Part shown: positions 1 through 64,000 of the stretch, piece by piece
Numbering within the stretch: the stretch's first letter is position 1
Layout: each line of letters begins with the position of its first letter
IMG/VR virus record: IMGVR_UViG_3300022682_000033
Coordinates: 1-64,000 of that record
Source: a virus
Length of the DNA stretch: 64,000 bases
Reading direction: 5' to 3' (one strand)
The notes under the pieces: model-generated
What the model saw: only the letters and a program-made list of their open reading frames with translations
What the model was told of the DNA's origin: nothing
The model's database searches: none
Program-made: the position numbers and the translations under genes

Positions 1-1
1 T

Positions 2-88
2 ATGCAACCTGAGCAGACAATGAAAGCAAAAAAGTTAAATCCAAAGAAGGAGCGTCCCAACTCTCCACTTTGGTGGTGGCGCTGTTAA
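2..88 (+). CDS. short ORF at left edge, possibly the 3' end of a gene
   Basis: A 28-codon frame opens with ATG one base inside the window and ends in the residues PLWWWRC before TAA. It is basic in the middle (KAKKLNPKKERP). I cannot tell whether it is a complete micro-gene or the tail of a gene starting outside the window. No family is recognised. Confidence 0.3.
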   Translation: MQPEQTMKAKKLNPKKERPNSPLWWWRC

Positions 89-99
89 ATCAGCGGATT

Positions 100-345
100 C
101 CCGCCGACACGCAACATGAGGCCGCATAGCTGCAAAAAACCTCTCGTTGTTCCGGCAGGCGGAAAAGTGCCGGACGAAAAGCAGGCTCGAATGCGTTAAA
201 AATGAGCTTGTGGGTTTTTACCCAGGGATTGCCTGAGTATCGGGATGGGCCGTAGCAGCTGGCCTTGTGTTTGACTCTGCGGAGTTAGACCACCCGAAAA
301 AGGGGGAGAGATGTGCCTAATGAAAATCTTAAAAAATTGAGGTTG
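100..345 (+). ncRNA. non-coding stretch with a string of hairpins
   Basis: No gene fits here. Several adjacent inverted repeats are visible on the + strand: TCCGGCA (151-157) with TGCCGGA (168-174); GCAGGCTC (181-188) with GAGCTTGT (204-211, allowing wobbles); TGGGTTTTTACCCA (211-224); GGCC pairs around 248-264; and ACTCTGCGGAGT (274-285). The density suggests a structured RNA or a complex 5' leader of the following gene. It does not match a family I can name. Confidence 0.35.
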
Positions 346-350
346 TTAAT

Positions 351-569
351 ATGAGAAAAGACGGAAAAGTTTTTGTGTCAAAAGAATCCGGAAAAAATGA
401 AGTGCGGATTGAATATGATGGTTACTCATTAGTATTATTAACAGCGCATGACGATTTGCAATGGACAGGGTTCTCTTGTAATACATGGTTCTCTTGTAAT
501 GATGAATTGCTTAAACTGATTCGTGATTCGTTTGATGAATATTTTTCAAAAAACAAGACGGTTAGATAG
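351..569 (+). CDS. small hypothetical protein (72 aa)
   Basis: Starts at ATG 351 after GAGG about 8 bases upstream. Acidic C-terminus (ELLKLIRDSFDEYFSKN). The motif FSCN occurs twice, nine residues apart (GFSCNTWFSCND), a small internal duplication. No family recognised. It is followed after 8 bases by another small gene and probably shares its transcript. Confidence 0.55.
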   Translation: MRKDGKVFVSKESGKNEVRIEYDGYSLVLLTAHDDLQWTGFSCNTWFSCNDELLKLIRDSFDEYFSKNKTVR

Positions 570-577
570 AGGAAAAG

Positions 578-820
578 ATGAATAATAATTCTAAACTTGA
601 AAAAACGCAGCTATATATCGTTAAACATGATGTGGATGGGGTAGAAGTCAAACACGCTATTTTAGCAGATCAAATCCAAGATGCTACTAAGGTTTCTTGC
701 GCTTTGATGGAAGATGAAGTTGGTAATAATCATAAAAATTATGCCAAAGAAGGCAAGTACCTGAAAAGAGTTGAAATTATGTTGGTTATTGACGCTCGTA
801 GGATTGATTATCCGAGTTAA
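578..820 (+). CDS. small hypothetical protein (80 aa)
   Basis: ATG 578 is preceded by AGAGGAAAAG. The protein has alternating beta-type stretches (LYIVKHDVDGVEVKHAIL, VEIMLVIDARRI), resembling compact phage accessory proteins, but no domain is recognised. It ends one base before the convergent gene at 821. Confidence 0.55.
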   Translation: MNNNSKLEKTQLYIVKHDVDGVEVKHAILADQIQDATKVSCALMEDEVGNNHKNYAKEGKYLKRVEIMLVIDARRIDYPS

Positions 821-1363
821 TCACATGCCAAGCGATTTCAGGTGTGCTTGCCCGGCGCCTGAAACATTTTTTATTCCTCGTTTTTCCATCTTAGCCGCAT
901 GGAGAGCTTTCCTTTTTGCGTAGTTCAAATAGCTTATAGTTTGACGGATAGCTTTCGACACACCTAATGATTGCACAAAAATATCATTCACACCCTTGCC
1001 TGATGATCTCTTGTCTGAAAACTGAATCTTTGTACCCTGCATTTCAAGCTGCATTCTTGCCGCCGTTACAATGGTTGGCATCAATGTCAGTCCTATCAAA
1101 ATCCACGCATCGTTACCCAACATATAATACTCATCATCAAGAGCTTCCCTTATCACATTAACTGACTTCCGTATGATCTCACACGGCCCCCTGGGGTCAA
1201 TATCTCCGTCCGAAAGCGTGCATGCACCCGACTCCCTGTAAGCGCAATTCATCCCATCACATCTTGGGATAGGCGTGAATTCAACCCTTTTAGGACTTCC
1301 CCCGATATCTCCCCTTACGCTTATCACATCGCGTATTTGGCCTAAAACATCTAGTTCAGACAT
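821..1363 (-). CDS. hypothetical phage protein with Cys cluster (180 aa)
   Basis: Start ATG at 1363 after AGAGGAAATGT. The N-terminal third holds five cysteines (RCDGMNCAYRE, GACTLSD, GPCEII) that could bind zinc. The middle is hydrophobic/helical (DAWILIGLTLMPTIVTAARMQLEM) and the C-terminus is basic (YAKRKALHAAKMEKRG). It lies immediately upstream of and divergent from the portal gene, where small terminase genes can be found, but I cannot assign that role from sequence alone. Confidence 0.6.
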   Translation of the reverse strand: MSELDVLGQIRDVISVRGDIGGSPKRVEFTPIPRCDGMNCAYRESGACTLSDGDIDPRGPCEIIRKSVNVIREALDDEYYMLGNDAWILIGLTLMPTIVTAARMQLEMQGTKIQFSDKRSSGKGVNDIFVQSLGVSKAIRQTISYLNYAKRKALHAAKMEKRGIKNVSGAGQAHLKSLGM

Positions 1364-1403
1364 ACATTTCCTCTATAAAATATCAATTTAATTGTTTTTA
1401 TTG

Positions 1404-1431
1404 TTGACATTATTGCAAAATTGTGTATCAC
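1404..1431 (+). promoter_or_regulatory. candidate promoter for the head operon
   Basis: TTGACA at 1404-1409 is followed after 16 bases by TATCAC (4 of 6 to the -10 consensus). It lies in the AT-rich divergent gap between the minus-strand gene at 821 and the portal gene at 1503. Confidence 0.35.
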
Positions 1432-1502
1432 AATAGGTAATTTTTGGCAATAGTAATATTACTATTGTTCATATTACTTTTTTGAAAGGCAATAAATAAG
1501 TA

Positions 1503-3065
1503 ATGTTCAATGCGATGTATAACGATGTCATGCGGATGGCGGATAGCCTGAGTGGGTCATTCAGAGACCCGGACGGCGCACCAATGAGCGGTGAAAACCT
1601 GATTGACGCCGTTGTTGGGATGTCAACAGGAGGTGACAATTCCTACGAGGCCCTTTATGAGGCGTGTTGGAAATCTTACAAATCAAGCCCTTTCGTACAG
1701 ACAGCCGTCAATGATTTTTGCGATTCCGTAACCGGTGATGGATTTGAAATAACATCATCAATACCGCGAATCAGAAAATTATTAAAATCTCATTACAGCG
1801 ATTTCCGTAATAAACTTTATTACAGATACCGACAATTTCTATTGCATTACCGAGTAACCGGTGAAAACTATACCTGCCTGACATTAAGCAGCGACGCTCC
1901 ATTTGTTGAAGTCGATTACATTGACCCTATCACCGTTAAGAAAATCTACTTCCATCCAGATAAAACCCACATGCCTCTGTGGTATAAAATCAAAAAAAAC
2001 GATGAGATTTTATATGTACCGAGTATAAACCTTGCATACGCTCCTTCCCTAATAGATGACAAAAAAATAAAAACTCTAATCAACGAAAGCAAAATTGACA
2101 ACAAATTTATATTTTATGGCAACAAAAACGATCCTAAATTTAGTTCGTTGCGTGGCAACACAATGTTTATCGTTGATTGGGAAGGGGAATACATTACGGA
2201 GCGGCCGATATCAAAGCTTAGAACCATAATCGCATGGAACAATCTTTATACAATGCTGAAGTTGATTGAGGTTGACCACAAACGATCAAACGCGGCCTAC
2301 GTGTGGAGGGTCCGCCCTGAGACCCAAGAGGCGTTTGACTTTTTGGTAGGTTTGGACAAAGAAACGCTAAAAAAAATAGGGCTTATCGGACAAAAAACAC
2401 CCGGTTCCACCGTTTTCGAGGTTCCAGGGTGCCGTCTTGACGCTGTCGGACCGGCGTTGCAACCAATTTCAGGCCAGGATTCAGATATCCTTGAGATGGT
2501 TGTTTCCGGTTTGAATACTCCATCTGATATCGTGACTGGTTCTTCTGACGGAACATTCGCTTCTGTAAAATCAACTCGCGCACCGCTGGTTGAAAGAATA
2601 AGGCATTTCCAAAATTGGCACATGATATTGACTAAATACGAGTTTTGGAAGCCTGTTTTGTTTTTGCATAGTGCTGCATATTCATTTCCAAAACAGTTCA
2701 AGACAAGCCGTGTGGTTGACTTCAAAAATAAAAAACCGGTTATTGGGCTTGTACCTAATGATCCTTGGGACTTGTTAGACTTTACATATCCTCAAAATGA
2801 GAATCAGGAACGGGCCGGTCTTGTGTCTGAGGCTCTTGGCACTAAAAATGATGGTACGGTCCAATTTGGAATTTCTCGTAATACATCGGCGCGCAGATTT
2901 GGTGTTGGGAATTATCACAATGAACGACTTAATCTTGCAACTGAGGACATGCTGTATCCTGACACTGGGCCGTCGCCAAATAGAGACGAATTGAACGTAG
3001 AATTAGGGAAAGGAAACGACGTTGGAGAAGGAAACGGAAACGAAGACGAAACAGCCAACGAATAA
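1503..3065 (+). CDS. portal protein
   Basis: The 520-residue product fits a phage portal in length and position: directly upstream of an S49-type prohead protease and the capsid genes. Recognisable stretches include an N-terminal segment with SSPFVQTAVNDFCDSV and a helical core. The late part (LNTPSDIVTGSSDGTFASVKSTRAPLVERIRHFQ) resembles portal wing/crown regions, and the tail is acidic and Asn/Glu-rich. The portal forms the dodecameric DNA gate at the capsid vertex. It overlaps the next gene by 44 bases. Start ATG 1503; the AAAGG ribosome site lies upstream of TAAGTA. Confidence 0.82.
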   Translation: MFNAMYNDVMRMADSLSGSFRDPDGAPMSGENLIDAVVGMSTGGDNSYEALYEACWKSYKSSPFVQTAVNDFCDSVTGDGFEITSSIPRIRKLLKSHYSDFRNKLYYRYRQFLLHYRVTGENYTCLTLSSDAPFVEVDYIDPITVKKIYFHPDKTHMPLWYKIKKNDEILYVPSINLAYAPSLIDDKKIKTLINESKIDNKFIFYGNKNDPKFSSLRGNTMFIVDWEGEYITERPISKLRTIIAWNNLYTMLKLIEVDHKRSNAAYVWRVRPETQEAFDFLVGLDKETLKKIGLIGQKTPGSTVFEVPGCRLDAVGPALQPISGQDSDILEMVVSGLNTPSDIVTGSSDGTFASVKSTRAPLVERIRHFQNWHMILTKYEFWKPVLFLHSAAYSFPKQFKTSRVVDFKNKKPVIGLVPNDPWDLLDFTYPQNENQERAGLVSEALGTKNDGTVQFGISRNTSARRFGVGNYHNERLNLATEDMLYPDTGPSPNRDELNVELGKGNDVGEGNGNEDETANE

Positions 3066-4485
3066 TATAAACGTTGATGGCCAATACGTTAAAAATGCAA
3101 TTTCACTTTTTCAACAGGTTCCGGTTTGGGCAATTGTCGCTCAATATGCGCCGGTTTCTCAATGGAATGTTTGGAATGGCAAAAGCCAACTGCTTTCTAA
3201 CGTGGAATCATTTGAGGGTGATTTTCTTGAGTTTGGGGATAAACGCGAACGCAAAATAACAAGAGATGGAATCGAGATATTAGAAGTCAATGGTGTTATG
3301 ATGCGGGGTGTGGCCCCGTACATCGCGTGGCTTTACGACTTGGCAACAACTGATCGTATTCTCAAAGATTTTTCTATTGCGAATGAAGATGACAGCGTTA
3401 ATGGGATAGTTTTGAAATTAGATACTCCCGGTGGTGATGCCCAGGGTTTGCACGATCAGAGCATCGTATTAGGAAATGCAAAAAAACCAGTCTTGGCTTA
3501 TACCGACTCTCTTGTGGCCTCAGCCGGATACTATTGGGCGTCTGCCGCAACCGAAAGGTCGGCTTCCGTTGATGCCCTGGTTGGCGGGATTGGTTCTCTT
3601 TCAATCGTTGTTGACCAAACCGAAATGCTCGGAAAACTTGGAATCCGGTTGCACGAATTTACGACCGCGTCCATGAAAACAGCTTTTAGCGGTGAACTTG
3701 AGATGACAGACGAGAAGGCCGAGTATATTCAGGGTATTGTCGAAAAATTCGGTGACATGTTTGTCAATGACGTTTCTAAAAATACCGGCATATCAAAAGA
3801 GAAAATCGTTTCGTTTGACGGTCGATGTTTTCTTGGTGAGGAAGCCTTGGATGCCGGTCTGGTTGATAGAATTGAAAATTGGGAACAAGCCCTTGAGCGT
3901 TTTTCAAGTGAGTGTTCCATAAAATCGAAAGGAATTGTGGTTATGGGAGCTAAAATTGATGAAAAGGATGAACAAAAAACACGCGATGCCGTCGCAAACG
4001 ACGACCCGCCTATCAAAAAACATGAGAGTGCAATCGCCTTTGTGAAGGAAACTGTGTTTGGCAAAAGCAGTGGCAGCAGGGTTATTGAGGCGTTGTCTGC
4101 TTCCGTTGACGCTTCTGGATTTGTTCTCGAAGACGGCTCTTTTGACGCCAGCGGGTATGCGGCCGCCTTGACTGAAATCCGCAACGGATTGGATGAGATT
4201 GTTGATGACGCCGTGACAAAAGCTGTCTCCGGAGCAGCATTGTCAATTATTAACGACGGTGACGAAAAACAAGTCGTTTTGAGCGTTGCCGGAAAACAAT
4301 ACCCTATTTCATTGCCGAATGATTTTGTCGATACGCCCGAACCCAAAAAAGAGGCTGCCGGTAAAAAACAAAAAGACACTGCCGCCGCTTCTCAAACAGT
4401 TAGCGGTGTTGGTTCTGTTGTCGGTGACGGCAATGCCAGTGACGGCTATGATAAGGATTATATCAAACGTCTGAGAAATAATTAA
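3022..4485 (+). CDS. S49-family prohead protease fused to scaffold domain
   Basis: Residues about 60-310 form a SppA/S49-like serine protease. LDTPGGDAQG lies near residue 133 and the nucleophile motif VASAGYYW near 165 (Ser). A Lys in the MTDEKAEY stretch near 230 fits the Ser-Lys dyad. The remaining ~180 residues are charged and Ala-rich, as in scaffold domains of lambda C/Nu3-type genes. The upstream-most start is TTG 3022 behind AGGGAAAGGAAACG. It overlaps the end of the portal gene in another frame, so 44 bases are double-coding. Role: cleavage of scaffold/portal during procapsid maturation. Confidence 0.85.
   Translation: MEKETETKTKQPTNNINVDGQYVKNAISLFQQVPVWAIVAQYAPVSQWNVWNGKSQLLSNVESFEGDFLEFGDKRERKITRDGIEILEVNGVMMRGVAPYIAWLYDLATTDRILKDFSIANEDDSVNGIVLKLDTPGGDAQGLHDQSIVLGNAKKPVLAYTDSLVASAGYYWASAATERSASVDALVGGIGSLSIVVDQTEMLGKLGIRLHEFTTASMKTAFSGELEMTDEKAEYIQGIVEKFGDMFVNDVSKNTGISKEKIVSFDGRCFLGEEALDAGLVDRIENWEQALERFSSECSIKSKGIVVMGAKIDEKDEQKTRDAVANDDPPIKKHESAIAFVKETVFGKSSGSRVIEALSASVDASGFVLEDGSFDASGYAAALTEIRNGLDEIVDDAVTKAVSGAALSIINDGDEKQVVLSVAGKQYPISLPNDFVDTPEPKKEAAGKKQKDTAAASQTVSGVGSVVGDGNASDGYDKDYIKRLRNN
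3943..4485 (+). CDS. probable nested in-frame scaffold protein (internal start)
   Basis: An ATG at 3943 lies in frame with the protease gene and is preceded by AAAGGA about 8 bases upstream. Translation from here gives a 180-residue protein of the scaffold region only (MGAKIDEKDEQKTRDAVAND...). Phage lambda uses the same arrangement, with Nu3 nested in C. The evidence is the ribosome site, frame and domain boundary. No independent proof of use is visible. Confidence 0.5.
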   Translation: MGAKIDEKDEQKTRDAVANDDPPIKKHESAIAFVKETVFGKSSGSRVIEALSASVDASGFVLEDGSFDASGYAAALTEIRNGLDEIVDDAVTKAVSGAALSIINDGDEKQVVLSVAGKQYPISLPNDFVDTPEPKKEAAGKKQKDTAAASQTVSGVGSVVGDGNASDGYDKDYIKRLRNN

Positions 4486-4545
4486 CCCAGGGGATCAAAC
4501 GCACAATCTTGATTTTTTGGTTATATAAAAAAGGAGATTAAAATT

Positions 4546-5793
4546 ATGTTAAGCAATTTCCCCGGTGGACCGGGATATTTCAAAAGCGGCCAGGTTCGCG
4601 TTGAAGACCTTTGGGAATCGCCACAAGAACAAGCGATGTTGGCCTCAATTATGCTGGATGTCGGCTATGGAGTCCTCGTGCCTGGCATGGTTTTGGCCAT
4701 GAAAAGAACCGCCGCGAGTGGTGTTGGTAATAGAGTTCACGTGCCTTATGTTCCGGCTGTTTATGACGCAATGGTAACAAACCCGTACATGCTTGCAGGG
4801 CGCATCTTTTTGACCGCCGATGCCGCTGATGGCGCCACGGTTGTATACGTTCCGATTGAGGATTCTTATCGTCTGAGCGTTGGCGATGAATTGATTGTGG
4901 CCGATGACGGAACCACTACACCTGAAAACCTCGGGCCGATTACAGCAATCGACAGAACGACCTCCGCCATTTTTGCCGGTGTAACCGCAACTTATCCGAT
5001 TACTGCAAGTGGTGGGTTTACGACTTCCAATACCGCGTGTTGTTATCCGAATGGCAACCCATCCGCATTGCTTGCGAGTGATTTTGGGGCCGCAGCGAAA
5101 CAGGTTGACACGCTCACATTAACCGGAACGAGTGGAACCGCGACCATTTCTGGCGCTGGTGATCTGACAAGAACCGCAACATTCGACACTGATCTTACCA
5201 CTACCGCGGGCAATTTTGTGACTGCCTACGCATCCGATTATCTCGGCCAGGATATCGTCCTGACCAGTTCCGGCGCCGATTTGGTTTTTACGGCACTGGT
5301 TGCCGGTGTGGGCTTCACCTCGCCGTCGATTGCGAATGCAACGACTGATTTGGCCGGTTCTGTTGTCAACACAACCGCGAACTCCACCGGGAAAAATGCG
5401 GTGGTTGCGAACGCCAATGCCGTTGGGTTAAAGGTCGGTCAAACCCTTGTCATTGTTGATGATGATTCCGACGCTGTCAATATCGGCACGATTACCTCAA
5501 TCACGAAGGGATCAACCAACACCACTATCGCTGTTTCAAATGTCCCGACCGGAACGTTTACAACCGACGCCGATGCAATGATTTACGTGTACACTCCGAC
5601 GATGCAAACCGCAGTATGCATTCTCGGAAGAGAACGAAACACAGGCTATGGCAAGCTGGCTTCCGCTAACACCGCATACGGCCAGGGTATTTTTAAGAAC
5701 GCAAAACTCAAACGCGCAGCGCTTGGCAATATTGACGCCGATGCCGTGAATGCGCTTGGTGCAAAAGAATTCGCCGGGTATTTGATGGTATAG
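4546..5793 (+). CDS. capsid-associated structural protein, likely head decoration protein
   Basis: A 415-residue protein sits between the protease/scaffold and the major capsid protein, where decoration proteins lie. Ribosome site AAGGAG precedes ATG 4546. Residues ~95-140 (LSVGDELIVADDGTT...ITAID) and ~300-340 (LKVGQTLVIVDDDSD...ITSITK) are two copies of one beta-rich unit. An extra Thr/Ser/Ala-rich domain (~188-290) interrupts them and resembles immunoglobulin-like surface domains. Function is inferred from context and composition. Confidence 0.6.
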   Translation: MLSNFPGGPGYFKSGQVRVEDLWESPQEQAMLASIMLDVGYGVLVPGMVLAMKRTAASGVGNRVHVPYVPAVYDAMVTNPYMLAGRIFLTADAADGATVVYVPIEDSYRLSVGDELIVADDGTTTPENLGPITAIDRTTSAIFAGVTATYPITASGGFTTSNTACCYPNGNPSALLASDFGAAAKQVDTLTLTGTSGTATISGAGDLTRTATFDTDLTTTAGNFVTAYASDYLGQDIVLTSSGADLVFTALVAGVGFTSPSIANATTDLAGSVVNTTANSTGKNAVVANANAVGLKVGQTLVIVDDDSDAVNIGTITSITKGSTNTTIAVSNVPTGTFTTDADAMIYVYTPTMQTAVCILGRERNTGYGKLASANTAYGQGIFKNAKLKRAALGNIDADAVNALGAKEFAGYLMV

Positions 5794-5836
5794 CCTGGCT
5801 CAAAATTTTAACAAAAAGATATGAAGGAGATAGGTT

Positions 5837-7051
5837 ATGCCAATTCCTAAAATTGTAAGAACGTCAACAATTAACGAGGTTGTAAAAGACGCCATGCCGG
5901 ATGAAGGCATGTACTTTTCAACCAAGTTCCCATCTCAGGTTAATTCGCCTACCAACGAGATTAAATATCTCATGCTGCACGGTACGAACGGGATGGCCCC
6001 GATTACTGATCGTGGTGTCGCTGCTCCGCAGTACAGAGGCGGCGGGGCTTCCTGGGTGACGCAAAAAGGATGTCTGATCAATGAAAAAATCGTCTACACG
6101 GAAGAAGATTTGAATTTGTGTTTGAACCCCGATCCGGTCGCAAGACAGGCCGCTGAGGTTGCGTGTCTAGAAACCGTTGATGATTTGACTCGACGTGTTA
6201 TGCTGCGCCGTGAATGGCTCGCCGCCAGCATTCCATGCAATAAGGGTGTGATCGCCTACAAAGATCAAAGCGGGATGACGTTTAATGTAAATTATCGCAT
6301 TCCGTCAACTCACAAAGAAACTTTGACGGGCAATTATGTGTGGGGAACGGGCTCATCGAGAGACCCTATGGGCGATGTCAACACCAAAATGGACGTTGTG
6401 AGAAAATCTTGTGGTTCCCCCGTAACCGCGGTGATCTGCAATTCAACTACGTTTAACACGTACATCGCCGGCGACACAACGCTTCGCGATATGATGAAAA
6501 ACAGCGCATTCAGGGGAGCCTACAATCCTATTACGCAACCCTGGGAAGCATACAAAGATTTGTTCAAGGTGCCGTTTGTGAGGTTTGACCAGGCGCACCA
6601 GGTTATTGCTCACATGACGAGTACAATCGTTTCTGATAAGTTCACAGTCGACAACGCCATTGACCTTCGCGCCGGGGCCACATTGCAGTTTTGCCGTGGT
6701 GATGAAGACAATTTTGAGGTTGTTGAAGAAGAAACCATTTCAAGCATCTCTGGAAATGAGATTACGCTTTCGGATTCCCCGAGCGAAACGTTCGTTCCGG
6801 GCAGGGATTTCGTGAAAGCCACCATTGAGTTTCTGCCTGACAAACGCCTTGTGTTTATGGCCGAGACAGTCGGCGGCAAGCCGCTGCTGCAATGGAATAA
6901 CGCCCCGATGGGCATTGGCGCCACGCGGTATGGTATGCTGCCCAAGACGTGGGAAGGCAACGATCCGGATGCGGTCAAAACTCGTATTCAGTGGCTTGGG
7001 ATTTGGGCGTTGCGATCCAACCAGGCCATTGCCACTCTCGACGTAGCCTAA
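5837..7051 (+). CDS. major capsid protein (E-like)
   Basis: The 404-residue product has the features of lambda gpE-type major capsid proteins: an N-terminal segment with the metal/lipid-free start IPKIVRTSTINEVV, and a central helix-rich region (CLETVDDLTRRVMLRREWLAASI). The C-terminal third is beta-rich (LPDKRLVFMAETVGGKPLLQW) and ends in a glycine/aromatic segment. It is the second large gene after the protease/scaffold, as expected. A strong ribosome site AAGGAG lies before ATG 5837. It forms the icosahedral shell. Confidence 0.8.
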   Translation: MPIPKIVRTSTINEVVKDAMPDEGMYFSTKFPSQVNSPTNEIKYLMLHGTNGMAPITDRGVAAPQYRGGGASWVTQKGCLINEKIVYTEEDLNLCLNPDPVARQAAEVACLETVDDLTRRVMLRREWLAASIPCNKGVIAYKDQSGMTFNVNYRIPSTHKETLTGNYVWGTGSSRDPMGDVNTKMDVVRKSCGSPVTAVICNSTTFNTYIAGDTTLRDMMKNSAFRGAYNPITQPWEAYKDLFKVPFVRFDQAHQVIAHMTSTIVSDKFTVDNAIDLRAGATLQFCRGDEDNFEVVEEETISSISGNEITLSDSPSETFVPGRDFVKATIEFLPDKRLVFMAETVGGKPLLQWNNAPMGIGATRYGMLPKTWEGNDPDAVKTRIQWLGIWALRSNQAIATLDVA

Positions 7052-7080
7052 ACCCAATTTCATAATGTGAAGGAGGGACA

Positions 7081-7485
7081 GTGATACTATTACGGAACAT
7101 AACTGGCGGTTACATTGTCGTTGATGGCAGTAAGGATGAGAACGGGCAATTGGGTCGGATGCGTATCAAACCCAATGGTACGTTTTGGTCTGAATCTAAC
7201 ATTGATGGTTACACCGAAATTGTTGAAAATAAACAAGAGCCGGTTTTGCAACAAATTGATGTAAAAGAAGAAGATGTTGATGATATTTCCGAACCATCTG
7301 TTGTTGTGATTGATGATTTGCCGATTGATGACCTGCGCCAACTGGCAGTTGACATGGCGGAATCTAATCAGACGGTGCCGAAGCCGCATCCGAATATGGG
7401 CGCGGCGAAACTGAACAAGTGGGTCAGAAACTTCTTATACGAACACCCGCAATACGCCGATGAACAAGAAACAATTTATAAGTGA
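7081..7485 (+). CDS. hypothetical head protein with SAP-like C-terminus (134 aa)
   Basis: Starts with GTG 7081 behind GGAGGGACA. The N-terminal half is beta-rich (LLRNITGGYIVVDGS) and the middle is very acidic (KEEDVDDISEPS). The C-terminal 45 residues look like a helix-extended-helix module (LPIDDLRQLAVDMAE...KLNKWVRNFLYEHP). It overlaps the next gene by 26 bases and belongs to the head-completion operon. Confidence 0.55.
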   Translation: MILLRNITGGYIVVDGSKDENGQLGRMRIKPNGTFWSESNIDGYTEIVENKQEPVLQQIDVKEEDVDDISEPSVVVIDDLPIDDLRQLAVDMAESNQTVPKPHPNMGAAKLNKWVRNFLYEHPQYADEQETIYK

Positions 7486-7870
7486 AACGTTCGAGGAATG
7501 GGCTGAATATCCCGACGCGAAGAAGATCGAGGCCGCCATACGCAAGGCTCAAACGACGTGTGGCGTTACCATTGAGTCCGCTTCCGAAGACAGCAACCAA
7601 AGGCTCTGGCTTGCCAACCGCGTTGAAAGAAACGTGATATGGTCATTGTTGCGTGATGAGGCAAGTTCGTATGATTATGCCGGTTCCCCGGTAAAGCAGG
7701 TGTTTGACTCGTATGAACGGCTTCTAAAAATGCTTGATGCGGAGTGGGAAGATGACTTTGCCGGTCAAGTATATGCCGGAAAGATTGGGTCAAGCCTGAC
7801 TAATGGCACGGGAGTTTTCGGAGCCGTTGGTCCGGGATACCGATACGATAAGTTTGGCGTGCCGTTATGA
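7460..7870 (+). CDS. putative head-tail connector/adaptor protein (136 aa)
   Basis: Small helical protein (EEWAEYPDAKKIEAAIRKAQ, FDSYERLLKMLDAEWEDDFA) in the position of head-tail adaptor proteins, after the capsid gene and before the head-closure candidate. The next gene starts within its stop codon region (ATGA-type overlap). Assignment is by size, order and helical character. Confidence 0.5.
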   Translation: MNKKQFISETFEEWAEYPDAKKIEAAIRKAQTTCGVTIESASEDSNQRLWLANRVERNVIWSLLRDEASSYDYAGSPVKQVFDSYERLLKMLDAEWEDDFAGQVYAGKIGSSLTNGTGVFGAVGPGYRYDKFGVPL

Positions 7871-8475
7871 TTGATTATGGGCGCAGAGTCAGAACCATGA
7901 TTGACAGGGTGGGCCGCAAATTTTATCCCCCTGGGGATTATCGTGCGGAATATGCGGCCTATCAGACAGTCGGAACAGGCAACCCTGATTATTTAGGCGG
8001 GCATCAATGGCTCGGCAGGTTTTATTATGACACCGTTATCGAAGCCGGTGACGTGTTTTATTTTGCAGACGACGAAGATGTAAAATATTTAGTTGTTACA
8101 AAAACACCCATCAGACGCCAATCTAATGTGATTGAGAACCAATGCGGATTTATTGAGTCGAACCATATTGCCGATATATACCGCAAATCAACTACACAGG
8201 ACGCCACCACGGGCGAAAAGACAGACTCGTGGACGTTGACTAAGGGTGATCAAAATATCGTCTTATTTGACGCCTCGGCGGGCGTAACGGCTGCAATGTC
8301 AAATGCATTCCCGACCTATGCCGAACATGATGTCGCTATTTGGCTCCCGCATAGTGTTGGCGTTCAGAACGGTGATAGATTTGATGTTGATAGTGACTAT
8401 TTCGTTGCAACAAAAATTTCAAAATATCAATCAGACGGCGTTGACGTTGTTTTTGCTGAGAGGGATGCGCGGTGA
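7867..8475 (+). CDS. putative head closure / neck protein (202 aa)
   Basis: ATG 7867 overlaps the preceding stop, suggesting coupled translation. The protein is beta-rich with an aromatic N-terminus (YYDTVIEAGDVFYFADDED) and lies between the adaptor and tail-completion genes. That placement fits a neck protein sealing the portal. The methyltransferase gene that follows overlaps its end by four bases (GTGA). Confidence 0.45.
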   Translation: MIDYGRRVRTMIDRVGRKFYPPGDYRAEYAAYQTVGTGNPDYLGGHQWLGRFYYDTVIEAGDVFYFADDEDVKYLVVTKTPIRRQSNVIENQCGFIESNHIADIYRKSTTQDATTGEKTDSWTLTKGDQNIVLFDASAGVTAAMSNAFPTYAEHDVAIWLPHSVGVQNGDRFDVDSDYFVATKISKYQSDGVDVVFAERDAR

Positions 8476-9668
8476 AGCTTATACACGATGATTGTTTAGA
8501 CGTCCTAAGAAGTATGGAAGATAATACCATTGACGCAATCGTAACTGACCCACCATACGGACTTAAATTTATGTCAAAAAAGTGGGATTATAACATTCCC
8601 GACGTTGATGTATGGCGCGAGTGTTTACGGGTTTTAAAACCCGGCGGTCATATTTTAGTTTTTGCGGGAACTCGCACCCATCACCGCATGGCATGTGCAA
8701 TTGAAGACGCTGGTTTTGAAATTCGCGATATGGTTGCTTGGGTTTATGGCAGCGGTTTTCCTAAGAATCATGATATAAGCAAGGCTATTGATCGGAAACT
8801 TAGTAAAAAAAGAAAAATAATCGGGCGGAGGGTTTATGCCGATGGGACACCTGCGGGTGGAAGAAGATATGATTCTGTTGGTGAAGCTTGGCAGAGGCCT
8901 TGGAGAGCAAAACCACTAGAAAAGCAAGGCCAAGCATGGGAAACTGAGCCAGCCTCACAACAAGCTTGTCAATGGCAAGGCTACGGAACAGCCCTAAAAC
9001 CAGCATTGGAGCCCATCACTCTTGCCCGCAAGCCGTTAAGCGAAAAGACGATTGCCGCAAACGTGCTCAAATGGGGAACCGGGGCGATAAATATTGATGG
9101 GTGTCGGGTGGAAATGCAGGCAGGAGACCAAAAGTCATTGTTTGGGCCGATAACACCACGCAAGCGTAAAGATAGCACAATTAATTGTTGTGGCAAAATA
9201 GATGCGCCACAAAAGCAAAACGTTGGGCGCTTTCCGGCCAATTTCATTCACGACGGCAGCGATGAGGTTGTTGGATTGTTTCCTGAAACAAAATCCGGTT
9301 CAATATTGCCGCACCATAAGGCAAAAGAATCTGAAAACAGGGCCATGAGTGGCAAAAATTATGCCAGAACAGGGCAACTATTTGAAGGTTCACAGGGCTC
9401 CGCTGCACGCTATTTTTACTGCGCCAAAGCAAGACCAAAGGAACGCGGGGAATACAACAATCATCCAACCGTCAAGCCGTTAAAGCTTATGCGTTATTTA
9501 GTGCGTTTGATAACGCCTCCGGGCGGTGTGGTTTTAGACCCCTTTTTGGGAAGCGGATCAACGGCAATTGCATGTGAAAAAGAAGGGTTTGAATGTATTG
9601 GGATTGAAAAAGAAAAGGATTACATTGAAATTGCCGAGCGACGGTTGGCTGATTTTTTGCCAAATTAA
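8472..9668 (+). CDS. DNA methyltransferase, beta-type (N6-adenine or N4-cytosine)
   Basis: The catalytic motif IV TDPPYG is near residue 25 and the AdoMet motif LDPFLGSGSTAI is near residue 355. Motif IV before motif I defines the beta class. Between them sits a long segment with His/Cys/Arg residues (THHRMACAI, GTGAINIDGCR, HHKAKES, NHPTVKPLKLM) typical of phage-encoded DNA adenine methyltransferases. GTG start at 8472 overlaps the neck gene. It modifies phage DNA, probably for protection from host restriction. It sits in the neck operon and is probably expressed late. Confidence 0.88.
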   Translation: MKLIHDDCLDVLRSMEDNTIDAIVTDPPYGLKFMSKKWDYNIPDVDVWRECLRVLKPGGHILVFAGTRTHHRMACAIEDAGFEIRDMVAWVYGSGFPKNHDISKAIDRKLSKKRKIIGRRVYADGTPAGGRRYDSVGEAWQRPWRAKPLEKQGQAWETEPASQQACQWQGYGTALKPALEPITLARKPLSEKTIAANVLKWGTGAINIDGCRVEMQAGDQKSLFGPITPRKRKDSTINCCGKIDAPQKQNVGRFPANFIHDGSDEVVGLFPETKSGSILPHHKAKESENRAMSGKNYARTGQLFEGSQGSAARYFYCAKARPKERGEYNNHPTVKPLKLMRYLVRLITPPGGVVLDPFLGSGSTAIACEKEGFECIGIEKEKDYIEIAERRLADFLPN

Positions 9669-9673
9669 TTGAT

Positions 9674-10183
9674 ATGTTCACAATTGAGTTTGATAAAACC
9701 GACATGAAGAAATATATCAAGTCTGTTGAAAATGTAAAAAAAACGATTGAAAAAGAGGAAAAAGAACTTCCCAAAAGCTGCGCTAAGGAGCTTGCAAATG
9801 CTATTTTAGAGAACATTTCAAATCAAGCATTTGCAATGGCTCCATACAATCAGCGTTATGCCCAATGGAAACAAGACCGTGTAGGACATCTAAAATATTG
9901 GTTGCTTGATGGTGATCTGTATGGATCAATAAAGGCTTTCAAGTATGAGGGCTTTTGGTTTGCCGGTATTCAACCGGGAATATTCGATAAGGGTGGGAAA
10001 AGCTGGCATAACACTGGCGGGAGGCCGATGGAAATTGTAAAATATGCACGCTGGCTTGAGAAAGGGCGTAAAGGGCAACCGGCCAGGCCATTGTTCGCTC
10101 CGACAACCGAGAATTACTCAAAAGCCGGTTTTATAAAACAACATGAGAAGTCAGCGAAAACGATAGAATCAAAATGGAGATAA
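9674..10183 (+). CDS. putative tail/neck protein (gp10/virion morphogenesis type, 169 aa)
   Basis: Begins six bases after the methyltransferase. The N-terminal half is coiled-coil-like (KTIEKEEKELPKSCAKELANAILENIS). The C-terminal half is basic and carries ARWLEKGRKGQPARPLFAPT, a segment typical of HK97 gp10 / Mu G-like morphogenesis proteins. It sits just before the tail terminator candidate. Family assignment is by motif memory and gene order. Confidence 0.6.
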   Translation: MFTIEFDKTDMKKYIKSVENVKKTIEKEEKELPKSCAKELANAILENISNQAFAMAPYNQRYAQWKQDRVGHLKYWLLDGDLYGSIKAFKYEGFWFAGIQPGIFDKGGKSWHNTGGRPMEIVKYARWLEKGRKGQPARPLFAPTTENYSKAGFIKQHEKSAKTIESKWR

Positions 10184-10189
10184 CGTCAA

Positions 10190-10666
10190 TTGAGCCTCGG
10201 AGCCAACCAAAAACTATCAAACATAAGGCGCTCAATACAGCGATATTTTGTTGAAACTATTGAAACACCTGATAACGGGATAAGTTTCTATTTTGACAAT
10301 AACGCCTTTGACGTACCGACAACGGTTGCAAAATGGGTTGTTCTAAACTCAATTCGAGATGAAATTTCTGACTATTCAGGTTTTGAGTTTGATTGCTTTA
10401 TGTGTGCAAAAGATGATGATTATGGCCGGAAATGCTTGGCACTGAGAGATTTGGTTTATGATGCGATTACCGACTTCGACAATGATCAATGCGGCCTAAA
10501 GAGAATTACTCTATATGACATTGATAACGATTCTGGCACGTGGACTGATTCCGGGAATAAAATAGTATTTAACAATCTTATGCCCGGCGTCGGCCCATTA
10601 AACGGCCCTACAATTGGCCTAAAGTATTACAAGGCAGAAATAACTTCCAATATAATAACAGGATAA
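10190..10666 (+). CDS. putative tail terminator/completion protein (158 aa)
   Basis: Opens with TTG 10190, the only reasonable start given the closeness of the upstream stop. Compact alpha/beta composition (SIRDEISDYSGFEFDCFMCAKDD, LALRDLVYDAITDF). It lies directly upstream of the major tail protein, the canonical place of the tail terminator in siphophages. Confidence 0.5.
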   Translation: MSLGANQKLSNIRRSIQRYFVETIETPDNGISFYFDNNAFDVPTTVAKWVVLNSIRDEISDYSGFEFDCFMCAKDDDYGRKCLALRDLVYDAITDFDNDQCGLKRITLYDIDNDSGTWTDSGNKIVFNNLMPGVGPLNGPTIGLKYYKAEITSNIITG

Positions 10667-10696
10667 AAAAACTTTATAATTTAGGAGAAAAATAAA

Positions 10697-11608
10697 ATGG
10701 CTGGAGCAACTTATGTAAATCCTGAAAATGCGTTTGTCGGAAAATTCGACACTCGGCTTGGCCCGTGGGCGGCAAACATTGAGCAAACGACCGTGCAATT
10801 GACGAAATCAGCTAACAGTATAGGCGCCGTTTCCGAACAGGACATTGCCAGCGAGAAAGAGTTTTTGGATTTGATGCATGATTTTCCTGAGACGATTGCA
10901 TACACGATTCCGCTTAGCGAGTCATTCAAAGTCAATGTTTCCCCACAAGACATAAACCCTTTCAACATTGGCATTGCTAATGGTCTTAACCCTTATGATT
11001 CCGTTGCGGCGTCATATAGCGAGGTTGCTAAAAGCTCTACGTCCGGCACTTATGATGACACTAAGTTATCGTTTGACAATGACGGAACGCCAGCGGATAC
11101 GTTTATTTTTGTGTTTACCGACGAGACAAATTTCAAATGCTATTCGGCATTGGATGGTTATCTGCAAGACGGCGGATCAGACGGCGCGGTAGCGTCCGAA
11201 TTTGCGCCTGAAAATGGGTCTGACGTATACTTCACAATGGCCGCAAACTTCTTTACGGGTACTTGGGCCGCAGGCGACACATTAACGCTTCGTATGACTC
11301 CTTACGTTGCCGCTGGTAGCAATCTTTCGAGAACCACCGGCGAGGGTGGGGAGATAAAGCTTGGGAGTATTTTGGCTCCCGAAATTATGAGATGCGAGTT
11401 GCATTTTCAGTACCCGAACGGAGATTATATGTATGTTGTTTTACCGCGTGCCCAGGTAAAAAGTCCTCTGTCTTTGGCAACTTCTATTTCCGAGGCATCC
11501 GCTATGTCTTGGGAAATTGTTGCTATCAGCGCCGATTCATCCGTCGATGGGATTAGCGTTACAACCTGGGATACGATGCCGCTTGGTAGAATTTATTGGA
11601 GCAGTTAA
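10697..11608 (+). CDS. major tail (tube) protein
   Basis: A 303-residue protein with an AGGAG ribosome site, in the standard slot before the G/GT chaperone pair. It is rich in beta-type stretches (YTIPLSESFKVNVSPQDINP, FTGTWAAGDTLTLRM), matching tail-tube proteins, with a C-terminal region resembling an added domain. It would polymerise around the tape measure to form the tail tube. Confidence 0.72.
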   Translation: MAGATYVNPENAFVGKFDTRLGPWAANIEQTTVQLTKSANSIGAVSEQDIASEKEFLDLMHDFPETIAYTIPLSESFKVNVSPQDINPFNIGIANGLNPYDSVAASYSEVAKSSTSGTYDDTKLSFDNDGTPADTFIFVFTDETNFKCYSALDGYLQDGGSDGAVASEFAPENGSDVYFTMAANFFTGTWAAGDTLTLRMTPYVAAGSNLSRTTGEGGEIKLGSILAPEIMRCELHFQYPNGDYMYVVLPRAQVKSPLSLATSISEASAMSWEIVAISADSSVDGISVTTWDTMPLGRIYWSS

Positions 11609-11637
11609 TAAAAAAGACTAATGGAGGTTATTTAAAA

Positions 11638-12087
11638 ATGGCTCAAAAAAATAGTGTCAACCCAAAGATAAGAAAGTTCACCTTTGGGATTGATGAATTG
11701 CAAACAGTCCAAATGTATCCGCTTTCGGTTGCAAATCAAAAACTTGTTTTGCAGTCTATTGTCGATGCATATTTTGAATTGGTTGGCGATAGCAGTAAAC
11801 CAGAAGAACTTAAAAACGTAAGATATGTTGATCTTGCGCAAAAGGTTAAAGACGTTATTTTTGACAATGTTGATGATATCGCGAAGATGGTTTTTAGAGA
11901 CTTTGATTCGGATATAACAACTGAAATTGACAATGACCAGCTTGTTCAATTCGTTGAAAATGTCTGGGAGCAAAATTTTGAGAACTCCTTAAAAAACGGG
12001 ATGAGCCTCTTCAACAGGATCAAGTCAGCATTACCGAAGAAGAGGCCATCCAATTCGTCTGCGAGCACTACCCAGGATACCGATTAG
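11638..12087 (+). CDS. tail assembly chaperone G
   Basis: ATG 11638 follows GGAGG. An ATG-free extension to 11596 exists but lacks a ribosome site. The 149-residue helical protein (VDLAQKVKDVIFDNVDDIAKMVF) lies between the tail tube and the tape measure region. It reaches a stop at 12087 in the zero frame, but a -1 slip at 11991-11997 extends it (separate entry). Role: binds the tape measure during tail assembly. Confidence 0.8.
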   Translation: MAQKNSVNPKIRKFTFGIDELQTVQMYPLSVANQKLVLQSIVDAYFELVGDSSKPEELKNVRYVDLAQKVKDVIFDNVDDIAKMVFRDFDSDITTEIDNDQLVQFVENVWEQNFENSLKNGMSLFNRIKSALPKKRPSNSSASTTQDTD

Positions 12088-12341
12088 AACACTTTTACAC
12101 GCTTTCCTATCTTGAAGGCGGCGTGACTTATGATCAGTTGTTTGGGCTGTACGAGCACAAGGTAAAATCGTTAAACAGGATGTATGGCGGCGACGGCAAA
12201 AACACTGATGGCGACAATCAAAAAGAACAACCAAAGACAAAGGTTTACACCCAGGAAGAAATTGAGACCATGTCATGGGAAGAACGCGAAGAGCTTACGA
12301 GGCAAATGAAAGCCCATCATCGGAAAAGATTTTTCGGATAG
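11638..12341 (+). CDS. tail assembly chaperone GT, made by -1 frameshift
   Basis: After the slippery site A AAA AAC, reading continues at CGG 11997 in the -1 frame without a stop to 12341. The added part (SITEEEAIQFVCEHYPGY then RLEHFYTLSYLEGG) and an acidic C-terminus (YTQEEIETMSWEEREEL) are clearly protein-like. Without frameshifting no good start serves this frame. The arrangement is the conserved G/GT frameshift of long-tailed phages. Confidence 0.85.
11991..11997 (+). promoter_or_regulatory. -1 programmed ribosomal frameshift site
   Basis: The zero-frame codons are TTA AAA AAC GGG, giving the heptamer A AAA AAC, one of the most efficient X XXY YYZ slippery sequences. It lies about 30 codons before the G stop codon, and the -1 frame downstream is open for 345 bases. 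Confidence 0.85.
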
Positions 12342-12368
12342 ATAATCGTTTTATATATAATATTAACG

Positions 12369-12403
12369 AAGCCCGGCTGGTTTATCCTGTTTGGGCTTTT
12401 TTT
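12369..12403 (+). terminator. intrinsic terminator after tail chaperone genes
   Basis: AAGCCC (12369-12374) pairs with GGGCTT (12393-12398), with a loop of about 18 bases and a run of seven T. It separates the tail chaperone genes from the inserted Cas module. In most phages G/GT is followed directly by the tape measure with no terminator. Confidence 0.7.
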
Positions 12404-12409
12404 ATTTTA

Positions 12410-12437
12410 TTGACGCTTTTTGAAAACTTATGTTAAT
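12410..12437 (+). promoter_or_regulatory. candidate promoter of the Cas/methyltransferase module
   Basis: TTGACG (12410-12415) is followed after 16 bases by GTTAAT (4 of 6). It lies just past the terminator and 60 bases before the methyltransferase start. If real, the inserted module has its own transcription and may also feed the tape measure genes downstream. Confidence 0.4.
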
Positions 12438-12497
12438 AGACGTTAATTAACGGCAATGACCATGCCAAAACAAAAGACCAAATTGAGGTAAAAAGCT

Positions 12498-14057
12498 ATG
12501 CAATATCCGAAAGATTATTATCCGACGCCAGAAAGCCTAATTGCGAAAATGGTTTCCAAAATTGACCGATTAAAGGAAAGCATATTAGAGCCATCGGCGG
12601 GAGATGGCGCCATATTGGAATATTTGAAATCGTCTAAATATAAGTATCACGGTTTCAATGCAATGTGCGCAATCGAGAAAGATGAAAATCTCAGGTCAAT
12701 TTTGACGGGCAAGGGTATAAGAGTAATCGACACAGATTTTTTGACATTCATAGGCCATGACAAGTTTGATCTTATAATTATGAACCCGCCCTTTTCAAAA
12801 GGAGCCGACCATCTCCTAAAAGCAATTGAAATTCTTTATTCAGGCCAAATAATTTGTCTTCTTAATGCAGAGACGCTAAAGAACCCGCATACGAACAAGA
12901 GAAGGCATTTGGCAAGCGAACTTGAACGGCTTAATGCCGACATTGAGTATATCGAAGGGGCTTTCCTTGAGGCCGAGAGGCGCGCGGTGGTTGATATTGC
13001 ATTGATTGACATTAGGGTCAATCGCAAGGTTGAAGATGATCTATTCGATGGTCTTTCAAAGCCTAAAGAAAAGAATATAGAAGTTGACACCGAATGCAAA
13101 GATGTCGCCACAAAAAAAACAATTAAGGATTTGGTTGCTGAATACAATCAATGCATGAGAATTGCACAGGAAACGCTTCTAAATTATTACAAAAATCATC
13201 GTAAAATTGGTGAATGGATAAGAATTAAAACATCGAAAGACGATTATTCAAAAGGGTCAACATTAACCGAGAAAATGCAAGCCGATATGAATAATATATG
13301 TCAAGAAATGCGAGCATCCTTTTGGAAAAAACTTATTGATGTTGATATGGTCAGATGCCGATTGACTGGTAATAGATTTAAAGAATTTTACAGCAATATA
13401 GAAATTGTAAAGTCTCTTGATTTTACTGAATATAATTGCAATCAATTTATATTGAATACAATTAGAAACTTCCCAAAAACGATTGAAGAGGCCGTTCTTG
13501 AGATATTTGACATGTTCACAATCCGCCATGCTTATCATGAGGAATTGTACACCAAAAACATCCATTATTTCAACGGTTGGAGAACGAACAACGCTTATAA
13601 GTGCAACAAAAAAGTAATAATTCCGATTAGGTCATCTTATGCAGAACCGTTTCAAAACTGGGGAAAATGGAGTCTTGACTATGAGGCTAAACGTCAACTC
13701 AATGACATTGATTTGGTCATGAACTATTTTGACGGGATGCAAAGTAAGTATGCTCGTATGTCGGATGCTATTTCTGAAGCATTTGAAACAGGCCAAAACA
13801 AGGGAATTGAATCAACCTATTTCACTGTTGATTGTTTCAAAAAAGGAACCGCTCATTTAACATTCAATGACCATGACATTTTGAGACGATTCAATATTGC
13901 CGCTTGCAAAGGCAAAGGATGGCTTCCGAGAAATTACGGCGTTAAACCTGCAAAAGAAATTGAGACTCAAATTGTTGAGGAATTTGAAGGACGTAAAAAT
14001 TATAAAGTCGAAAACAATGTTTTGCAGACTGCTAATATTTTACGAATAGCGGCATAA
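12498..14057 (+). CDS. adenine-specific DNA methyltransferase with DUF4942 C-terminus
   Basis: Motif I LEPSAGDGAIL is near residues 30-40 and motif IV MNPPF near 95-99, the NPPF/Y order of N6-adenine enzymes. The C-terminal half (about 200-519) ends in FTVDCFKKGTAHLTF and DILRRFNIAACKGKGWLP, which I recognise as the DUF4942 signature. It is the first gene of the Cas module and is followed within 10 bases by the zinc-ribbon gene. Possible roles are modification of phage or competitor DNA, or a moron gene carried beside csf genes. No cognate restriction enzyme is visible. Confidence 0.85.
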   Translation: MQYPKDYYPTPESLIAKMVSKIDRLKESILEPSAGDGAILEYLKSSKYKYHGFNAMCAIEKDENLRSILTGKGIRVIDTDFLTFIGHDKFDLIIMNPPFSKGADHLLKAIEILYSGQIICLLNAETLKNPHTNKRRHLASELERLNADIEYIEGAFLEAERRAVVDIALIDIRVNRKVEDDLFDGLSKPKEKNIEVDTECKDVATKKTIKDLVAEYNQCMRIAQETLLNYYKNHRKIGEWIRIKTSKDDYSKGSTLTEKMQADMNNICQEMRASFWKKLIDVDMVRCRLTGNRFKEFYSNIEIVKSLDFTEYNCNQFILNTIRNFPKTIEEAVLEIFDMFTIRHAYHEELYTKNIHYFNGWRTNNAYKCNKKVIIPIRSSYAEPFQNWGKWSLDYEAKRQLNDIDLVMNYFDGMQSKYARMSDAISEAFETGQNKGIESTYFTVDCFKKGTAHLTFNDHDILRRFNIAACKGKGWLPRNYGVKPAKEIETQIVEEFEGRKNYKVENNVLQTANILRIAA

Positions 14058-14067
14058 GGAATAAAAA

Positions 14068-14253
14068 ATGCAATGTTCATTTTGTTCAATGCATGCTTTA
14101 AGCGAGTCAGCGGAAGTGCCTGGAATATACTATTGTCGTAAATGTTTGATTGACCGGGTTGTTAATGATGGACCTAAAACAGCAATTTTGCTAAAAAACA
14201 CCAATGAAATGGAGGAACAAAAAAATGAATCGAGATTTTATTACAACAATTGA
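14068..14253 (+). CDS. small zinc-ribbon protein (61 aa)
   Basis: Starts at ATG 14068 after AAGGAATAAAAA. Two CxxC pairs (CSFCSMH and YCRKCLID) predict a zinc ribbon, followed by a polar tail. It overlaps the start of csf2 by about 29 bases in another frame. Partnership with the Cas proteins is inferred only from the operon. Confidence 0.6.
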   Translation: MQCSFCSMHALSESAEVPGIYYCRKCLIDRVVNDGPKTAILLKNTNEMEEQKNESRFYYNN

Positions 14254-15457
14254 GATGCTGAGACAAATCAGATTTGCCAGCGACATAAAAATGAGCCGTA
14301 ATTTCGCCGACTTTTTATCTGATCGCATTTTGCAGGCAGCCACTGAAAAAACATTGTTAAAGTTTTCTGAACGGTTATGCGTGCTTGTTAACGCATCTGT
14401 CGGAAAGTTAAATCATGATATAAAAACAGATTTCATTCGGGTTGCAATGCAACCGGAATCAAATATCATGGTTTCATGGATGCGCGAATATCCCAAACTG
14501 GCCGCCATGCTATGCTTTATCAGAGACGATAAGGAACGGCGCGACATTATCTCAGGCATAGATATTGATATCGAGGATAAGCCACAAGGCGTGGCAGTGC
14601 AAAGAAAGCCGTTTGATATCGGTATTAATGTAGTTTGCAGCACTCCACTTTCTCATGGGTCAGACATAAAAGCAGGCAATGCAACGCTTTTCAGGCGCAT
14701 GGGTGTGCTTTCAAATAAGGAGTCAGTCTTATCCCTACCTTATTACGCCGGTAATGCCATGAGAGGTCTCATGCGCGATTTATTGGCCGATCATTTCCTT
14801 GAATCACTTGGATTGACGCCGCGCCGCGACACGCCTCCTGTCGAGTTGTGGTTTTTTCATGCACTGTATTCAGGAGGCGCACTATCTGAGCAAAGCAAGT
14901 CTTTAAGTGACATTATGAAAGTAGCTGGTAAAACAGCTATCCGAGCAGACGGGATCAAGCAGATTAGAGAAAACTTTCCAGCATTATCATTGCTCGGTTT
15001 TGCATTCGGGAACCGCGTATTGTCTGGACGTTGTAATTTTGGAGACCTAAGGCCGGTGTGCAAACAGTGGGGGTTTGATAGCGATATTGATGTTAATGAT
15101 CTTTTCGAGTGGGTATTCCTCACACGACGCGAAGACCATGAAGGCCACAATGATGATGAGAACTCAAGTATGATTGCAAATTGTGAATGCCTAAAACCTG
15201 GTGTTGTGCTTGACGGGGGCGTTGATTACGGACCTTATCTGACAGATATCGAAAAGGGTGCGTTGGCGCGTGGATTATTATTGATATCTGAAAAGGGACG
15301 GCTCGGTGCGGAAGCAAGGCGCGATTTGGGAGGCGTTAATTTTGTTTTTGAGAACCTTCCAGACCCGAAACCGTATGATGATTTTTTGGTTGAAAAGAAA
15401 GATTCTATCATTGCTTTTTTGAATGAGATAAGCGCATTTAAGGAGGCTATAAAGTGA
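14225..15457 (+). CDS. csf2: Csf2, Cas7-family backbone subunit of a type IV CRISPR-Cas complex
   Basis: ATG 14225 follows GGAGG, so the upstream ATG 14204 is not preferred. The 410-residue protein has the Csf2/Cas7 hallmarks: CSTPLSHGSD near residue 138-147, then GNATLFRR, then YYAGNAMRGLMRDLLADH, and a C-terminal LLISEKGRLGAEARRDLGG. Csf2 polymerises along guide RNA as a RAMP-fold subunit. It overlaps csf3 by four bases (GTGA). Csf1, csf3 and a cysH-like gene on the same strand support type IV-B. Confidence 0.87.
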   Translation: MNRDFITTIEMLRQIRFASDIKMSRNFADFLSDRILQAATEKTLLKFSERLCVLVNASVGKLNHDIKTDFIRVAMQPESNIMVSWMREYPKLAAMLCFIRDDKERRDIISGIDIDIEDKPQGVAVQRKPFDIGINVVCSTPLSHGSDIKAGNATLFRRMGVLSNKESVLSLPYYAGNAMRGLMRDLLADHFLESLGLTPRRDTPPVELWFFHALYSGGALSEQSKSLSDIMKVAGKTAIRADGIKQIRENFPALSLLGFAFGNRVLSGRCNFGDLRPVCKQWGFDSDIDVNDLFEWVFLTRREDHEGHNDDENSSMIANCECLKPGVVLDGGVDYGPYLTDIEKGALARGLLLISEKGRLGAEARRDLGGVNFVFENLPDPKPYDDFLVEKKDSIIAFLNEISAFKEAIK

Positions 15458-16086
15458 ATCTAAAAGTTATTTTTGAGCTTGACGGAACTGGTGTCGTGTA
15501 TAGCCCATCATTTCCGCTTCACCTTGATGGACTTTTGGAATGGGCGGCCATGCCGATTGAGAAAATAGGAATTGTTGATCGCAATTCAGATGATATTTTT
15601 CATCCCGAAATTCCGGTTGAAAAGTGGAAGGTTGGTGATACATGGGGTTGGAAAGCATCGGCGTTGTTCCCGGAGCCGGAACGACATCCTGAATCAATCC
15701 AATACTGGAGAAAAAAATTTCGCCAAAATCGCTCACATCTTCTTGGTTGCAGTTTTAATACGATGTCCGGCGCTTACAGAGAGTATAATATGCCGATGGT
15801 TCTCTGTATGTGCAATCGGATGATTGCTTATGTTCGCGGAGAAAAATGCAAGATAAAAACTCTTTTGGAAAAGATAAAATACTTAGGTAAAAAGGGTTCT
15901 TACGGGAAAGGCCGTGTAAACAATATCCGAGTACGTGGAATCAATCACGATTGGTCTATTGAGAAGGATGGACGTTACATGCGCTTTTTCCCTAAAAAAG
16001 ACGGTGTTCGTTTCGGTAGAGTAAGGCCGCCGTATTGGAATACAACGAACCGATTGCAAACGTGTTATGTGGGGGATGCGGTTTGA
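15454..16086 (+). CDS. csf3: Csf3, Cas5-family subunit (first copy)
   Basis: GTG 15454 overlaps the csf2 stop, with AAGGAGG upstream. The 210-residue protein carries LHLDGLLEWAAMP near the N-terminus, WGWKASALFPEP, then YLGKKGSYGKGRVNNIRV (the glycine-rich loop), and ends with RFGRVRPPYWN. These match Csf3/Cas5 proteins that cap the 5' end of the guide RNA. A second, diverged copy lies at 17840-18463. The two share the RPPYWN end and the K/G-rich loop. Confidence 0.85.
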   Translation: MNLKVIFELDGTGVVYSPSFPLHLDGLLEWAAMPIEKIGIVDRNSDDIFHPEIPVEKWKVGDTWGWKASALFPEPERHPESIQYWRKKFRQNRSHLLGCSFNTMSGAYREYNMPMVLCMCNRMIAYVRGEKCKIKTLLEKIKYLGKKGSYGKGRVNNIRVRGINHDWSIEKDGRYMRFFPKKDGVRFGRVRPPYWNTTNRLQTCYVGDAV

Positions 16087-16871
16087 ATTTCCACAATTAT
16101 TTCATGGAAGATATTGTTGCGGCTAAAATATACACCAACTATCTTGAGGCGAATGCAAAAAAAACAATCCTCAAAATAGAATCTTTTTTGGATAGCTGTA
16201 AATCTGTTTGTTTTTCTCTATCTTTTGGAAAAGATAGTATGACGATATTACAGTTATTGCATGAAAGCGGTTTGATTGATAAAATATCTCTCGTTATGTT
16301 CAATCATTCCGGTATAGAAACAGATGATACTGAAATATTTATTGATTATGTAGTTGAATATTATGATATCAAAAGAAAATTTTATATGACCAAACCGGAT
16401 GAGAATACATTAAAAAAATCACTATCAACAGTCGATTTTGATGCTTTTCATCCGATGCGAGATTTTGTGTATTATTGCCTTGAAAAGCCTCGTTGGGAAT
16501 TAATGGATAAGTTTGATGTGGATGGAACGATTTTAGGTTTAAGAATTGACGAATCGAGAGGAAGAAAAATAAACTATTTTGTTCGTGGTGATAATTATTA
16601 TGCAAAGCGCGAACTGTCTAACATATTGACTCCTATTGTTAAGTGGAGAACAATAGATATATATCGTTTCGCGGCATTGCGAAAAATCCCTTTTCATCCG
16701 ATCTATCGAAAAAAAGCACGACTCGGATATGACAAAATGCAAATACGCCATAATACACCGTTAGAGGTTAAATTTTCAAATAATGGCGATATGTCTGTTT
16801 TGAAAGCACTGTATCCACGTACTTTTCAAGAATATGAACATATTTTACCACAAATATCGAATTTTTTATAA
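16083..16871 (+). CDS. CysH-like PP-loop ATPase of type IV-B module
   Basis: SLSFGKDSMTILQLL is a PP-loop (S-x-G-K-D-S) of the PAPS-reductase/adenylyl-hydrolase family. Later segments DGTILGLRIDESRGR and LTPIVKWRTIDIYRFAAL also fit that fold. A cysH-like gene is the characteristic neighbour of subtype IV-B csf genes. The start is uncertain: TTG 16083 overlaps the csf3 stop and has GGGGG upstream, while ATG 16104 is the first AUG. A longer TTG start at 16035 would overlap csf3 by 50 bases. The biochemical role in these systems is not established. Confidence 0.82.
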   Translation: MNFHNYFMEDIVAAKIYTNYLEANAKKTILKIESFLDSCKSVCFSLSFGKDSMTILQLLHESGLIDKISLVMFNHSGIETDDTEIFIDYVVEYYDIKRKFYMTKPDENTLKKSLSTVDFDAFHPMRDFVYYCLEKPRWELMDKFDVDGTILGLRIDESRGRKINYFVRGDNYYAKRELSNILTPIVKWRTIDIYRFAALRKIPFHPIYRKKARLGYDKMQIRHNTPLEVKFSNNGDMSVLKALYPRTFQEYEHILPQISNFL

Positions 16872-16884
16872 GGAGGTGATTGTG

Positions 16885-16929
16885 ATGCAAAAAGCTACTG
16901 GAAGCGGAAGAGGCGGGAGAGGCAGATAA
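16885..16929 (+). CDS. 14-codon Gly/Arg micro-ORF between cysH-like gene and csf1
   Basis: ATG 16885 lies 7-8 bases behind a near-perfect AAGGAGG. It encodes MQKATGSGRGGRGR and ends in TAATG, its stop overlapping the csf1 start codon. It may be a real basic micropeptide or a leader that couples and tunes csf1 translation. Too short for homology. Confidence 0.45.
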   Translation: MQKATGSGRGGRGR

Positions 16930-17669
16930 TGCACACCTTACAGCTAATCGGAAGGCAAATAAAAGACCATTGGAAAGAGTTGCCTTCCGAACCACAAAAA
17001 GAAATATGCTGCGTTTCCGGTGATTATTGCGACTGCGTTCCGCGCAAAAAAACGTTTTCATCTGGCTTTACATCCCAAAAAAAATTGGCCGCGCCCGAAT
17101 CGCAATGGGTGTCAGTCGAAATATACCAGGCCATGAAATACAGGCCGTCACGGTCGTCTTGGGTTGTTTCGGAAAACGGTTTTCAAAAACTAACACGCAT
17201 TGAAGCACGTGAATATGTACTTCACAACCAATTGTCGCCGCCGTGGGCGGGATATATAACAACCAGCTATAAGAAGCACGGCGGATTGATCGCTCCCTTT
17301 AATTCGGGTGATAAGGCTGTATGGCTGTTTGAGACAATGATTGTTGATTGTTCTGATTCAGAAAAGATCAATCGTTGGTATAATATCATGGATGATGCTC
17401 TTAGGAATGGGATAGGGAGAACTATAATCGAAACGCTTGAAATATCACCGCTATACATACCGAAAATTGGAATTGACCGTTGGATTGCTTTTGAAAAGTG
17501 GGCGCGTCCAAAAATTAACGATCCGCTATATAAATTTTTGACCTATTTTATGAAGTCTCAGGAGGAATTGAAAGATGAAAAAAAAGAATCAGTTAATAAA
17601 GAAAGAAAAGAATATCAGAAAACTGAAAATGTTTTCGAAAAACAATTGCAAATGTTTCCCGATTCTTGA
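16929..17669 (+). CDS. csf1: Csf1, large (Cas8-like) subunit of type IV CRISPR-Cas
   Basis: The 246-residue protein has a Cys cluster (C27, C28, C34, C36) followed by VPRKKTFSSGFTSQKKLAAPESQW, the Csf1 pattern. Then come RLTRIEAREYVL-type text, PPWAGYITTSYKKHGGLIAPFNSG and a helical C-terminus. The second CxxC of typical Csf1 zinc sites, expected just after PESQW, is absent. The C-terminal ~40 residues are Lys/Glu-rich and overlap the HTH gene by 95 bases. In type IV complexes Csf1 sits at the 5' end of the guide next to Csf3. Confidence 0.83.
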   Translation: MHTLQLIGRQIKDHWKELPSEPQKEICCVSGDYCDCVPRKKTFSSGFTSQKKLAAPESQWVSVEIYQAMKYRPSRSSWVVSENGFQKLTRIEAREYVLHNQLSPPWAGYITTSYKKHGGLIAPFNSGDKAVWLFETMIVDCSDSEKINRWYNIMDDALRNGIGRTIIETLEISPLYIPKIGIDRWIAFEKWARPKINDPLYKFLTYFMKSQEELKDEKKESVNKERKEYQKTENVFEKQLQMFPDS

Positions 17670-17847
17670 AAGAATAATATGGTTTGATAGCGAGGTTGAA
17701 AAAGATAAATTCCCAAATGCGACTAAACTAGCTAAAAAATTTGAGATATCTGTTAGAACTGCACAAAGAGCAATAGAAACAATGAGAGATAGGCTTGAAA
17801 TAGATATCCAATATGATCCTCATAAAAAAGGATACTTCTATGGATAA
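17575..17847 (+). CDS. small HTH protein resembling the N-terminus of WYL regulators
   Basis: ATG 17575 follows AGGAGGAATTGAAAG inside the end of csf1; ATG 17626 is an alternative. The last 60 residues (FPNATKLAKKFEISVRTAQR, AIETMRDRLEIDIQYDPHKK then GYFYG) match the winged-HTH start of WYL-domain regulators. The WYL sensor domain itself is missing: the gene ends at the HTH. Likely a DNA-binding regulator of the module, or a truncated remnant. Its DNA is clearly more AT-rich than csf2 and the first csf3. Confidence 0.7.
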   Translation: MKKKNQLIKKEKNIRKLKMFSKNNCKCFPILERIIWFDSEVEKDKFPNATKLAKKFEISVRTAQRAIETMRDRLEIDIQYDPHKKGYFYG

Positions 17848-18463
17848 TCTAAAAATAATTTTTCATTTAGATGGTACTGGCGTTTTTTTGACAGGCATAC
17901 ATCATTTAGATGGTATTTTGGCATATCAATATTTCGCAAATAATGGCTGTGATCGTCTAACCAATGCAAATGATGTGCCTGAAGACGCTGATTTACCGTT
18001 AGAAAAATGGGAAATAGATGGCCATTGGGGTTGGAAGGCAAGCATGCTATTTCCAGGAGAAAAATTTAATAGTTCGATACAATATAGACGTAGGAGATTT
18101 AATATAAATCGAATCGAAATGTTAAATTGCTCTATTAGTACAATGGGATTCACGACTGGCAATAGAAATATGCCAATGGATTTAAAATTAGTTGATAAAA
18201 TTTATTCTTATGCAGTTGGTGATAAAAATAAATTATTAAATTTATTAAAAAATATAAAATATATAGGCAAGGATGCATCAAGAGGAAAGGGGCGCGTTAA
18301 TGATATTACGATCGAATATTTAGACAGAGATAAGTCTATGTATGATTCGGACGGGCATCCTGTCAGATATCTTCCAGATGAAAGCGGAAGTAGGTTTGGA
18401 AGGGTGAGACCGCCGTATTGGAATAACCATGATAGGTGCCATACAAAAATATTTATTCAATAA
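17840..18463 (+). CDS. csf3: Csf3, Cas5-family subunit (second, diverged copy)
   Basis: ATG 17840 overlaps the HTH gene stop and has AAAGGA upstream. Its 207 residues follow the first Csf3 in order: LKIIFHLDGTGVFLTGIHHL then DGIL, LPLEKWEIDGHWGWKASMLF, KYIGKDASRGKGRVND, and GSRFGRVRPPYWN at the end. The DNA is much more AT-rich than the first copy. That suggests separate origin, or relaxed evolution after duplication. Two Cas5-type proteins in one type IV operon is unusual and may mean two complex forms. Confidence 0.82.
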   Translation: MDNLKIIFHLDGTGVFLTGIHHLDGILAYQYFANNGCDRLTNANDVPEDADLPLEKWEIDGHWGWKASMLFPGEKFNSSIQYRRRRFNINRIEMLNCSISTMGFTTGNRNMPMDLKLVDKIYSYAVGDKNKLLNLLKNIKYIGKDASRGKGRVNDITIEYLDRDKSMYDSDGHPVRYLPDESGSRFGRVRPPYWNNHDRCHTKIFIQ

Positions 18464-18480
18464 ATAGGATAAGATAAAAA

Positions 18481-21400
18481 ATGGCTGAAGCAGCATTAGG
18501 AACAAAATTCACAACTAAGGGCGCTAACGATGTTATCAATGCCCTTGACACGATTAAGAACTCAATGGCCGCATTGGATAGGATAAATGCGTCTTTTGTT
18601 AAAAATGCTGCTGCTGTCAACAAACAATTTGAGAATTTTAATAAGACCGCCAAAAGCGCCGCACAAAACATAAATACTTTTGTAAAAAGCGCTGACATAG
18701 CCTCAAAATCTACAAAGTCAGCTTCCGAAAATATCAAGAATGCCGGTGATAACGTAAAAAGAACCGGAAGCGAGTTTGACAAAACTTCAAAAAAGGTTGG
18801 CGGATTCTCAAAAGTTATTGAAACTCTAAACAATAATTTCGCGAGAATAAGCCAGGCCGGTAATGATGTCGCTAACATCGGGCAAAAGATGATCGGTGTT
18901 TTGTCATTTCCAGTAAAAGAGGCCGCTGATTTTCAGAACAAGATGCAAGCGGTTAAGGCTGTCATGGCCGATGTGAGTGAAGAAGGCTTTAAGGCCATGT
19001 CAGATGAGGCTAAGCGGATGGGGGCCACAACCGCCGCCACGGCTTCACAGGCAGCCGAGGCACTTCAATTCCTTGCTATGGCTGGTCTTGATGCAAGGGA
19101 AGCGACAGAGGCACTCTCAGGCACTTTGGCGCTTGCTCAGGCTGGTAACTTGTCAATGGCTAAGGCCGCTGATATTAGCACCAATGTTTTGGCCGGTTTG
19201 GGTCTTGAGGTGGAAGAACTTGGCCGCGTTGTGGATGTCATGGCGACCGCCGCCAACAAATCGAATCAAAGCGTTTCTGAACTTGGACAAGCAATGAGAA
19301 TCGCAGGCCCAGCCGCAAAAGGCACAAACACCGAAATGGAGGACATGGTCGCTTTTTTGGGCGGGCTTGCAAATGCCGGTATAAAGGGATCGAATGCCGG
19401 TCATGCTGTCAAACGGATGCTTATATCGCTGTTAAGCCCGACCGGACGCGCCGCCGATAAATTGGAAGAATTGAACATCTCAACGGAAGATTCGGAAGGC
19501 AATTTCAGGGGACTAATACCGATCCTAAAAGACCTTCAAGGCAGGCAAGTTGACCTCGCCGATGCAACCGAAATATTTGGGAAATATACATCAACTGCGG
19601 CCATTGCAGCGGCCGGAGCGACAAATGACATTGAAGGATTGCAAGGTGCTTTTGAACAAGCGTCCGGAGCCGCAAAGAAGATGGCGAAAACTCGGTTGGA
19701 TAGTTTTTTGGGTTCTTTGACGCTACTCAAATCAGCGGTTTCTGGACTATTAATTTCAGCGGGGGAGCCATTGCTTGGAATCCTTGCGAAAATAGCAGGG
19801 GCCGCAACAAAGCTGATAGGAATAATTCAATCTGTTGGGAAATTTCTTGGCCCTGTTACTCCGATATTGTTGGCGATTGTAGGAGTTCTCGGAAGCCTTT
19901 TAGTTGTCATGGGGTCAACGGCTGTGGCATTGGCAGGGATGATAGCTGCATTCACAACGCTTTCAGGTATTTTGCAAGGCCAGGTTGCAACAAGCCTTTT
20001 CGGATATGTTCGTAACCTTGCGGTCGTTAATGCTGGAATGACAGTTACCACTACGGTTGTTGGAAAATTGAAATTAGCGTTCACAACATTGCTTCCGGTT
20101 TTGGCAGCGGTTGGAGCGGCTTGGGGAATTTCGAAAATATATGAGGCGATCAAAGCCTATTATTCAATGCGGGACGCTCAAAAGGCGGCCAAAGAATCAA
20201 TTCAAAATCTCGTAACAAACAGTCAAAATCTGATTGATAAATATTCAGAATTTGGTGCAATGGATTTTTCCGGCAAAACCGTAAACCAATTGGTTCAAAT
20301 GCAAACTGAATTAAAAAAAGCCCGTGTCTATTGGATTGCAATGAAAAACGTTGCCGAAACCAAAAAAGATTCGGAGGCTATTGCCGATGCAACCGCTAAA
20401 TTGAAAGAGCTTGATGGGATGCTTGTTCAGGTTTCTCAACAATCGGCGCTTGAAAAGCCACGAGAGGCAATTAAGGCAACCAAAGATGAGATGCAGAAAT
20501 TCAAGGAGGCCGCTCAGGATGCGTATGATAAGGCAATTGAATCAGCAAAAAAATATACAGACAAGGCGTTAGAATTTACGGAAAAAATAAGGCAAGCGAA
20601 TCTTACCACAGAACAAAAGGTCGCTGAATTTAGGCGTCAAGGATTAACTGATGAAGAGAAAAGGGCTTCTCGTCAAAAAGAACTCGAAGAAACACTTGCT
20701 AAACTGAAAGAAGCATCCGCCAATAAAGACTATGAAACAGCCGAGAGATTGGCTAAACACGCGGAGTCGCTGCAAGTCGCCAACATGCAAGGCCAAGATA
20801 AGGTCACTGAAAATCAAATTCAGGGTTATGAACAAATCAGGCAGGCGTATAATGATTATGTGTTAGAGCCTCAAAAACAAGCAAACGTTGAACTCGCTAA
20901 AGGCGCTTCCGAAGCGGCAAAAACGATTCAGGAACAACTAAATGCAATAGGTGATAATCTCACAGCAAATGTAAGAATTGAGCTTTCAAACCTTCAGGAA
21001 ATGGAAGAAACGTTAGATGCTCAATTCGCAAAAATAGAACCTGAAATTGATCTAAAAAAACCAGCATTGACCGCTCTTGATGAGGCTTTGAAAGCGATTG
21101 AAAATACCGATAAAAAGGTTGACGTTCCAGTGGATGCGGACGATGCCGAAGCAAAGAGAAAAATATCCGAACTTACGAAAACCGAAACGAAAATTATAAA
21201 AGTTGTCACTCAAGAGGCAAAATCGGGGGGCGGTGTCGCAGGTGATTCAGGCCCGTTGAAATTATCGCGTGGGTTTAAGCTTCCTGGATATTCTCGAAAA
21301 GACACAGTACCAGCATTATTGACGCTTGGTGAGAGGGTCACAAACGCATTATCAACGCGAGTAATAGACGGTTTTATGCCCGGTCTTATGGATTCAATCA

Positions 21401-21717
21401 ATCGCCTAAGAACGCGCCAAGACGCTGTCAATTTGTTCTCAAAATTTATGCCGACAATAAAGGCTTCTCAAGGTGCTTTTATCGCTGCAAGGCGTCAACC
21501 GGTTATGAGACCGGTTCTAAAACTTGCCGATGGTGCGAAGGTTGGCGGCGGATCGACAACGATAAATAATAATGGTCTTAACCTTGATGACATCAAAGAC
21601 TTAGGCCGGATTATGGTAGTAACGCCTAAAGAGAAAGGTTCAATATTTGGGAATGAGTCAATCCTAAAACAACTGACTCGTGAAATGCAAAGACAGAAAA
21701 TGGCGGGTGCTTTCTAA
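18481..21717 (+). CDS. tail tape measure protein
   Basis: The 1078-residue product has the PhageMin_Tail/TP901 core at about 150-420 (FQNKMQAVKAVMADVSEEGF, ALQFLAMAGLDAREATEALS, ANAGIKGSNAGHAVKRML). Hydrophobic segments follow at ~455-560. A long helical, Lys/Glu-rich coiled region spans ~640-860, then a Gly-rich C-terminus. At about 1.5 angstrom per residue it would set a tail near 160 nm (family rule, inference). It starts 18 bases after the second csf3, with no terminator between. Confidence 0.9.
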   Translation: MAEAALGTKFTTKGANDVINALDTIKNSMAALDRINASFVKNAAAVNKQFENFNKTAKSAAQNINTFVKSADIASKSTKSASENIKNAGDNVKRTGSEFDKTSKKVGGFSKVIETLNNNFARISQAGNDVANIGQKMIGVLSFPVKEAADFQNKMQAVKAVMADVSEEGFKAMSDEAKRMGATTAATASQAAEALQFLAMAGLDAREATEALSGTLALAQAGNLSMAKAADISTNVLAGLGLEVEELGRVVDVMATAANKSNQSVSELGQAMRIAGPAAKGTNTEMEDMVAFLGGLANAGIKGSNAGHAVKRMLISLLSPTGRAADKLEELNISTEDSEGNFRGLIPILKDLQGRQVDLADATEIFGKYTSTAAIAAAGATNDIEGLQGAFEQASGAAKKMAKTRLDSFLGSLTLLKSAVSGLLISAGEPLLGILAKIAGAATKLIGIIQSVGKFLGPVTPILLAIVGVLGSLLVVMGSTAVALAGMIAAFTTLSGILQGQVATSLFGYVRNLAVVNAGMTVTTTVVGKLKLAFTTLLPVLAAVGAAWGISKIYEAIKAYYSMRDAQKAAKESIQNLVTNSQNLIDKYSEFGAMDFSGKTVNQLVQMQTELKKARVYWIAMKNVAETKKDSEAIADATAKLKELDGMLVQVSQQSALEKPREAIKATKDEMQKFKEAAQDAYDKAIESAKKYTDKALEFTEKIRQANLTTEQKVAEFRRQGLTDEEKRASRQKELEETLAKLKEASANKDYETAERLAKHAESLQVANMQGQDKVTENQIQGYEQIRQAYNDYVLEPQKQANVELAKGASEAAKTIQEQLNAIGDNLTANVRIELSNLQEMEETLDAQFAKIEPEIDLKKPALTALDEALKAIENTDKKVDVPVDADDAEAKRKISELTKTETKIIKVVTQEAKSGGGVAGDSGPLKLSRGFKLPGYSRKDTVPALLTLGERVTNALSTRVIDGFMPGLMDSINRLRTRQDAVNLFSKFMPTIKASQGAFIAARRQPVMRPVLKLADGAKVGGGSTTINNNGLNLDDIKDLGRIMVVTPKEKGSIFGNESILKQLTREMQRQKMAGAF

Positions 21718-22106
21718 TGATATACTCAATGTGGATAGACGACACAGTTGAATTGCCGGACTTATGGTTTCAAGATGAACTCTCATATTCTGGTGTTCAT
21801 AATGTGTCAAAACGCGCTCTGAACAGGCAAAATCATATTTATGAGCAGGCCGAACCGGATCAACCGATAAACATAGTCGGAAGCGAACGGAGAGGCGTTT
21901 TAACGCGGTCTCAGATTGAGAGCATCAAAGCCTTGTCTGTGGCTCCGTTGGCGCAATATACGCTTTCTTACAACGGCACGGAGCGTAATTTTCGATTCCG
22001 AAATGAAGACCCGCCATCTGTTTATGCGGATAGAATTGAAACGAGAACTTTCCCAAACGATGAAGATCATTTCAACAATGTGATTATAAAAATAGTGTTC
22101 ATATAA
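21717..22106 (+). CDS. putative distal tail / baseplate protein (129 aa)
   Basis: ATG overlaps the tape measure stop (TAATGA). The compact beta-type protein (PDLWFQDELSYSGVHNVSKR, TLSYNGTERNFRFRN) lies directly after the tape measure, the normal slot of Dit-like or minor tail proteins. No signature is strong enough for a firmer name. Confidence 0.5.
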   Translation: MIYSMWIDDTVELPDLWFQDELSYSGVHNVSKRALNRQNHIYEQAEPDQPINIVGSERRGVLTRSQIESIKALSVAPLAQYTLSYNGTERNFRFRNEDPPSVYADRIETRTFPNDEDHFNNVIIKIVFI

Positions 22107-22149
22107 ATTCCCGCATTGAGCTTTGCTCTTTTCTCTCAATGTAGGGTCC

Positions 22150-22206
22150 AGGGGCGCGGCTGGTCACCGTTAAAGGCCGGCGCCACCTCCACGCCGGCCG
22201 GCCCCT
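22150..22206 (+). repeat. GC-rich nested hairpin in tail operon gap
   Basis: The 128-base gap 22107-22234 holds GGCCGGCG (22175-22182) pairing perfectly with CGCCGGCC (22192-22199). This is enclosed by AGGGGC (22150-22155) and GCCCCT (22201-22206). It lacks a T tract, and its GC content is far above the neighbourhood. It may be a processing site or a small inserted palindromic element. Confidence 0.5.
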
Positions 22207-22234
22207 AAACCAATTTTGAAAGGTAAAAAATATT

Positions 22235-23668
22235 ATGCCAACGGTTGCGGAGAGCGTAAAATATCACGCTGAAAGAATTTCAGATACTTCTTCCAATGGC
22301 GGGAGAAGGGGAACGAAAAAGATAATTGACAATTCAGAGCAGGCCCTTTTTCCTTATCCGACTCGTGGAGAAATGGTTGACGGGATTGCTGATAAAATAC
22401 GATTCATGTTCATGAAAAATGAGAATGCATCGAATGTTAGCATGTTCAATGTCATGGGCTTTCAGGAAATGCCTTCAAATGGTGATGACAAATATCTTTA
22501 TGCGGATGCGGATTGGCGTGAAACAAATGCGGATGTTGTCGAAGCCGATACCGCTTGGTGCGGATGCGGAAAGTTGAATTCGGCATTAACCGGAAGCGGG
22601 TCTGAGGTTCAAGTTGAACTTTTGATGGAAAGCAACGAGCCGAGTTTCATCAATGGCAACGAGCTTCACATTGCCGATTATTTTTTCACTTCTCAAACGA
22701 TTGGTTCCGGTGTTACGGTTGGTGATTCTGTTGAATTGTCAGGCGGAACCTGGGGGAAAATCGCATTAGATGAGTCAATTATCTATCTCAAGGGCCGCTA
22801 TATGGGTGACAATATCGTTATGTCATACCAGAGCGGTACGAATACCGAAGCGTTCGTTACAATCGCCGAGAATTTATATGAGGATGAAGATATTGGCGAT
22901 GGCGATGGCTCTGACACTTCCCCTACGCTGTCTGCCCTGGCGAACGCTACGAACGGGATTGTTGGGAATATACCAGATATGCGCCCGGTCGTTACGGTGA
23001 CGGTAAGTGGCTCTCCTCAAACTGTTACGATTGGCGCGGATGGTACATGCACAGGATATTGTTCAGCCGGTCAACTAAATATGGCAGATGGCACGTGGAC
23101 TACCCCAATAACGTTCACAGCCGCGCCTGACAATGCCACCAATATAACGATCACGTACAGAGAAAAACCTTACTCGTACAGCGGAAACGTGGCCACCGTC
23201 GATCTTGATGACCCGATCCCGAACGCTTATGGGACATCAAACACCTATGCCGCCTGTTGTTTACAAAAAGACAACACCACGCCAGCGATTGAAAGTTGGG
23301 TTGAGACAAGTACTTCCGGCACATTCGATGAGTCCGGCAACCCGGTTCAATTGGATTGCTTGGGAACATTTGACGATGACATAACAATCACTTTTACCAG
23401 CGCGACCGCTTTTACGGTTTCCGGTTTGAACGCCGGTAACATGGGAAGCGGCACGACAAGCGCTGACTTTACTTATGTTGATCCTGAAACCGGAGCGGAT
23501 GCACTCGTAATACCGAGCGCAGGATGGGGAGGAACTTGGGCCACAAACGAAACGATAAATTTTACGATGCGGCCGGCTGAGTTTCATGTAAAAGTCAAAC
23601 AAGACTTGCCAAGCGCGGCCACGGCGGTTTCTGAAAATCAATTCGATTTAACGTGGATGTGGACATAA
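22235..23668 (+). CDS. tail/baseplate structural protein (477 aa)
   Basis: ATG 22235 follows GAAAGG. The sequence is beta-rich and Thr/Ser/Gly-rich, with Cys-containing patches (WCGCGKLN, TCTGYCSAG, AACCLQK). Repeated phrases (GTWGKIALDES, GTWTTPITFTAAPDNA, GTWATNETINFTM) suggest tandem beta-sandwich units. It lies between Dit-like and hub genes. The exact role is unknown. Confidence 0.5.
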   Translation: MPTVAESVKYHAERISDTSSNGGRRGTKKIIDNSEQALFPYPTRGEMVDGIADKIRFMFMKNENASNVSMFNVMGFQEMPSNGDDKYLYADADWRETNADVVEADTAWCGCGKLNSALTGSGSEVQVELLMESNEPSFINGNELHIADYFFTSQTIGSGVTVGDSVELSGGTWGKIALDESIIYLKGRYMGDNIVMSYQSGTNTEAFVTIAENLYEDEDIGDGDGSDTSPTLSALANATNGIVGNIPDMRPVVTVTVSGSPQTVTIGADGTCTGYCSAGQLNMADGTWTTPITFTAAPDNATNITITYREKPYSYSGNVATVDLDDPIPNAYGTSNTYAACCLQKDNTTPAIESWVETSTSGTFDESGNPVQLDCLGTFDDDITITFTSATAFTVSGLNAGNMGSGTTSADFTYVDPETGADALVIPSAGWGGTWATNETINFTMRPAEFHVKVKQDLPSAATAVSENQFDLTWMWT

Positions 23669-23669
23669 T

Positions 23670-25373
23670 TTGCCTGTTTCGAGAAACATATATCCGACAT
23701 CGGCGGGGGTGTTCTCAGAGAATATCTATCCGCAAGGATTCGGTGTTTATGATGCAAACATATACCCGACCAAAACATCGACTATGGCAAGTGTATCCGT
23801 ATACAAAACGGCCTTTCCACGTTATGATGTCAATGTGTATGAGGTAAAACTTTCTCTTGGCGTCAAGTCTGTTAATATCTATCCGTATGCATATAGCACG
23901 ACGGCATTGAAATCGGTCAATATATATCCTTGGCCGATACAAAATCCGATGATGCGATCTGTAAATGTCTATCCATACCAAATAGGCAGACTGTCGGACG
24001 TTCTCCACAATGACACCTATGAGATTTATTTGGATGAAAAAAACATCAAAGGTTACGTCGAATATTTTGAAATAGAATACTCGCAAGAGGCCGCCCACAA
24101 CACAATATCAATAAGCGGCATCAACCCTGATCTCTATTATTACATAAGCAAAACCGGGAAAAGCAGTGATGCAAGAATTAAAGTTGTTACAAATACAATT
24201 ACGGAATGGTTTCTTTTGATAGATTGTGATGGCACGCCGTTCGCTTTCGACATTTTCGGGATATCTGTTAGCGGTCAATATGGAAGTGGTTTTTCTTATG
24301 TGGATGCTGAATATGATCCAAGCATGGTTTCGGATATGGCCGGTCAATTCATTTCCGGCATAACCTGGGATGCGGTCGATTGGATGCTATCCGATGCATA
24401 TAGCCACACAGGAGACGCTGTAAGCGCCGTCAAGAGACTCGCTGATTCAATTGGGGCAGTTATGGAGTGCGATCAAGACGGGGCCATTACAGTGCGTCCT
24501 GCTTATCCTATCAGGCCGTTTGAAATGCAGACAGCAAATTACGTTGCAATATTCGATAGAGGATCAATTTTTTCAATCTCAAGCAAAATAGACCATGGTG
24601 ATAAGTACAATTCTGTTGAAGTGCTTGGGCCGACTTCTAACGTTGATGTTGATTTCAACATTGAAGTTGAATCCGATCCGTCGCCGGTTATTGGCGGTGA
24701 TGCGATTGTTAGGGCATATTACCCACAACCGAATGAACCGGAGTCGATTACGTTAAGCGTAACAGCCGGGAAAATAGAGCGTCGAGGCGTTACGGAATTG
24801 ACAATTGAAGATGAGCAAGTTGTTTTTGACTCAGGATATGGAACTGCTCAAAAGCCGGTTGTCTCGATATCAGATGTAAAATGGCTTGGGAATGATGGTG
24901 GCAATGTCACCTTTTTCCCGTATCGTAATTATCTCAGAAATAGCAATGAAATAACCGGCATTGCTAAGATAACCTATAAAACAAAATATCACTCATACCG
25001 GTGCTTTGGTGCGAATGTTTCGCAGTTGATAGGTGAAATGTTGATACCGATACAGGGAGGGGATGACCTTATGGTATCAATCGGAGATGGGTCAAACGTC
25101 AACCCGGATTCTATTTCGGATGATCTTCTAACCGCTGAAATAGCAAAACTCGCAAGGGGGAAAGCTGAAATTGATTCCAATTATTATGACCGCGAAACCG
25201 TATCAATGGAAGCCGTTTACAATGAAGATGTATTCCCAGGGCGGCTAATATTAATTGATGATGTTGATGATGATATCCAAGGTGTATTCCACATAATGCG
25301 AGTCAAGAAAAAATATGACGGCCCTGCAATTTTTATAGACATCGAAGCCCAAAAATGCATAATTGAAACATGA
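23670..25373 (+). CDS. tail hub-type protein with N-terminal NIYP repeats (567 aa)
   Basis: TTG 23670 is the start that gives a continuous protein after the preceding stop. Residues 5-110 contain at least six copies of an (S/N)(V/I)N(I/V)YP motif (NIYPTSAG, NIYPQGFG, NIYPTKTS, VNIYPYAY, VNIYPWPI, VNVYPYQI) at roughly 12-20-residue spacing. The rest resembles central tail hub proteins: YVEYFEIEYSQEAAHNTISI, then LADSIGAVMECDQDGAITVR, and a late VFHIMRVKKKYDGPAIFIDI. It ends four bases into the next gene. Confidence 0.6.
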   Translation: MPVSRNIYPTSAGVFSENIYPQGFGVYDANIYPTKTSTMASVSVYKTAFPRYDVNVYEVKLSLGVKSVNIYPYAYSTTALKSVNIYPWPIQNPMMRSVNVYPYQIGRLSDVLHNDTYEIYLDEKNIKGYVEYFEIEYSQEAAHNTISISGINPDLYYYISKTGKSSDARIKVVTNTITEWFLLIDCDGTPFAFDIFGISVSGQYGSGFSYVDAEYDPSMVSDMAGQFISGITWDAVDWMLSDAYSHTGDAVSAVKRLADSIGAVMECDQDGAITVRPAYPIRPFEMQTANYVAIFDRGSIFSISSKIDHGDKYNSVEVLGPTSNVDVDFNIEVESDPSPVIGGDAIVRAYYPQPNEPESITLSVTAGKIERRGVTELTIEDEQVVFDSGYGTAQKPVVSISDVKWLGNDGGNVTFFPYRNYLRNSNEITGIAKITYKTKYHSYRCFGANVSQLIGEMLIPIQGGDDLMVSIGDGSNVNPDSISDDLLTAEIAKLARGKAEIDSNYYDRETVSMEAVYNEDVFPGRLILIDDVDDDIQGVFHIMRVKKKYDGPAIFIDIEAQKCIIET

Positions 25374-25612
25374 TAAATCCATTTCAAGACAAAGATAAAA
25401 AAGTAGCTCAAGCAAGAGTTGTTGGCAAAACGAATACGGGCGAAATAATCGTTTCGGGTTCTGGCGGAAGGACGCAACGAATACCGAACAGCACGGGCGC
25501 AAGTATAAGAATAGGCGCCAACGTTGTGGTTGTGAAAGACAAAAACAACCGTTCCGTATTAGGGTTTCATGGCTATCGCAACGCGCCTAAGCAGGTAAGG
25601 ATTTCAGGCTAA
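25370..25612 (+). CDS. small OB-fold-like baseplate protein (80 aa)
   Basis: ATGA overlap with the hub gene. The sequence (VAQARVVGKTNTGEIIVSGS, GASIRIGANVVVVKDKNNRS) reads like a short beta-barrel/OB domain, as found in hub-associated spike or adaptor proteins. Assignment is by pattern and position. Confidence 0.5.
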   Translation: MINPFQDKDKKVAQARVVGKTNTGEIIVSGSGGRTQRIPNSTGASIRIGANVVVVKDKNNRSVLGFHGYRNAPKQVRISG

Positions 25613-25614
25613 AA

Positions 25615-26463
25615 ATGCCAGGACATGTAAAAAAACAATTCACGGTTAATTTCCAAGAACCGTCGGACGATTCGAGCGATGCCGGTCAACAAGAATTGGC
25701 ACAATGGTATATTGATTTGCAATTGTCAGATCAAAATACCGTTGATGGATCCGTGTTCCCGTTGAACTCGGACGTTTATATTGATGTTTATCGGTGGCCT
25801 TATAACGATGTTCAGATCGAATCTATGGCCGGGACCCTAAAAAAGTCAGGGTCAAACATAAATGTAAAGTTGAGTAAAAATATTTCTTTCGTTCATTCTG
25901 ATCAAGGCACCTTGGCGCAAGCGCCTTATGATGAATTTAGCTACGAATGGCAAAACAGAGAACGACCTGAACCAGCGATATCGGTGTTGGGGCGGTCATT
26001 AACACTAAACCGGGAAGTTTTTAATGTTCTGCAAGTAAAATATTCATCAAAAAAAGACACATACATACTCAATAATGTCAAGGAACCGACAGAAGTTGTT
26101 GTTTATGCATCAATGGGCGAAGTGTCCGCAAGTTTAACCGTAAGGTTTGGAACGATTGAAGAAGACGCGGAATACCCGGACGATTCAATTTTCGAAGAAA
26201 CAGAGGAAGAAACAGAGGAAGAAACAAAGGAAGAGGTCGTTGATGGCGAGAAAATAGTCAAGGCAGTTCACACCTACGATTGCACAACCGGAATTTCAGA
26301 ATCGGGGTGGGCGGTATACGTCAACAACAAATTTCAGGGTTTGACAAATTCTCAAGGTAATGCTTCAATAGGCGAACGAACGGTAGGAGAAACGGTTACA
26401 ATACGATGCTCAAAAGACGGGCAAACAGTTACAACAGATAGGGTGATAGAATCAAGTGGCTGA
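25615..26463 (+). CDS. tail protein with Ig-like features (282 aa)
   Basis: ATG 25615 lies two bases after the previous stop. Central beta-rich domain. Near residue 195 there is a run of Glu/Thr repeats (ETEEETEEETKEE), a flexible acidic linker. The C-terminal domain (DCTTGISESGWAVYVNNKFQ, IGERTVGETVTIRCSKDGQT) is immunoglobulin-like. Probably a surface-exposed tail component. Confidence 0.5.
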   Translation: MPGHVKKQFTVNFQEPSDDSSDAGQQELAQWYIDLQLSDQNTVDGSVFPLNSDVYIDVYRWPYNDVQIESMAGTLKKSGSNINVKLSKNISFVHSDQGTLAQAPYDEFSYEWQNRERPEPAISVLGRSLTLNREVFNVLQVKYSSKKDTYILNNVKEPTEVVVYASMGEVSASLTVRFGTIEEDAEYPDDSIFEETEEETEEETKEEVVDGEKIVKAVHTYDCTTGISESGWAVYVNNKFQGLTNSQGNASIGERTVGETVTIRCSKDGQTVTTDRVIESSG

Positions 26464-29272
26464 TATAGAAATTGGGATATGCTCTGACGCGGCAAGCGAA
26501 GCCAGAGATAAACCGGAGTTTCATTCCGAAAGCGGTCTGTCTATTGCTGTTCCCAAAGCAGGTTTTGGTGCGTGTCCTGACGGTGTAATCCAGATAGCTG
26601 TTCAATCGTCTGGAAGCCCATGCCCGTGCATCGACTGGAACGTTATTCAGGAATCGCAGCTTTCTCTTGAGTGGAAATCAGAGGATGAGGAAGTCCCAGA
26701 CTATTCGACACCTGAACCTTCTGATACAAAAACCGAAACGACTTACGACGATCATCCGACGATTAGTTTTGACGCTGTGCAGGCGTGCAATTGGAACGGT
26801 GCGACGGTTGATGTTTTGATTGGCGAAAGCCGTGAAACTCTAATAACCTACACGCGGGGCGGAAGCGGATGCCCGGAAAATGAAGGGGCCGGGTACTCGG
26901 CACAGTGGCCAGACAACCGCATAATTCCGGGCGCAAAGCTGGAAATTACTCACTTTCTTGATTGCCCGGCCCCGAATCAAATCACCGGAAACTATGTAAT
27001 TTGGGAGTCCGTCTGTCTTACGGGTGGCGTTGTTACCGGCGTTATTGGTGAATATACAGACGCTAATCATTCCTATCGTGTGCAATTGATGACGGATGAA
27101 ATTATCGAGGTGGCGCCGGACGACTGGGTTGATTATCGCGAGGGTGACTGGGTGACGATTATCACCGTGGGCAGCGGTGCGGCGCAGTTCGGGAACAAGG
27201 GCGGAATCATTGCGGATGCTGGCGACAAGCAGTTGATCGTCCCGTTTGGATATGGCGACAACCCTGGCAACGGCGGTCTAACCTGGCAGCCAGTCGAATT
27301 TGGCGCTGGTGACAATCAATCGCTTTTGAATCTTCGAAATGTGGCCGGTGAAATAATTGAAATTAACGAAGACGACAACAAAGCGCTGGTCAATATTCCT
27401 CATTTCGGACAGATAGAAGCTCAATTCGCCTGGCATTGTCCTGGCTCCGGGGACTGGGAGGACGCCTGGAAAGCATACGAAATAGGCGATAAAGTCAACG
27501 TGCTACTTCCCGGAATTGCCCACGACGCCCACGTAAACACGCCTAAAACGCCACCTGAAAAACCGCTAATTGCCGGTTGGGTTGCCCAGCAGTTACGACA
27601 ATGTTCATCGCTATTATATTTTTTCGTTGACCCGCTGGAATGGCATGACGCCGACGGAAATGTTGTGCAATCAGATGATCCCACGGCGGAAACTGTTGCG
27701 CGGGTGTTTGACTGTGAGGAAGTCAATAACTCAAGCCTAACGACGGTCGATATAACAGACGCAGCGGCAATCGGCTTGCCGTTCAACTCGTTCTGTATTG
27801 CCGGAAACACGGAAGACACCGAGCACGGCGACAGGATATGCCAATATCACGCCTCAAAAACGGTAGGCGATTACACCGCTCATGCGCTATCATGGATGGT
27901 TCCGACAGGTTCAGGCACGTTTTTTTATTGGGGTGTTTGGGCCGAGCATAAAAACGAAAAATATATTTTTAAGCCGGACCCTAACGACGATACGACATGG
28001 ACGGATTTGTGGGATGATGATAACCCATATCCTGACCGCATTGTTTGCGATTCCGAGATAGAAGCGGGCGAATATACGCCAGTCAAGGCTTTTGATCTTT
28101 TCGAGTTACAAGCGGATCAGGATGCCTACGGCTGGCGCGCAGGTGATATAATCCTAGTTTCGTATGGCAACAAATCATCCGCCGATTTGTGGAATCTGAC
28201 TCAAAACGACCATTTAACGCGCGCCGTTCCGATATATGCTCAAATACTGACTGATTACCCATCAGAAACACAGGCAGAGGACCGGACGGTTGCTCTTGGC
28301 ATCAACCGCAATCTAATCTATATTGCGTATGCTCAAATGAGCGGCCCTCACATGTACGAATATTATGACTTATATGAGTTTGATGTCTTTGAGGGTTCAT
28401 GGGAAAGGTGGGGCGAATCTGGAACCGGAGTTGTGTATAATCCGTTTACGAAGGAGATTATTTCGTTCGTAGTAGATTCGGAATCAGAATCGCTCGGTTA
28501 TACAGCCGAGGCGCGCGACCTAACATTTAACGGCGTTGTATCCACTGACAATCGGATGAATTGTGATGGCAAAACATCACCATGCGCAACGCACTATTTC
28601 AAAAGCCGTGATGACGCTGCAATAATTTACGCGGCTGGTTATGACAGTCTCACTATATTTTCACCTGGATATTGCCCACCTGGTTATTCTGATTTGTCTG
28701 AATGCTGTGGTGTGACTTATACTTATTGGAAATTCAGAATGGTTGACGGTGAAAAATACAAACGTGGTGATGGCAGCTATAAATGGGTTGGTCATACAAA
28801 TTATTATAGTACGACACGATGGACTAGATGGTATAATGATCCCGACTGTAGCAGCGTGAATGAGGGGATAATAGGGGGCGCGTGCAATGGGATATATTAT
28901 GAGGATTGGCTGGCTGATTGGGATGATTTCAGCGCGTCAATCCATCCCGATGGAACTGGATTCAGGTTGCCAGTGACACTGAAAAACGGCCAGGAATCAT
29001 CCCAAACAGGATGCGACAACAATGTAATTGAAACAGCCGACAACTACGATTATGAGAGCTTAGATACTGATTATTTGATCCAAAACTGGCCTCACATGCC
29101 AGCCTACGCAATAGCCGAAAACGTAACCGACCGTGACGGGAATCAGTACGAGCAGCTAATCGCAATTCAAAATAATGACGGGGATATTATCGTTGACGGA
29201 GAGATAATTTCTGATCAGAACGGCTATTTTCAGTTCCGCCAACAAAAAGAGGAGGTTGAAATTAATGCCTGA
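26456..29272 (+). CDS. large cysteine-rich tail/baseplate protein (938 aa)
   Basis: GTG 26456 overlaps the previous gene. The protein contains repeated beta-barrel-like phrases in the first half (GEYTDANHSYRVQLMTDEII, VNIPHFGQIEAQFAWHCPGS) and many cysteines (ICSDA, CPCIDW, SECCGVTY, DPDCSSVN). The second half is aromatic and Asp-rich. Size and position suit a baseplate/receptor-contact protein. No catalytic motif is seen. Confidence 0.5.
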   Translation: MADIEIGICSDAASEARDKPEFHSESGLSIAVPKAGFGACPDGVIQIAVQSSGSPCPCIDWNVIQESQLSLEWKSEDEEVPDYSTPEPSDTKTETTYDDHPTISFDAVQACNWNGATVDVLIGESRETLITYTRGGSGCPENEGAGYSAQWPDNRIIPGAKLEITHFLDCPAPNQITGNYVIWESVCLTGGVVTGVIGEYTDANHSYRVQLMTDEIIEVAPDDWVDYREGDWVTIITVGSGAAQFGNKGGIIADAGDKQLIVPFGYGDNPGNGGLTWQPVEFGAGDNQSLLNLRNVAGEIIEINEDDNKALVNIPHFGQIEAQFAWHCPGSGDWEDAWKAYEIGDKVNVLLPGIAHDAHVNTPKTPPEKPLIAGWVAQQLRQCSSLLYFFVDPLEWHDADGNVVQSDDPTAETVARVFDCEEVNNSSLTTVDITDAAAIGLPFNSFCIAGNTEDTEHGDRICQYHASKTVGDYTAHALSWMVPTGSGTFFYWGVWAEHKNEKYIFKPDPNDDTTWTDLWDDDNPYPDRIVCDSEIEAGEYTPVKAFDLFELQADQDAYGWRAGDIILVSYGNKSSADLWNLTQNDHLTRAVPIYAQILTDYPSETQAEDRTVALGINRNLIYIAYAQMSGPHMYEYYDLYEFDVFEGSWERWGESGTGVVYNPFTKEIISFVVDSESESLGYTAEARDLTFNGVVSTDNRMNCDGKTSPCATHYFKSRDDAAIIYAAGYDSLTIFSPGYCPPGYSDLSECCGVTYTYWKFRMVDGEKYKRGDGSYKWVGHTNYYSTTRWTRWYNDPDCSSVNEGIIGGACNGIYYEDWLADWDDFSASIHPDGTGFRLPVTLKNGQESSQTGCDNNVIETADNYDYESLDTDYLIQNWPHMPAYAIAENVTDRDGNQYEQLIAIQNNDGDIIVDGEIISDQNGYFQFRQQKEEVEINA

Positions 29273-29474
29273 GATTAGTTTACGGCGCTGTCAGCACGAT
29301 GTAACGATTGAGTTTTACGGCGGGAAAGCGGTGCGGATTTCGTTTGATTTTCGCGGCCCGGTCTCACTGTATCATGCGTTGCGTGCGGCGTTGGTGTTTC
29401 AGCGAAAAGCGATCCGAAATAGCGAAAAGAAAAAGGTGAAGCGACAAGGGAAGGTTTGGAAAAGACAAAAATAA
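29265..29474 (+). CDS. small basic protein (69 aa)
   Basis: ATG 29265 follows AGAGGAGGTTG and overlaps the large tail gene end. The N-terminal half is beta-like (VTIEFYGGKAVRISFDFRG) and the C-terminus very basic (RKAIRNSEKKKVKRQGKVWK). Function unknown. Confidence 0.5.
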   Translation: MPEISLRRCQHDVTIEFYGGKAVRISFDFRGPVSLYHALRAALVFQRKAIRNSEKKKVKRQGKVWKRQK

Positions 29475-29483
29475 GGCGCAATT

Positions 29484-29876
29484 ATGGGAAACCAAATATC
29501 TAATTTTTATCAGGGCGAAACGCTGAAATATACGGTCTATGTTACTGATTCTAATGGTGATCCGGTGTCCGTGGACGGTGGAACACTTCTTTTTACAATG
29601 AAAAGTGAAATAGAAATGGCGGACGCGGATGCAGAAATCGCTGGCTTTGCGTATGGTTCAGAAGCAGACCCGGAAGACCCGGACGGCATTATAACTTTGA
29701 CGGTCGATAAAAGCCGTACAATTTCACTGCCGCCGGGAGAGTATTGGTATCAGTTCAAATACATTGATGTTGATGGGAATGCGTCATATTGGCTGCCAGA
29801 AAAAGACGCGAATCAGGATGAGAGATTTGTCGAGGTTTATAAAACGGTAACAACGCGAACTGAACCAATTGTGTAG
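29484..29876 (+). CDS. BppU-like upper baseplate/fibre N-domain protein (130 aa)
   Basis: QGETLKYTVYVTDSNGDPVS, then GGTLLFTMKS and LPPGEYWYQFKYIDVDGNAS, form the Ig-like pattern of BppU-type N-terminal domains. These attach receptor-binding parts to baseplates. It is a stand-alone domain here, upstream of the fibre candidates. Confidence 0.62.
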   Translation: MGNQISNFYQGETLKYTVYVTDSNGDPVSVDGGTLLFTMKSEIEMADADAEIAGFAYGSEADPEDPDGIITLTVDKSRTISLPPGEYWYQFKYIDVDGNASYWLPEKDANQDERFVEVYKTVTTRTEPIV

Positions 29877-29885
29877 GGGATTCTC

Positions 29886-30380
29886 ATGCCAAGTCAAAAC
29901 CTAAACATAAGAGTTTCCGAAAAGACAGTCATCAACACTGCAAATGGCCCAACGCCGATCAATGTCCGTTTTGGTGGGAATGTTATGCGGGTATCACCAT
30001 CAACCATATATGTTGGCGGCGGGCTTAATGGTGAGAACGTTGTATCTATACCAGCAGGGGTTGATATTGGCGGCCATAGGGTGGTTGTGCAAACGGATAT
30101 TGGTTTGGTGTATGCTGACAATACAAATCCGGCACATGCGGGGATGATTGTTGGGATAACTACTGCGGCGGTAACAGCCGGAAGCAATGCTTCAGTTGCG
30201 CTTAGTGGAAAGGTTGAGAATAGCGGTTGGAGTTGGGATATAACCAAAGGTCTTTGGCTTTCGACTAATGGGTTGATGGTGCAAGAAGAACCATTGACTG
30301 GGTTTATTCTCGGCCTTGGCGTTCCGATATCATCAACTAAAATTGATTTTAAAAAAGGAATTTCATTAATAAGGAGTTAA
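29886..30380 (+). CDS. small structural protein, DUF2190-like (164 aa)
   Basis: ATG 29886. The protein contains VGITTAAVTAGSNASVALSG, a pattern shared with the next gene (VKASVTAGNNATVYLSG). That pattern is typical of small decoration or fibre-cap proteins described under DUF2190. The pair looks like an ancient duplication. Surface role is inferred. Confidence 0.5.
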   Translation: MPSQNLNIRVSEKTVINTANGPTPINVRFGGNVMRVSPSTIYVGGGLNGENVVSIPAGVDIGGHRVVVQTDIGLVYADNTNPAHAGMIVGITTAAVTAGSNASVALSGKVENSGWSWDITKGLWLSTNGLMVQEEPLTGFILGLGVPISSTKIDFKKGISLIRS

Positions 30381-30384
30381 TCAA

Positions 30385-30906
30385 ATGGCTGATAAGTATT
30401 TAGCAAAAAACGCTACAAATCCAGACACGATAAAAGAGGTTGAGGTAATTACCACAAGTTCTGGTGCGGCCGATGCAGGTAAAATGGCTGGTGTTGGTGC
30501 TAACGGTAGATGGGATGAAACTTTTATGCCTACAGGCATAGGTGCGGATGTAGCTACAGTCGAAGCTTCTGAGGATCTAAGCGCTGGAGATTTCGTAAAT
30601 CTTCATATTTCCACTGGCGCAAAAGTTCGTAAGGCTGATGCTACAACTGCGGGTAAAGAAGCAGATGGTTTTGTAAAAGCTTCTGTAACTGCTGGTAATA
30701 ATGCCACCGTATATCTTAGCGGAATAAATGATCAACTAACAAGCTTGACGCCTATGGATAAATATTTCCTTGGTACTACCGCTGGTGCTGCCGTTGCCGT
30801 TGGCTCTATTCCATCAGCCTCTGGAAACGTGCAACAATATCTTGGGAAAGCACTATCTGCAACTGAGATATTTTTTAGTAAGCAACCTGGAGTGGAATTA
30901 GCGTAA
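30385..30906 (+). CDS. small structural protein, DUF2190-like (173 aa)
   Basis: Starts five bases after its paralogue, with AAGGAG upstream. Shows AGDFVNLHISTGAKVRKADA, then EADGFVKASVTAGNNATVYL and SG. The next gene starts on its stop codon (TAATGG). Probably a trimeric decoration or fibre-associated protein. Confidence 0.5.
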   Translation: MADKYLAKNATNPDTIKEVEVITTSSGAADAGKMAGVGANGRWDETFMPTGIGADVATVEASEDLSAGDFVNLHISTGAKVRKADATTAGKEADGFVKASVTAGNNATVYLSGINDQLTSLTPMDKYFLGTTAGAAVAVGSIPSASGNVQQYLGKALSATEIFFSKQPGVELA

Positions 30907-32339
30907 TGGCTGATAAACGTCCTCTTTCCATATATTCTGGAATCCCTAAAGAGATTTCAGATACAGATGTCTCCGAAATTCCTGGTTTAAAGTGCATCGG
31001 TGGCGTTTCTTATTCTGTAGTTACTAAAATAGGAACTTATACAACTACACTTTCAGACCATACAATCAGATGCAATTCTACATCTGATTTCACAATAGCA
31101 CTACATTCTGCTGCAAGTGCATATAACTCAACAGACAACACCGGACAAGAACTCGTTTTCAAGAATGTAAATTCCGGCACTGTTACGATTGATGCAAATA
31201 GCACTGAGACAATAGACGGTAAAAACACCGTCTCAATCGCTCAGTATGGCACTCTCACTCTCCGCTCGAATGGTACGAACTGGGATATAGTAGGCAATGC
31301 AGTAGCTACACAGAGAGACTATGCCTTGCTGACAATGTCGGCGAATCAGACAGCTGATGTAAGCATTGGTGATCCTATTAAGTTTGACACCATAGATACT
31401 AATAATCTATCTTTATCTAGTTACAAAGTAACCTTGAAAGCTGGGAAGACTTACATGCTAACGGCTGAATCGCTAATCACTTTTGATTCCACCGCTAATG
31501 CCAGAGCACAACTACAGTGGCATGATGGGACTTCTTATATTGGAAAAAGAAGTATGTCCATAAGACCGGATAGCACTGCTTTAGAGTTTAATGAGGCTCC
31601 TACAGCTTGGGCTGTTGTTACTCCGTTGGTTGACACAGAGTATGAGTTGAGGATTGTATTTCTTGAAGGTTCAATAAGTGCCGTAAATAATCTTTTTTCC
31701 ACCGCCTACATAGAAGAAATAGCCTCATACGAAGGCAATGGTCTGAGGAAATATACTACTGGGTGGGTAGCGTGTAGTGATTGGACGAATCAGAAGTTAG
31801 GAACTACTCTCGGTGGTAATGTGGTGCATAACTTAGGAAGGAGCCTGAAGGATTTACATGTAAAAGTCCTTTACTCTTCTGACGGTACCGATGCTAATTC
31901 TTATGAATTATTGCCGAGTATGTACAACAGTGGTGAATATGGCTATGGTATAAAGCAGGTAGACAGTCTTAATAATAGCATCATAGTATCCACGGCAACC
32001 GCAGGAACATTGTATCTTGACCCGACTGATGGGGATATAGAAATTTTAACAAATCAAAGTGGTTATTATAAGATAGAGGTCTATGATCTCCTGAGTGCCG
32101 GTGGAGACAGTTATTGGAGTCAAGACGATAACGATGTCGAGTATACTTCTGGATCAGTAAATTTAAACACATTGAAATTACTGGAAAGAAGTTCAGACCC
32201 AGGAACACCTGATGAGGGAAGTTCATATATTTGGCAAAGTGATGGAACAGGTTCAGGAGATGATGGAGATATTATGGTAAAAATTACAGCTGGCGGAACA
32301 ACAAAAACTACTACATTGATTGATTTTTCAACACTATAA
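30906..32339 (+). CDS. tail fibre / receptor-binding candidate (477 aa)
   Basis: Thr/Ser/Asn-rich protein. One segment (TIRCNSTSDFTIALHSAASA, VNSGTVTIDANSTETIDGKN, YGTLTLRSNGTNWDIVG) is the beta-stack repeat commonly seen in phage fibres and appendages. The C-terminal 60 residues (PGTPDEGSSYIWQSDGTGSG) are Gly/Asp/Ser-rich. Its position after baseplate genes supports a receptor-contact role. Confidence 0.62.
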   Translation: MADKRPLSIYSGIPKEISDTDVSEIPGLKCIGGVSYSVVTKIGTYTTTLSDHTIRCNSTSDFTIALHSAASAYNSTDNTGQELVFKNVNSGTVTIDANSTETIDGKNTVSIAQYGTLTLRSNGTNWDIVGNAVATQRDYALLTMSANQTADVSIGDPIKFDTIDTNNLSLSSYKVTLKAGKTYMLTAESLITFDSTANARAQLQWHDGTSYIGKRSMSIRPDSTALEFNEAPTAWAVVTPLVDTEYELRIVFLEGSISAVNNLFSTAYIEEIASYEGNGLRKYTTGWVACSDWTNQKLGTTLGGNVVHNLGRSLKDLHVKVLYSSDGTDANSYELLPSMYNSGEYGYGIKQVDSLNNSIIVSTATAGTLYLDPTDGDIEILTNQSGYYKIEVYDLLSAGGDSYWSQDDNDVEYTSGSVNLNTLKLLERSSDPGTPDEGSSYIWQSDGTGSGDDGDIMVKITAGGTTKTTTLIDFSTL

Positions 32340-32349
32340 GGATATAAAA

Positions 32350-33024
32350 ATGATAATTTTTACAAGAGGATACGAGCAACGTATTATTGCCATTTTAAAA
32401 AATGACAACACCGATCCAAGCAATTTTCCAAAAAGAGATGTGATTAAATGGGATCAATGCGCTTATATCAGCAATTCAGCACTGAATGAAAATAACCAGC
32501 CTATTGGAGTTGGGGATGCCTTTAAACCAGAATATCTTGAGTATTTGCCATCTCCTAATCCTAAATTATATGCTCATGTGTCAATATCACCAGGCGTTAA
32601 TGGGACTACGGCATCTACAAATAACATCGTTGGTGCTCCCAATAATTTCGAAGGGTCAACGATCAATATACAAGCAAGCATTCGATTTGGTCCTTATTTG
32701 AACGACGCTATGGGGGAGCCGGACAGTCCTTTATTGCCAATAACAGATGCATGGATTTTTACAATCTCAAATAAAGACGGGCCTTTTTTCTCAATTCGAG
32801 TGCCATTTGAAAATGGCATTGCAAATATTGATCTAAAGACACACGGGAAAATATGCGGTAGGTACTTTATTGATGAGGAGCTTTTTAAACCGATCTATTT
32901 GACTAATGCTACGCTGGTTTCACTCGGCCAAAATATGGATGAAAATGAAAACGAGATTCCTGATGGAAATTGGGATGTAAAGCTTATCGGTACGCCAAGA
33001 TTTGATATTTATGAAAGCCCATAA
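32350..33024 (+). CDS. hypothetical structural protein (224 aa)
   Basis: ATG 32350 after AAGGATATAAAA is preferred to the upstream overlap start. Beta-rich with PKLYAHVSISPGVNGTTAST and DAWIFTISNKDGPFFSIRVP. No family recognised. Follows the fibre candidate and may be part of the adsorption apparatus. Confidence 0.5.
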   Translation: MIIFTRGYEQRIIAILKNDNTDPSNFPKRDVIKWDQCAYISNSALNENNQPIGVGDAFKPEYLEYLPSPNPKLYAHVSISPGVNGTTASTNNIVGAPNNFEGSTINIQASIRFGPYLNDAMGEPDSPLLPITDAWIFTISNKDGPFFSIRVPFENGIANIDLKTHGKICGRYFIDEELFKPIYLTNATLVSLGQNMDENENEIPDGNWDVKLIGTPRFDIYESP

Positions 33025-33035
33025 GAGAGGGGAAG

Positions 33036-33413
33036 ATGGATTTAAATAAAATACTTGAAAATCCTATTTTTATATTGTTGGTAGTTCCTTTTTTGATGCC
33101 TCAAACAATCAATTTTTTGATCGCCGTTCAAGTCAATATTGTTGATTTTTTCTTAAAAACTCCTCAATATCGAATAGGGGTTATATATGATTGGGCGAAG
33201 CTTCCGAAGTCTGGTTCAAGATACCCTAAAAGCGTAGTCGTCAAAAAAGGGTTGCTTAGATGCTATTTGCTTGATATTTCAAAAGGCGATGGGGGGATGT
33301 GGAGCTTGCCTTGGTTCCGCATGAAACAATTAACCGCGAGCATAATAAAACCAATCCATAAATCAGAGGCTTTGACGTTGTTGAGTAATTACAAATCAAG
33401 GACAAAAATATGA
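33036..33413 (+). CDS. small membrane-associated protein (125 aa)
   Basis: Residues ~10-40 are strongly hydrophobic (PIFILLVVPFLMPQTINFLI) and predict a membrane segment. The rest is basic. First of a run of four genes (33036-35071) encoding membrane or lipid-anchored proteins. Function unknown. Confidence 0.5.
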   Translation: MDLNKILENPIFILLVVPFLMPQTINFLIAVQVNIVDFFLKTPQYRIGVIYDWAKLPKSGSRYPKSVVVKKGLLRCYLLDISKGDGGMWSLPWFRMKQLTASIIKPIHKSEALTLLSNYKSRTKI

Positions 33414-34201
33414 AATCGCATATCGGCATTCTTTTTTTTGCATCAATTGCATTGTTTTCCGGGTGTGCTTCAAGCAATTATCAGCAGTATGCAAGAAGCA
33501 ACGCTGATCAAACATTATACAGAAGCACGAACCAACGGGAAACATTGAGAAATGTAACGACAACCATTAAGGATATTCTGAAGCCGTTTGAGGAGCAAGC
33601 GCAGGCAAAGATTCAGAATAGCATGGTTCAAGCCCAAAGAATGCCGATGCCGACAAATGATATCCAATACGCTTTTTACTCAATGTCACAAATGGCAATT
33701 GAGGCTTCAAGGTGGAACGGTATGGCGAGGCTTGCTGATGCCAGGGAGCGCGCTGTGGCTCATTTACAGCCTATTGTTATGGCAATATACGATAAACAGG
33801 ATGCGCCTCTTAAAGCGCCTCTCACAGCCGCTGACGTGCTTAATAATTTCACAGATAAGATACCGTTTCTCGGAACCATAGGCGGTATGTATGGGCTTGG
33901 TGTAGCTGCTATTGATAAGGTAGGCGATAAAATATCAGTCTCGATGCGTGATGGTGATAATAACGTAGGCAACGGAACTCAAGGAAATGCTGGGGGGAAC
34001 ACCGCGGTTGGCAGTGATAACAATCCAATATCAGGGCAACACTCCGTCAACAGCAATAGCAGAAATGCAAGCGGTCAAAGCACATACTCGCCCGCCGAAA
34101 CAAACGTAAACGGTAATTTAGAAGAGCTGGCTGAGGAGCCCGAAGAAGAAATAGAGGAAGAAATTGACGGCGAAACGGAATCCGTAGAAGAAACTGAATA
34201 A
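33410..34201 (+). CDS. lipoprotein, envelope-exposed (263 aa)
   Basis: Signal peptide with lipobox LFSGC at residues 15-19. Mature domain of helices, then a low-complexity Asn/Gly/Ser region (VGNGTQGNAGGNTAVGSDNN) and an extremely acidic tail (EELAEEPEEEIEEEIDGETE). ATGA overlap with the upstream gene. Could be a superinfection-exclusion or envelope-anchoring protein (inference). Confidence 0.6.
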   Translation: MKSHIGILFFASIALFSGCASSNYQQYARSNADQTLYRSTNQRETLRNVTTTIKDILKPFEEQAQAKIQNSMVQAQRMPMPTNDIQYAFYSMSQMAIEASRWNGMARLADARERAVAHLQPIVMAIYDKQDAPLKAPLTAADVLNNFTDKIPFLGTIGGMYGLGVAAIDKVGDKISVSMRDGDNNVGNGTQGNAGGNTAVGSDNNPISGQHSVNSNSRNASGQSTYSPAETNVNGNLEELAEEPEEEIEEEIDGETESVEETE

Positions 34202-34203
34202 AA

Positions 34204-34629
34204 ATGGATTTGTACAACCCGGATAAAAATATTTCTGTTTACGGAGACATGGTTTCACAGCAACTTGCACTTTTGCGTCTTGAATTTGAGACTATGAAGG
34301 ATGAATCTGATGCAAAAAGGGCCGCATACGAAAGAGGAATTGATGAAAAGATAGAATTATTGAGAGCGGAATCAAAGAGTATAATTGAAGCTTGTAAGGC
34401 CGATTCTGATTCACGGCTTAAGGTTTTGCAAGATGATAGTGATAAAAGATATTTGAAAAAAAAGACGATTGTGTATGTTCTTAGATTTTTGATTCCGGCA
34501 ATTATAATGATTACTGGGTTTTTGCTTCACCTTGGTATAAAAATAGAGGAACGAAGCCATGAAATTTCAACGTCGATAACTGAGATCAAAACCAATTTGG
34601 GGATACATGATAAAAATGATTTACATTGA
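34204..34629 (+). CDS. coiled-coil protein with C-terminal membrane segment (141 aa)
   Basis: Residues 18-85 form a charged coiled coil. Residues ~92-112 (VLRFLIPAIIMITGFLLHLG) are a transmembrane helix. A short tail follows. Overlaps the next gene by 23 bases. Confidence 0.5.
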   Translation: MDLYNPDKNISVYGDMVSQQLALLRLEFETMKDESDAKRAAYERGIDEKIELLRAESKSIIEACKADSDSRLKVLQDDSDKRYLKKKTIVYVLRFLIPAIIMITGFLLHLGIKIEERSHEISTSITEIKTNLGIHDKNDLH

Positions 34630-35071
34630 TATTTTGCACGTATTAATCCTTATTGTTATCGTCGTAATTTGCTTTTTAATTTGCCGCAAACAATTGGTAA
34701 TATTAAACAAGTTATCAAAAATTGATAAATCAATAGTTGAATCAAGTGAAAATTTAAAAGTTGATTTTGATAAGCTTTCAGATAACCAAAAAAAAATGCT
34801 TAAAAACCAAACTGAGATTATGCTACAAATTGAACCTGCTTTGAGAGCAACTGTTAAAAACAGGAAAGATTTGACTTTGCTTGCTACAAAATATGAGGAG
34901 TGCCCACCGCAAAAAGTAAACGATATGATCTCAAAACGGATTGATTATTATGGCAGGAAACAGTTATCTGAAATAAAGGTGTGGGGTGAAAAAATAATTG
35001 AAGAAATTGTTGATAAATTGGTAAACGGAATATATGTCCGAATGGATAGGCGCGGCAAAAATAAAAGATAA
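34607..35071 (+). CDS. membrane-anchored helical protein (154 aa)
   Basis: N-terminal membrane anchor (LHVLILIVIVVICFLICRKQ) followed by coiled-coil segments, the reverse topology of the preceding protein. The two may act as a pair at the inner membrane. Function unknown. Confidence 0.5.
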   Translation: MIKMIYIDILHVLILIVIVVICFLICRKQLVILNKLSKIDKSIVESSENLKVDFDKLSDNQKKMLKNQTEIMLQIEPALRATVKNRKDLTLLATKYEECPPQKVNDMISKRIDYYGRKQLSEIKVWGEKIIEEIVDKLVNGIYVRMDRRGKNKR

Positions 35072-35098
35072 TATTTGACCAAATGGAGGTGAAAAGAA

Positions 35099-35692
35099 AT
35101 GAAAATTGTTGACCAATATTGGGAATGGATTCAGAGGCCCCGTAAGCCGTTAGAATTGATTGAGAAGGCCGGAAGGACTTGTTACAAGTCAGAAGACAAA
35201 ATAAGCACAGGATCGGCCTTAAAATTCGTTCAGATGCTAAAGAAAAGCGGGCATGAGTCTGTCATTGAACATGCTGTTGCATCTGTAAGGTTTGTTACCA
35301 ACCGCGGTGTTACCCATGAACTTGTGCGCCACCGGCTGGCCTCCTACTCCCAGGAATCGACCCGTTATGTTCGCTATGGCGGCGATATGGAATTCATTAA
35401 ACCTGTTTGGTGGGATGATTGGTCTAATACGGAAAAGCATGCTTTTAGGGCGTCTTGTGATTTTTCAGAAGAATCATATAAAGCGCTTATATTGTCTGGA
35501 AGCAGTCCAGAACAAGCACGCGAAATTTTACCAAACAGTTTAAAAACTGAAATTGTGATGACCGCCAATTCAAGGGAATGGATGCACGTTTTCAAACTTA
35601 GATGCAGCAAAAAAGCGCATCCGCAAATAAGAGAACTAATGATTAGTTGTCGAGAAGGGTTCAAGAAAGAAATACCAATACTTTTTGATTAG
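35099..35692 (+). CDS. thyX: flavin-dependent thymidylate synthase
   Basis: The ThyX signature RHRx7S is present as RHRLASYSQES (residues ~75-85). The flanking ESVIEHAVASVRFVTNRGVT and LPNSLKTEIVMTANSREWMH segments are also typical. 197 residues, normal for phage ThyX. Catalyses dUMP to dTMP with methylene-tetrahydrofolate, FAD and NADPH, supplying dTTP for phage replication. GGAGG precedes ATG 35099. Confidence 0.93.
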   Translation: MKIVDQYWEWIQRPRKPLELIEKAGRTCYKSEDKISTGSALKFVQMLKKSGHESVIEHAVASVRFVTNRGVTHELVRHRLASYSQESTRYVRYGGDMEFIKPVWWDDWSNTEKHAFRASCDFSEESYKALILSGSSPEQAREILPNSLKTEIVMTANSREWMHVFKLRCSKKAHPQIRELMISCREGFKKEIPILFD

Positions 35693-35702
35693 GAGAATAA
35701 AG

Positions 35703-36269
35703 ATGAAAAAATTAATTTTTGTTTTCATGTTCATGGCTTTTTCTTATGGATGCGCTTCAATGCGCCCCGCAACGGATCATGTAATTGATATGAGCAAAGC
35801 CAATGAAGGCATATCAAGGCTTGAGCAAGATTTCAATAACACTGTTAGGTTGCTGACAGAATTGCATGACAAGTCAACCGCTGAAGGGAAACCGGTGTTT
35901 ACGGATCAGGAATGGGACGTTTTAGACGGGGAGGTTAGGCCGACTTTCTCATTGTTGATTGTTAAACTTAAAGGACGAAATAGCCTATATGTTACACTTG
36001 ATGACATGAAAATGTTTTGGGGCCTGGCCGTCGATGCTTACAAAAAAGCAAGGCCTATTTTGCAGCGAAAATGGGGGATGCTTGACCGGGATACGAAAAG
36101 CCTTCTCTATGCTTTCGACAAAGAAGCTGTAAGCACGAATGAAATTATCCAAAAGATGCTTGACAACCCAAAATCTGAACAATATGATGAAATTTTATCG
36201 TTGATTCTGAAACTCGGGAAAACAGGTCTTGGCGTTATGTCAACAACCGTTTTGCCGTTACTATTGTGA
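35703..36269 (+). CDS. lipoprotein (188 aa)
   Basis: ATG 35703 after AGGAGAATAAAG. Signal peptide KKLIFVFMFMAFSYGCASM with lipobox SYGC. Helical mature part (QDFNNTVRLLTELHDKSTAE, LDDMKMFWGLAVDAYKKARP). Ends in a hydrophobic stretch (GVMSTTVLPLLL). Followed by a terminator. Confidence 0.55.
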   Translation: MKKLIFVFMFMAFSYGCASMRPATDHVIDMSKANEGISRLEQDFNNTVRLLTELHDKSTAEGKPVFTDQEWDVLDGEVRPTFSLLIVKLKGRNSLYVTLDDMKMFWGLAVDAYKKARPILQRKWGMLDRDTKSLLYAFDKEAVSTNEIIQKMLDNPKSEQYDEILSLILKLGKTGLGVMSTTVLPLLL

Positions 36270-36346
36270 TTTTTCATAGAAAGGAGGGTCTATGTAATCT
36301 ACAAAAAATGGGTCAGCACAACGTGAATTAAATTAGGGAAATTATT

Positions 36347-36384
36347 AAGCCGGTCATGGTTTGAAGACATGATCGGCTTTTTTT
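36347..36384 (+). terminator. intrinsic terminator after the structural/lipoprotein operon
   Basis: AAGCCGGTCATG (36347-36358) pairs with CATGATCGGCTT (36368-36379), with one mismatch, followed by a run of T. It ends the long rightward transcript. Confidence 0.85.
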
Positions 36385-36411
36385 GTTGCAATAATAATTT
36401 AATCGTGATAC

Positions 36412-36485
36412 AGCCCCTGAAAAAGGGGATAGGGAAAGCCTGTACAACTTTTCCGAAACCCGTCAACGGTGAGACGGCTTCCCCA
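36412..36485 (+). ncRNA. structured leader before the replication gene
   Basis: Three hairpins are visible in the gap 36385-36536: CCCC/GGGG (36414-36428); an outer stem GGGAAAGCC (36432-36440) with GGCTTCCCC (36476-36484); and CGTC/GACG (36461-36475) inside it. It may be a 5' regulatory element of the replication gene or an origin-associated structure. Confidence 0.4.
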
Positions 36486-36536
36486 CAACTCTTCATTCAC
36501 CTGTTATAAATCCTTAGCATCGAAAGGAACCCCGAC

Positions 36537-37379
36537 TTGTCAAAAAAAGATTTACCCATCGAGAAACCAGTCCAAAACTGGACAAAATTTCCAAATATTA
36601 TTTTAGACAATATAGAAAAATTCACATCCGCTGAATTTAAAATTTTGGGTCTGATGGTTAGGAAAAACATTGGATATGATAAACCAAATAAACGCTTTTC
36701 GATTAGTTATATAAGCTCTAAGACTGGTTTAAGCGATCCCACCGTTATAAAAGCAATCAATGGGCTTTTATCAAAAAAATCAATAAAAATTATTGGAAGT
36801 GGTCAGAGAAGCGTAAGGCTATTCGATATAAATTGGATTGACCCGCAAACAACGACTACTAAAGAAACTTTACCGGTAAAGAAATTTAACCGGTCAAAAA
36901 ACTTTAGTGGTACTACTAAAGAAACTTTACCAGAACCGGTAAAGAAACTTTACCCATTACAAGAAAACAAAAGTATTAGAAAACAAACTACAACAACACA
37001 GCCGCCGCAGTCGCTTTTAAATATCTTTCCCAAAACCCTAAAACTAACACCGCGTAAAAAATTAGAGCTTGAATTGCTAATTGATGAACACGGTATTGAT
37101 TACGTGAAAGCCAATGCGCTTTATGCTATCAATAATTTCAGGACCAATTTTTGGGCATATTTCAAAAAAAGCTGTGAAAACGATTATGCAACTGAAAATG
37201 AAACCTTTGAAAACCCGAATGATAAACCACCTGAACACTTAAAAGACGGCACTGTTGTAATTTTCAGCGGAAAAGAATATACCGTCGAGGCTGGTGGGTT
37301 TCTGTATACCGATTACGGTTGTTACGCTCCCGGACAGGTTGCCGCGGCTGTTGCAAGCGGATTGATGGATATAAAATAG
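36537..37379 (+). CDS. replication initiator (O-like, winged-helix N-terminus)
   Basis: TTG 36537 follows GAAAGGAACC. Residues ~15-105 (NWTKFPNIILDNIEKFTSAE, SISYISSKTGLSDPTVIKAI) form the winged-helix domain of phage replication protein O / replisome organisers. A variable Thr/Lys linker has a repeated phrase TTKETLPVKK / TTKETLPEPVKK. The C-terminal DnaD-like helices (KLELELLIDEHGIDYVKANA) may contact the helicase loader. Confidence 0.7.
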   Translation: MSKKDLPIEKPVQNWTKFPNIILDNIEKFTSAEFKILGLMVRKNIGYDKPNKRFSISYISSKTGLSDPTVIKAINGLLSKKSIKIIGSGQRSVRLFDINWIDPQTTTTKETLPVKKFNRSKNFSGTTKETLPEPVKKLYPLQENKSIRKQTTTTQPPQSLLNIFPKTLKLTPRKKLELELLIDEHGIDYVKANALYAINNFRTNFWAYFKKSCENDYATENETFENPNDKPPEHLKDGTVVIFSGKEYTVEAGGFLYTDYGCYAPGQVAAAVASGLMDIK

Positions 37380-37398
37380 ACATGAAACCACATAGCTA

Positions 37399-37427
37399 TT
37401 GACAGCCATTTTAAAATTTTATATGTT
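37399..37427 (+). promoter_or_regulatory. strong sigma70-type promoter
   Basis: TTGACA (37399-37404), 17-base spacer, TATGTT (37422-37427). It drives the structured RNA and probably the AntA gene. Confidence 0.7.
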
Positions 37428-37429
37428 GG

Positions 37430-37562
37430 TGGTGCTTGAAATTAGGAGTATCGGTAAAGCCCACGTCAGCGGCTTTTTATATTGTGTATTTACCCGAGCT
37501 TCCACCATCCGTGAGGACGTGGGCGTCGATACTCCGACGTAAGCAAAGCTCGGGTTTTTTTA
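37430..37562 (+). ncRNA. structured leader RNA with mutually exclusive hairpins and terminator
   Basis: Stem A GGAGTATCG (37445-37453) pairs with CGATACTCC (37527-37535). Stem B GCCCACGTC (37459-37467) pairs with GACGTGGGC (37516-37524). Stem C ACCCGAGCTT (37492-37501) pairs with AAGCTCGGGT (37546-37555), followed by T7. C interleaves with A and B, so either a pseudoknot forms or the structures alternate. A fourth hairpin, AAAGCC (37456-37461) with GGCTTT (37471-37476) plus T5, competes with B and resembles an early terminator. This is an attenuator, riboswitch-like leader or small RNA. Confidence 0.65.
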
Positions 37563-37600
37563 TTTTTCTAATGCTTTAAGCCTTGAAAGGAGGCAGAGTA

Positions 37601-38413
37601 ATGAACAATGAACTAATCAAGATCGAAAAAAAGACCATTGGTGAAGAAGAAGTTACTGCGGTTGATGCGCGTGAGCTACATGCATTTTTGGAAGTCGGTA
37701 AGGTCTTTGCAGCTTGGATTCAAGAACGTATTGAGCAGTACGGTTTTAAAGAAAATCTGGACTATGAGGTTTTTTCCAAAAGCGGAAAAAACCCCACAGG
37801 TGGCCGACCTTCAAAGGAATACTATGTTTCCATCGACATGGCCAAAGAACTTGCGATGGTTGAAAGGAATGAAAAGGGCAAACAAGCCAGGCAATATTTT
37901 ATAGAGTGTGAAAAGATCGCCAAAAAAGCTGCTATTGGGAATGCACCCAAAATAAAAAAACCTTCTATATCTCGCGTAAATTCAGATTTTAATGCGTTCG
38001 TGAAAATGGCTAAGACTTTCGGCATTGAAGGGAATCAGGCATTGCTTACCGCGAATAAAAGCGTAATTAAGCTACATGGTTTTAATTGTATGGAAGCATT
38101 GGGCGTCACGCACTTGATTTCCAAAAAACAGGAGCTTGATCTTACACCTACAGCTATTGGAAATCGTTTAGGTGGCATTCCTGCTACACAAGTTAATAAA
38201 CTGCTTAAAAGTGCTGGTTTCCAAAAATCATTTCGTGATGCTAAAAAAAAGCTGCAATGGGAACCGACGGAAAAAGGCAAACCGTATTCAATGATCAAGG
38301 ACACGAATAAAAAACATAGTGACGGCACACCGGTAAAGCAACTTTTTTGGACGGCGGATATCGTTCCATTCGTCGAAGATGAGCTTAACGGTTTGGATGG
38401 AATTAAAAAATAA
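37601..38413 (+). CDS. AntA-type phage antirepressor
   Basis: ATG 37601 follows AAAGGAGG. The N-terminal ~100 residues (VDARELHAFLEVGKVFAAWI, EYYVSIDMAKELAMVERNEK, ARQYFIECEK) are the AntA domain. The C-terminal part (LTPTAIGNRLGGIPATQVNK, WTADIVPFVEDEL) resembles the KilAC-type DNA-binding end. Predicted to inactivate or compete with the repressor. Its stop codon abuts the first attC-type half-site of array 1. Confidence 0.87.
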   Translation: MNNELIKIEKKTIGEEEVTAVDARELHAFLEVGKVFAAWIQERIEQYGFKENLDYEVFSKSGKNPTGGRPSKEYYVSIDMAKELAMVERNEKGKQARQYFIECEKIAKKAAIGNAPKIKKPSISRVNSDFNAFVKMAKTFGIEGNQALLTANKSVIKLHGFNCMEALGVTHLISKKQELDLTPTAIGNRLGGIPATQVNKLLKSAGFQKSFRDAKKKLQWEPTEKGKPYSMIKDTNKKHSDGTPVKQLFWTADIVPFVEDELNGLDGIKK

Positions 38414-38445
38414 GCCGGAATCTTCCGGTTAATCGCTGGTTATAT
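38413..38445 (+). repeat. attC-like half-site, anchor copy a
   Basis: AGCCGGAATCTTCCGGTTAATCGCTGGTTATAT-type unit: self-complementary CCGGAA/TTCCGG, a spacer, then the core GTTATAT at 38439. Nearly identical units occur at 40137, 41583 and 43961. Each starts a cassette block. It lacks the R'' arm of a full attC. Confidence 0.7.
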
Positions 38446-38457
38446 GGAGGGAAAACA

Positions 38458-38682
38458 ATGATTTCAGACAAACTATATAGTGAACTCGAAAAAATGAAAT
38501 GGAACGGCGGTGTTTACGGAGTTAGCCCAAAAGGACCTGCAAATAATGCGGTATGGTCACATTTACAGGATGCCGTTGATATTGGAAGCATATCACCGAT
38601 GGATGCGTATGACGCACTAAAACTTGGGTATTTGCCCGAACATTTGACGGTTCGTAAATCAAGATACGCACATTTATTATAA
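38458..38682 (+). CDS. cassette gene, hypothetical (74 aa)
   Basis: First cassette of array 1; ATGGAGGGAAAACA precedes ATG 38458. Compact soluble protein (MKWNGGVYGVSPKGPANNAV, MDAYDALKLGYLPEHLTV). Its stop codon lies in the R'' arm of attC 1. No promoter of its own is visible. Confidence 0.6.
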   Translation: MISDKLYSELEKMKWNGGVYGVSPKGPANNAVWSHLQDAVDIGSISPMDAYDALKLGYLPEHLTVRKSRYAHLL

Positions 38683-38734
38683 CCTGTCATTCCAGCGGAC
38701 CTAAAAAGCCGGCCGCTGAATTCAAACGTTATCA
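38679..38734 (+). repeat. attC: attC site 1
   Basis: R'' TATAACC, L'' TTCCAGCGGAC, loop, L' CCGCTGAATTCAAAC, R' GTTATCA. The inner arms AGCGG/CCGCT and the outer arms TAAC/GTTA are complementary, with the unpaired bases typical of attC. Length 56 bp. Confidence 0.82.
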
Positions 38735-38832
38735 TGCTATCGAGATAGGGTCGCCACCGAAAAGCAAGTATCCTGTTCTTGTCTGCTCGATAGCTCATTA
38801 AAAACAGGAAACCCTGAACAGGAGGAGTCCTT
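38735..38832 (+). other. cassette 5' region with a long-range stem
   Basis: GCTATCGAG (about 38736-38744) can pair with CTCGATAGC (about 38787-38795), placing a stem in the untranslated leader of the next cassette gene. It may be regulatory. Confidence 0.35.
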
Positions 38833-39195
38833 ATGATTACGTATTTAGAAACAACACAGCCGAATTGGAAACCGTTTGAAGCAATTATCGCACAAGTAAC
38901 GCCTGATATTATCCAGTCGTCTCCGTTTCCACTATTCCAGAGAGATCCAGAATATTTTCTTCATGATTTTATGCACATGGGAACAATCACGGATTCGTAT
39001 TTACCAGAAAAACAGATAGAGATTTACAAACATTGTGATACGAGGCGGTGTTTGAATATTGATAATAGCGGACAATGTTATGCTTTCGGGTCAAAGGTTC
39101 TTGATGAAACGAAAGATCCCTGGGATGATGGATATGATGAGAGCATCTACACCCCCATTGAAACACAGTCGGCATTATGGATCGCATTATCGTAG
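38833..39195 (+). CDS. cassette gene, hypothetical (120 aa)
   Basis: ATG 38833 follows CAGGAGGAGTCCTT. Soluble protein with YFLHDFMHMGTITDSYLPEK and three cysteines (CDTRRCLNIDNSGQC). Ends just upstream of attC 2. Unknown function, typical of integron cassettes. Confidence 0.6.
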   Translation: MITYLETTQPNWKPFEAIIAQVTPDIIQSSPFPLFQRDPEYFLHDFMHMGTITDSYLPEKQIEIYKHCDTRRCLNIDNSGQCYAFGSKVLDETKDPWDDGYDESIYTPIETQSALWIALS

Positions 39196-39203
39196 TCAGC
39201 AAT

Positions 39204-39324
39204 GATAACAATGCGTTTGCAGCCGACGCAAGCCCGCGCCCGCTGTAAAGCGCATCGTCATAAATAGCGTCGTCTCACCGCGCATGTCCTGTGTGGCTTG
39301 CGCGGCTGAAACGCGGCGTTATGC
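39204..39324 (+). repeat. attC: attC site 2 (long form)
   Basis: R'' GATAACA with L'' GTTTGCAGCCGACGC on the left; L' GCGCGGCTGAAACGCGGC and R' GTTATGC on the right. About 121 bp, with inner complementary segments (GCAGCCG/CGGCTG), like long attC types. Confidence 0.75.
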
Positions 39325-39398
39325 CGCAGTCGCCCAGTTGGCCGGGAGCACGTTTTGTAAGCGTGATGACGTCGGTTCGAATCCGACCTGCGGCTCCA
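39323..39398 (+). tRNA. tRNA-Thr (anticodon UGU)
   Basis: Complete cloverleaf. Acceptor GCCGCAG/CTGCGGC. D stem CCC/GGG around AGTTGGCC. Anticodon stem CACGT/GCGTG (one T-G) with loop TTTGTAA. Variable ATGAC. T stem GTCGG/CCGAC with TTCGAAT. Discriminator T and encoded CCA, 76 nt. It fills the whole space between attC 2 and attC 3, so the tRNA is itself a gene cassette. CCA overlaps the CATAACC core. Confidence 0.9.
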
Positions 39399-39454
39399 TA
39401 ACCCACCGCTCAAGCGGACGCAAAACAGCCGCGCCGCTTAATTGATCGTTAGCA
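39397..39454 (+). repeat. attC: attC site 3
   Basis: R'' CATAACC, L'' CCGCTCAAGCGGACG, L' CGCCGCTTAATTGATC, R' GTTAGCA. 58 bp. Abuts the tRNA 3' end. Confidence 0.85.
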
Positions 39455-39478
39455 ATTTCAGAGGGGAAGGAGAAGACT

Positions 39479-39784
39479 GTGCCTATCAGACCTGAAAATA
39501 AGATGAGATATCCAAAAGATTGGAAAACCAGATCCAGATTTATACGGTTTTTCCGTGCCAAAAATCATTGCGAATGGTGCGGCGCTGAAAACTACAAACC
39601 TCATCCGATTACAGGTTCAAAAGTGGTTCTCACCTGCGCCCATGTTTATGATCACAGGCCAGAAGCATCTAACTTGCTAAACCTTGCGGCACTGTGTCAG
39701 AGATGCCACAATCGGCATGATGCCGGTTTGCGACGCAGTGAGCGCAGAAAAAGGCTTAATGCCAATCAACTGGAATTGTTTTGA
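39479..39784 (+). CDS. HNH endonuclease-type protein (101 aa), cassette gene
   Basis: GTG 39479 after AAGGAGAAGACT. Zinc/HNH pattern: CEWCG, then VLTCAHVYDHRPEASNLLNL, then LCQRCHNRHD. Small HNH proteins are common in phages, often near terminase, where they nick or assist packaging. This one stands as a cassette after attC 3. Confidence 0.78.
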   Translation: MPIRPENKMRYPKDWKTRSRFIRFFRAKNHCEWCGAENYKPHPITGSKVVLTCAHVYDHRPEASNLLNLAALCQRCHNRHDAGLRRSERRKRLNANQLELF

Positions 39785-39898
39785 CAAGCTATAATAAGAT
39801 CAGCCCGGTAGGGTGGGCGCGGGTGTTTGCGCCCACCACATCAAAACCGAACTATGATTTGTAGGATTTCAGAATTAATAGGATTAAGAGCTAAAAAA
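39785..39898 (+). other. non-coding cassette tail with hairpin
   Basis: GTGGGCGC/GCGCCCAC around 39812-39836 forms a hairpin downstream of the HNH gene. No full attC was found here, so the HNH gene and the next small gene may share one cassette. Confidence 0.35.
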
Positions 39899-40045
39899 AT
39901 GTCTATAGAATATAAATTAAGATCAAATGGAAAAACAAAATGTGAAAATCTTGATTGCGGCCGAACGATTTTATTAAACGAGGAATACGTAGTTGTAGAA
40001 TTTAAAAACATTACCATAAAACTATGCAAAAAGTGCGCATCTTAA
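39899..40045 (+). CDS. small zinc-binding cassette protein (48 aa)
   Basis: ATG 39899 gives a 48-residue protein with CENLDC and CKKC pairs. An upstream start at 39827 is possible but has no ribosome site. Ends inside the R'' arm of attC 4. Confidence 0.5.
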   Translation: MSIEYKLRSNGKTKCENLDCGRTILLNEEYVVVEFKNITIKLCKKCAS

Positions 40046-40095
40046 CCCATCTCTCCACCGGTCTAAAACCCGCGCCGGTGAGCTAATCGTTGAAC
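40041..40095 (+). repeat. attC: attC site 4
   Basis: R'' CTTAACC, L'' TCCACCGGTC, L' GCGCCGGTGAGCTAATC, R' GTTGAAC. CACCGG/CCGGTG arms are complementary. 55 bp. Confidence 0.82.
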
Positions 40096-40123
40096 GTTGA
40101 ATGTTGAAAGTTGAACGTTCAAC
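40089..40123 (+). repeat. tandem copies of the R' core heptamer
   Basis: GTTGAAC, GTTGAAT, GTTGAAA and GTTGAAC follow one another exactly (40089-40116), then the inverted GTTCAAC. Each fits the integrase core consensus GTTRRRY or is one base off. Confidence 0.8.
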
Positions 40124-40136
40124 ATCCAAACAAAAA

Positions 40137-40161
40137 CCTTCCGGTTAATCACTGGTTGGAC
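40137..40161 (+). repeat. attC-like half-site, anchor copy b
   Basis: CCTTCCGGTTAATCACTG followed by core GTTGGAC (40155). Same unit as at 41583 and 43961 but lacking the first CCGGAA arm. Confidence 0.6.
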
Positions 40162-40233
40162 GCCTTAAACGTGGTGAGGTTAGTTTTCCAAGCACGGTGC
40201 GTTTATCATAAAAAAACTAAATACCTCCGTGCC
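40162..40233 (+). other. short non-coding cassette with long hairpin
   Basis: GAGGTTAGTTTT (about 40177-40188) can pair with AAAACTAAATACCTC (40214-40228). The segment between half-site b and attC 5 has no convincing gene. Confidence 0.4.
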
Positions 40234-40289
40234 GCCCAACCAACCATACAAGCTGACGAAAAACACCGCTGCTTAACTAATCGTTGTGA
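40234..40289 (+). repeat. attC: attC site 5
   Basis: R'' GCCCAAC, L'' ATACAAGCTGACG, L' CACCGCTGCTTAACTAATC, R' GTTGTGA. AAGC/GCTT arms. 56 bp. Confidence 0.7.
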
Positions 40290-40296
40290 GGAGAAC

Positions 40297-40545
40297 ATGC
40301 AAATAATAAATACGGTTGAAATAATATGTATGAATTGTGAGAAACAATTATCGGTGGAATATCCAGGCCCAAAGCTACAAAACGGGAAGTGGATATTCAG
40401 GGTGCTACCGTTCTGCGATAATTGCGCAGCACAACCCAACACTCAAGCGGAATCGCCGCCGTCAGTCGATCACGGTGTTCCGTGTTCTAAATGCGGTGCA
40501 ACTGATAACTGGATTTGCCTTTGCGAAATGCGGCAATCCGATTAG
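40297..40545 (+). CDS. cassette gene, zinc-finger-like protein (82 aa)
   Basis: ATG 40297 after GAGGAGAAC. Three CxxC pairs (CMNCEK, FCDNCA, CSKCGA) and a Pro/Gln-rich middle. The last ~14 residues (DNWICLCEMRQSD) are encoded by the left part of attC 6, so the recombination site supplies the C-terminus. Confidence 0.6.
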   Translation: MQIINTVEIICMNCEKQLSVEYPGPKLQNGKWIFRVLPFCDNCAAQPNTQAESPPSVDHGVPCSKCGATDNWICLCEMRQSD

Positions 40546-40558
40546 TTCTATGTTATAT
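40504..40558 (+). repeat. attC: attC site 6
   Basis: R'' GATAACT, L'' GGATTTGCC, loop TTTGCGAAATGC, L' GGCAATCCGATTAG, R' GTTATAT. The inner arms match except one extra base. A degenerate, shorter site-like segment follows at about 40570-40608. Confidence 0.7.
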
Positions 40559-40611
40559 GCCTATGAAATGCGAACAACGCGCCGCCGCCTAATTAAACAT
40601 TCAACCACACA

Positions 40612-41025
40612 ATGACGAAAAACGAACTAAAAACAGTAGCCTTGCTCGCATTTGCAAAGGCAACACTCGAAAAAATTGGCAATTGCAAAAACGCTGAAAA
40701 TATTGTAGTAAGTGCTATGGACCAGTGGCCTGCCTTAGAACAGAAAAACGTTAATACGTTTTGCCGCTGGTTTGAGGCGTTTGAAAGGCAAACATGGAAT
40801 GGCGAATTGCAAGACCAATTTGTTAATTTGAGTTTTTCAATCGCTATTTTGGATGACATTTCAACATACTTTTCAGGTAAAAAACTTGGCCTGGTTGAAG
40901 ATGTTATAGATTCACTTTCGAGATTGTACTATGAAAAAATAGAAAATCAGAATGACCATGAGGTTAATGAGAGCGCGGCTAATGCCGCCAATGCATGGAG
41001 AAATATAATCAATGACGACTATTGA
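40612..41025 (+). CDS. hypothetical helical protein (137 aa)
   Basis: ATG 40612. Mostly helical (KTVALLAFAKATLEKIGNCK, DVIDSLSRLYYEKIENQNDH). First of three tightly packed genes (40612-41602) between cassette blocks, so probably phage core genes. Overlaps the next gene by 14 bases. Confidence 0.5.
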   Translation: MTKNELKTVALLAFAKATLEKIGNCKNAENIVVSAMDQWPALEQKNVNTFCRWFEAFERQTWNGELQDQFVNLSFSIAILDDISTYFSGKKLGLVEDVIDSLSRLYYEKIENQNDHEVNESAANAANAWRNIINDDY

Positions 41026-41260
41026 AATTTGTGATATATGCGGGAAGAAATGTGATAACAGATTGTTTTTTAGAACCGATAGAGCAATGGACGCCGCCGG
41101 CAGTATGGAAGATGAAGGCGAAGTTTACGACCTGTGCGAAATACATGAGAACATGGTTTTAAAAAAAGTGCTTTTTAAAGGCACAAATGAAATTGAAAAG
41201 CAAAATATAAACAAACGGCTTGTGATGGAAGTCGAAAATTTGAAAAAAAGTAAGGAGTAA
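41012..41260 (+). CDS. small protein with CxxC motif (82 aa)
   Basis: ATG 41012 inside the previous gene end. N-terminal CDICGKKC and a later DLCEIHE suggest one zinc site. The C-terminus is a charged helix. Followed after three bases by a membrane protein gene. Confidence 0.5.
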   Translation: MTTIEICDICGKKCDNRLFFRTDRAMDAAGSMEDEGEVYDLCEIHENMVLKKVLFKGTNEIEKQNINKRLVMEVENLKKSKE

Positions 41261-41263
41261 AAA

Positions 41264-41602
41264 ATGGTAAATTTGAAACCGGCATGGAAATCAATCGAAG
41301 GTCAAGGTTCAAGCGGTGTGATTGGTGTTTTGCTGTACTTTTTGAATGACGTTTTGTCAGGAGAAAGGTTCAGCAAAAATATTGTTGAACTGTTACAATC
41401 CATAGCAGGTACGATGGATTTTGACAAAATATTCTTGATCCAAGAAATTGCAACAATCGTAAAGACAGGTTTAATTCTTACAGCGGTTTGTTTTGTGCTG
41501 TTCAAGCTTGTAGAGCACCGGTCTTATTTGAAAAACGATGCGATCAAGGCAGCAGAGAACATCGAAATAGCAAAGATGAACACACCGGAATCTTCCGGTT
41601 AA
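41264..41602 (+). CDS. membrane protein, possible holin (112 aa)
   Basis: AAGGAG precedes ATG 41264. A weakly amphipathic segment (GVIGVLLYFLNDVLSG) and a clear membrane helix (IVKTGLILTAVCFVLFKLVE) precede a polar tail, a holin-like layout upstream of the endolysin. The last residues (TPESSG) are encoded by half-site c. Confidence 0.5.
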   Translation: MVNLKPAWKSIEGQGSSGVIGVLLYFLNDVLSGERFSKNIVELLQSIAGTMDFDKIFLIQEIATIVKTGLILTAVCFVLFKLVEHRSYLKNDAIKAAENIEIAKMNTPESSG

Positions 41603-41615
41603 TCACTGGTTAGAA
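41583..41615 (+). repeat. attC-like half-site, anchor copy c
   Basis: CACCGGAATCTTCCGGTTAATCACTG-type unit then core GTTAGAA (41609). At the end of a core gene and the start of the PP-loop cassette. Confidence 0.7.
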
Positions 41616-41624
41616 AGCTTTTTT

Positions 41625-42341
41625 ATGAATAATTATTTATCATTCGGAGGCGGTGTCAATTCGGTAGCCTTGCACTTGTATTTGCTGAAGCAAGGCACTC
41701 AGTTTGAATCTGTGTTCGTTAATCATGGCGAAGATTGGCCCGAAACATACGAATATGTTAATATGTTTCAATCCTGGCTGAAGAAAAACGGACATAGCCC
41801 AATAACCGTTTTGACTCCAAATATCAATGGATCAACAGATATTTATAATTACTGTGATAAATACGCAATGATCCCTTCCAGGATGAAAAGATGGTGCACA
41901 GAAAAATTCAAAATACGGGCCTTGAAAAAACACTATCAAAAACCTTGCTTTGCCTTCATCGGTTATGATTTTGATGAGGTAAAACGGGCCAAAATTGTTC
42001 ATGAAAAAGGCGTAGAAAAACGGTTTCCGTTAATTGAAGCTGAAATCACAAGGGCAGGTTGCAAAGATATAATAAAAAAAACAGGCTTGCCAGTTCCAAT
42101 GAAATCAGGTTGCTATTTCTGCCCCTTCCAGCGGATAGGGCAATGGAAAGAGTTGAGACGTAAACACCCTGACCTGTTTTGCAAAGCAAACAAACTCGAA
42201 CAAAAAACCAATGCAGACCGTAAGCGCAGGGGAAAATCAGAAATATATTTAATACATAAACCTTTACGGCTTGTTGTTGATGAAAAACAACGGCCTTTAT
42301 TTGAAATTGATGCACTGCCTCCATGTGAGTGCGCTTTCTAA
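41625..42341 (+). CDS. PP-loop (PAPS reductase-like) ATPase, cassette gene (238 aa)
   Basis: LSFGGGVNSVALHLYLL is a PP-loop variant (GGGVNS in place of SGGKDS) of the adenine nucleotide alpha-hydrolase fold. KSGCYFCPFQRIGQWKELRR and other Cys residues fit phage CysH-like proteins of unknown substrate. It is bounded by half-site c and attC 7, so it is a mobile cassette. Distinct in sequence from the cysH-like gene of the Cas module. Confidence 0.8.
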   Translation: MNNYLSFGGGVNSVALHLYLLKQGTQFESVFVNHGEDWPETYEYVNMFQSWLKKNGHSPITVLTPNINGSTDIYNYCDKYAMIPSRMKRWCTEKFKIRALKKHYQKPCFAFIGYDFDEVKRAKIVHEKGVEKRFPLIEAEITRAGCKDIIKKTGLPVPMKSGCYFCPFQRIGQWKELRRKHPDLFCKANKLEQKTNADRKRRGKSEIYLIHKPLRLVVDEKQRPLFEIDALPPCECAF

Positions 42342-42433
42342 CCAGTCGCTCAACCGGAGCCATACTGTCACCGCTTTTGCAAAGGACAGCAAAAGCAGTG
42401 ACAGCATGTCCCGGTTAGCTTAAATCGTTATAT
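42337..42433 (+). repeat. attC: attC site 7 (long form)
   Basis: R'' TCTAACC, L'' CTCAACCGGAG, inner hairpin CTGTCACCGCTTTTGC/GCAAAAGCAGTGACAG, L' CCCGGTTAGCTTAAATC, R' GTTATAT. 97 bp. Confidence 0.87.
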
Positions 42434-42447
42434 TTTTTGGGGGATCA

Positions 42448-42633
42448 ATGGATAAAAAAATTGTCTATGGTGCTGTCCAGTGGATAAAAAAAGACATGCC
42501 GATATTAGACGGAATGCCTGCGTTTGAAACTAAAGAAGAGTGTTTGGAATATATTAACCGACACCAAACAAATCTTGGCGTATCAGAATGGACAATTGTT
42601 AGGGTTGAAATAAAAATCACCGATAAAAATTGA
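42448..42633 (+). CDS. hypothetical protein (61 aa)
   Basis: ATG 42448 after GGGGGATCA. Compact alpha/beta protein (IVYGAVQWIKKDMPILDGMP, GVSEWTIVRVEIKI). Lies 11 bases before the next phage gene. Confidence 0.55.
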   Translation: MDKKIVYGAVQWIKKDMPILDGMPAFETKEECLEYINRHQTNLGVSEWTIVRVEIKITDKN

Positions 42634-42644
42634 GGAGACAACTT

Positions 42645-43127
42645 ATGCAAACGCAAACAGTTGAATTTAGTCGTGGATATGAAAAATTCAAACTTGTTTT
42701 CCCTACAAGAGTAAAGATACCTTTCGAAGAAGTTGAAATGTACCCGGACTTCTGAGGCCCCGGAAACGCATGGGGGGACAGGTTGGTTCCCGAAGAAATG
42801 TGGGGTTTAAAAATTTCGGTTGCGTGCTTTTGCCATGACCTTATGTGGGCGATTGCGACGTTGAATGAGGACGAGTTTATTTCACTAAATGTGGTTTTTC
42901 TATCAAACATTGCAACGATCAACGCCCATTGCTCATCCAGCAAAATCTTATCCGCGTTACGGATGTACAGGGCGGCAACATATATGAATGCGGTTGGGTT
43001 GCCAGGTTGGGAGATTTTCAAACGCGATAAACTCAAACCGGTTTCACATCACATTGAAAAATATATTGATGACGATCTTGTCATTGAAATAAACAAAAGA
43101 GCGGAGTGTTTAAGAAATGCAATTTAA
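42645..43127 (+). CDS. phage protein (160 codons) interrupted by an in-frame TGA
   Basis: ATG 42645 follows GAGGAGACAACTT. Codons 1-36 end with EMYPDF, then TGA (42753-42755). The same frame stays open as GPGNAWGDRLVPEEMWGLKI and SVACFCHDLMWAIATLNEDE to 43127. Both parts look like one protein of the HDL-motif phage family near lysis genes. TGA is used as an ordinary stop elsewhere in this genome. Options: recoding (selenocysteine or readthrough), a recent nonsense mutation or sequencing error, or restart at TTG 42783. Confidence 0.6.
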
Positions 43128-43647
43128 TGAAATGCTTTTCGCGATGGCGGCAAGGTTCACGCTGTCCGAACGCATAGAGGGCGGATACGTCGATGATCCT
43201 GACGATAGGGGCAGAGAAACGAAATACGGCATATCGAAGCGAAGCTATCCAAACGTAGATATAAAAAATCTCACAAAAAAGGATGCAATCGAAATATACA
43301 AACGAGATTATTGGGATGTTAATCGGACAGGTGAGATGCCCGTTACAGTTGGAATAGTGCTGTTTGATAGCTCCGTTTTATTCGGCCCGTCAAGACCCTC
43401 CAAATGGCTTCAGACGGCTTGTAATCTTTCAAGGTATGGTGATATAGCTGTCGATGGAGTTATAGGCCCAAAAACGATCTCAGCGGCTATGTTGGCAAGC
43501 GAGGCAAGTATTGTAGAAAACATGATTGCAATTCGGATAAAAGCTCACACTGACGACGTAAAAGAGAATAGGAAACAAATCAAATTCTTGCGTGGGTGGA
43601 TGAATCGTATCAGTGAGCTTCTGAAATATATCGCAAAGATAAGGTGA
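43117..43647 (+). CDS. endolysin, GH108 N-acetylmuramidase (176 aa)
   Basis: ERIEGGYVDDPDDRGRETKY (residues ~18-37) followed by GIS is the GH108 signature with its catalytic Glu (E21). The C-terminal region (DIAVDGVIGPKTISAAMLAS) is the peptidoglycan-binding-like PG_binding_3 end. Cleaves the glycan strand at lysis. Overlaps the upstream gene by 11 bases and is followed by a small lipoprotein, like Rz1-type lysis genes. Confidence 0.9.
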   Translation: MQFNEMLFAMAARFTLSERIEGGYVDDPDDRGRETKYGISKRSYPNVDIKNLTKKDAIEIYKRDYWDVNRTGEMPVTVGIVLFDSSVLFGPSRPSKWLQTACNLSRYGDIAVDGVIGPKTISAAMLASEASIVENMIAIRIKAHTDDVKENRKQIKFLRGWMNRISELLKYIAKIR

Positions 43648-43961
43648 AAAAAATGAGCAAAACGTTAAAAATTATATTGGTATTGATGGTATCCGTACTG
43701 TTTTTCGGATGTCAAAAAAAGCATGTTAGGACGCAACCAATAGACGTTCCGAACATAGGCGTTACTTATATCTTGACCGAATCAAATATTGGGACACGAA
43801 GCATCACAATTTACGGCAGGCTGTATAAAAGCGGTCTCCAAATTTACGGCTTCCACATAGGCCAAAAAATAAAAACGATGGACAACAGGACTTTTGAGTG
43901 GGTCGGATGCGATAACAGGAATTATGCTAATGGGTGGGTCGAAATTGATCCTATAAAATAA
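43644..43961 (+). CDS. small lipoprotein after endolysin (spanin candidate, 105 aa)
   Basis: GTG 43644 overlaps the endolysin stop; ATG 43653 is the alternative. Signal peptide LKIILVLMVSVLFFGCQ with lipobox LFFGC. The mature part is beta-rich, unlike Pro-rich Rz1. Could act in outer membrane disruption or as a lipid-anchored accessory. Confidence 0.6.
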   Translation: MKKMSKTLKIILVLMVSVLFFGCQKKHVRTQPIDVPNIGVTYILTESNIGTRSITIYGRLYKSGLQIYGFHIGQKIKTMDNRTFEWVGCDNRNYANGWVEIDPIK

Positions 43962-43993
43962 GCCGGAATCTTCCGGTTAATCACTGGTTATGC
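43961..43993 (+). repeat. attC-like half-site, anchor copy d
   Basis: AGCCGGAATCTTCCGG then TTAATCACTG and core GTTATGC (43987). Same unit as copies a and c, again directly at the stop codon of a core gene. Confidence 0.7.
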
Positions 43994-44008
43994 GTAAAAG
44001 GATTTACT

Positions 44009-44236
44009 ATGGAATGCCAAAAATGTGGCAGAGAAAAAATATTCTGTGAACAGGCAATTACAGGGTTCCCAGACTATCATGTTGCCGGAAGCATAGTTGA
44101 ATATTGTGGTTTTTGCGACGAACCTCCAATTACCGCATTAAATCCTGGAGGTCGCAAAATTATTTTACAGCATAACCAGTCGCCGCTTAACTCAAACGTT
44201 AGCTGTATTGGTAGGGTTGATTTGAATGTACATTGA
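44009..44236 (+). CDS. cassette gene, zinc-binding protein (75 aa)
   Basis: ATG 44009. N-terminal CQKCG and later YCGFCDE predict zinc binding. The reading frame runs through attC 8 (NQSPLNSNVSCIGRV), so about the last 20 residues are site-encoded. Overlaps the next gene start by 11 bases. Confidence 0.5.
   Translation: MECQKCGREKIFCEQAITGFPDYHVAGSIVEYCGFCDEPPITALNPGGRKIILQHNQSPLNSNVSCIGRVDLNVH
44171..44204 (+). repeat. attC: attC-like site 8 (compact, one arm missing)
   Basis: R'' CATAACC, then directly CGCCGCTTAACTCAAAC and R' GTTAGCT. The L'' arm and loop appear deleted. 34 bp. Confidence 0.55.
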
Positions 44237-44594
44237 TAAATTCAAAAAAGATGGTGGGTATTATTCCGAAGATGGTTGTTTCTACGAATCATCAGAAGAT
44301 TTTATTCAGTGTGAAATTTTAGGTTTTTGCGGTTGTGGTAATCCGGAATGTAATCTTGAATTTATAATGAATGGGTTGAAATATATTAATGATCCACAAC
44401 CAGAAGATCGTTCCAAGTTTGATGAGTGGATAGAAGATGGTATGAAGCTGTTCGGAAGCGAAGGCGCAAAATATTTCTTTTTTTATTGGGCTGATAAAGA
44501 AGGGTTGGCAGAACACGGTGGTTCAGTTCCTGGATGGCTTACTGAAAAAGGCGCGCAGTTATTGTCAGACTTAAAAGAAATTCACAACAGCTAA
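44226..44594 (+). CDS. cassette gene, Cys-rich acidic protein (122 aa)
   Basis: ATG 44226. CEILGFCGCGNPEC is a tight cysteine cluster. The rest is acidic with aromatic residues (GMKLFGSEGAKYFFFYWADK). Stop codon lies in attC 9. Confidence 0.55.
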   Translation: MYIDKFKKDGGYYSEDGCFYESSEDFIQCEILGFCGCGNPECNLEFIMNGLKYINDPQPEDRSKFDEWIEDGMKLFGSEGAKYFFFYWADKEGLAEHGGSVPGWLTEKGAQLLSDLKEIHNS

Positions 44595-44680
44595 CGAGTC
44601 GTTCAACCGGACAGCCATCCGTCACGAAATTTGCGGAGCAAATTTAGCACCGGAGATTGCCGGTTAACACGGCGTTATAT
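44590..44680 (+). repeat. attC: attC site 9 (long form)
   Basis: R'' GCTAACG, L'' GTTCAACCGGACAG, inner complementary arms (AAATTTGC/GCAAATTT), L' GCCGGTTAACACGGC, R' GTTATAT. 91 bp. Confidence 0.83.
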
Positions 44681-44692
44681 TCTGGTGAAAAA

Positions 44693-44860
44693 ATGATATG
44701 CAAAGAATGCGGAGTAGATATGTTCATAGACACATGGGGCGGATGGGCGTGGACGTGTCCTCATTGTGATAGCATCGGCAGAATTGCAACAGACCAAGAA
44801 GTTGAAGAGTATGAAAGAGAATTAAATGAACATATTGGAAGAAAGAAAACTTTGGAATGA
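44693..44860 (+). CDS. cassette gene, zinc-ribbon protein (55 aa)
   Basis: ATG 44693 after GGTGAAAAA. CKECG and CPHCDS flank WGGWAW, a short zinc ribbon, followed by an acidic helix. Overlaps the next gene. Confidence 0.5.
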   Translation: MICKECGVDMFIDTWGGWAWTCPHCDSIGRIATDQEVEEYERELNEHIGRKKTLE

Positions 44861-45020
44861 TAATCAAGTTTTGTACTCAGAGTTAGCTTGTAATTATCAA
44901 GACCAGGTAATGCCGACTGAATGTTTTTGCGGTGTTCCATGGGAAAAAGACAATGAACTTTTTGGCTGTTGGGCTTGCGGATACGAATTGCCGGAAGAGT
45001 ACGTTAGAATTGTAGATTAG
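44826..45020 (+). CDS. small zinc-ribbon protein (64 aa)
   Basis: ATG 44826 inside the previous gene. CFCGVPW and CWACGYELPEEY predict a second zinc ribbon. Last gene of array 1; no attC follows. Converges with the RecU-like gene, overlapping its end by 17 bases. Confidence 0.45.
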   Translation: MNILEERKLWNDNQVLYSELACNYQDQVMPTECFCGVPWEKDNELFGCWACGYELPEEYVRIVD

Positions 45021-45495
45021 AATAGCTTTCAAGCGCTCCTTTAACGTCATAGGCGTAATTTACTTGTTGCAGTTTGGCATTGACAATGACACCGTTCCTT
45101 TCTGCGAATTCCAGCGGGATGCTTTTACGGCCAGACGTTTTTTTATGAATTTCAATTTGATTTGCATCGAGGATGTACGTCAAATTCTGCTCGCGCCAAT
45201 TTAGGCAGAAAATGCCGAATGCATTTTGGGGCGGATCGGATTGAATTTTAACCAAATCTTTCAATTGATTTTTGCCTATATTGTTATATGGCATTGATTT
45301 TCCAAGAAAGCTTTTGCACTCCACAAAAAAAAGATGAATCCCAGTGAACACAACAAAATCCGATGCGTTTCGTGGCGTGAATCGAGAAGCACCGGTGTTG
45401 CTCCATGACCCGGATGAATCTTTCAGCCTGTATACGAGCCATTCTTTGGGGACCGAATTTTTGAAATTATTTTGAAATCTTGCACCTGGTTTCAT
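45004..45495 (-). CDS. RecU-like Holliday junction resolvase (163 aa)
   Basis: G-x-R-F-Q start (MKPGARFQNNFKNSVPKEWL), YRLKDS, RFTPRNASDFVVF and FFVECKSFLGKSMPYNNI match the RecU/PrfA nuclease fold. Asp of SDFV, Glu/Lys of ECKS and the preceding Thr/Arg are the metal-site residues. Likely resolves branched DNA before packaging. It faces the terminase gene divergently. Confidence 0.78.
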   Translation of the reverse strand: MKPGARFQNNFKNSVPKEWLVYRLKDSSGSWSNTGASRFTPRNASDFVVFTGIHLFFVECKSFLGKSMPYNNIGKNQLKDLVKIQSDPPQNAFGIFCLNWREQNLTYILDANQIEIHKKTSGRKSIPLEFAERNGVIVNAKLQQVNYAYDVKGALESYSNLQF

Positions 45496-45525
45496 AAACC
45501 AAACAATACGATATGAATTTATTAA

Positions 45526-47559
45526 ATGTCAACAAAAATACCAAGTTCAAAAATTGAATCGATGTGGCGAAACCTTGATCCGGAAATTAAGGCAGATTGG
45601 ATACAGACCGCCATTGTGAATTATAATGTTCCTCGTAATGTTGCAGAAATAAAAGCCGTCGAGTTGTTCTGGGAAGCAGAAAATGCAAAAAGCAAAATGG
45701 CTGAGTATCAATCAGGCCCAGAAGGATGTATCCGCTGGATTAATGATAACATATACCAAAAGGTGATCCCGTATGGCGGGCATGTCCATCAATGGGTTCC
45801 GATGGGAGAATTGCCAACAAAAAAAGATAAATATGGCAGGTCATACAAAACTATGTGGGAGGCTCAGCAAAAGGTTATTATGGAAGCCCTTGCCGTTGAT
45901 AGCACCGGAACTTATAAGCATAACCTGATAGCTCTCGTTTGGCCTCGTGGCCTTGGAAAAAGTTTTCTCGCGGTGTGCATTGGGCTTTATCGTTTTATTT
46001 GTTTCAGCTATCAAAAAGTTTATTTCAGCGCGAATAGCTACGATGAGAGTGACGAGTTGCATTTCAGTGAGGCGAAAACGCTTCTTCTTAATAGTCCTGT
46101 CTTGTGTGAAATAATAGGTGAAAATAACATACTATCAAATAAAATTAGATTCGTTGCCGGTGATAAAAATGTAATGAATGAGATAAAAATAATATCTCAA
46201 AAACGCGGCATTGTTTCTAATGCTGCTGTTGTGACTCAAACAGAGGTTTTTAAACAAGAATCCGATACTTTTTTTGCTCAATGGTATGGAAGTTTGAGGA
46301 TGACACATAATGCGCTTGGTATAATTGATTCAACCGTGTCAGACAAAAGCCATTGGCTATATCGTCTGTATAGAAATGCAAAAAAAGACCCTGGTGGGCC
46401 AGTATATTTCAACTACTATGGATGGGAGGACGCTAAGGCAAAATATTTCTGGCACCCTGGGATGACAGATCGTGATCTGGCCGGCTTTAAAACAGCAATG
46501 TCCAGACGGGACTTTGACAGATATTATAATAACCTATGGGGGAAACAAGGGGTTGGGTTATTTGACAATATTGATATTGGCGCAATTGGATATTTTGGGG
46601 CAAATGGAGTCCCGATATGCCATGAGGTTGTTAAGGATACACTGAAAAGGGCAAATAAGAAATCGCAGCGCATTGTGGTTCAGCAACTTCAACAACAGCC
46701 TACGAGGCGCCAGGAGGTCGCAGCCGAATTGATTGGGTCTCTCATGCCGGTGGAAGACTTTTATTCTCTCGGCCAGCATTCGTTCGACAAAGAAACGACC
46801 ATACGAAGGCCATCCATTATGCCGGGAATGAAAGAGGCCAGAAAGATAACCGATGCGCTGCAAACAAATTTGTTCTCTTTGCTGGTTGGTATTGACCGTG
46901 CGGAACCAAACAAGTTCAGCACCACTGGTGCAAAAACAGTCGTGTCTTGGATGATTAAAGTTCCGGCCGGTGAAATGTTTACAGGATTCGCGGAAGACCC
47001 GTATATGTACGTTCTTTTCGGTTTGGCGGTAGTAGAAAATTCTATGAGCCACCCGATTATTACACTGTTGTCCGAAATACATAATTGTATGGGGATTGAT
47101 TTTTTGTGTGGGGATCGATATAACTTTAGTGAGATATCGCCATGGTGTGATCAAAATGGAATCAAGTGGAGGTCTGTAAACCCGACGCTTGAAATTCAGA
47201 GGCAGGGGTTCGGGTTGTTTATCCGAGCCGTAAACAACGGTCTGTTTAAGGCTCCTCCAATGCCGGTAGCAGGTGTCACTCAAGCTGATATCTTGAGAGA
47301 AGAGCTTTCTGTGTTTGACGAGCTTGGGAAGCACAAGCAAACAGGCGTTTCAAAATACGGAAGCCCACAAAAACACAAAGCAAACGGTATTCAGGACGAC
47401 GCTATGGATTCAATCGGGATCGGTATGTTTGGCGGGATGGGCATTACAAAAGCCCACATGATCGACAAGTTTGCTCAAAAGAAAAGCAGCCTACCATATC
47501 TGAAAATGATCAATGGCCCGGCTTCCATTCAGGACACATACTCGTCTTTGTATATGTAA
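45526..47559 (+). CDS. terminase large subunit
   Basis: The 677-residue protein has Walker A WPRGLGKSFL near residues 138-147. A nuclease half begins near GIDRAEPNKF (~454) and ends with DDAMDSIGIGMFGGM, fitting the RNase H-like Asp residues. It translocates and cuts phage DNA. Unusually, it is 44 kb (or the rest of the circle) away from the portal gene and flanked by cassette arrays on both sides. Its stop codon is part of the first site of array 2. Confidence 0.85.
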   Translation: MSTKIPSSKIESMWRNLDPEIKADWIQTAIVNYNVPRNVAEIKAVELFWEAENAKSKMAEYQSGPEGCIRWINDNIYQKVIPYGGHVHQWVPMGELPTKKDKYGRSYKTMWEAQQKVIMEALAVDSTGTYKHNLIALVWPRGLGKSFLAVCIGLYRFICFSYQKVYFSANSYDESDELHFSEAKTLLLNSPVLCEIIGENNILSNKIRFVAGDKNVMNEIKIISQKRGIVSNAAVVTQTEVFKQESDTFFAQWYGSLRMTHNALGIIDSTVSDKSHWLYRLYRNAKKDPGGPVYFNYYGWEDAKAKYFWHPGMTDRDLAGFKTAMSRRDFDRYYNNLWGKQGVGLFDNIDIGAIGYFGANGVPICHEVVKDTLKRANKKSQRIVVQQLQQQPTRRQEVAAELIGSLMPVEDFYSLGQHSFDKETTIRRPSIMPGMKEARKITDALQTNLFSLLVGIDRAEPNKFSTTGAKTVVSWMIKVPAGEMFTGFAEDPYMYVLFGLAVVENSMSHPIITLLSEIHNCMGIDFLCGDRYNFSEISPWCDQNGIKWRSVNPTLEIQRQGFGLFIRAVNNGLFKAPPMPVAGVTQADILREELSVFDELGKHKQTGVSKYGSPQKHKANGIQDDAMDSIGIGMFGGMGITKAHMIDKFAQKKSSLPYLKMINGPASIQDTYSSLYM

Positions 47560-47611
47560 CGATTGAAGCCAGCGGCGCGGGGTTTTGCGTCCGGTGGATT
47601 GAATGGTTATG
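47554..47611 (-). repeat. attC: attC site (array 2, no. 1)
   Basis: On the minus strand: R'' CATAACC, ATTCAATCCACCGGACG, loop, CGCCGCTGGCTTCAATC, R' GTTACAT. It overlaps the terminase stop codon. Confidence 0.82.
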
Positions 47612-47732
47612 TGCCGCCTGGAATTGAACCAAGACCGGGACACCTTCACGAACCGTCATTTAAGGCGGAGTCGAACCGCCAGGATCTCCCGTGTTCATGA
47701 CCACTGCACCTGCTGTGGGTCAAGCACATAAC
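47611..47732 (-). ncRNA. tRNA-like non-coding cassette 1
   Basis: About 120 nt with no ORF, exactly between two attC sites. Ends GTGCT.../...GGCAC pair. The 3' end is a T-arm-like hairpin (CTTGG, TTCAATT, CCAGG). An inner stem TCATGAAC/GTTCGTGA encloses a second T-arm-like hairpin (GGCGG, TTCGACT, CCGCC). No regular cloverleaf can be drawn by eye. The layout is shared with the cassette at 51664-51794. Confidence 0.55.
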
Positions 47733-47760
47733 GATTGAACTAACCGGCGCACAACGCATT
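47726..47760 (-). repeat. attC: attC-like partial site (array 2, no. 2)
   Basis: Minus strand: GCGCCGGTTAGTTCAATC then R' GTTATGT. The R''/L'' side (toward 47760) is degenerate or lost. Confidence 0.5.
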
Positions 47761-47762
47761 AA

Positions 47763-47954
47763 TTAGTAGATTATCCTACGTAGCGCCTTTTCCGTTGGAA
47801 TCCACGCCCAATCTCCAATCCTACGTCGCAGAAGTCCGAGTCTGTACAGGTCAATTTTGATTTGTTTCCAGCATTTCGCGCGGATCATTCGATCATCACC
47901 TTTGGAAATTATGTGCCGCAACGCCTTTTTATGTTCGACTGAAAGATGTGTCAT
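47763..47954 (-). CDS. small basic protein (63 aa), regulatory-like
   Basis: ATG 47954 overlaps the stop of the upstream gene (ATGA). The protein is basic, with a helix-rich core (HLSVEHKKALRHIISKGDDR) and RRRIGDWAWIPTEKALRRI. Possibly DNA-binding. Ends next to the partial attC. Confidence 0.5.
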   Translation of the reverse strand: MTHLSVEHKKALRHIISKGDDRMIRAKCWKQIKIDLYRLGLLRRRIGDWAWIPTEKALRRIIY

Positions 47955-48232
47955 TTTATTGTGCCGCTTGGCATCAATCGGTAATACAAAGTTTTTGGAA
48001 TGCACAGGTCGTCTGCGATATCTTTTTTACTCATTCCGCCAGCAAGCTTTCTTTTTATAGCCATTTTAAGGCACTCATGCTGCTTTCTGACGGCGTTCTT
48101 GTATGCACCCATCATTTGCACCGTGGTATATTGCGCGATACGTTGTCGTGACCGTCCTAAGATTCTCGCGCAATCAGCTTGCGGTATGCCTTCGGCCAGC
48201 ATTTTTGATATGGTTTCTTTTGTGACTTCCAT
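47951..48232 (-). CDS. HTH protein (93 aa)
   Basis: ATG 48232 sits on the stop codon of the Rha-type gene (TAATG), with AAAGG upstream. Two HTH-like stretches: AEGIPQADCARILGRSRQRI and AGGMSKKDIADDLCIPKTLY. A resolvase-type or transposase-like HTH pair; likely a small DNA-binding regulator. Confidence 0.6.
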   Translation of the reverse strand: MEVTKETISKMLAEGIPQADCARILGRSRQRIAQYTTVQMMGAYKNAVRKQHECLKMAIKRKLAGGMSKKDIADDLCIPKTLYYRLMPSGTIK

Positions 48233-49002
48233 TAAGGCAACGCCTTTCGATATTTGCATAGTAAATTTTTATCTTCTTTAAGGTTTTGCTCAAATTGGTT
48301 TATTACGTCAACATGATATGCATTTACGGTATCCCATTCACTATCAGTTTTTATTTTTCTGATTTCGAATCCAAGAAAATTGGATAGATTAGTTAATTTT
48401 TTCCCTATTTGTTGGTAAGCAGGTTTGGGTTTGATTCTTAGATCGAAGTATTTTCGCAGCCAAGGGATTGCCTTTACCGTTTTGTATTTTTCGCCGTCCC
48501 CTAATTTTTCTTTTAGCTTTTTGTTCTGCCTTGACAATACGGATGCTGTAGCCATTGCCGTGGCCGTTTTCTTGTTGTTGATATGTGCCTTTGTTCTTAT
48601 CGCCTCATCCCGTTGAGCAAAGGCAAGTTGTTTTTGATCGTAAATATCTGCCCACGCCCTGGCAGCCTCGGATGGATTTGTAAAGTCAGGTATTGCAACC
48701 TGGTTTTTCATTAACTCGGATTCGAGTTCTTCAAGCATGTCTACTATTTTAGCACGAAGCGGAATAGAATAACCGGAAACAAGAATGATAACCTCTCTCT
48801 TTGGAAGCAAGTAACAATTCTGTTCTCTGCCATAGCTGTCTTTATAGATGTGCCCAAAAATGGGCACATCTTTTCCGTGTAATTCAAGCAACATACGTTC
48901 AGCGTCTCTTTTTACATGCCTGTGTTCTTTTCCTGTTCGTTGAGCGATTTCAACCGTTGTCATAGCAATTTTATTTGTATTCGGTTTTGTTACTTCATTC
49001 AT
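48232..49002 (-). CDS. Rha-type phage regulatory protein (256 aa)
   Basis: ATG 49002 follows AGGAGGG. The first ~80 residues (MTTVEIAQRTGKEHRHVKRD, YLLPKREVIILVSGYSIPLR, KIVDMLEELES) are the Rha domain. The C-terminal half is helical and basic. Rha/antirepressor proteins affect lysogeny in lambdoid phages. First gene of a three-gene overlapping set (48232, 47951, 47763). Confidence 0.8.
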   Translation of the reverse strand: MNEVTKPNTNKIAMTTVEIAQRTGKEHRHVKRDAERMLLELHGKDVPIFGHIYKDSYGREQNCYLLPKREVIILVSGYSIPLRAKIVDMLEELESELMKNQVAIPDFTNPSEAARAWADIYDQKQLAFAQRDEAIRTKAHINNKKTATAMATASVLSRQNKKLKEKLGDGEKYKTVKAIPWLRKYFDLRIKPKPAYQQIGKKLTNLSNFLGFEIRKIKTDSEWDTVNAYHVDVINQFEQNLKEDKNLLCKYRKALP

Positions 49003-49003
49003 T

Positions 49004-49183
49004 TCAACCCTCCTTTTGGTCATCATCTTTAAAACAATTCAATGCGATTATCGCACCCGCAACCATGTGCATGATAATATGAGATATCCAAATTAAATCA
49101 AGTTCGGGCTCGATGCCCAATAAAACAGTATCTACAAATGTTGTTGTAAAAGCAAAAGCCATAACAATTACCACATGTTTCAT
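49004..49183 (-). CDS. small two-helix membrane protein (59 aa)
   Basis: ATG 49183 after AAGGTGTGATT. Hydrophobic helices KHVVIVMAFAFTTTFVDTVL and WISHIIMHMVAGAIIALNCF predict two membrane segments with a short acidic tail. Unknown role. Confidence 0.5.
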   Translation of the reverse strand: MKHVVIVMAFAFTTTFVDTVLLGIEPELDLIWISHIIMHMVAGAIIALNCFKDDDQKEG

Positions 49184-49185
49184 AA

Positions 49186-49368
49186 TCACACCTTATCATT
49201 ATTAATTTCGGTTATGTTAAGTAATTTTTTCACGCCCGGAATGAAAGTTATCATCCGGTCAACGCATACGCAGCAGAGCTTTCTTCTTGGTTCATCCTCT
49301 ATCCACGAATCAACATAGTATGCAACCGGGTGTTTTGAGCATGCTTCGCAATATCCAGCTTTCATTTC
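49186..49368 (-). CDS. small Cys-rich protein (60 aa)
   Basis: ATG 49368 after AAAGGAATCTGAA. CEACSK and CCVCVD predict one zinc site. A longer frame to 49476 has extra cysteines but a poorer start. Confidence 0.5.
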   Translation of the reverse strand, partial: EMKAGYCEACSKHPVAYYVDSWIEDEPRRKLCCVCVDRMITFIPGVKKLLNITEINNDKV

Positions 49369-49476
49369 AGATTCCTTTCTTAATTTTGGTAGCAATGGCG
49401 CAATTCCGCAACCCGTTGAACACACACACCTGAAAAAGCATGTGCATTGAGGCTGGTATGACCTAACCTCTGGCAT

Positions 49477-49780
49477 GATTGCATGAAAGAAAAGAGTTTT
49501 AAAAAATTTTCGTCGATTTTTTCATGCAACCAAGCGTACTACCAGATTTACCAGGGTACCTTTTAGACTGGGCCAGCAGCTGAACACCCCACCGATTAAA
49601 TGCCGTGGTCGCGGTAAAACATGTGCGTGTATATTGGGAGTCTTTAAAAACGAATCCCATCCCTGTATATCCCGAAAACGGGCGAGCGGGTTGATCACTC
49701 GCCTGGCAGTAACTTCTTCCGGTTACTACTCAGGTTGCGTATTTTTGTGGCTGAAAGCATACCTTTTTAAAAAACAACGC
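49477..49780. other. gene-free stretch
   Basis: About 300 bases with no convincing gene on either strand. A hairpin GCGAG/CTCGC occurs near 49683-49703. It may be the leader of the leftward genes. Confidence 0.4.
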
Positions 49781-49893
49781 TGCATAACAAAAAAAGCGCT
49801 TTTATGAGAGGGGGCGACTCCACAGGGAAAAAGTCGCCTCCAAGGTGGAATTGCCAAGGAAACCCTCTCATAAAAACGCTTTATGTTATTCCC
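49781..49893. ncRNA. long stem-loop element
   Basis: GCATAAC...AAAGCG...TTTTATGAGAGGG (49780-49817) pairs with CCCTCTCATAAAA...CGCTTTATGTTAT (49865-49893), nearly 28 base pairs. Inside is GGCGACT/AGTCGCC. The ends resemble attC cores (GCATAAC, GTTAT), so it may be a VCR-like site or a structured RNA. Confidence 0.55.
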
Positions 49894-50000
49894 TATGGAT
49901 GTTTTAGCAATTGAACTCAGCGTTTTCCAGGCGCGTCATCGTTCAAAAACTGTCAAAAGATACAATTTGTTTTTGGCTCTGTCAAGTATAAAAATATCTA

Positions 50001-50189
50001 TCACTTGTTGGATAAAACTTCGGGATTTAGTTTCAAAAATTCTAATATCCCCTGAGCGACACCTTCTTTGATAGCTTTTTGGACGTTTATTTTGTTACCA
50101 CCAGCCCACCATGATTTGTCTTGTTCTTCCAAAAATCTTAAAAAGGCGTGCTCAATTCCTTTTTTAACATCTCTTTGATTGATATCCAT
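50001..50189 (-). CDS. cassette gene, small helical protein (62 aa)
   Basis: ATG 50189 after GGAGGGAATA. Helical (KKGIEHAFLRFLEEQDKSWW, INVQKAIKEGVAQGILEFLK). It starts just after attC site m3, as cassette genes do, and overlaps the end of the methyltransferase frame by 26 bases. Confidence 0.55.
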   Translation of the reverse strand: MDINQRDVKKGIEHAFLRFLEEQDKSWWAGGNKINVQKAIKEGVAQGILEFLKLNPEVLSNK

Positions 50190-50829
50190 TATTCCCTCCT
50201 AACGCCTCAAATAACCGGCGCGGCTTTTTGCGTCCGGTGCAGCGACTGGTTATGTGACGCATTATGTATTCGCCCAATTCTGGCAAAATACAATTTCTTA
50301 GAACTTGTCGCTTGTTTTTAATCTTGGACTGAGCAACGACTTCATATTCGGCAAAGTCGGATATTTTGTTTTTACTTCTGATTTTTACCGGTTTAAAATC
50401 CATATGCGGTACGGTATCACTTGACCAAAATAAATGACGATGCAGAATGAATGACGGCTCGACCAACGGTGTATAGTAAGGTTTTGTATTTTCAACGACC
50501 CATTGCCCCTCGAAATATGTTTTCAGGAAAACGATCTGTGCATAAAGCGACATATCCGGCATTATTGGGTCAAAACCTTTTCCGATGACCCCGACATTGT
50601 GCCGATATTGTCCGTGACTTGGGCATGGTGGCGAAGCCCATATAAAATCATATTCGGCATAGTGTTTTTCAAGATAGTGCAGCGCATCACCAACAATTAC
50701 CGTATCATTTGGGTAAAGTAATTGGTAAACAGCTGCAATATCAGGATCAAGTTCAACAGCGGTCACATGATGCCATTTCCATAATTTACGATTGCCGCCG
50801 ATTCCTGCATATAAATTCAAAACTTTCAT
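50164..50829 (-). CDS. C5-cytosine DNA methyltransferase, cassette gene (221 aa)
   Basis: ATG 50829 follows GGAGGTGTTT. FxGxG-type start LNLYAGIGGNRKLW (residues 4-17), catalytic ASPPCPSHG with Cys69, and VVENTKPYY match Dcm-type enzymes. LPELGEYIMRHI closes the usual fold. The last ~35 residues (SRCTGRKKPRRLFEALGG onward) are translated from attC m3. Short for the family (no large target domain). Modifies cytosine in DNA; no partner nuclease seen. Confidence 0.83.
   Translation of the reverse strand: MKVLNLYAGIGGNRKLWKWHHVTAVELDPDIAAVYQLLYPNDTVIVGDALHYLEKHYAEYDFIWASPPCPSHGQYRHNVGVIGKGFDPIMPDMSLYAQIVFLKTYFEGQWVVENTKPYYTPLVEPSFILHRHLFWSSDTVPHMDFKPVKIRSKNKISDFAEYEVVAQSKIKNKRQVLRNCILPELGEYIMRHITSRCTGRKKPRRLFEALGGNNGYQSKRC
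50197..50254 (-). repeat. attC: attC site (array 2, no. 3)
   Basis: Minus strand: R'' CATAACC, AGTCGCTGCACCGGACGC, L' CGCGCCGGTTATTTGAGGC, R' GTTAGGA. 58 bp. Confidence 0.88.
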
Positions 50830-50851
50830 AAACACCTCCGATATTAAGTCA

Positions 50852-50909
50852 ATCTAACGTTTCAAATAACCGGCGCTGGGGTTTGCGTCCGGTTGAACAG
50901 ATTGTTATG
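50852..50909 (-). repeat. attC: attC site (array 2, no. 4)
   Basis: Minus strand: R'' CATAACA, ATCTGTTCAACCGGACGC, L' CAGCGCCGGTTATTTGAAAC, R' GTTAGAT. 58 bp. Confidence 0.87.
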
Positions 50910-51041
50910 CTACATCATCCCGATTATAAATGCGTCTCCGTGTGTCCAGCTTTCTCATCGCGGCAGCACGTCTGCTTGCCGGGGTGATATTGGTCTCGCA
51001 CCGTCCCTCACCTGGGCCATCATAGCGCAGTGACGGAGACG
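50910..51041 (-). ncRNA. non-coding structured cassette
   Basis: About 130 nt without an ORF between two attC sites. Minus-strand ends GCGTCTCCGT and ACGGAGACGC pair over 10 bp. Inside are GGTGA/TCACC and CGGCAAGCA/TGCTGCCG hairpins and a CCAG/CTGG stem, giving a multibranched fold. No T-loop is seen, so it differs from the tRNA-like cassettes. Confidence 0.55.
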
Positions 51042-51103
51042 CATAACGGTTAAGCTAACCAACGCGCGGCTTTTTGCGCGTCCGGGTTTAGCGAATGGTT
51101 AGC
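51041..51103 (-). repeat. attC: attC site (array 2, no. 5)
   Basis: Minus strand: R'' GCTAACC, ATTCGCTAAACCCGGACGC, L' CGCGCGTTGGTTAGCTTAAC, R' GTTATGC. 63 bp. Confidence 0.85.
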
Positions 51104-51320
51104 CGACAGCAGTTATTTCAGCAACGTCCGCAATAATATTTAATGCTGCCCTCAGTCCAGGCACATAAATTCGGTCACGCCTGAGATCATGTTCAATGTG
51201 ATTGACGATTACAGACGATATATTCCCCAATGAGATTGAATCAACCAATCCCCAGGTGAACTGTTCTGGAAATTCCTCATTGTAGCTATCGTGATCCTTC
51301 ACCTTCATGAATTCTCCCAT
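51099..51320 (-). CDS. cassette gene, hypothetical (73 aa)
   Basis: Two possible starts (51320 and 51308) each sit behind GGAGAATTC because a 12-base unit carrying ribosome site and ATG is duplicated in tandem. Compact soluble protein (FTWGLVDSISLGNISSVIVN, LRAALNIIADVAEI). Ends within attC m5. Confidence 0.6.
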   Translation of the reverse strand: MGEFMKVKDHDSYNEEFPEQFTWGLVDSISLGNISSVIVNHIEHDLRRDRIYVPGLRAALNIIADVAEITAVG

Positions 51321-51334
51321 GAATTCTCCTTTCT

Positions 51335-51391
51335 GGCTAACGATTAGCTCACCGGCGCTGGGGTTTGCGTCCGGTGGAGCGATTGGTTATT
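51335..51391 (-). repeat. attC: attC site (array 2, no. 6)
   Basis: Minus strand: R'' AATAACC, AATCGCTCCACCGGACGC, L' CAGCGCCGGTGAGCTAATC, R' GTTAGCC. 57 bp. Confidence 0.88.
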
Positions 51392-51596
51392 TATTAATTG
51401 CCAATGGCTCAATATCTAAATTAATTGAAAACGCATATCCACAATCCTGACATTCCAGCGGTATGACAACAAAAAGATTTTTATTATCCGCGAAAAAAGG
51501 TTGATCCGAAATATTCCGTTTCAAATTATCACATCCACAATTAATGCAAAACGGATTAAGCTTTTCCGTAAATGTCACCTCATCCGTAGGTATCAT
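51387..51596 (-). CDS. cassette gene, zinc-binding protein (69 aa)
   Basis: ATG 51596 after GAACTGAA. CINCGC and CQDCGY frame a zinc-ribbon fold with hydrophobic strand NKNLFVVIPLE. Its stop lies in attC m6. Confidence 0.6.
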   Translation of the reverse strand: MIPTDEVTFTEKLNPFCINCGCDNLKRNISDQPFFADNKNLFVVIPLECQDCGYAFSINLDIEPLAINK

Positions 51597-51606
51597 TTCA
51601 GTTCTC

Positions 51607-51664
51607 CAATAACGTTAATGATCACCGGCGCGGCTTTTTGCGTCCGCTCGAATGTCGGGTTATG
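51607..51664 (-). repeat. attC: attC site (array 2, no. 7)
   Basis: Minus strand: R'' CATAACC, CGACATTCGAGCGGACGC, L' CGCGCCGGTGATCATTAAC, R' GTTATTG. 58 bp. Confidence 0.83.
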
Positions 51665-51794
51665 TGCCGTCAGAATCGAACTGACCTCAACCAGGGTTTT
51701 CACCCTACGGCTATTTCACGATGCCGATTTGAACGGCCACCCCTGGTTTTCTTTTCCGCAGTTGCCAGTCACCAGTCTGGCTTGGGCACATAAC
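51664..51794 (-). ncRNA. tRNA-like non-coding cassette 2
   Basis: On the minus strand ATGTGCC and GGCACAT form a perfect 7-bp acceptor-like stem. The 3' side is a perfect T arm (GTCAG, TTCGATT, CTGAC). A D-arm-like segment (AGCCAG...CTGGCA) follows the 5' strand. The middle is not an anticodon arm: AACCAGGG/CCCTGGTT encloses another T-loop hairpin (GCCG, TTCAAAT, CGGC). Same architecture as 47611-47732. Confidence 0.6.
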
Positions 51795-51822
51795 GCCCGG
51801 GTCAGTTGCCTGGCGGTTAAAA
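51788..51822 (-). repeat. attC: attC-like compact site (array 2, no. 8)
   Basis: Minus strand: TTTAACC, then GCCAGGCAACTGACCCGGGC and R' GTTATGT. One inner arm is missing, as in site 8 of array 1. Confidence 0.5.
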
Positions 51823-52047
51823 TTAAAACGGTGGCTTGCCGATGCAAACATGATCAAGCACTTCATTATCAAAAACCGCATCGCCCGCCCGGTCCACTGC
51901 ACCTGCTTGTTGGGGGGCGTGTTGCGCTTCTCTGATAAGCCTTAATGCGGTCTGATGTCTGTTTTCATTCGGATATTTATTTTCAACTGCCATTATTAGT
52001 TCGTAATAGCTTTCAAGCTGTTCAAACTCTTTCTCTTGAATTTCCAT
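51823..52047 (-). CDS. small acidic protein (74 aa)
   Basis: ATG 52047 after GGGAGGCTTT. N-terminal helix EKEFEQLESYYELIMAVENK, then a Gln/Ala stretch. The last residues lie close to the compact attC. Unknown function. Confidence 0.5.
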   Translation of the reverse strand: MEIQEKEFEQLESYYELIMAVENKYPNENRHQTALRLIREAQHAPQQAGAVDRAGDAVFDNEVLDHVCIGKPPF

Positions 52048-52111
52048 AAAGCCTCCCAACAGTTTTGATAGACGGAAAACATTTCCGTCTATTCAGATAT
52101 TATTGTCAAAT

Positions 52112-52288
52112 TTACGCAGACCTATTAAAGTCTCGCAAAAGTTCCTTGTATTTCGCCAATAGCAGATTGTATTTCTTATAAAGATTCAAATGTGAGTCAA
52201 TAAGCGCCCAACTGTATTGGAAGTGCTTTAGTTTTCTCAGATGTTTCAAGTGACTCTCTTCCAATAATTTTGGTTTGTTTTTTACCAT
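52112..52288 (-). CDS. small basic helical protein (58 aa)
   Basis: ATG 52288 to TAA 52112. Leu/Lys/His-rich helices (HLKHLRKLKHFQYSWALIDS, LYKKYNLLLAKYKELLRDF). It starts on the last bases of the upstream gene (overlap of 7), which supports coupled translation. Confidence 0.55.
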   Translation of the reverse strand: MVKNKPKLLEESHLKHLRKLKHFQYSWALIDSHLNLYKKYNLLLAKYKELLRDFNRSA

Positions 52289-52812
52289 TTTTTAACTCGA
52301 ATTTTACCTGGCTCATACCCTATTGCGCCGATTTCATCAATTGTTTCATTAAAAGCTTCGACTGCTTCAACAAGCTCATCTGGGACGTCCGTATCATCTG
52401 GCATTTCATCATACCAGCGATCAACATCAAGATAGCTTAGTTGCGTAGGAACGCAAACAACAAGCAGAAGGTTATCGAATCCGAGTTTGGTCTTCAACAA
52501 AAAATCTTTGACTTCATCCTTGTCATTAAAAAACATACCTAATTGGATTGAGTATGCTGGAAGTGACTGATCCCACTCCATTTCTTTTAATTTTCCATAT
52601 CTTTTTATCTTTTCTGTGAAAGCGCAATTGTCGCATCTGAAATACTTCTTATCAATTATTGCGCCGCAATCATGACATTTTCGATGAGTGCATCCATTAT
52701 TTCTTGCAGCTTCTTCATTTGTTCCAAAAAATACTCCGTTTCTTGAAACCCATCCTTTTATATCTTCAACATATTTAGCGGCTTCGCCTGATTCTGGCAA
52801 AATATTTTTCAT
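52282..52812 (-). CDS. hypothetical phage protein with zinc ribbon (176 aa)
   Basis: ATG 52812 after GGAGGGAATTAAT. An N-terminal part, then CTHRKCHDCG and FRCDNCAFTE give a zinc-binding region. The C-terminal part is acidic (DRWYDEMPDDTDVPDELVEA). No family name is known to me. Confidence 0.55.
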   Translation of the reverse strand: MKNILPESGEAAKYVEDIKGWVSRNGVFFGTNEEAARNNGCTHRKCHDCGAIIDKKYFRCDNCAFTEKIKRYGKLKEMEWDQSLPAYSIQLGMFFNDKDEVKDFLLKTKLGFDNLLLVVCVPTQLSYLDVDRWYDEMPDDTDVPDELVEAVEAFNETIDEIGAIGYEPGKIRVKKW

Positions 52813-52864
52813 ATTAATTCCCTCCATTATGGTTGAGTTTTTGGCTATATATGTTCAAAACCTT

Positions 52865-53080
52865 TCATATTCGATCCCAAGACGCCAAACCAATTACGAT
52901 TGGCCCAAAAAGTAATTCTATTGTTTTAAAACCAGGTTTATAAACTTTGTTTATTGCAAAAAACACAGTCCTTCTAAAACCATTTGAATCATAATAATAC
53001 CACAGTTTGTTTTCTTTTTTATCTGGAAACCACAAAAATAAAACGTTGTTTTTGCCGATCTTCTTTTCAAATTTACGCAT
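52865..53080 (-). CDS. small hypothetical protein (71 aa)
   Basis: ATG 53080 with GGGGATAGCAGA upstream, overlapping near the previous small gene. Basic N-terminus and hydrophobic C-terminus (YKPGFKTIELLFGPIVIGLA). Unknown. Confidence 0.5.
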   Translation of the reverse strand: MRKFEKKIGKNNVLFLWFPDKKENKLWYYYDSNGFRRTVFFAINKVYKPGFKTIELLFGPIVIGLASWDRI

Positions 53081-53084
53081 TCTG

Positions 53085-53216
53085 CTATCCCCTCATGTAA
53101 CTCAATAAAATATGCCCGCCGAAGTATAAAACCGTAACGATTGAAGTCACGGTTACAATTGCAGGCATATACTTGTCTATAATATCGAACATTGATTTTT
53201 CTTTGTCTATAAGCAT
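53085..53216 (-). CDS. 43-residue membrane peptide
   Basis: ATG 53216 behind GGGAGGTAACTA. One membrane helix (MPAIVTVTSIVTVLYFGGHI) in a short ORF. Good ribosome site and spacing make it credible. Confidence 0.5.
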   Translation of the reverse strand: MLIDKEKSMFDIIDKYMPAIVTVTSIVTVLYFGGHILLSYMRG

Positions 53217-53219
53217 TAG

Positions 53220-53471
53220 TTACCTCCCTTCCCTTAGCAACCCATATCTATATGGTTTTGTCTCGTTGATTTGATAGATCAGAAGCCACCGCGATCCCTC
53301 TCTCAAATACCGCAATGCTACAGGATAACTGCAATCTAACTCTAAAGCAATATCCTCTGTTGTAATGCCGCTTTTTGACTTGAAAAGCCGCATAAACCGA
53401 AACGCCCTTTCGATGTTGTTGTGCTGGCGAACCGTCCGTCGTGACGCCAGCCGCTTCTTAATGCCGCCCAT
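53220..53471 (-). CDS. small HTH protein (83 aa)
   Basis: ATG 53471 overlaps the preceding gene end. GITTEDIALELDCSYPVALR is an HTH segment followed by YLREGSRWLLIYQI (wing). The N-terminus is basic. Probably a small transcription regulator. Confidence 0.6.
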   Translation of the reverse strand: MGGIKKRLASRRTVRQHNNIERAFRFMRLFKSKSGITTEDIALELDCSYPVALRYLREGSRWLLIYQINETKPYRYGLLREGR

Positions 53472-54075
53472 CGGACAATTTCTCCTTGTCATATTGATTG
53501 ATCCCCCACACAATCGCGTGTAGGCACCAGAGAAAATGGTAACTGAACTCTGTTAGGTCCCATTCCCAGGTGTCATAAAACGTAAATGTGTCACAATCAT
53601 ATCCGAATTTATATTCAAATCTATGTAGTTTTTCATGAGCATCATATTCATTTTCGGCATTGAGAATTTCTTTTTTTATGGTTTTCCAAAACGTTCTGCG
53701 GGAATCAATCGGTATTAAATCGTCTTTACATCCATCTACAAATGCATCCCGCGCATAGGCCATTAGAGCGTCATGGCTAAACTTTTTAGCTGGTTCGTAG
53801 GTGCTATCAGCGACCATCTTTTCGTGCCAATATGAGGCGTCTATGGAGCCGTCTGGACGCCTGAAAAAGTTGAACATGTCATCCAATCTTCTGAATGCAT
53901 AACTGCCCATGTCGCCGTTTATGATTAGCATCCCCTTTGCAGTGATTAATTCGAACCAGTGGTTGATACTGTTTTTGGCCCCGAAATACAGGTGCCGGTT
54001 CAGGCCATCGTCATTGACGATTTTGATCCGGTGATCTTTGACGTCATCAATAAAGAAGTCGCGGCTAAAATTCAT
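53458..54075 (-). CDS. hypothetical protein (205 aa)
   Basis: ATG 54075. Contains HWFELITAKGMLIINGDMGS, YAFRR, and YDCDTFTFYDTWEWDLTEFS, phrases I know from conserved phage proteins of unknown function. Four-base overlap (ATGA) with the gene upstream suggests an operon. Confidence 0.6.
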   Translation of the reverse strand: MNFSRDFFIDDVKDHRIKIVNDDGLNRHLYFGAKNSINHWFELITAKGMLIINGDMGSYAFRRLDDMFNFFRRPDGSIDASYWHEKMVADSTYEPAKKFSHDALMAYARDAFVDGCKDDLIPIDSRRTFWKTIKKEILNAENEYDAHEKLHRFEYKFGYDCDTFTFYDTWEWDLTEFSYHFLWCLHAIVWGINQYDKEKLSDGRH

Positions 54076-54377
54076 TTTTCTCCTCCTCTTTGGGATTCTT
54101 TCCTTTCAATCCGGTTGCATTTCATTGTTCTGCGATTATACCGCACGTTTTGAAATCCAGGCGGCGGCTTGTGTTTGGAATTATGCTTGAAACACTCTCT
54201 TGGCCGAGGTGGTTTTGGTTTTGGATTGTCTTTGAAATAATCCGACAAATTATCGTTAGAAGTTGTGCAAGATGAGTAAACGTAAATTATCCATTCAAGG
54301 TCGTCACTTGTAATAGCAGTACTTGTTCCATTGATAGTTTTGATAACCGTGCTGGTGCATGTATCATCAGGAATCAT
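54072..54377 (-). CDS. hypothetical protein (101 aa)
   Basis: Acidic N-terminal half, Pro/Lys-rich basic middle (DNPKPKPPRPRECFKHNSKH) and a very basic end. ATGA overlap with the repressor gene. Unknown. Confidence 0.5.
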   Translation of the reverse strand: MIPDDTCTSTVIKTINGTSTAITSDDLEWIIYVYSSCTTSNDNLSDYFKDNPKPKPPRPRECFKHNSKHKPPPGFQNVRYNRRTMKCNRIERKESQRGGEK

Positions 54378-55468
54378 TTTCCGCGTCCGTACTTTTTAAG
54401 GAAATCGTTTCTAAGATATGCGAGCTTGCGATGATCGGCCATGAGTATTGATTGAGGCCCACCCCAACTTTTTACGATTGCAATTGTAATATTGTCATTT
54501 ATTTCAAGATTCCCGTCCGTCGCGTTTTTTGCTGATTCTATTAAAATTTCCCATGCTTTATTTGCCTTGTCATCGTCATGTCTTTGGTCTCCCTTTTTCC
54601 TCTTTTCCATACATAGGCGGTCATAATGTTCACGAAGTTTTTTCGGGCTCAAAACATTCATGCACCAAAACCCGTCTCTCGATGCAAAGTTGATTATTTC
54701 ATGCACTTCAAGCGGGTTCCGCTTATCTATTCTAAGCATCAAGTCTATATCACCGGCCCACGATTGCATGTTTGGCTGCCTAAAATCAGGCTTGTTTTCA
54801 CGAATTCTTGTTAGCAGGTGTTCAGCCAAGCGCATCTCTCGTGAGGTTTTTAAGAATTTCGGCTTTGGCCGTGTCTTATCAGACGATATGTGGTTTTCGA
54901 GTATGTTTTCCCACGCCTTAACCGCTTTTATACATAATTGCTTCGTTTCCTTATCCGCATCAGGCGGCGCGATAGATTCTCTTATTCGGATCATGGCAAC
55001 ATCATCATTTCCCAATTTAGACAAGTGATTGTCTATAATTGACGCCGCAACCGCATCCCTGATGTTATCATCTTCATCTGGCAGTGATTTTTTCCATAAT
55101 CTATTAATAAGCTCATTGGCCGCGTTCCGAACCAATTTAACCTCCGGTGCCGCCTGGGTTATCCCAGATGATGCGAGAGCATCGTTACATTCTTTTTTTG
55201 CTTTAGCGCAGAGGTTTTTGACGACAAAAACAGTAGCAGCATAGCAAAAATCCTTTTGTGATATAGTGGCGTTTATGAAAAAAATGCTTGGCGAGACATC
55301 AAACACATTGCATATTTTTAGAATGTAATCAATTTTTGGGCGGTTTCTTATGATCCGCCAATTAAATACAATTTGCCTTGATACGCCAAGCCGCCTGGCT
55401 ATTTCTGATTCGCTCATCTTTTTGGCAGTGATTAGATCATCCAGAAAGGCAGTATTGAATAGTAACAT
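54374..55468 (-). CDS. XRE-family repressor-like regulator (364 aa)
   Basis: ATG 55468 after AAAAGGATGTTCATTG. Residues ~8-60 (SESEIARRLGVSRQIVFNWR, KICNVFDVSPSIFF) are an XRE HTH. The long C-terminal part is helical and not a LexA/CI peptidase, since no Ser/Lys dyad is seen. Divergent to the recombination operon with a palindromic operator between. Likely the lysogeny regulator. Confidence 0.75.
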   Translation of the reverse strand: MLLFNTAFLDDLITAKKMSESEIARRLGVSRQIVFNWRIIRNRPKIDYILKICNVFDVSPSIFFINATISQKDFCYAATVFVVKNLCAKAKKECNDALASSGITQAAPEVKLVRNAANELINRLWKKSLPDEDDNIRDAVAASIIDNHLSKLGNDDVAMIRIRESIAPPDADKETKQLCIKAVKAWENILENHISSDKTRPKPKFLKTSREMRLAEHLLTRIRENKPDFRQPNMQSWAGDIDLMLRIDKRNPLEVHEIINFASRDGFWCMNVLSPKKLREHYDRLCMEKRKKGDQRHDDDKANKAWEILIESAKNATDGNLEINDNITIAIVKSWGGPQSILMADHRKLAYLRNDFLKKYGRGK

Positions 55469-55537
55469 CAATGAACATCCTTTTTATTAAAGTGAAGAAC
55501 ATTTATAATCCGTAAATGTAAAAAGCTTGTACAATGT

Positions 55538-55568
55538 TCTTGACATTGTTGTCAAGAAATAATATAAA
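55538..55568 (+). promoter_or_regulatory. rightward early promoter overlapping a palindromic operator
   Basis: TCTTGACA (55538-55545), 4 bases, TGTCAAGA (55550-55557) is a perfect inverted repeat. Its left arm is a -35 (TTGACA 55540). The -10 TATAAA (55563-55568) follows at 17 bases. The right arm gives a TTGACA on the opposite strand, suitable for the repressor promoter. Confidence 0.8.
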
Positions 55569-55626
55569 AAAACATGTTTTGTCAAAATTATTTTACTTTA
55601 TTAATTTTTTATCATGGAGGTGTTAA

Positions 55627-57027
55627 ATGGAAGAAGTATACAAAATCAAACAAATCGGTATGAAAAATTTTGGAGCGTTCAAAGCTTTTCAGGCCGATAT
55701 CGACCCAAACGTGACCTATTTTTGCGGATGGAATGGCAGCGGCAAATCAACTGCTGGTGTAGACGCAGTGTGGGCCGCTATGACAGGCATTGCAACGCGG
55801 GGTGATGCGTTGCCTGGGGAAAAATTTCGGTTTGTAGGTGACTACGACAGGACGGCTATGACCGAGTTGACGCTTGAAGAGATCAATTCGGGAAGGACAA
55901 TAACCGTAAGCCGAAAGATTCTGAAGAACAGCACAATCTTGAAGGCTGAAAGCGATGACGGTAAAAAAATTGATCAAGCCGATATCAAGGATATGTTTTC
56001 AAGTCTGTTTGTCAATTTGTCAGCGTTCGCCCAACTAAGCCCGGTTGAACAGGCAAAGGCCATCGGTATTGACACGTCTGAGTATGACGAGTACAATTCC
56101 GAATTGAAAAAGGCGCGTGCAGATGTTAACCGGGATCGTCTCCGGTTAAAAAAGGCGGTTGAAAGCTACGGTGATGTTGAGGCCGTCGAGGCGATTGACG
56201 TTGCCGCATTGAATGCTGAGTTGAAACAGGCGTATGAAACGAACATGCAACGCCAGCAAGAAGCGAGTGAATCCATTGCCGCCGAAAGAGCGGAAATTGA
56301 TAAGTTTAACGCTGAGCAAGATAAAGTTTCAAGGGTGCGCGATTCAATTTCGGCGAGTATTAATACGCTTGAAGATCAAATCAAAGCAATTGAGCGGACG
56401 CTTGAAGAAAAAAAGCGACTTCTTGAAAGTCACAAAGATGAATTGCAAAAAACACCCTTGCCTGAACCTATGAAGGAATCACCGGAAGAGCCGGAAGTCG
56501 AATACATCGACACTGAGAAGATCGAGGTGCAAATTGAGAATGCCGCCGAACAGAATGAAAAGGCGGCGGTATACAAAAAATATAGCGAGCTGAAAGATCG
56601 GCTTAAAACCGTCGAAAAGGATTATGCCGGGTTTAACAAGCGGATTGATGAGAACCTGGCCAAGCGCAATAGATATATATCGGATGCCAAGCTCCCGTTT
56701 TCAAACATTTCGATTGATGAGAGCGGCGGCGTGATGATGAATGGGCGCCCGTTTTCGCCGAATTACTTTTCGCACGGTGAAATCATCAAATACTCATCCA
56801 TGCTTCTGGCATCGAACCCGCCCAAGCTGCGCTATGTGTTCATTGAGAACGCGAGTTTGATTGATCCGGAAAATCTGGATCAACTGTTGAAATTTCTAAA
56901 CGAAAACGGCTTTCAGGTTGTGTGCGAAATTGTGGACAACAGAAAGCGAGGCGATAATTCGGTTTTGCTCAAGGACATGGAAATCGTTGAATCTTATGAC
57001 GATGACGGCGCTGTGGAATTGAGATAA
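55627..57027 (+). CDS. SMC/RecF-like AAA ATPase (466 aa)
   Basis: Walker A GWNGSGKST at residues 35-43, a long coiled coil (~150-340), and a C-terminal head with FSHGEIIKYSSMLLASNPPK and LRYVFIENASLIDPENLDQL (Walker B-like region). Resembles the AAA_23 ATPases of phage recombination loci. Likely DNA repair/recombination. First gene of the early rightward operon. Confidence 0.78.
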   Translation: MEEVYKIKQIGMKNFGAFKAFQADIDPNVTYFCGWNGSGKSTAGVDAVWAAMTGIATRGDALPGEKFRFVGDYDRTAMTELTLEEINSGRTITVSRKILKNSTILKAESDDGKKIDQADIKDMFSSLFVNLSAFAQLSPVEQAKAIGIDTSEYDEYNSELKKARADVNRDRLRLKKAVESYGDVEAVEAIDVAALNAELKQAYETNMQRQQEASESIAAERAEIDKFNAEQDKVSRVRDSISASINTLEDQIKAIERTLEEKKRLLESHKDELQKTPLPEPMKESPEEPEVEYIDTEKIEVQIENAAEQNEKAAVYKKYSELKDRLKTVEKDYAGFNKRIDENLAKRNRYISDAKLPFSNISIDESGGVMMNGRPFSPNYFSHGEIIKYSSMLLASNPPKLRYVFIENASLIDPENLDQLLKFLNENGFQVVCEIVDNRKRGDNSVLLKDMEIVESYDDDGAVELR

Positions 57028-57090
57028 GTTTGCCTTCCGGTTGGGCTTATAATTTGGGCATGATAACTTAAGAATAGAGGTCTAATAATA

Positions 57091-57276
57091 ATGTTAGAAA
57101 CAGAAACAGAAATAGAAAAAATTGAAAGTGAGTACATGAGCGCTGTCAGTGTTATAAACTCAAAGTTTGCCCCGTCTGATGATGATTGGAAAAGACTTGA
57201 AGTCGCAGAAAAAAAATATAACCAATTAATCCAGCGGAATCAGTGCCGGTTTGATTCCGCTGATCTTAACGTTTAA
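57091..57276 (+). CDS. cassette gene, small acidic helical protein (61 aa)
   Basis: ATG 57091. Helical (TETEIEKIESEYMSAVSVIN). The last ~20 residues (QLIQRNQCRFDSADLNV) are encoded by the attC at 57217-57277. Confidence 0.55.
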   Translation: MLETETEIEKIESEYMSAVSVINSKFAPSDDDWKRLEVAEKKYNQLIQRNQCRFDSADLNV

Positions 57277-57277
57277 C
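57217..57277 (+). repeat. attC: attC site (array 3, no. 1)
   Basis: R'' TATAACC, L'' CCAGCGGAATC, loop AGTGCCGGTTT, L' GATTCCGCTGATCTTAAC, R' GTTTAAC. AGCGGAATC/GATTCCGCT arms match exactly. 61 bp. Confidence 0.83.
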
Positions 57278-57297
57278 TGATAATTAAGGAGTGTAAT

Positions 57298-57753
57298 ATG
57301 GGTAGAGAAATAAAAAGAGTGCCTCTTGATTTCGAGTGGCCAATCGGTGAAATTTGGCCGTTTTATTTGCACAATACATGTATTGACGATTGCGACAAAT
57401 GCAAATTGGCGGCTAAAGAGATCGGTCTTGGAATGACAGAATATGGTTGTCCTGCATTTAAAAAATATAATCCACCGGAAGGCGTCGGATTTCAGTTGTG
57501 GGAGACGACGAGTGAAGGTTCTCCTATGTCTCCGGTTTTCGATACACCAGAAAGTCTTGCCGAATGGTTGGAGGCGAACAAGGTGAGTTCTTTTGCATCG
57601 TTTACATGCTCGTATGATCAATGGCTCGATTTTATACGTGGTCCGGGATGGGCTACGAGCGCCATCCTCGACAAAAACGGCTTTAGAAGCGGCGTTTGCG
57701 CCTCAGTCCAACCAGTCATTCAAGCGGACGGCAAAAAGGACGCCGCCGCTTAA
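57298..57753 (+). CDS. cassette gene, hypothetical (151 aa)
   Basis: ATG 57298 after AAGGAGTGTAAT. Cys residues CIDDCDKCKLAAKE suggest metal binding. The tail (QPVIQADGKKDAAA) is encoded by the next attC. Unknown function. Confidence 0.6.
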   Translation: MGREIKRVPLDFEWPIGEIWPFYLHNTCIDDCDKCKLAAKEIGLGMTEYGCPAFKKYNPPEGVGFQLWETTSEGSPMSPVFDTPESLAEWLEANKVSSFASFTCSYDQWLDFIRGPGWATSAILDKNGFRSGVCASVQPVIQADGKKDAAA

Positions 57754-57772
57754 TTCCACAGCCAGGTTAAAA
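57707..57772 (+). repeat. attC: attC site (array 3, no. 2)
   Basis: R'' TCCAACC, L'' TCATTCAAGCGGACG, L' CGCCGCCGCTTAATTCC, R' GTTAAAA. AAGCGG/CCGCTT arms. 66 bp. Confidence 0.83.
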
Positions 57773-57787
57773 TTAAGGGAGGGGAAA

Positions 57788-58801
57788 ATGCAAAATCAAG
57801 ACGGATTCGCTGTCATGGAAAAACCAAATGGCAGCGTGGCACAAACAAGGGAAATGCAATCGGCCATGACTGAGATACAGTCAAAGCTGGTTATCGCGAA
57901 AAGATTTCCACGCGATGAAACAATCGCATATCAGAAAATTGTCGGAGCGTGCCAACGCTATGGGCTGGCCGCCGAGGCGCTTTATTCATATCCGAGGGGT
58001 GGCCAAAGAGTCGAGGGGCCGAGCATTGATCTTGCCAGAGCAATCGCCCAACGTTGGGGGAATCTCGACTATGGGACTCGTGTAGTGGAACAGGGTGATG
58101 ACTCCACTCGGATGGAGGCATACTGTTGGGATTTGGAAACGAACGTTTGTGAACGTCGTGAATTTAATGTGCCGCATGTCAGAAAGGCGCGCGGCGCGAT
58201 GAACAAATTGACCGACCCCAGGGACGTATATGAAATTACCGCAAACATGGGTTCCAGACGCCTGAGAGCTTGTATTTTAAACATTGTTCCTGGTGATATA
58301 GTAGAGGCGGCAGTCGGGCAGGTTAATGCGACGTTGAAGGCAGGGCTGAGCCAGGCAGGTAATTTTGAAGACCGCAGTCGGAAGATGTTGGTCATGTTTG
58401 GAGAAGTCGGCGTTACAAAGCCCATGATCGAGAAATACATGGGGCACAAGTTTGACTCAATAAGCCCGGCTGAATTGGCACGATTGGGAAAGGTATACAA
58501 ATCGATCCGGGATGGGATCGCAAGAAGGCGCCAGTTTTTTGAGGTTGAAACGGATTTGGCCAATGAGATTAAACAGAAGGATGGCGGGACATCTGCCAAG
58601 ACAACGGAGGAGAATACTAAAGACGAAAAGCAGGATAACCATAAGTCAGAGGGCTTAGCGTTGCAAGACGTTTACGATGAATACGGAACAGTCGTTGACA
58701 AGGTTCTAAAAAAGGCCGGTAAGAAGCGGAACGACTTTACGGACAAGGATGCGGGGATGCTTGCGGATATGTGCCTTGAAGAATTGGATGGGGGTGAGTA
58801 A
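57788..58801 (+). CDS. candidate recombination (ssDNA-annealing) protein (337 aa)
   Basis: ATG 57788 after GGGAGGGGAAA. The sequence GPSIDLARAIAQRWGNLDYG, DSTRMEAYCWDLETN, ITANMGSRRLRACILNIVPG matches a conserved phage family next to recombination genes. A role as Erf/RecT-like annealing protein is inferred from context. The C-terminus is Lys/Asp-rich. The following gene starts on its stop codon (TAATGG). Confidence 0.55.
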   Translation: MQNQDGFAVMEKPNGSVAQTREMQSAMTEIQSKLVIAKRFPRDETIAYQKIVGACQRYGLAAEALYSYPRGGQRVEGPSIDLARAIAQRWGNLDYGTRVVEQGDDSTRMEAYCWDLETNVCERREFNVPHVRKARGAMNKLTDPRDVYEITANMGSRRLRACILNIVPGDIVEAAVGQVNATLKAGLSQAGNFEDRSRKMLVMFGEVGVTKPMIEKYMGHKFDSISPAELARLGKVYKSIRDGIARRRQFFEVETDLANEIKQKDGGTSAKTTEENTKDEKQDNHKSEGLALQDVYDEYGTVVDKVLKKAGKKRNDFTDKDAGMLADMCLEELDGGE

Positions 58802-59151
58802 TGGAAATTGTGACAGTAAAAATAAAATCTTCTCAGTATGGTGAAGCTGCTATGGCTGAAGAATATAACGGGGCGTTCTCAATTGTTGCCGCGCAAGCAG
58901 GGAAAGATGGCAAAACATATAGCCGGTGGGCGTTCCCTCAAACAAAAGACCGCAAGCCAGCTAAAAAGGCTATTCCGGTTAAGGTGTCAATCGGAAACTC
59001 TCTTGACGAGGCCATTTCAACGGTAAGACAGATTTTGAGCAGTCTAGAAAAGGCCAAAAATCTTACTGGCGGTGCACCTCAGCCTCCAAAACATGATGAC
59101 GGCGGTTATGATGGTTATGAGCCGCCTGTGCCTGATGACATCCCATTCTAA
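58801..59151 (+). CDS. small protein with SSB-like acidic tip (116 aa)
   Basis: N-terminal part carries a beta-type domain (VAAQAGKDGKTYSRWAFPQT). The last residues are PPVPDDIPF, identical to the acidic C-terminal tip of bacterial SSB that recruits RecO, PriA, exonucleases and others. The disordered Pro/Gly linker before it also resembles SSB. Likely a ssDNA-binding or SSB-mimic partner of the recombination protein. Confidence 0.6.
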   Translation: MEIVTVKIKSSQYGEAAMAEEYNGAFSIVAAQAGKDGKTYSRWAFPQTKDRKPAKKAIPVKVSIGNSLDEAISTVRQILSSLEKAKNLTGGAPQPPKHDDGGYDGYEPPVPDDIPF

Positions 59152-59155
59152 TAAA

Positions 59156-59182
59156 AAATCCGTCGCTATATGCGGCGGATTT
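59156..59182 (+). terminator. weak terminator/hairpin after the recombination operon
   Basis: AAATCCGTCGC pairs with GCGGCGGATTT (one mismatch) around TATAT, with a short T run. Located between convergent operons. Confidence 0.5.
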
Positions 59183-59190
59183 AAAATTAT

Positions 59191-59287
59191 GCTGGCTTCG
59201 GATCGCTAAAGAGATGGACAGGCACAAGAAAGCGATCTGATTGGGTTCCGGGACGGCCAGCGCGCCCGTGCTAAGGAGTCTTGTGCC
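59191..59287 (+). ncRNA. interleaved inverted repeats (pseudoknot-type structure)
   Basis: GCTGGC (59191-59196) with GCCAGC (59257-59262). GATCGCT (59201-59207) with AGCGATC (59231-59237). GGCACAAG (59221-59228) with CTTGTGCC (59280-59287). The pairs interleave, as in a pseudoknotted RNA. No ORF. Between convergent genes, so a stand-alone RNA or DNA structure. Confidence 0.5.
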
Positions 59288-59293
59288 AAACTA

Positions 59294-59623
59294 TTATTTT
59301 TTCTGGAATCTTTTGACTCCAAGAATATGCCCTTTGTCATTTCTGACAGCACTTTCTGGACCAGTATCAGGACACACCAGATCGGTTCTGTCTGATGCCT
59401 GAATAACGAGAACGCTTACAACTATCCATACGTCTTCTTTTTGTTCCGGCAACCCTGAAATATCTGTATATGCTTTACGCACTACAGGGATGCCCTCTAT
59501 TTCAGGCTGTGTTGTAGTTTCTTCATTGATCCTGACCTGCACGCCTTCAGGCTCAATAGTTGTAATAATGTTCCCATTTTCTCCATAAACTACCACCGGA
59601 TGTGGTGTAAAGTTTCTAATCAT
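59294..59623 (-). CDS. conserved hypothetical phage protein (109 aa)
   Basis: Begins MIRNFTPHPVVVYGENGNII, the start of a widespread phage protein family of unknown function (NLTPH-type). Beta-rich with a valine-rich core (VWIVVSVLVIQASD). ATG 59623 after AAAGGATAATAAAAA. Confidence 0.65.
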   Translation of the reverse strand: MIRNFTPHPVVVYGENGNIITTIEPEGVQVRINEETTTQPEIEGIPVVRKAYTDISGLPEQKEDVWIVVSVLVIQASDRTDLVCPDTGPESAVRNDKGHILGVKRFQKK

Positions 59624-59638
59624 TTTTTATTATCCTTT

Positions 59639-59806
59639 CTATATATATTGTGGTAAAATTTTATTTTTTTGAATCATCAATCTTGCATCGTAATTGTCAA
59701 CCTCACTAAATCCATATAGGTTAGTAGTTATACCAATACGGTAAGAACCATCTTCCAGCTTAACTAATAGTGCATAATCTATTATCCAGCTATCAACCAC
59801 TTTCAT
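59639..59806 (-). CDS. small hypothetical protein (55 aa)
   Basis: ATG 59806 after GGAGGTAAAT fits better than longer frames. Compact (VDSWIIDYALLVKLEDGSYR). Unknown. Confidence 0.55.
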   Translation of the reverse strand: MKVVDSWIIDYALLVKLEDGSYRIGITTNLYGFSEVDNYDARLMIQKNKILPQYI

Positions 59807-59841
59807 ATTTACCTCCATATTATTTAAATAATAAAAACCGA

Positions 59842-60189
59842 TTATGTATGTAATAGCCGATCTTGCATATCTTGGGCGCGCTCGCCTTCGCATGTATGCT
59901 CGCTTCCATGGTGGCAGCCGCAATAGTGTCTTTTTGATCCAAGCTTGAATGGCTCTCGGTTTTCATATCGTTTTCGATAATGGTACCGGCAGAGGCCATT
60001 CCTATATTCATCTGCAGCGCACATACTGCAGAACCTCTTTGGCGGGTTGCGGTTCAATTCATCCCGCTTTTCGTATGCCTGGCGCCTCTTTGGATAGAAA
60101 TAGCATGAGTGAACATGCCATATTCCCATGTTGTCAAGGCGGCCGATCTCAAAGAGCAATTTGCTCCGCGATACTTTTATTAAGTACAT
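59842..60189 (-). CDS. hypothetical protein with Cys/His cluster (115 aa)
   Basis: ATG 60189 after AAAAGGAGTCAAGAG. FCSMCAADEYRNGLCRYHYR and HYCGCHHGSEHTC give two zinc-binding clusters, resembling HNH/zinc-finger-like small phage proteins. Confidence 0.55.
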   Translation of the reverse strand: MYLIKVSRSKLLFEIGRLDNMGIWHVHSCYFYPKRRQAYEKRDELNRNPPKRFCSMCAADEYRNGLCRYHYRKRYENREPFKLGSKRHYCGCHHGSEHTCEGERAQDMQDRLLHT

Positions 60190-60263
60190 CTCTTGACTCC
60201 TTTTCTTGTTTTTACAATGCAAAAAGCCGAACCGCGCATTAAGCATAATTCGGCTTTTTTTAC

Positions 60264-60509
60264 TCATTTGTTATACCACACCCAATCAGCATGTGGGACT
60301 TTAACTCCGAGACGGTATGCAAGGGCGCGAAATGCCCACAAATCCGCGCCGCAAGAAGTGGTAGCGAAATCCTCGACCTCTTCTTGTTTCAGATTGAATG
60401 GGCCTTTGAAACCAAAAGCCCTACAATCTCCATTACCATCTAAACAGCAATTGTCCGGGTTTACTCTTTCCCGGACGACCTTAGCCAATTTTATTAATGA
60501 TCTTTCCAT
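60264..60509 (-). CDS. small hypothetical protein (81 aa)
   Basis: ATG 60509. Cys-containing (NCCLDGNGDC, TTSCGADLW) with a basic start. Overlaps the next gene by 29 bases. Confidence 0.5.
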   Translation of the reverse strand: MERSLIKLAKVVRERVNPDNCCLDGNGDCRAFGFKGPFNLKQEEVEDFATTSCGADLWAFRALAYRLGVKVPHADWVWYNK

Positions 60510-60684
60510 CCTTAGCTCCTTTGTTTTCAATATCGTAATAGGCCCTTAGCGCTTTTTCTATCGCCTGGGCCTGATTCGGTTGTGTCCGCAACCAGGCCAC
60601 CAGGTCTTTAGGCAGCTTGGTTGCGTATGGGATTTTGTTGACGCCGGGTTTTCGCCCGGCGTTTTTTCGTTTCCCGCCTCTCAT
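60481..60684 (-). CDS. small RHH-like DNA-binding protein (67 aa)
   Basis: Basic N-terminus RGGKRKNAGRKPGVNK, then KLPKDLVAWLRTQPNQAQAI and EKALRAYYDI, a ribbon-helix-helix-like pattern common in small phage proteins. Overlap of four bases with the next gene. Confidence 0.6.
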   Translation of the reverse strand: MRGGKRKNAGRKPGVNKIPYATKLPKDLVAWLRTQPNQAQAIEKALRAYYDIENKGAKDGKIINKIG

Positions 60685-60875
60685 TTATTATCCTTATTTT
60701 TTCTGTAATGTTTTTTGGCCCAAGGAGGCGCAACCCTCATTCTCGGATGTATTGGTCTCCACATCTGATGGTCTGTCGAGTCATAACAGCTATCATACTC
60801 GATAGGGCCTCGGCCATCGTCCCAATCATACATATAAACAGGTTCATATCCGAACAATCTCATGATTGAGTTCAT
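60681..60875 (-). CDS. small hypothetical protein (64 aa)
   Basis: ATG 60875. Tyr/Asp-rich N-terminus (YEPVYMYDWDDGRGP), Pro/basic end (PPWAKKHYRKNKDNK). Unknown. Confidence 0.5.
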   Translation of the reverse strand: MNSIMRLFGYEPVYMYDWDDGRGPIEYDSCYDSTDHQMWRPIHPRMRVAPPWAKKHYRKNKDNK

Positions 60876-60876
60876 C

Positions 60877-61398
60877 TTATTCTCCTTTCAAATGCCGATA
60901 AGCGGCATAAGCAACCGCCGAATCATACAGCGGGTTGTGTTCGCCTCCTTCGAATTCGCCAATATGAAGTTGATGCTTCTTACAATAAGCATCAACCGAT
61001 GTTGGATCTTCGCCAGCCTGGTCAAGGTTGCCCGCCACGTCAATCAACGGGAATGGGCCGTCCCGGTCTCCGATTAATCCAAGGTCATGCATGTCGATAA
61101 GCAGCCTCGACTCTACCGGCATCCCCATGTGAACGATAATGTCAGCGCCTTCTTTGTGATTTATGTAGAAGGCCGAAAAATCATTTAGCATTGAGATGTA
61201 GTTCACGTGAGTCACCGGAATTGACTTGACTTCCGGTAACACATTGTCAACCACCCATTGATCGGTTACATGCTCATAAGAAAGGCGAGCTACAAACCTG
61301 TCAATTTCATTGCCATCTTCGTCGTAAACAAGCGCCCCAATTGCGAACGCCTGTCCCCATAGCCCATTAGTCTCTGCATCAAAACTGAATGTTTTCAT
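60877..61398 (-). CDS. DEDDh 3'-5' exonuclease (173 aa)
   Basis: FDAETNGLWG near the start supplies the Asp and Glu of motif I. The end HNPLYDSAVAYAAYRHL is the H-x4-D motif of DnaQ-like nucleases. IIVHMGMPVESRLLIDM fits motif II. A phage 3'-5' exonuclease for DNA metabolism. Confidence 0.82.
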   Translation of the reverse strand: MKTFSFDAETNGLWGQAFAIGALVYDEDGNEIDRFVARLSYEHVTDQWVVDNVLPEVKSIPVTHVNYISMLNDFSAFYINHKEGADIIVHMGMPVESRLLIDMHDLGLIGDRDGPFPLIDVAGNLDQAGEDPTSVDAYCKKHQLHIGEFEGGEHNPLYDSAVAYAAYRHLKGE

Positions 61399-61413
61399 TT
61401 TAGCTCCTTTTTT

Positions 61414-61614
61414 TTAACATTTTCGCTGGGCCCTAAGCGCGGGGCTTCCGTCTGACAATTCAGCGGAAGAGTAAAAAATCTTTCCCGACAGAGTAATGAT
61501 TTCGTCTATATAAGATGAAATATCAGGAGTTTCTAAACATTTTTTATCGATTCTAATGGCGGCATCTTGTATCTTTGCCGCCATTTCTCTTATTCTTACT
61601 AATTCTTTTAACAT
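61414..61614 (-). CDS. small helical protein (66 aa)
   Basis: ATG 61614 after GAGGAAAAG. Helical (LVRIREMAAKIQDAAIRIDK). Ends four residues after SPALRAQ. Unknown. Confidence 0.5.
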   Translation of the reverse strand: MLKELVRIREMAAKIQDAAIRIDKKCLETPDISSYIDEIITLSGKIFYSSAELSDGSPALRAQRKC

Positions 61615-61664
61615 CTTTTCCTCCTTTCGCCGTTACGATGCCACGGCGGGGGCGTTAGTCGGAA

Positions 61665-61955
61665 TTAACGATTGTATTGGGCGTCTTCTTGCGCCCAATA
61701 AAACTCATACAGTTGATCGCCGTCAAACCCTTCATAACGATCATCCCAACAATCATCAACCTCATAGATAAAAACTCCGTTTTGGCCGTTTTTTGATTCA
61801 TGTTCGTATATGATCATTTTATCTAATTCATCCTCAGAAATACCTTGATCATTGTTGTCACCCACCAGCCAAGTACAAGCCTCATCGCGAGCGTCTTTCA
61901 GCGTTTTACCAGCGCCCCAAACCGTCATTTGATCCATAATCATGTAGAAACCCAT
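61665..61955 (-). CDS. hypothetical protein (96 aa)
   Basis: ATG 61955 after AAAGGAGGAAAGAAA. Acidic; CTWLVGDNNDQGISEDELDK is followed by aromatic/acidic text (DDCWDDRYEGFDGDQLYEFY). Driven by the promoter near 62013. Confidence 0.55.
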   Translation of the reverse strand: MGFYMIMDQMTVWGAGKTLKDARDEACTWLVGDNNDQGISEDELDKMIIYEHESKNGQNGVFIYEVDDCWDDRYEGFDGDQLYEFYWAQEDAQYNR

Positions 61956-62012
61956 TTTCTTTCCTCCTTTGTTTTTAGTTTTAGTTTTCGTTTTCCCTAT
62001 CGTTAAGTTCAA

Positions 62013-62040
62013 TTTATAGCATAAAATACGCATTTATGCT
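62013..62040 (-). promoter_or_regulatory. candidate promoter with palindrome
   Basis: On the minus strand TATAAA (62018-62013) follows the palindrome GCATAAA...TTTATGC. Downstream is TTGAACTTAACGAT, the same sequence that follows the promoter at 62665. Confidence 0.45.
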
Positions 62041-62075
62041 TTATATCGAAAATATCTTTTCTCCCGGTCGCGCCA

Positions 62076-62114
62076 GCCGGAGCCCAATCGGGCTCCGGCG
62101 TGGGTGTTTTTTTT
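62076..62114. terminator. strong hairpin GCCGGAGCCC/GGGCTCCGGC
   Basis: Ten-base-pair perfect stem (62076-62085 with 62090-62099). A T8 run at 62107-62114 lies on the + side. For the leftward genes around it, the hairpin alone could act in mRNA stability. Orientation of function is unclear. Confidence 0.5.
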
Positions 62115-62133
62115 AGTTTTCACGTTTCTATAT

Positions 62134-62613
62134 CTATTCTTGTGCAATATTATCGATTAAAGCTTCCACTCGCGCGCCCCATTCGTGGCTATTTTCATCA
62201 TATGCAATTGGCAGAATATCACTGTATACGATGCCACAAGGCAGATAGGCCGCTAATGATTCGTATGGATTGTCTTTTTTCCATACGTCAACGTCGTCTT
62301 CAGCCGCCCTCAAAATCGCAAGACGTATAGCGTTTTCTGGAACAATTGAGAGAATAAAATCTTTCCACGTATCGTTCCAATCATCCCATCCCCTGGTATC
62401 ATCCAAATCGCAATTGACCAAAATTGTATTGTCATCGTTATATGCTGAAACAATCAGCCTATCAGAATAGATTACAACGGAAACCTCTTCGGCCATGTCA
62501 GCACCGTATGCAGAAATGTCATATCCGAATTGCAGCGCCAATTCCGAAACTGTCATAATTTCGTGCCAATCGCCATTTTTTTCTACCACGTCTTTGATCT
62601 CTTTGTAATTCAT
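62134..62613 (-). CDS. hypothetical protein (159 aa)
   Basis: ATG 62613 after AAAAGGAGAAAGAAA. Acidic, with VVIYSDRLIVSAYNDDNTIL and a DDW-rich middle. Likely an early phage protein controlled by the promoter at 62665. No family recognised. Confidence 0.55.
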   Translation of the reverse strand: MNYKEIKDVVEKNGDWHEIMTVSELALQFGYDISAYGADMAEEVSVVIYSDRLIVSAYNDDNTILVNCDLDDTRGWDDWNDTWKDFILSIVPENAIRLAILRAAEDDVDVWKKDNPYESLAAYLPCGIVYSDILPIAYDENSHEWGARVEALIDNIAQE

Positions 62614-62664
62614 TTTCTTTCTCCTTTTTTTATGGTTTTAGCTTCCTGCCCGATCGTTAAGTTC

Positions 62665-62693
62665 AATATATACCCTGTTTTGATTGTTGTCAA
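62665..62693 (-). promoter_or_regulatory. strong leftward promoter
   Basis: Minus strand: TTGACA (62693-62688), 17-base spacer, TATATT (62670-62665), then TTGAACTTAACGATCGGG. Confidence 0.8.
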
Positions 62694-62735
62694 GACTTTT
62701 TTCATAGAAAAACAAAAAAAGATAACACAATGAAA

Positions 62736-63653
62736 CTATATACCAATATGTGTTCCGATTGTGTTGATTATATCATTTCCTGGGCGCTCAGAATCCCACA
62801 GGACGCCATCAAGGACGTATCGCAAATCAGACGGCCTTGCCATGATATATCTATCCATGATGGATTCTACGGTCTCTCCGAGCATGTGGGCTATGATTTC
62901 TATTCGTATCCCACGGAACAGCGCTTTGGTTGCGAGGGTGCGCTTGAAAACATCGAACGGATCATCTATTTTGAGGTTAATGTCCTTGCTCGCAGCAGTC
63001 ACCAACCTCGTTACCTCCCTGACATTCAGGTCGAATAGCAGCGGAGTATCGTCGCTTTCGTTACATGCGATTCCCGCTGCGGCAATCTTTAATTTCGTTT
63101 GGTTTGAAAACACCACAAATCTTGTCCTCAAACCATTGATAATGAACAGACTTCTTGTTTCGGCGGAAAGGTCGCATTTTTTTGACGTGGAAATCTCGAC
63201 CGCGTTTAACCCCGTGTCGATCAGGATTGCTATTATCGCACGGTTGCGCTCATTATCGCTTTTCCAGGTATACGCTTTAAGCTGAAGGCACTCATGGTCA
63301 GAAAGCACGACGCCGGATGCTGAGTGGCGAATGTGCGATAACTCTCTTTGTTGTATGTTATCAAATGCAATCGTGATATCTGACTCCTCTGCCCCGTTGA
63401 ACATGGCGAACCTTTTTGCGAGATTCACCTTTGCTTTAACTGTTGATTTTTTGGCATAATTCGATTCAAGCCAAATCTCATATTCTGAAACAGTCGCCAT
63501 GCTATCTATCGGTAATGTCCATTCATGTTCTGCTAAAAAGCTATAAAATGGTTTTATGGCTCCCCTCATACCATCTTTTGATGTAGACTTTATTTTTAGA
63601 GAGTTCAAAAACACATTGAACTTCGTTGCTATCTTATTACGTTCAGAATACAT
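62736..63653 (-). CDS. tyrosine recombinase-like protein, catalytic residues mostly lost
   Basis: The 305-residue protein has the two-domain layout of tyrosine recombinases: an N-terminal SAM-like domain (IKPFYSFLAEHEWTLP) and a catalytic fold (AIIAILIDTGLNAVEIS, then FKRTLATKALFRGIRIEIIA, HMLGETVESIMDRYIMA). The box I Arg is Asn150, the HxxR motif reads DVFK, and the LGH His is Glu260. Only Tyr269 remains. Either inactive, or a divergent variant. It is not recognisably an integron IntI. Confidence 0.7.
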   Translation of the reverse strand: MYSERNKIATKFNVFLNSLKIKSTSKDGMRGAIKPFYSFLAEHEWTLPIDSMATVSEYEIWLESNYAKKSTVKAKVNLAKRFAMFNGAEESDITIAFDNIQQRELSHIRHSASGVVLSDHECLQLKAYTWKSDNERNRAIIAILIDTGLNAVEISTSKKCDLSAETRSLFIINGLRTRFVVFSNQTKLKIAAAGIACNESDDTPLLFDLNVREVTRLVTAASKDINLKIDDPFDVFKRTLATKALFRGIRIEIIAHMLGETVESIMDRYIMARPSDLRYVLDGVLWDSERPGNDIINTIGTHIGI

Positions 63654-63665
63654 ATCAAACTCCTC

Positions 63666-64000
63666 CTAAAAATAAACCAGACTACATCTGCAATTGCAGA
63701 TGTCCTCATCCGTAGCGTTCTTATCACGCGGATACATTGGCCCTATGCTATTCGGGAATTGAATCGAAAACCTTTCATCAATATGAATCCGTTCACCGTT
63801 TCTGGCATCATGCTCAACCCTTTGACGCCCGTCGATTTCTGTCTCCCATTCTTTGAACTCGAACCCTGCTTCACGGGCAGCCTGAAAGTCATCCTCATCC
63901 TTTTGGCTTGTTTTGTCGCTTATATTAATCAATCCTTGTTTTTCAAGAAAATTAGTCAATTCATACATCTTAAATCCACCGTCATCACGAACGAATGACG
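63666..64000 (-). CDS. phage head morphogenesis protein, C-terminal part (cut by window edge)
   Basis: WETEIDGRQRVEHDARNGER, then IHIDERFSIQFP, and DICNCRCSLVYF at the end are the hallmark of Mu F / SPP1 gp7-type minor head proteins. An ATG exists at 63968, but the frame stays open to the window edge. The gene is therefore probably longer and truncated here. Confidence 0.75.
   Translation of the reverse strand, partial: SFVRDDGGFKMYELTNFLEKQGLINISDKTSQKDEDDFQAAREAGFEFKEWETEIDGRQRVEHDARNGERIHIDERFSIQFPNSIGPMYPRDKNATDEDICNCRCSLVYF

What the first reader, a model, noticed from the sequence alone, without database searches (positions are those of the whole stretch)
38413..57772. Integron attC cassette arrays scattered through a phage genome
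At least 15 sites show R''/L''/L'/R' organisation with imperfect palindromes, 55-121 bp, all oriented with their cassette genes, in three loci on both strands. Clusters of attC without an integrase are known from chromosomes. Finding them interspersed with phage core genes (endolysin, terminase, recombination genes) suggests a phage that captures and spreads cassettes using a host integrase.
Basis: partly seen in the sequence, partly recalled or inferred. Interest (0 to 1): 0.93.

Follow-up and report, generated by a model that had tools for sequence, protein, structure and literature searches.

The report
Phage studded with integron gene cassettes
A temperate phage, probably of sulfate-reducing bacteria, carries at least 18 integron recombination sites in four places among its own genes, each bounding a small movable unit (phage-type genes, a tRNA gene and other structured RNAs), which suggests that phages can collect and trade parts through the bacterial integron machinery.

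Summary
A covariance model trained only on six clinical class 1 integron attC sites recovers ten attCs in the window at E<0.05, all inside the claimed region. A refined model finds 16 there and two more in a second record of the same phage. These are cassettes, not mere hairpins. The start of each cassette is complementary to its own R'' box rather than to its neighbour's: 14 better, 3 ties, 0 worse, and 0 of 200,000 permutations reach the observed sum. Four copies of a half-attC site match up to the G of G|TT and diverge after the TT. An unrelated phage (L027) repeats both the attC layout and the own-start pattern. No integron integrase is present. The attC type is concentrated in Desulfobacterota genomes, pointing to a host integrase. 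Phage attC clusters are already published (Qi 2023, PMC9892861). New here are the scale (four loci, both strands), phage-family cargo, a complete tRNA-Thr as one cassette, other structured-RNA cassettes, and a reused half-attC landing site. Mobility is inferred; nobody has seen these cassettes move.

The parts
38414..38439 (+). Half-attC landing site (CCGGAATCTTCCGGTTAATCGCTG|G) after the antirepressor gene; first cassette begins at the TT
   Evidence: repeat family D2; identical up to the crossover G, diverges after TT
38440..38728 (+). Cassette c1: 74-aa ORF plus attC 38677-38734
   Evidence: CM R1 32.2 bits, R2 51.8 bits
38729..39318 (+). Cassette c2: int-alpA RNA (38738-38808), 120-aa ORF (38833-39195), 121-bp attC 39203-39324
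   Evidence: Rfam RF02996 39.1 bits; R2 24.4 bits, not in its training set; own start/R'' run 8
39319..39448 (+). Cassette c3: complete tRNA-Thr(TGT) with encoded CCA (39323-39398) plus attC 39396-39454; nothing else in the cassette
   Evidence: ARAGORN, Rfam tRNA 53 bits, R1 23 bits
39449..40089 (+). Cassette c4: HNH endonuclease (39479-39784), second small ORF (up to 40045), attC 40040-40095
   Evidence: phrog_1571 E 1e-19; 71% nt identity to Leptospira phage LE3 HNH gene; R2 31.7 bits
40137..40155 (+). Shortened copy of the half-attC landing site
40156..40283 (+). Cassette c6: about 130 bp without an ORF, attC 40234-40289
   Evidence: R1 22.8 bits
40284..40558 (+). Cassette c7: 82-aa ORF with a decayed attC 40429-40558
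   Evidence: R2 15.7 bits, E 0.78
41585..41609 (+). Half-attC landing site after the three-gene block 40612-41602
41610..42427 (+). Cassette c8: PAPS-reductase-like gene (41625-42341) plus attC 42336-42433
   Evidence: phrog_424 E 4e-36; own start/R'' complementary over 10 nt; 56% identical homologue is an attC cassette in L027
43117..43961 (+). Phage lysis genes (GH108 endolysin 43117-43647, small lipoprotein 43644-43961) between cassette blocks
   Evidence: Pfam PF05838 and PF09374
43962..43987 (+). Half-attC landing site after the lipoprotein gene, 95% identical to the copy at 38414
43988..44198 (+). Cassette c10: 75-aa ORF with a short attC 44170-44204
   Evidence: R1 16.9 bits, R2 21.1 bits
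44199..44674 (+). Cassette c11: 122-aa ORF (phrog_25507) plus attC 44589-44680
   Evidence: R1 29.5 bits; own start/R'' run 9
45526..47559 (+). Terminase large subunit; its 3' end meets the minus-strand cassette array
   Evidence: phrog_2 E 2e-8
47560..47732 (-). Cassette m6: 120-nt RNA with tRNA-like T-arm and D-arm, no ORF; attC 47554-47612
   Evidence: R1 25.1 bits; own start/R'' run 9; T-arm; fold
49740..49993 (-). Array-end element, 78% identical to one beside the second-record array; strong inverted repeat followed by a T run
   Evidence: inverted repeat 49786-49887
50197..50858 (-). Cassette m5: cytosine methyltransferase-like gene (50164-50835) with attC 50197-50255
   Evidence: PF00145, phrog_363, 70% nt identity to a Vibrio phage gene without attC; R1 31.8 bits
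50859..51047 (-). Cassette m4: structured RNA closed by an 11-bp stem, no ORF; attC 50852-50910
   Evidence: fold z -2.15; R1 39 bits, the best in the window
51048..51341 (-). Cassette m3: 73-aa ORF plus attC 51041-51104
   Evidence: R1 22.6 bits
51342..51613 (-). Cassette m2: 69-aa ORF plus attC 51335-51392
   Evidence: R1 19 bits, R2 48.1 bits
51614..51794 (-). Cassette m1: 130-nt tRNA-like RNA (7-bp acceptor, D-arm with GG loop, canonical T-arm, anticodon domain replaced) plus attC 51607-51665
   Evidence: fold; T-arm plus acceptor: 3 found vs 0.1 expected per record, 2 of the 3 being true tRNAs; R2 29.4 bits
57216..57277 (+). attC ending the cassette in front of ORF 57298-57753
   Evidence: R2 24 bits, not in training
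57298..57767 (+). Cassette t2: 151-aa ORF plus attC 57706-57767, inserted between an SbcC-like ATPase gene and a phrog_3657 gene
   Evidence: R1 18.6, R2 53.7 bits

Best explanation
The phage genome holds clusters of integron gene cassettes without an integrase (CALINs) at four places. Cassettes, each a short coding or RNA unit plus its attC, enter as DNA circles whose attC bottom strand folds into a hairpin. An integron integrase supplied by the host recombines that strand at G|TT. Insertion occurs next to existing attCs and at half-attC sites left behind phage core genes (antirepressor, helicase, lysis genes). Selection keeps cargo useful to a phage: methyltransferase, HNH, PAPS-reductase-like protein, tRNA-His guanylyltransferase, a tRNA-Thr and other RNAs. 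Shown: attC identity, cassette boundaries, reuse of the landing site, absence of IntI in the two records. Inferred: the host integrase, ongoing movement, the Desulfobacterota host, cargo function.
For: Independent CM trained on clinical attCs; refined CM; bottom-strand folds with an unpaired base. Own-start versus own-R'' complementarity: sum 121 against a maximum of 106 in 200,000 permutations; own better than neighbour 14, equal 3, worse 0. Half-attC copies identical to the G and divergent after TT. The same pattern in the unrelated phage L027: own-start runs 8, 10, 11, plus an IntI C-terminal fragment beside the array. attC pattern in genomes: 56 of 97 loci carry Desulfobacterota or 'Deltaproteobacteria' names (my count), most with CM-confirmed attCs. 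No IntI in G000 or G001. PAPS-like homologues at 53-60% identity in Desulfobacteria genomes have no attC, and the methyltransferase and HNH homologues in other phages have none, so these genes exist both with and without cassette form. Published recombination of other phage attCs by IntI1 (PMC9892861).
Against: No close relative covers these arrays, so gain or loss at G|TT has not been seen. Some attCs are decayed or short (40429, 44170, 47726), so parts of the arrays may be inactive. Four of 18 cassettes (c4, m5, t2 and the radical SAM one) show no start/R'' run beyond the shared GTT(A). Records are metagenomic and no read support was available.
Confidence: 0.82

Rival explanations
1. A fossil: one or a few blocks of a host chromosomal integron array were carried into the phage by ordinary or illegitimate recombination, and no cassette has moved by IntI since.
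For: Qi et al. propose such capture for phage CALINs (PMC9892861). Some attCs are decayed. L027 carries an IntI fragment, as expected of a captured integron end.
Against: Four loci on both strands, several beginning at the same half-attC site with different cassettes joined exactly at the crossover. Cargo is phage-family genes, not a typical chromosomal block.
Confidence: 0.12
2. The palindromes are intrinsic terminators or other hairpins that resemble attC by chance.
For: attC sites can act as weak terminators; several sit behind genes.
Against: The clinical-attC CM finds them and almost nothing else in 72 kb. Cassette-start/own-R'' matching is not expected of terminators. Desulfobacterota genomes carry the same site type in arrays.
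Confidence: 0.02
3. The phage's own tyrosine recombinase (62736-63653) acts on the cassettes as a phage-borne cassette recombinase.
For: It is the only tyrosine recombinase found in the record.
Against: It matches phage integrases (phrog_216) and falls far below the archaeal XerA/integron-type cut-off (64 vs 220 bits). No TIGR02249 integron-integrase hit. It fits the role of phage integrase near the tRNA-Ser junction.
Confidence: 0.04

Closest known systems
CALINs in phage genomes (Qi et al. 2023, PMC9892861)
   Same: attC clusters without intI in phages, methyltransferase cargo, G|TT boundaries; five of six tested phage attCs recombined with attI1
   Different: Here at least 18 attCs in four separate loci on both strands, a whole tRNA gene and other structured RNAs as cassettes, and a repeated half-attC landing site; that paper's text does not mention tRNA
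Class 1 integron gene cassettes (aadA1, aadB, VIM-2 and others)
   Same: attC architecture close enough that a CM trained on them finds the phage sites
   Different: No intI, no attI, no resistance genes recognised
Chromosomal integrons of Desulfobacterota
   Same: Same attC sequence type
   Different: Recognisable cargo here belongs to phage protein families; no tRNA-cassette pattern found in 389 genomes of that class
Phage L027 (IMGVR_UViG_3300000558_001485)
   Same: attC-bounded cassettes DHH, methyltransferase, PAPS-reductase-like in front of terminase, with the same own-start signature
   Different: Different terminase and portal families, four attCs, carries an IntI remnant

Membership tests
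Integron attC site | R''-L''-L'-R' imperfect palindrome, YAAC...GTTR boxes | tested here: met
Integron attC site | Bottom strand folds to a hairpin with an unpaired (extrahelical) base | tested here: met
Integron attC site | Scores with a covariance model of known attCs | tested here: met
   model from clinical sites only
Integron attC site | Recombined by an integron integrase at G|TT | not testable with these tools
   needs an assay; done for other phage attCs in PMC9892861
Integron gene cassette | Own 5' end complementary to own R'' | tested here: met
   14 of 18 cassettes have runs of at least 5; summed match beyond all 200,000 permutations
CALIN | Two or more attCs close together, no intI nearby | tested here: met
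   absence of intI holds for the two records held
Complete integron | intI gene and attI | tested here: not met
   no TIGR02249 hit in G000 or G001
attI site | Primary cassette insertion point upstream of an array | tested here: inconclusive
   half-attC sites sit at the start of cassette blocks and cassettes begin at their crossover, but there is no intI and no binding data
tRNA gene | Cloverleaf with anticodon | tested here: met
   tRNA-Thr cassette
tRNA-like RNA (m1, m6) | Acceptor stem, D-arm, T-arm | tested here: inconclusive
   m1 good, m6 weaker (fold z -0.8); no Rfam match

The most novel reading that the evidence does not exclude
Phages maintain their own circulating pool of cassettes. 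The repeated half-attC site is a phage-encoded, attI-like landing pad placed behind core genes, and cassettes made only of a tRNA or tRNA-like RNA are translation or anti-defence modules traded between phages through host integrases.
Probability: 0.2. Interest if true: 0.88.

Novelty: new variant of a known kind. Interest (0 to 1): 0.66.

Why it matters
It would make integron recombination a routine source of phage mosaicism: phage-type genes and tRNAs packaged as cassettes and joined at one nucleotide. That gives a mechanism for some 'moron' gene exchange between unrelated phages and a route by which phage genes enter bacterial integrons and the reverse. A tRNA gene as a self-contained cassette extends what integrons are known to carry, as far as the held literature shows.

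Tried and rejected
Terminase as query in IMG/VR: no relative. Window arrays against public phages at high identity: none. Exact half-attC pattern in IMG/VR: no other record. tRNA-or-T-arm-plus-attC pattern: one IMG/VR hit, a chance match without attC; none in 389 Desulfobacteria genomes. tRNA-Thr cassette against public phages: no match. Rfam at relaxed threshold on the minus array: nothing. My first palindrome scan used too strict a geometry and missed most sites; replaced. Distant phage relatives in two Desulfobacteria genomes (33% terminase identity) carry no attC in the fetched stretches, so no cassette comparison was possible. Terminator or chance hairpins rejected. Papers on tRNA or noncoding RNA integron cassettes: none found in the held library, which lacks most subscription journals.

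Full report
Setting. The window is bases 1-64000 of a 67,892-bp IMG/VR virus record, G000. It is a tailed phage: head protease, major capsid protein, tape measure protein and terminase, GH108 endolysin, antirepressor and Rha. A second record, G001 (IMGVR_UViG_3300022685_000023), is 99.994% identical over the first 17 kb. Its left end equals G000 67357-67677, and its position 9190 joins window base 1. The two records therefore close a genome of roughly 76.5 kb. G000 departs from G001 near 67677 and soon meets a tRNA-Ser, which I read as a prophage-host junction, so the phage is probably temperate.

Are they attC sites? I built a covariance model, R1, from six clinical class 1 integron attCs taken from plasmid records. 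For three of them I shortened the variable loop so that they would align. R1 finds ten sites at E<0.05 in the window. All lie in the claimed region, and the best hit elsewhere is E=0.3. A second model, R2, trained on class 1 attCs, the first phage hits and two attCs from another viral contig (L018), finds 16 sites at E<=0.035 in the window, two more in the upstream array of G001, and none outside the cassette loci. Six of the window sites and both upstream sites were not used in training. Bottom strands fold into hairpins with an unpaired base. An independent structural score separates the best sites from shuffles.

Are they cassettes? In an integron cassette the first bases (TTRRRY...) come from the same recombination site as the R'' box of its own attC, so start and own R'' should be complementary; the start of the next cassette has no reason to be. 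Over 18 cassettes the summed match is 121. The highest of 200,000 permutations is 106. Own beats neighbour in 14 cases, ties in 3 and never loses. The PAPS-reductase-like, Thg1, 122-aa and two of the RNA cassettes match over 9-10 bases. Four copies of a half-attC sequence follow different genes or spacers. They are nearly identical up to the crossover G and differ right after the TT, each joined to a different cassette. A more divergent fifth copy follows the DnaB helicase gene in G001. The join points are what integron recombination at G|TT would leave.

Other phages. A homologue of the PAPS-reductase-like cassette (56% identity) lies in an unrelated phage record, L027, which has terminase phrog_15 at E 1e-120, portal, primase and Rha genes. 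There DHH phosphoesterase, DNA methyltransferase and the PAPS-reductase-like gene are each followed by an attC, with own-start runs of 8, 10 and 11 bases. A C-terminal fragment of an integron integrase lies between this array and the terminase. L018 (RecT-like protein), L014 (terminase) and L012 (methyltransferase) also carry CM-positive attCs.

Where the sites come from. An exact-match attC core pattern hit 97 genome loci; by my count of titles 56 are Desulfobacterota or named 'Deltaproteobacteria'. I did not measure the collection's base rate; from general knowledge it is a few per cent. Most of the listed loci have CM-confirmed attCs. The junction tRNA-Ser is 94-96% identical to tRNA-Ser of many Desulfobacteria genomes. 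tRNAs are conserved and I ran no outgroup, so this is weak support. Host assignment is an inference.

Cargo. Pfam and PHROGs place the recognisable cassette genes in phage families: tRNA-His guanylyltransferase (phrog_4717), radical SAM (phrog_9298), PAPS-reductase-like (phrog_424), HNH (phrog_1571), methyltransferase (phrog_363). Homologues of three of them lack attCs elsewhere: PAPS-like in Desulfobacteria genomes, methyltransferase in a Vibrio phage and HNH in Leptospira phage LE3. So the same genes occur with and without cassette form.

RNA cassettes. One cassette is TTAT, then a complete tRNA-Thr(TGT) with encoded CCA, then attC. Three minus-strand cassettes have no ORF and fold into closed structures. 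m1 (51614-51794) has an acceptor stem, a D-arm with GG in the loop and a canonical T-arm. m6 (47560-47732) is similar but weaker. m4 (50859-51047) is closed by an 11-bp stem. Cassette c2 carries an Rfam int-alpA RNA. Caution: start/R'' complementarity alone creates a terminal stem in any ORF-free cassette, so the tRNA-like reading rests mainly on the T- and D-arms. No homologues were found.

Mechanism. Best supported: cassettes captured by a host integron integrase acting in trans on a phage that lacks its own, then kept by selection. A fossil capture without later movement remains possible. Phage attC clusters and their recombination by IntI1 are published (PMC9892861), so I class this as a new variant of a known kind.

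Limits. Metagenomic records without reads; no relative covering the arrays; E-values from short calibration; cassette boundaries for c4-c7 and for the last cassette of each array are less certain.

Noticed in passing
14204-18463 (+): Type IV CRISPR effector genes inside the phage tail region: Cas7/Csf2 (14204-15457, PADLOC E 4.5e-40), two Cas5/Csf3 (15454-16086 E 2.2e-36; 17813-18463 E 3e-31), Cas8/Csf1-like (16929-17669 E 2.8e-13) and a CysH-like PAPS reductase (16035-16871). From memory, cysH next to csf genes recalls type IV-B. I did not look for a CRISPR array.
   Followed up: partly
49740-49993 (-) and L140 8938-9186: Intergenic element about 78% identical between two places in the same phage, with a long inverted repeat and a T run, each near the end of a cassette array.
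   Followed up: partly
38738-38808 (+): Rfam int-alpA RNA directly after an attC, at the start of a cassette.
   Followed up: no
G000 67357-67892 (outside the window): Probable prophage-host junction: G000 and G001 are identical to about 67677, then G000 continues into a tRNA-Ser(TGA).
   Followed up: partly
42646-43127 (+): An apparent protein is split: a frame opening at 42646 ends near 42757 and another continues to 43127 in a different frame; frameshift, sequencing error or decay.
   Followed up: no
L027 9986-10147 (record 11899-12060): C-terminal fragment of an integron integrase (TIGR02249, 90 bits) in an unrelated phage, between its cassette array and terminase.
   Followed up: partly
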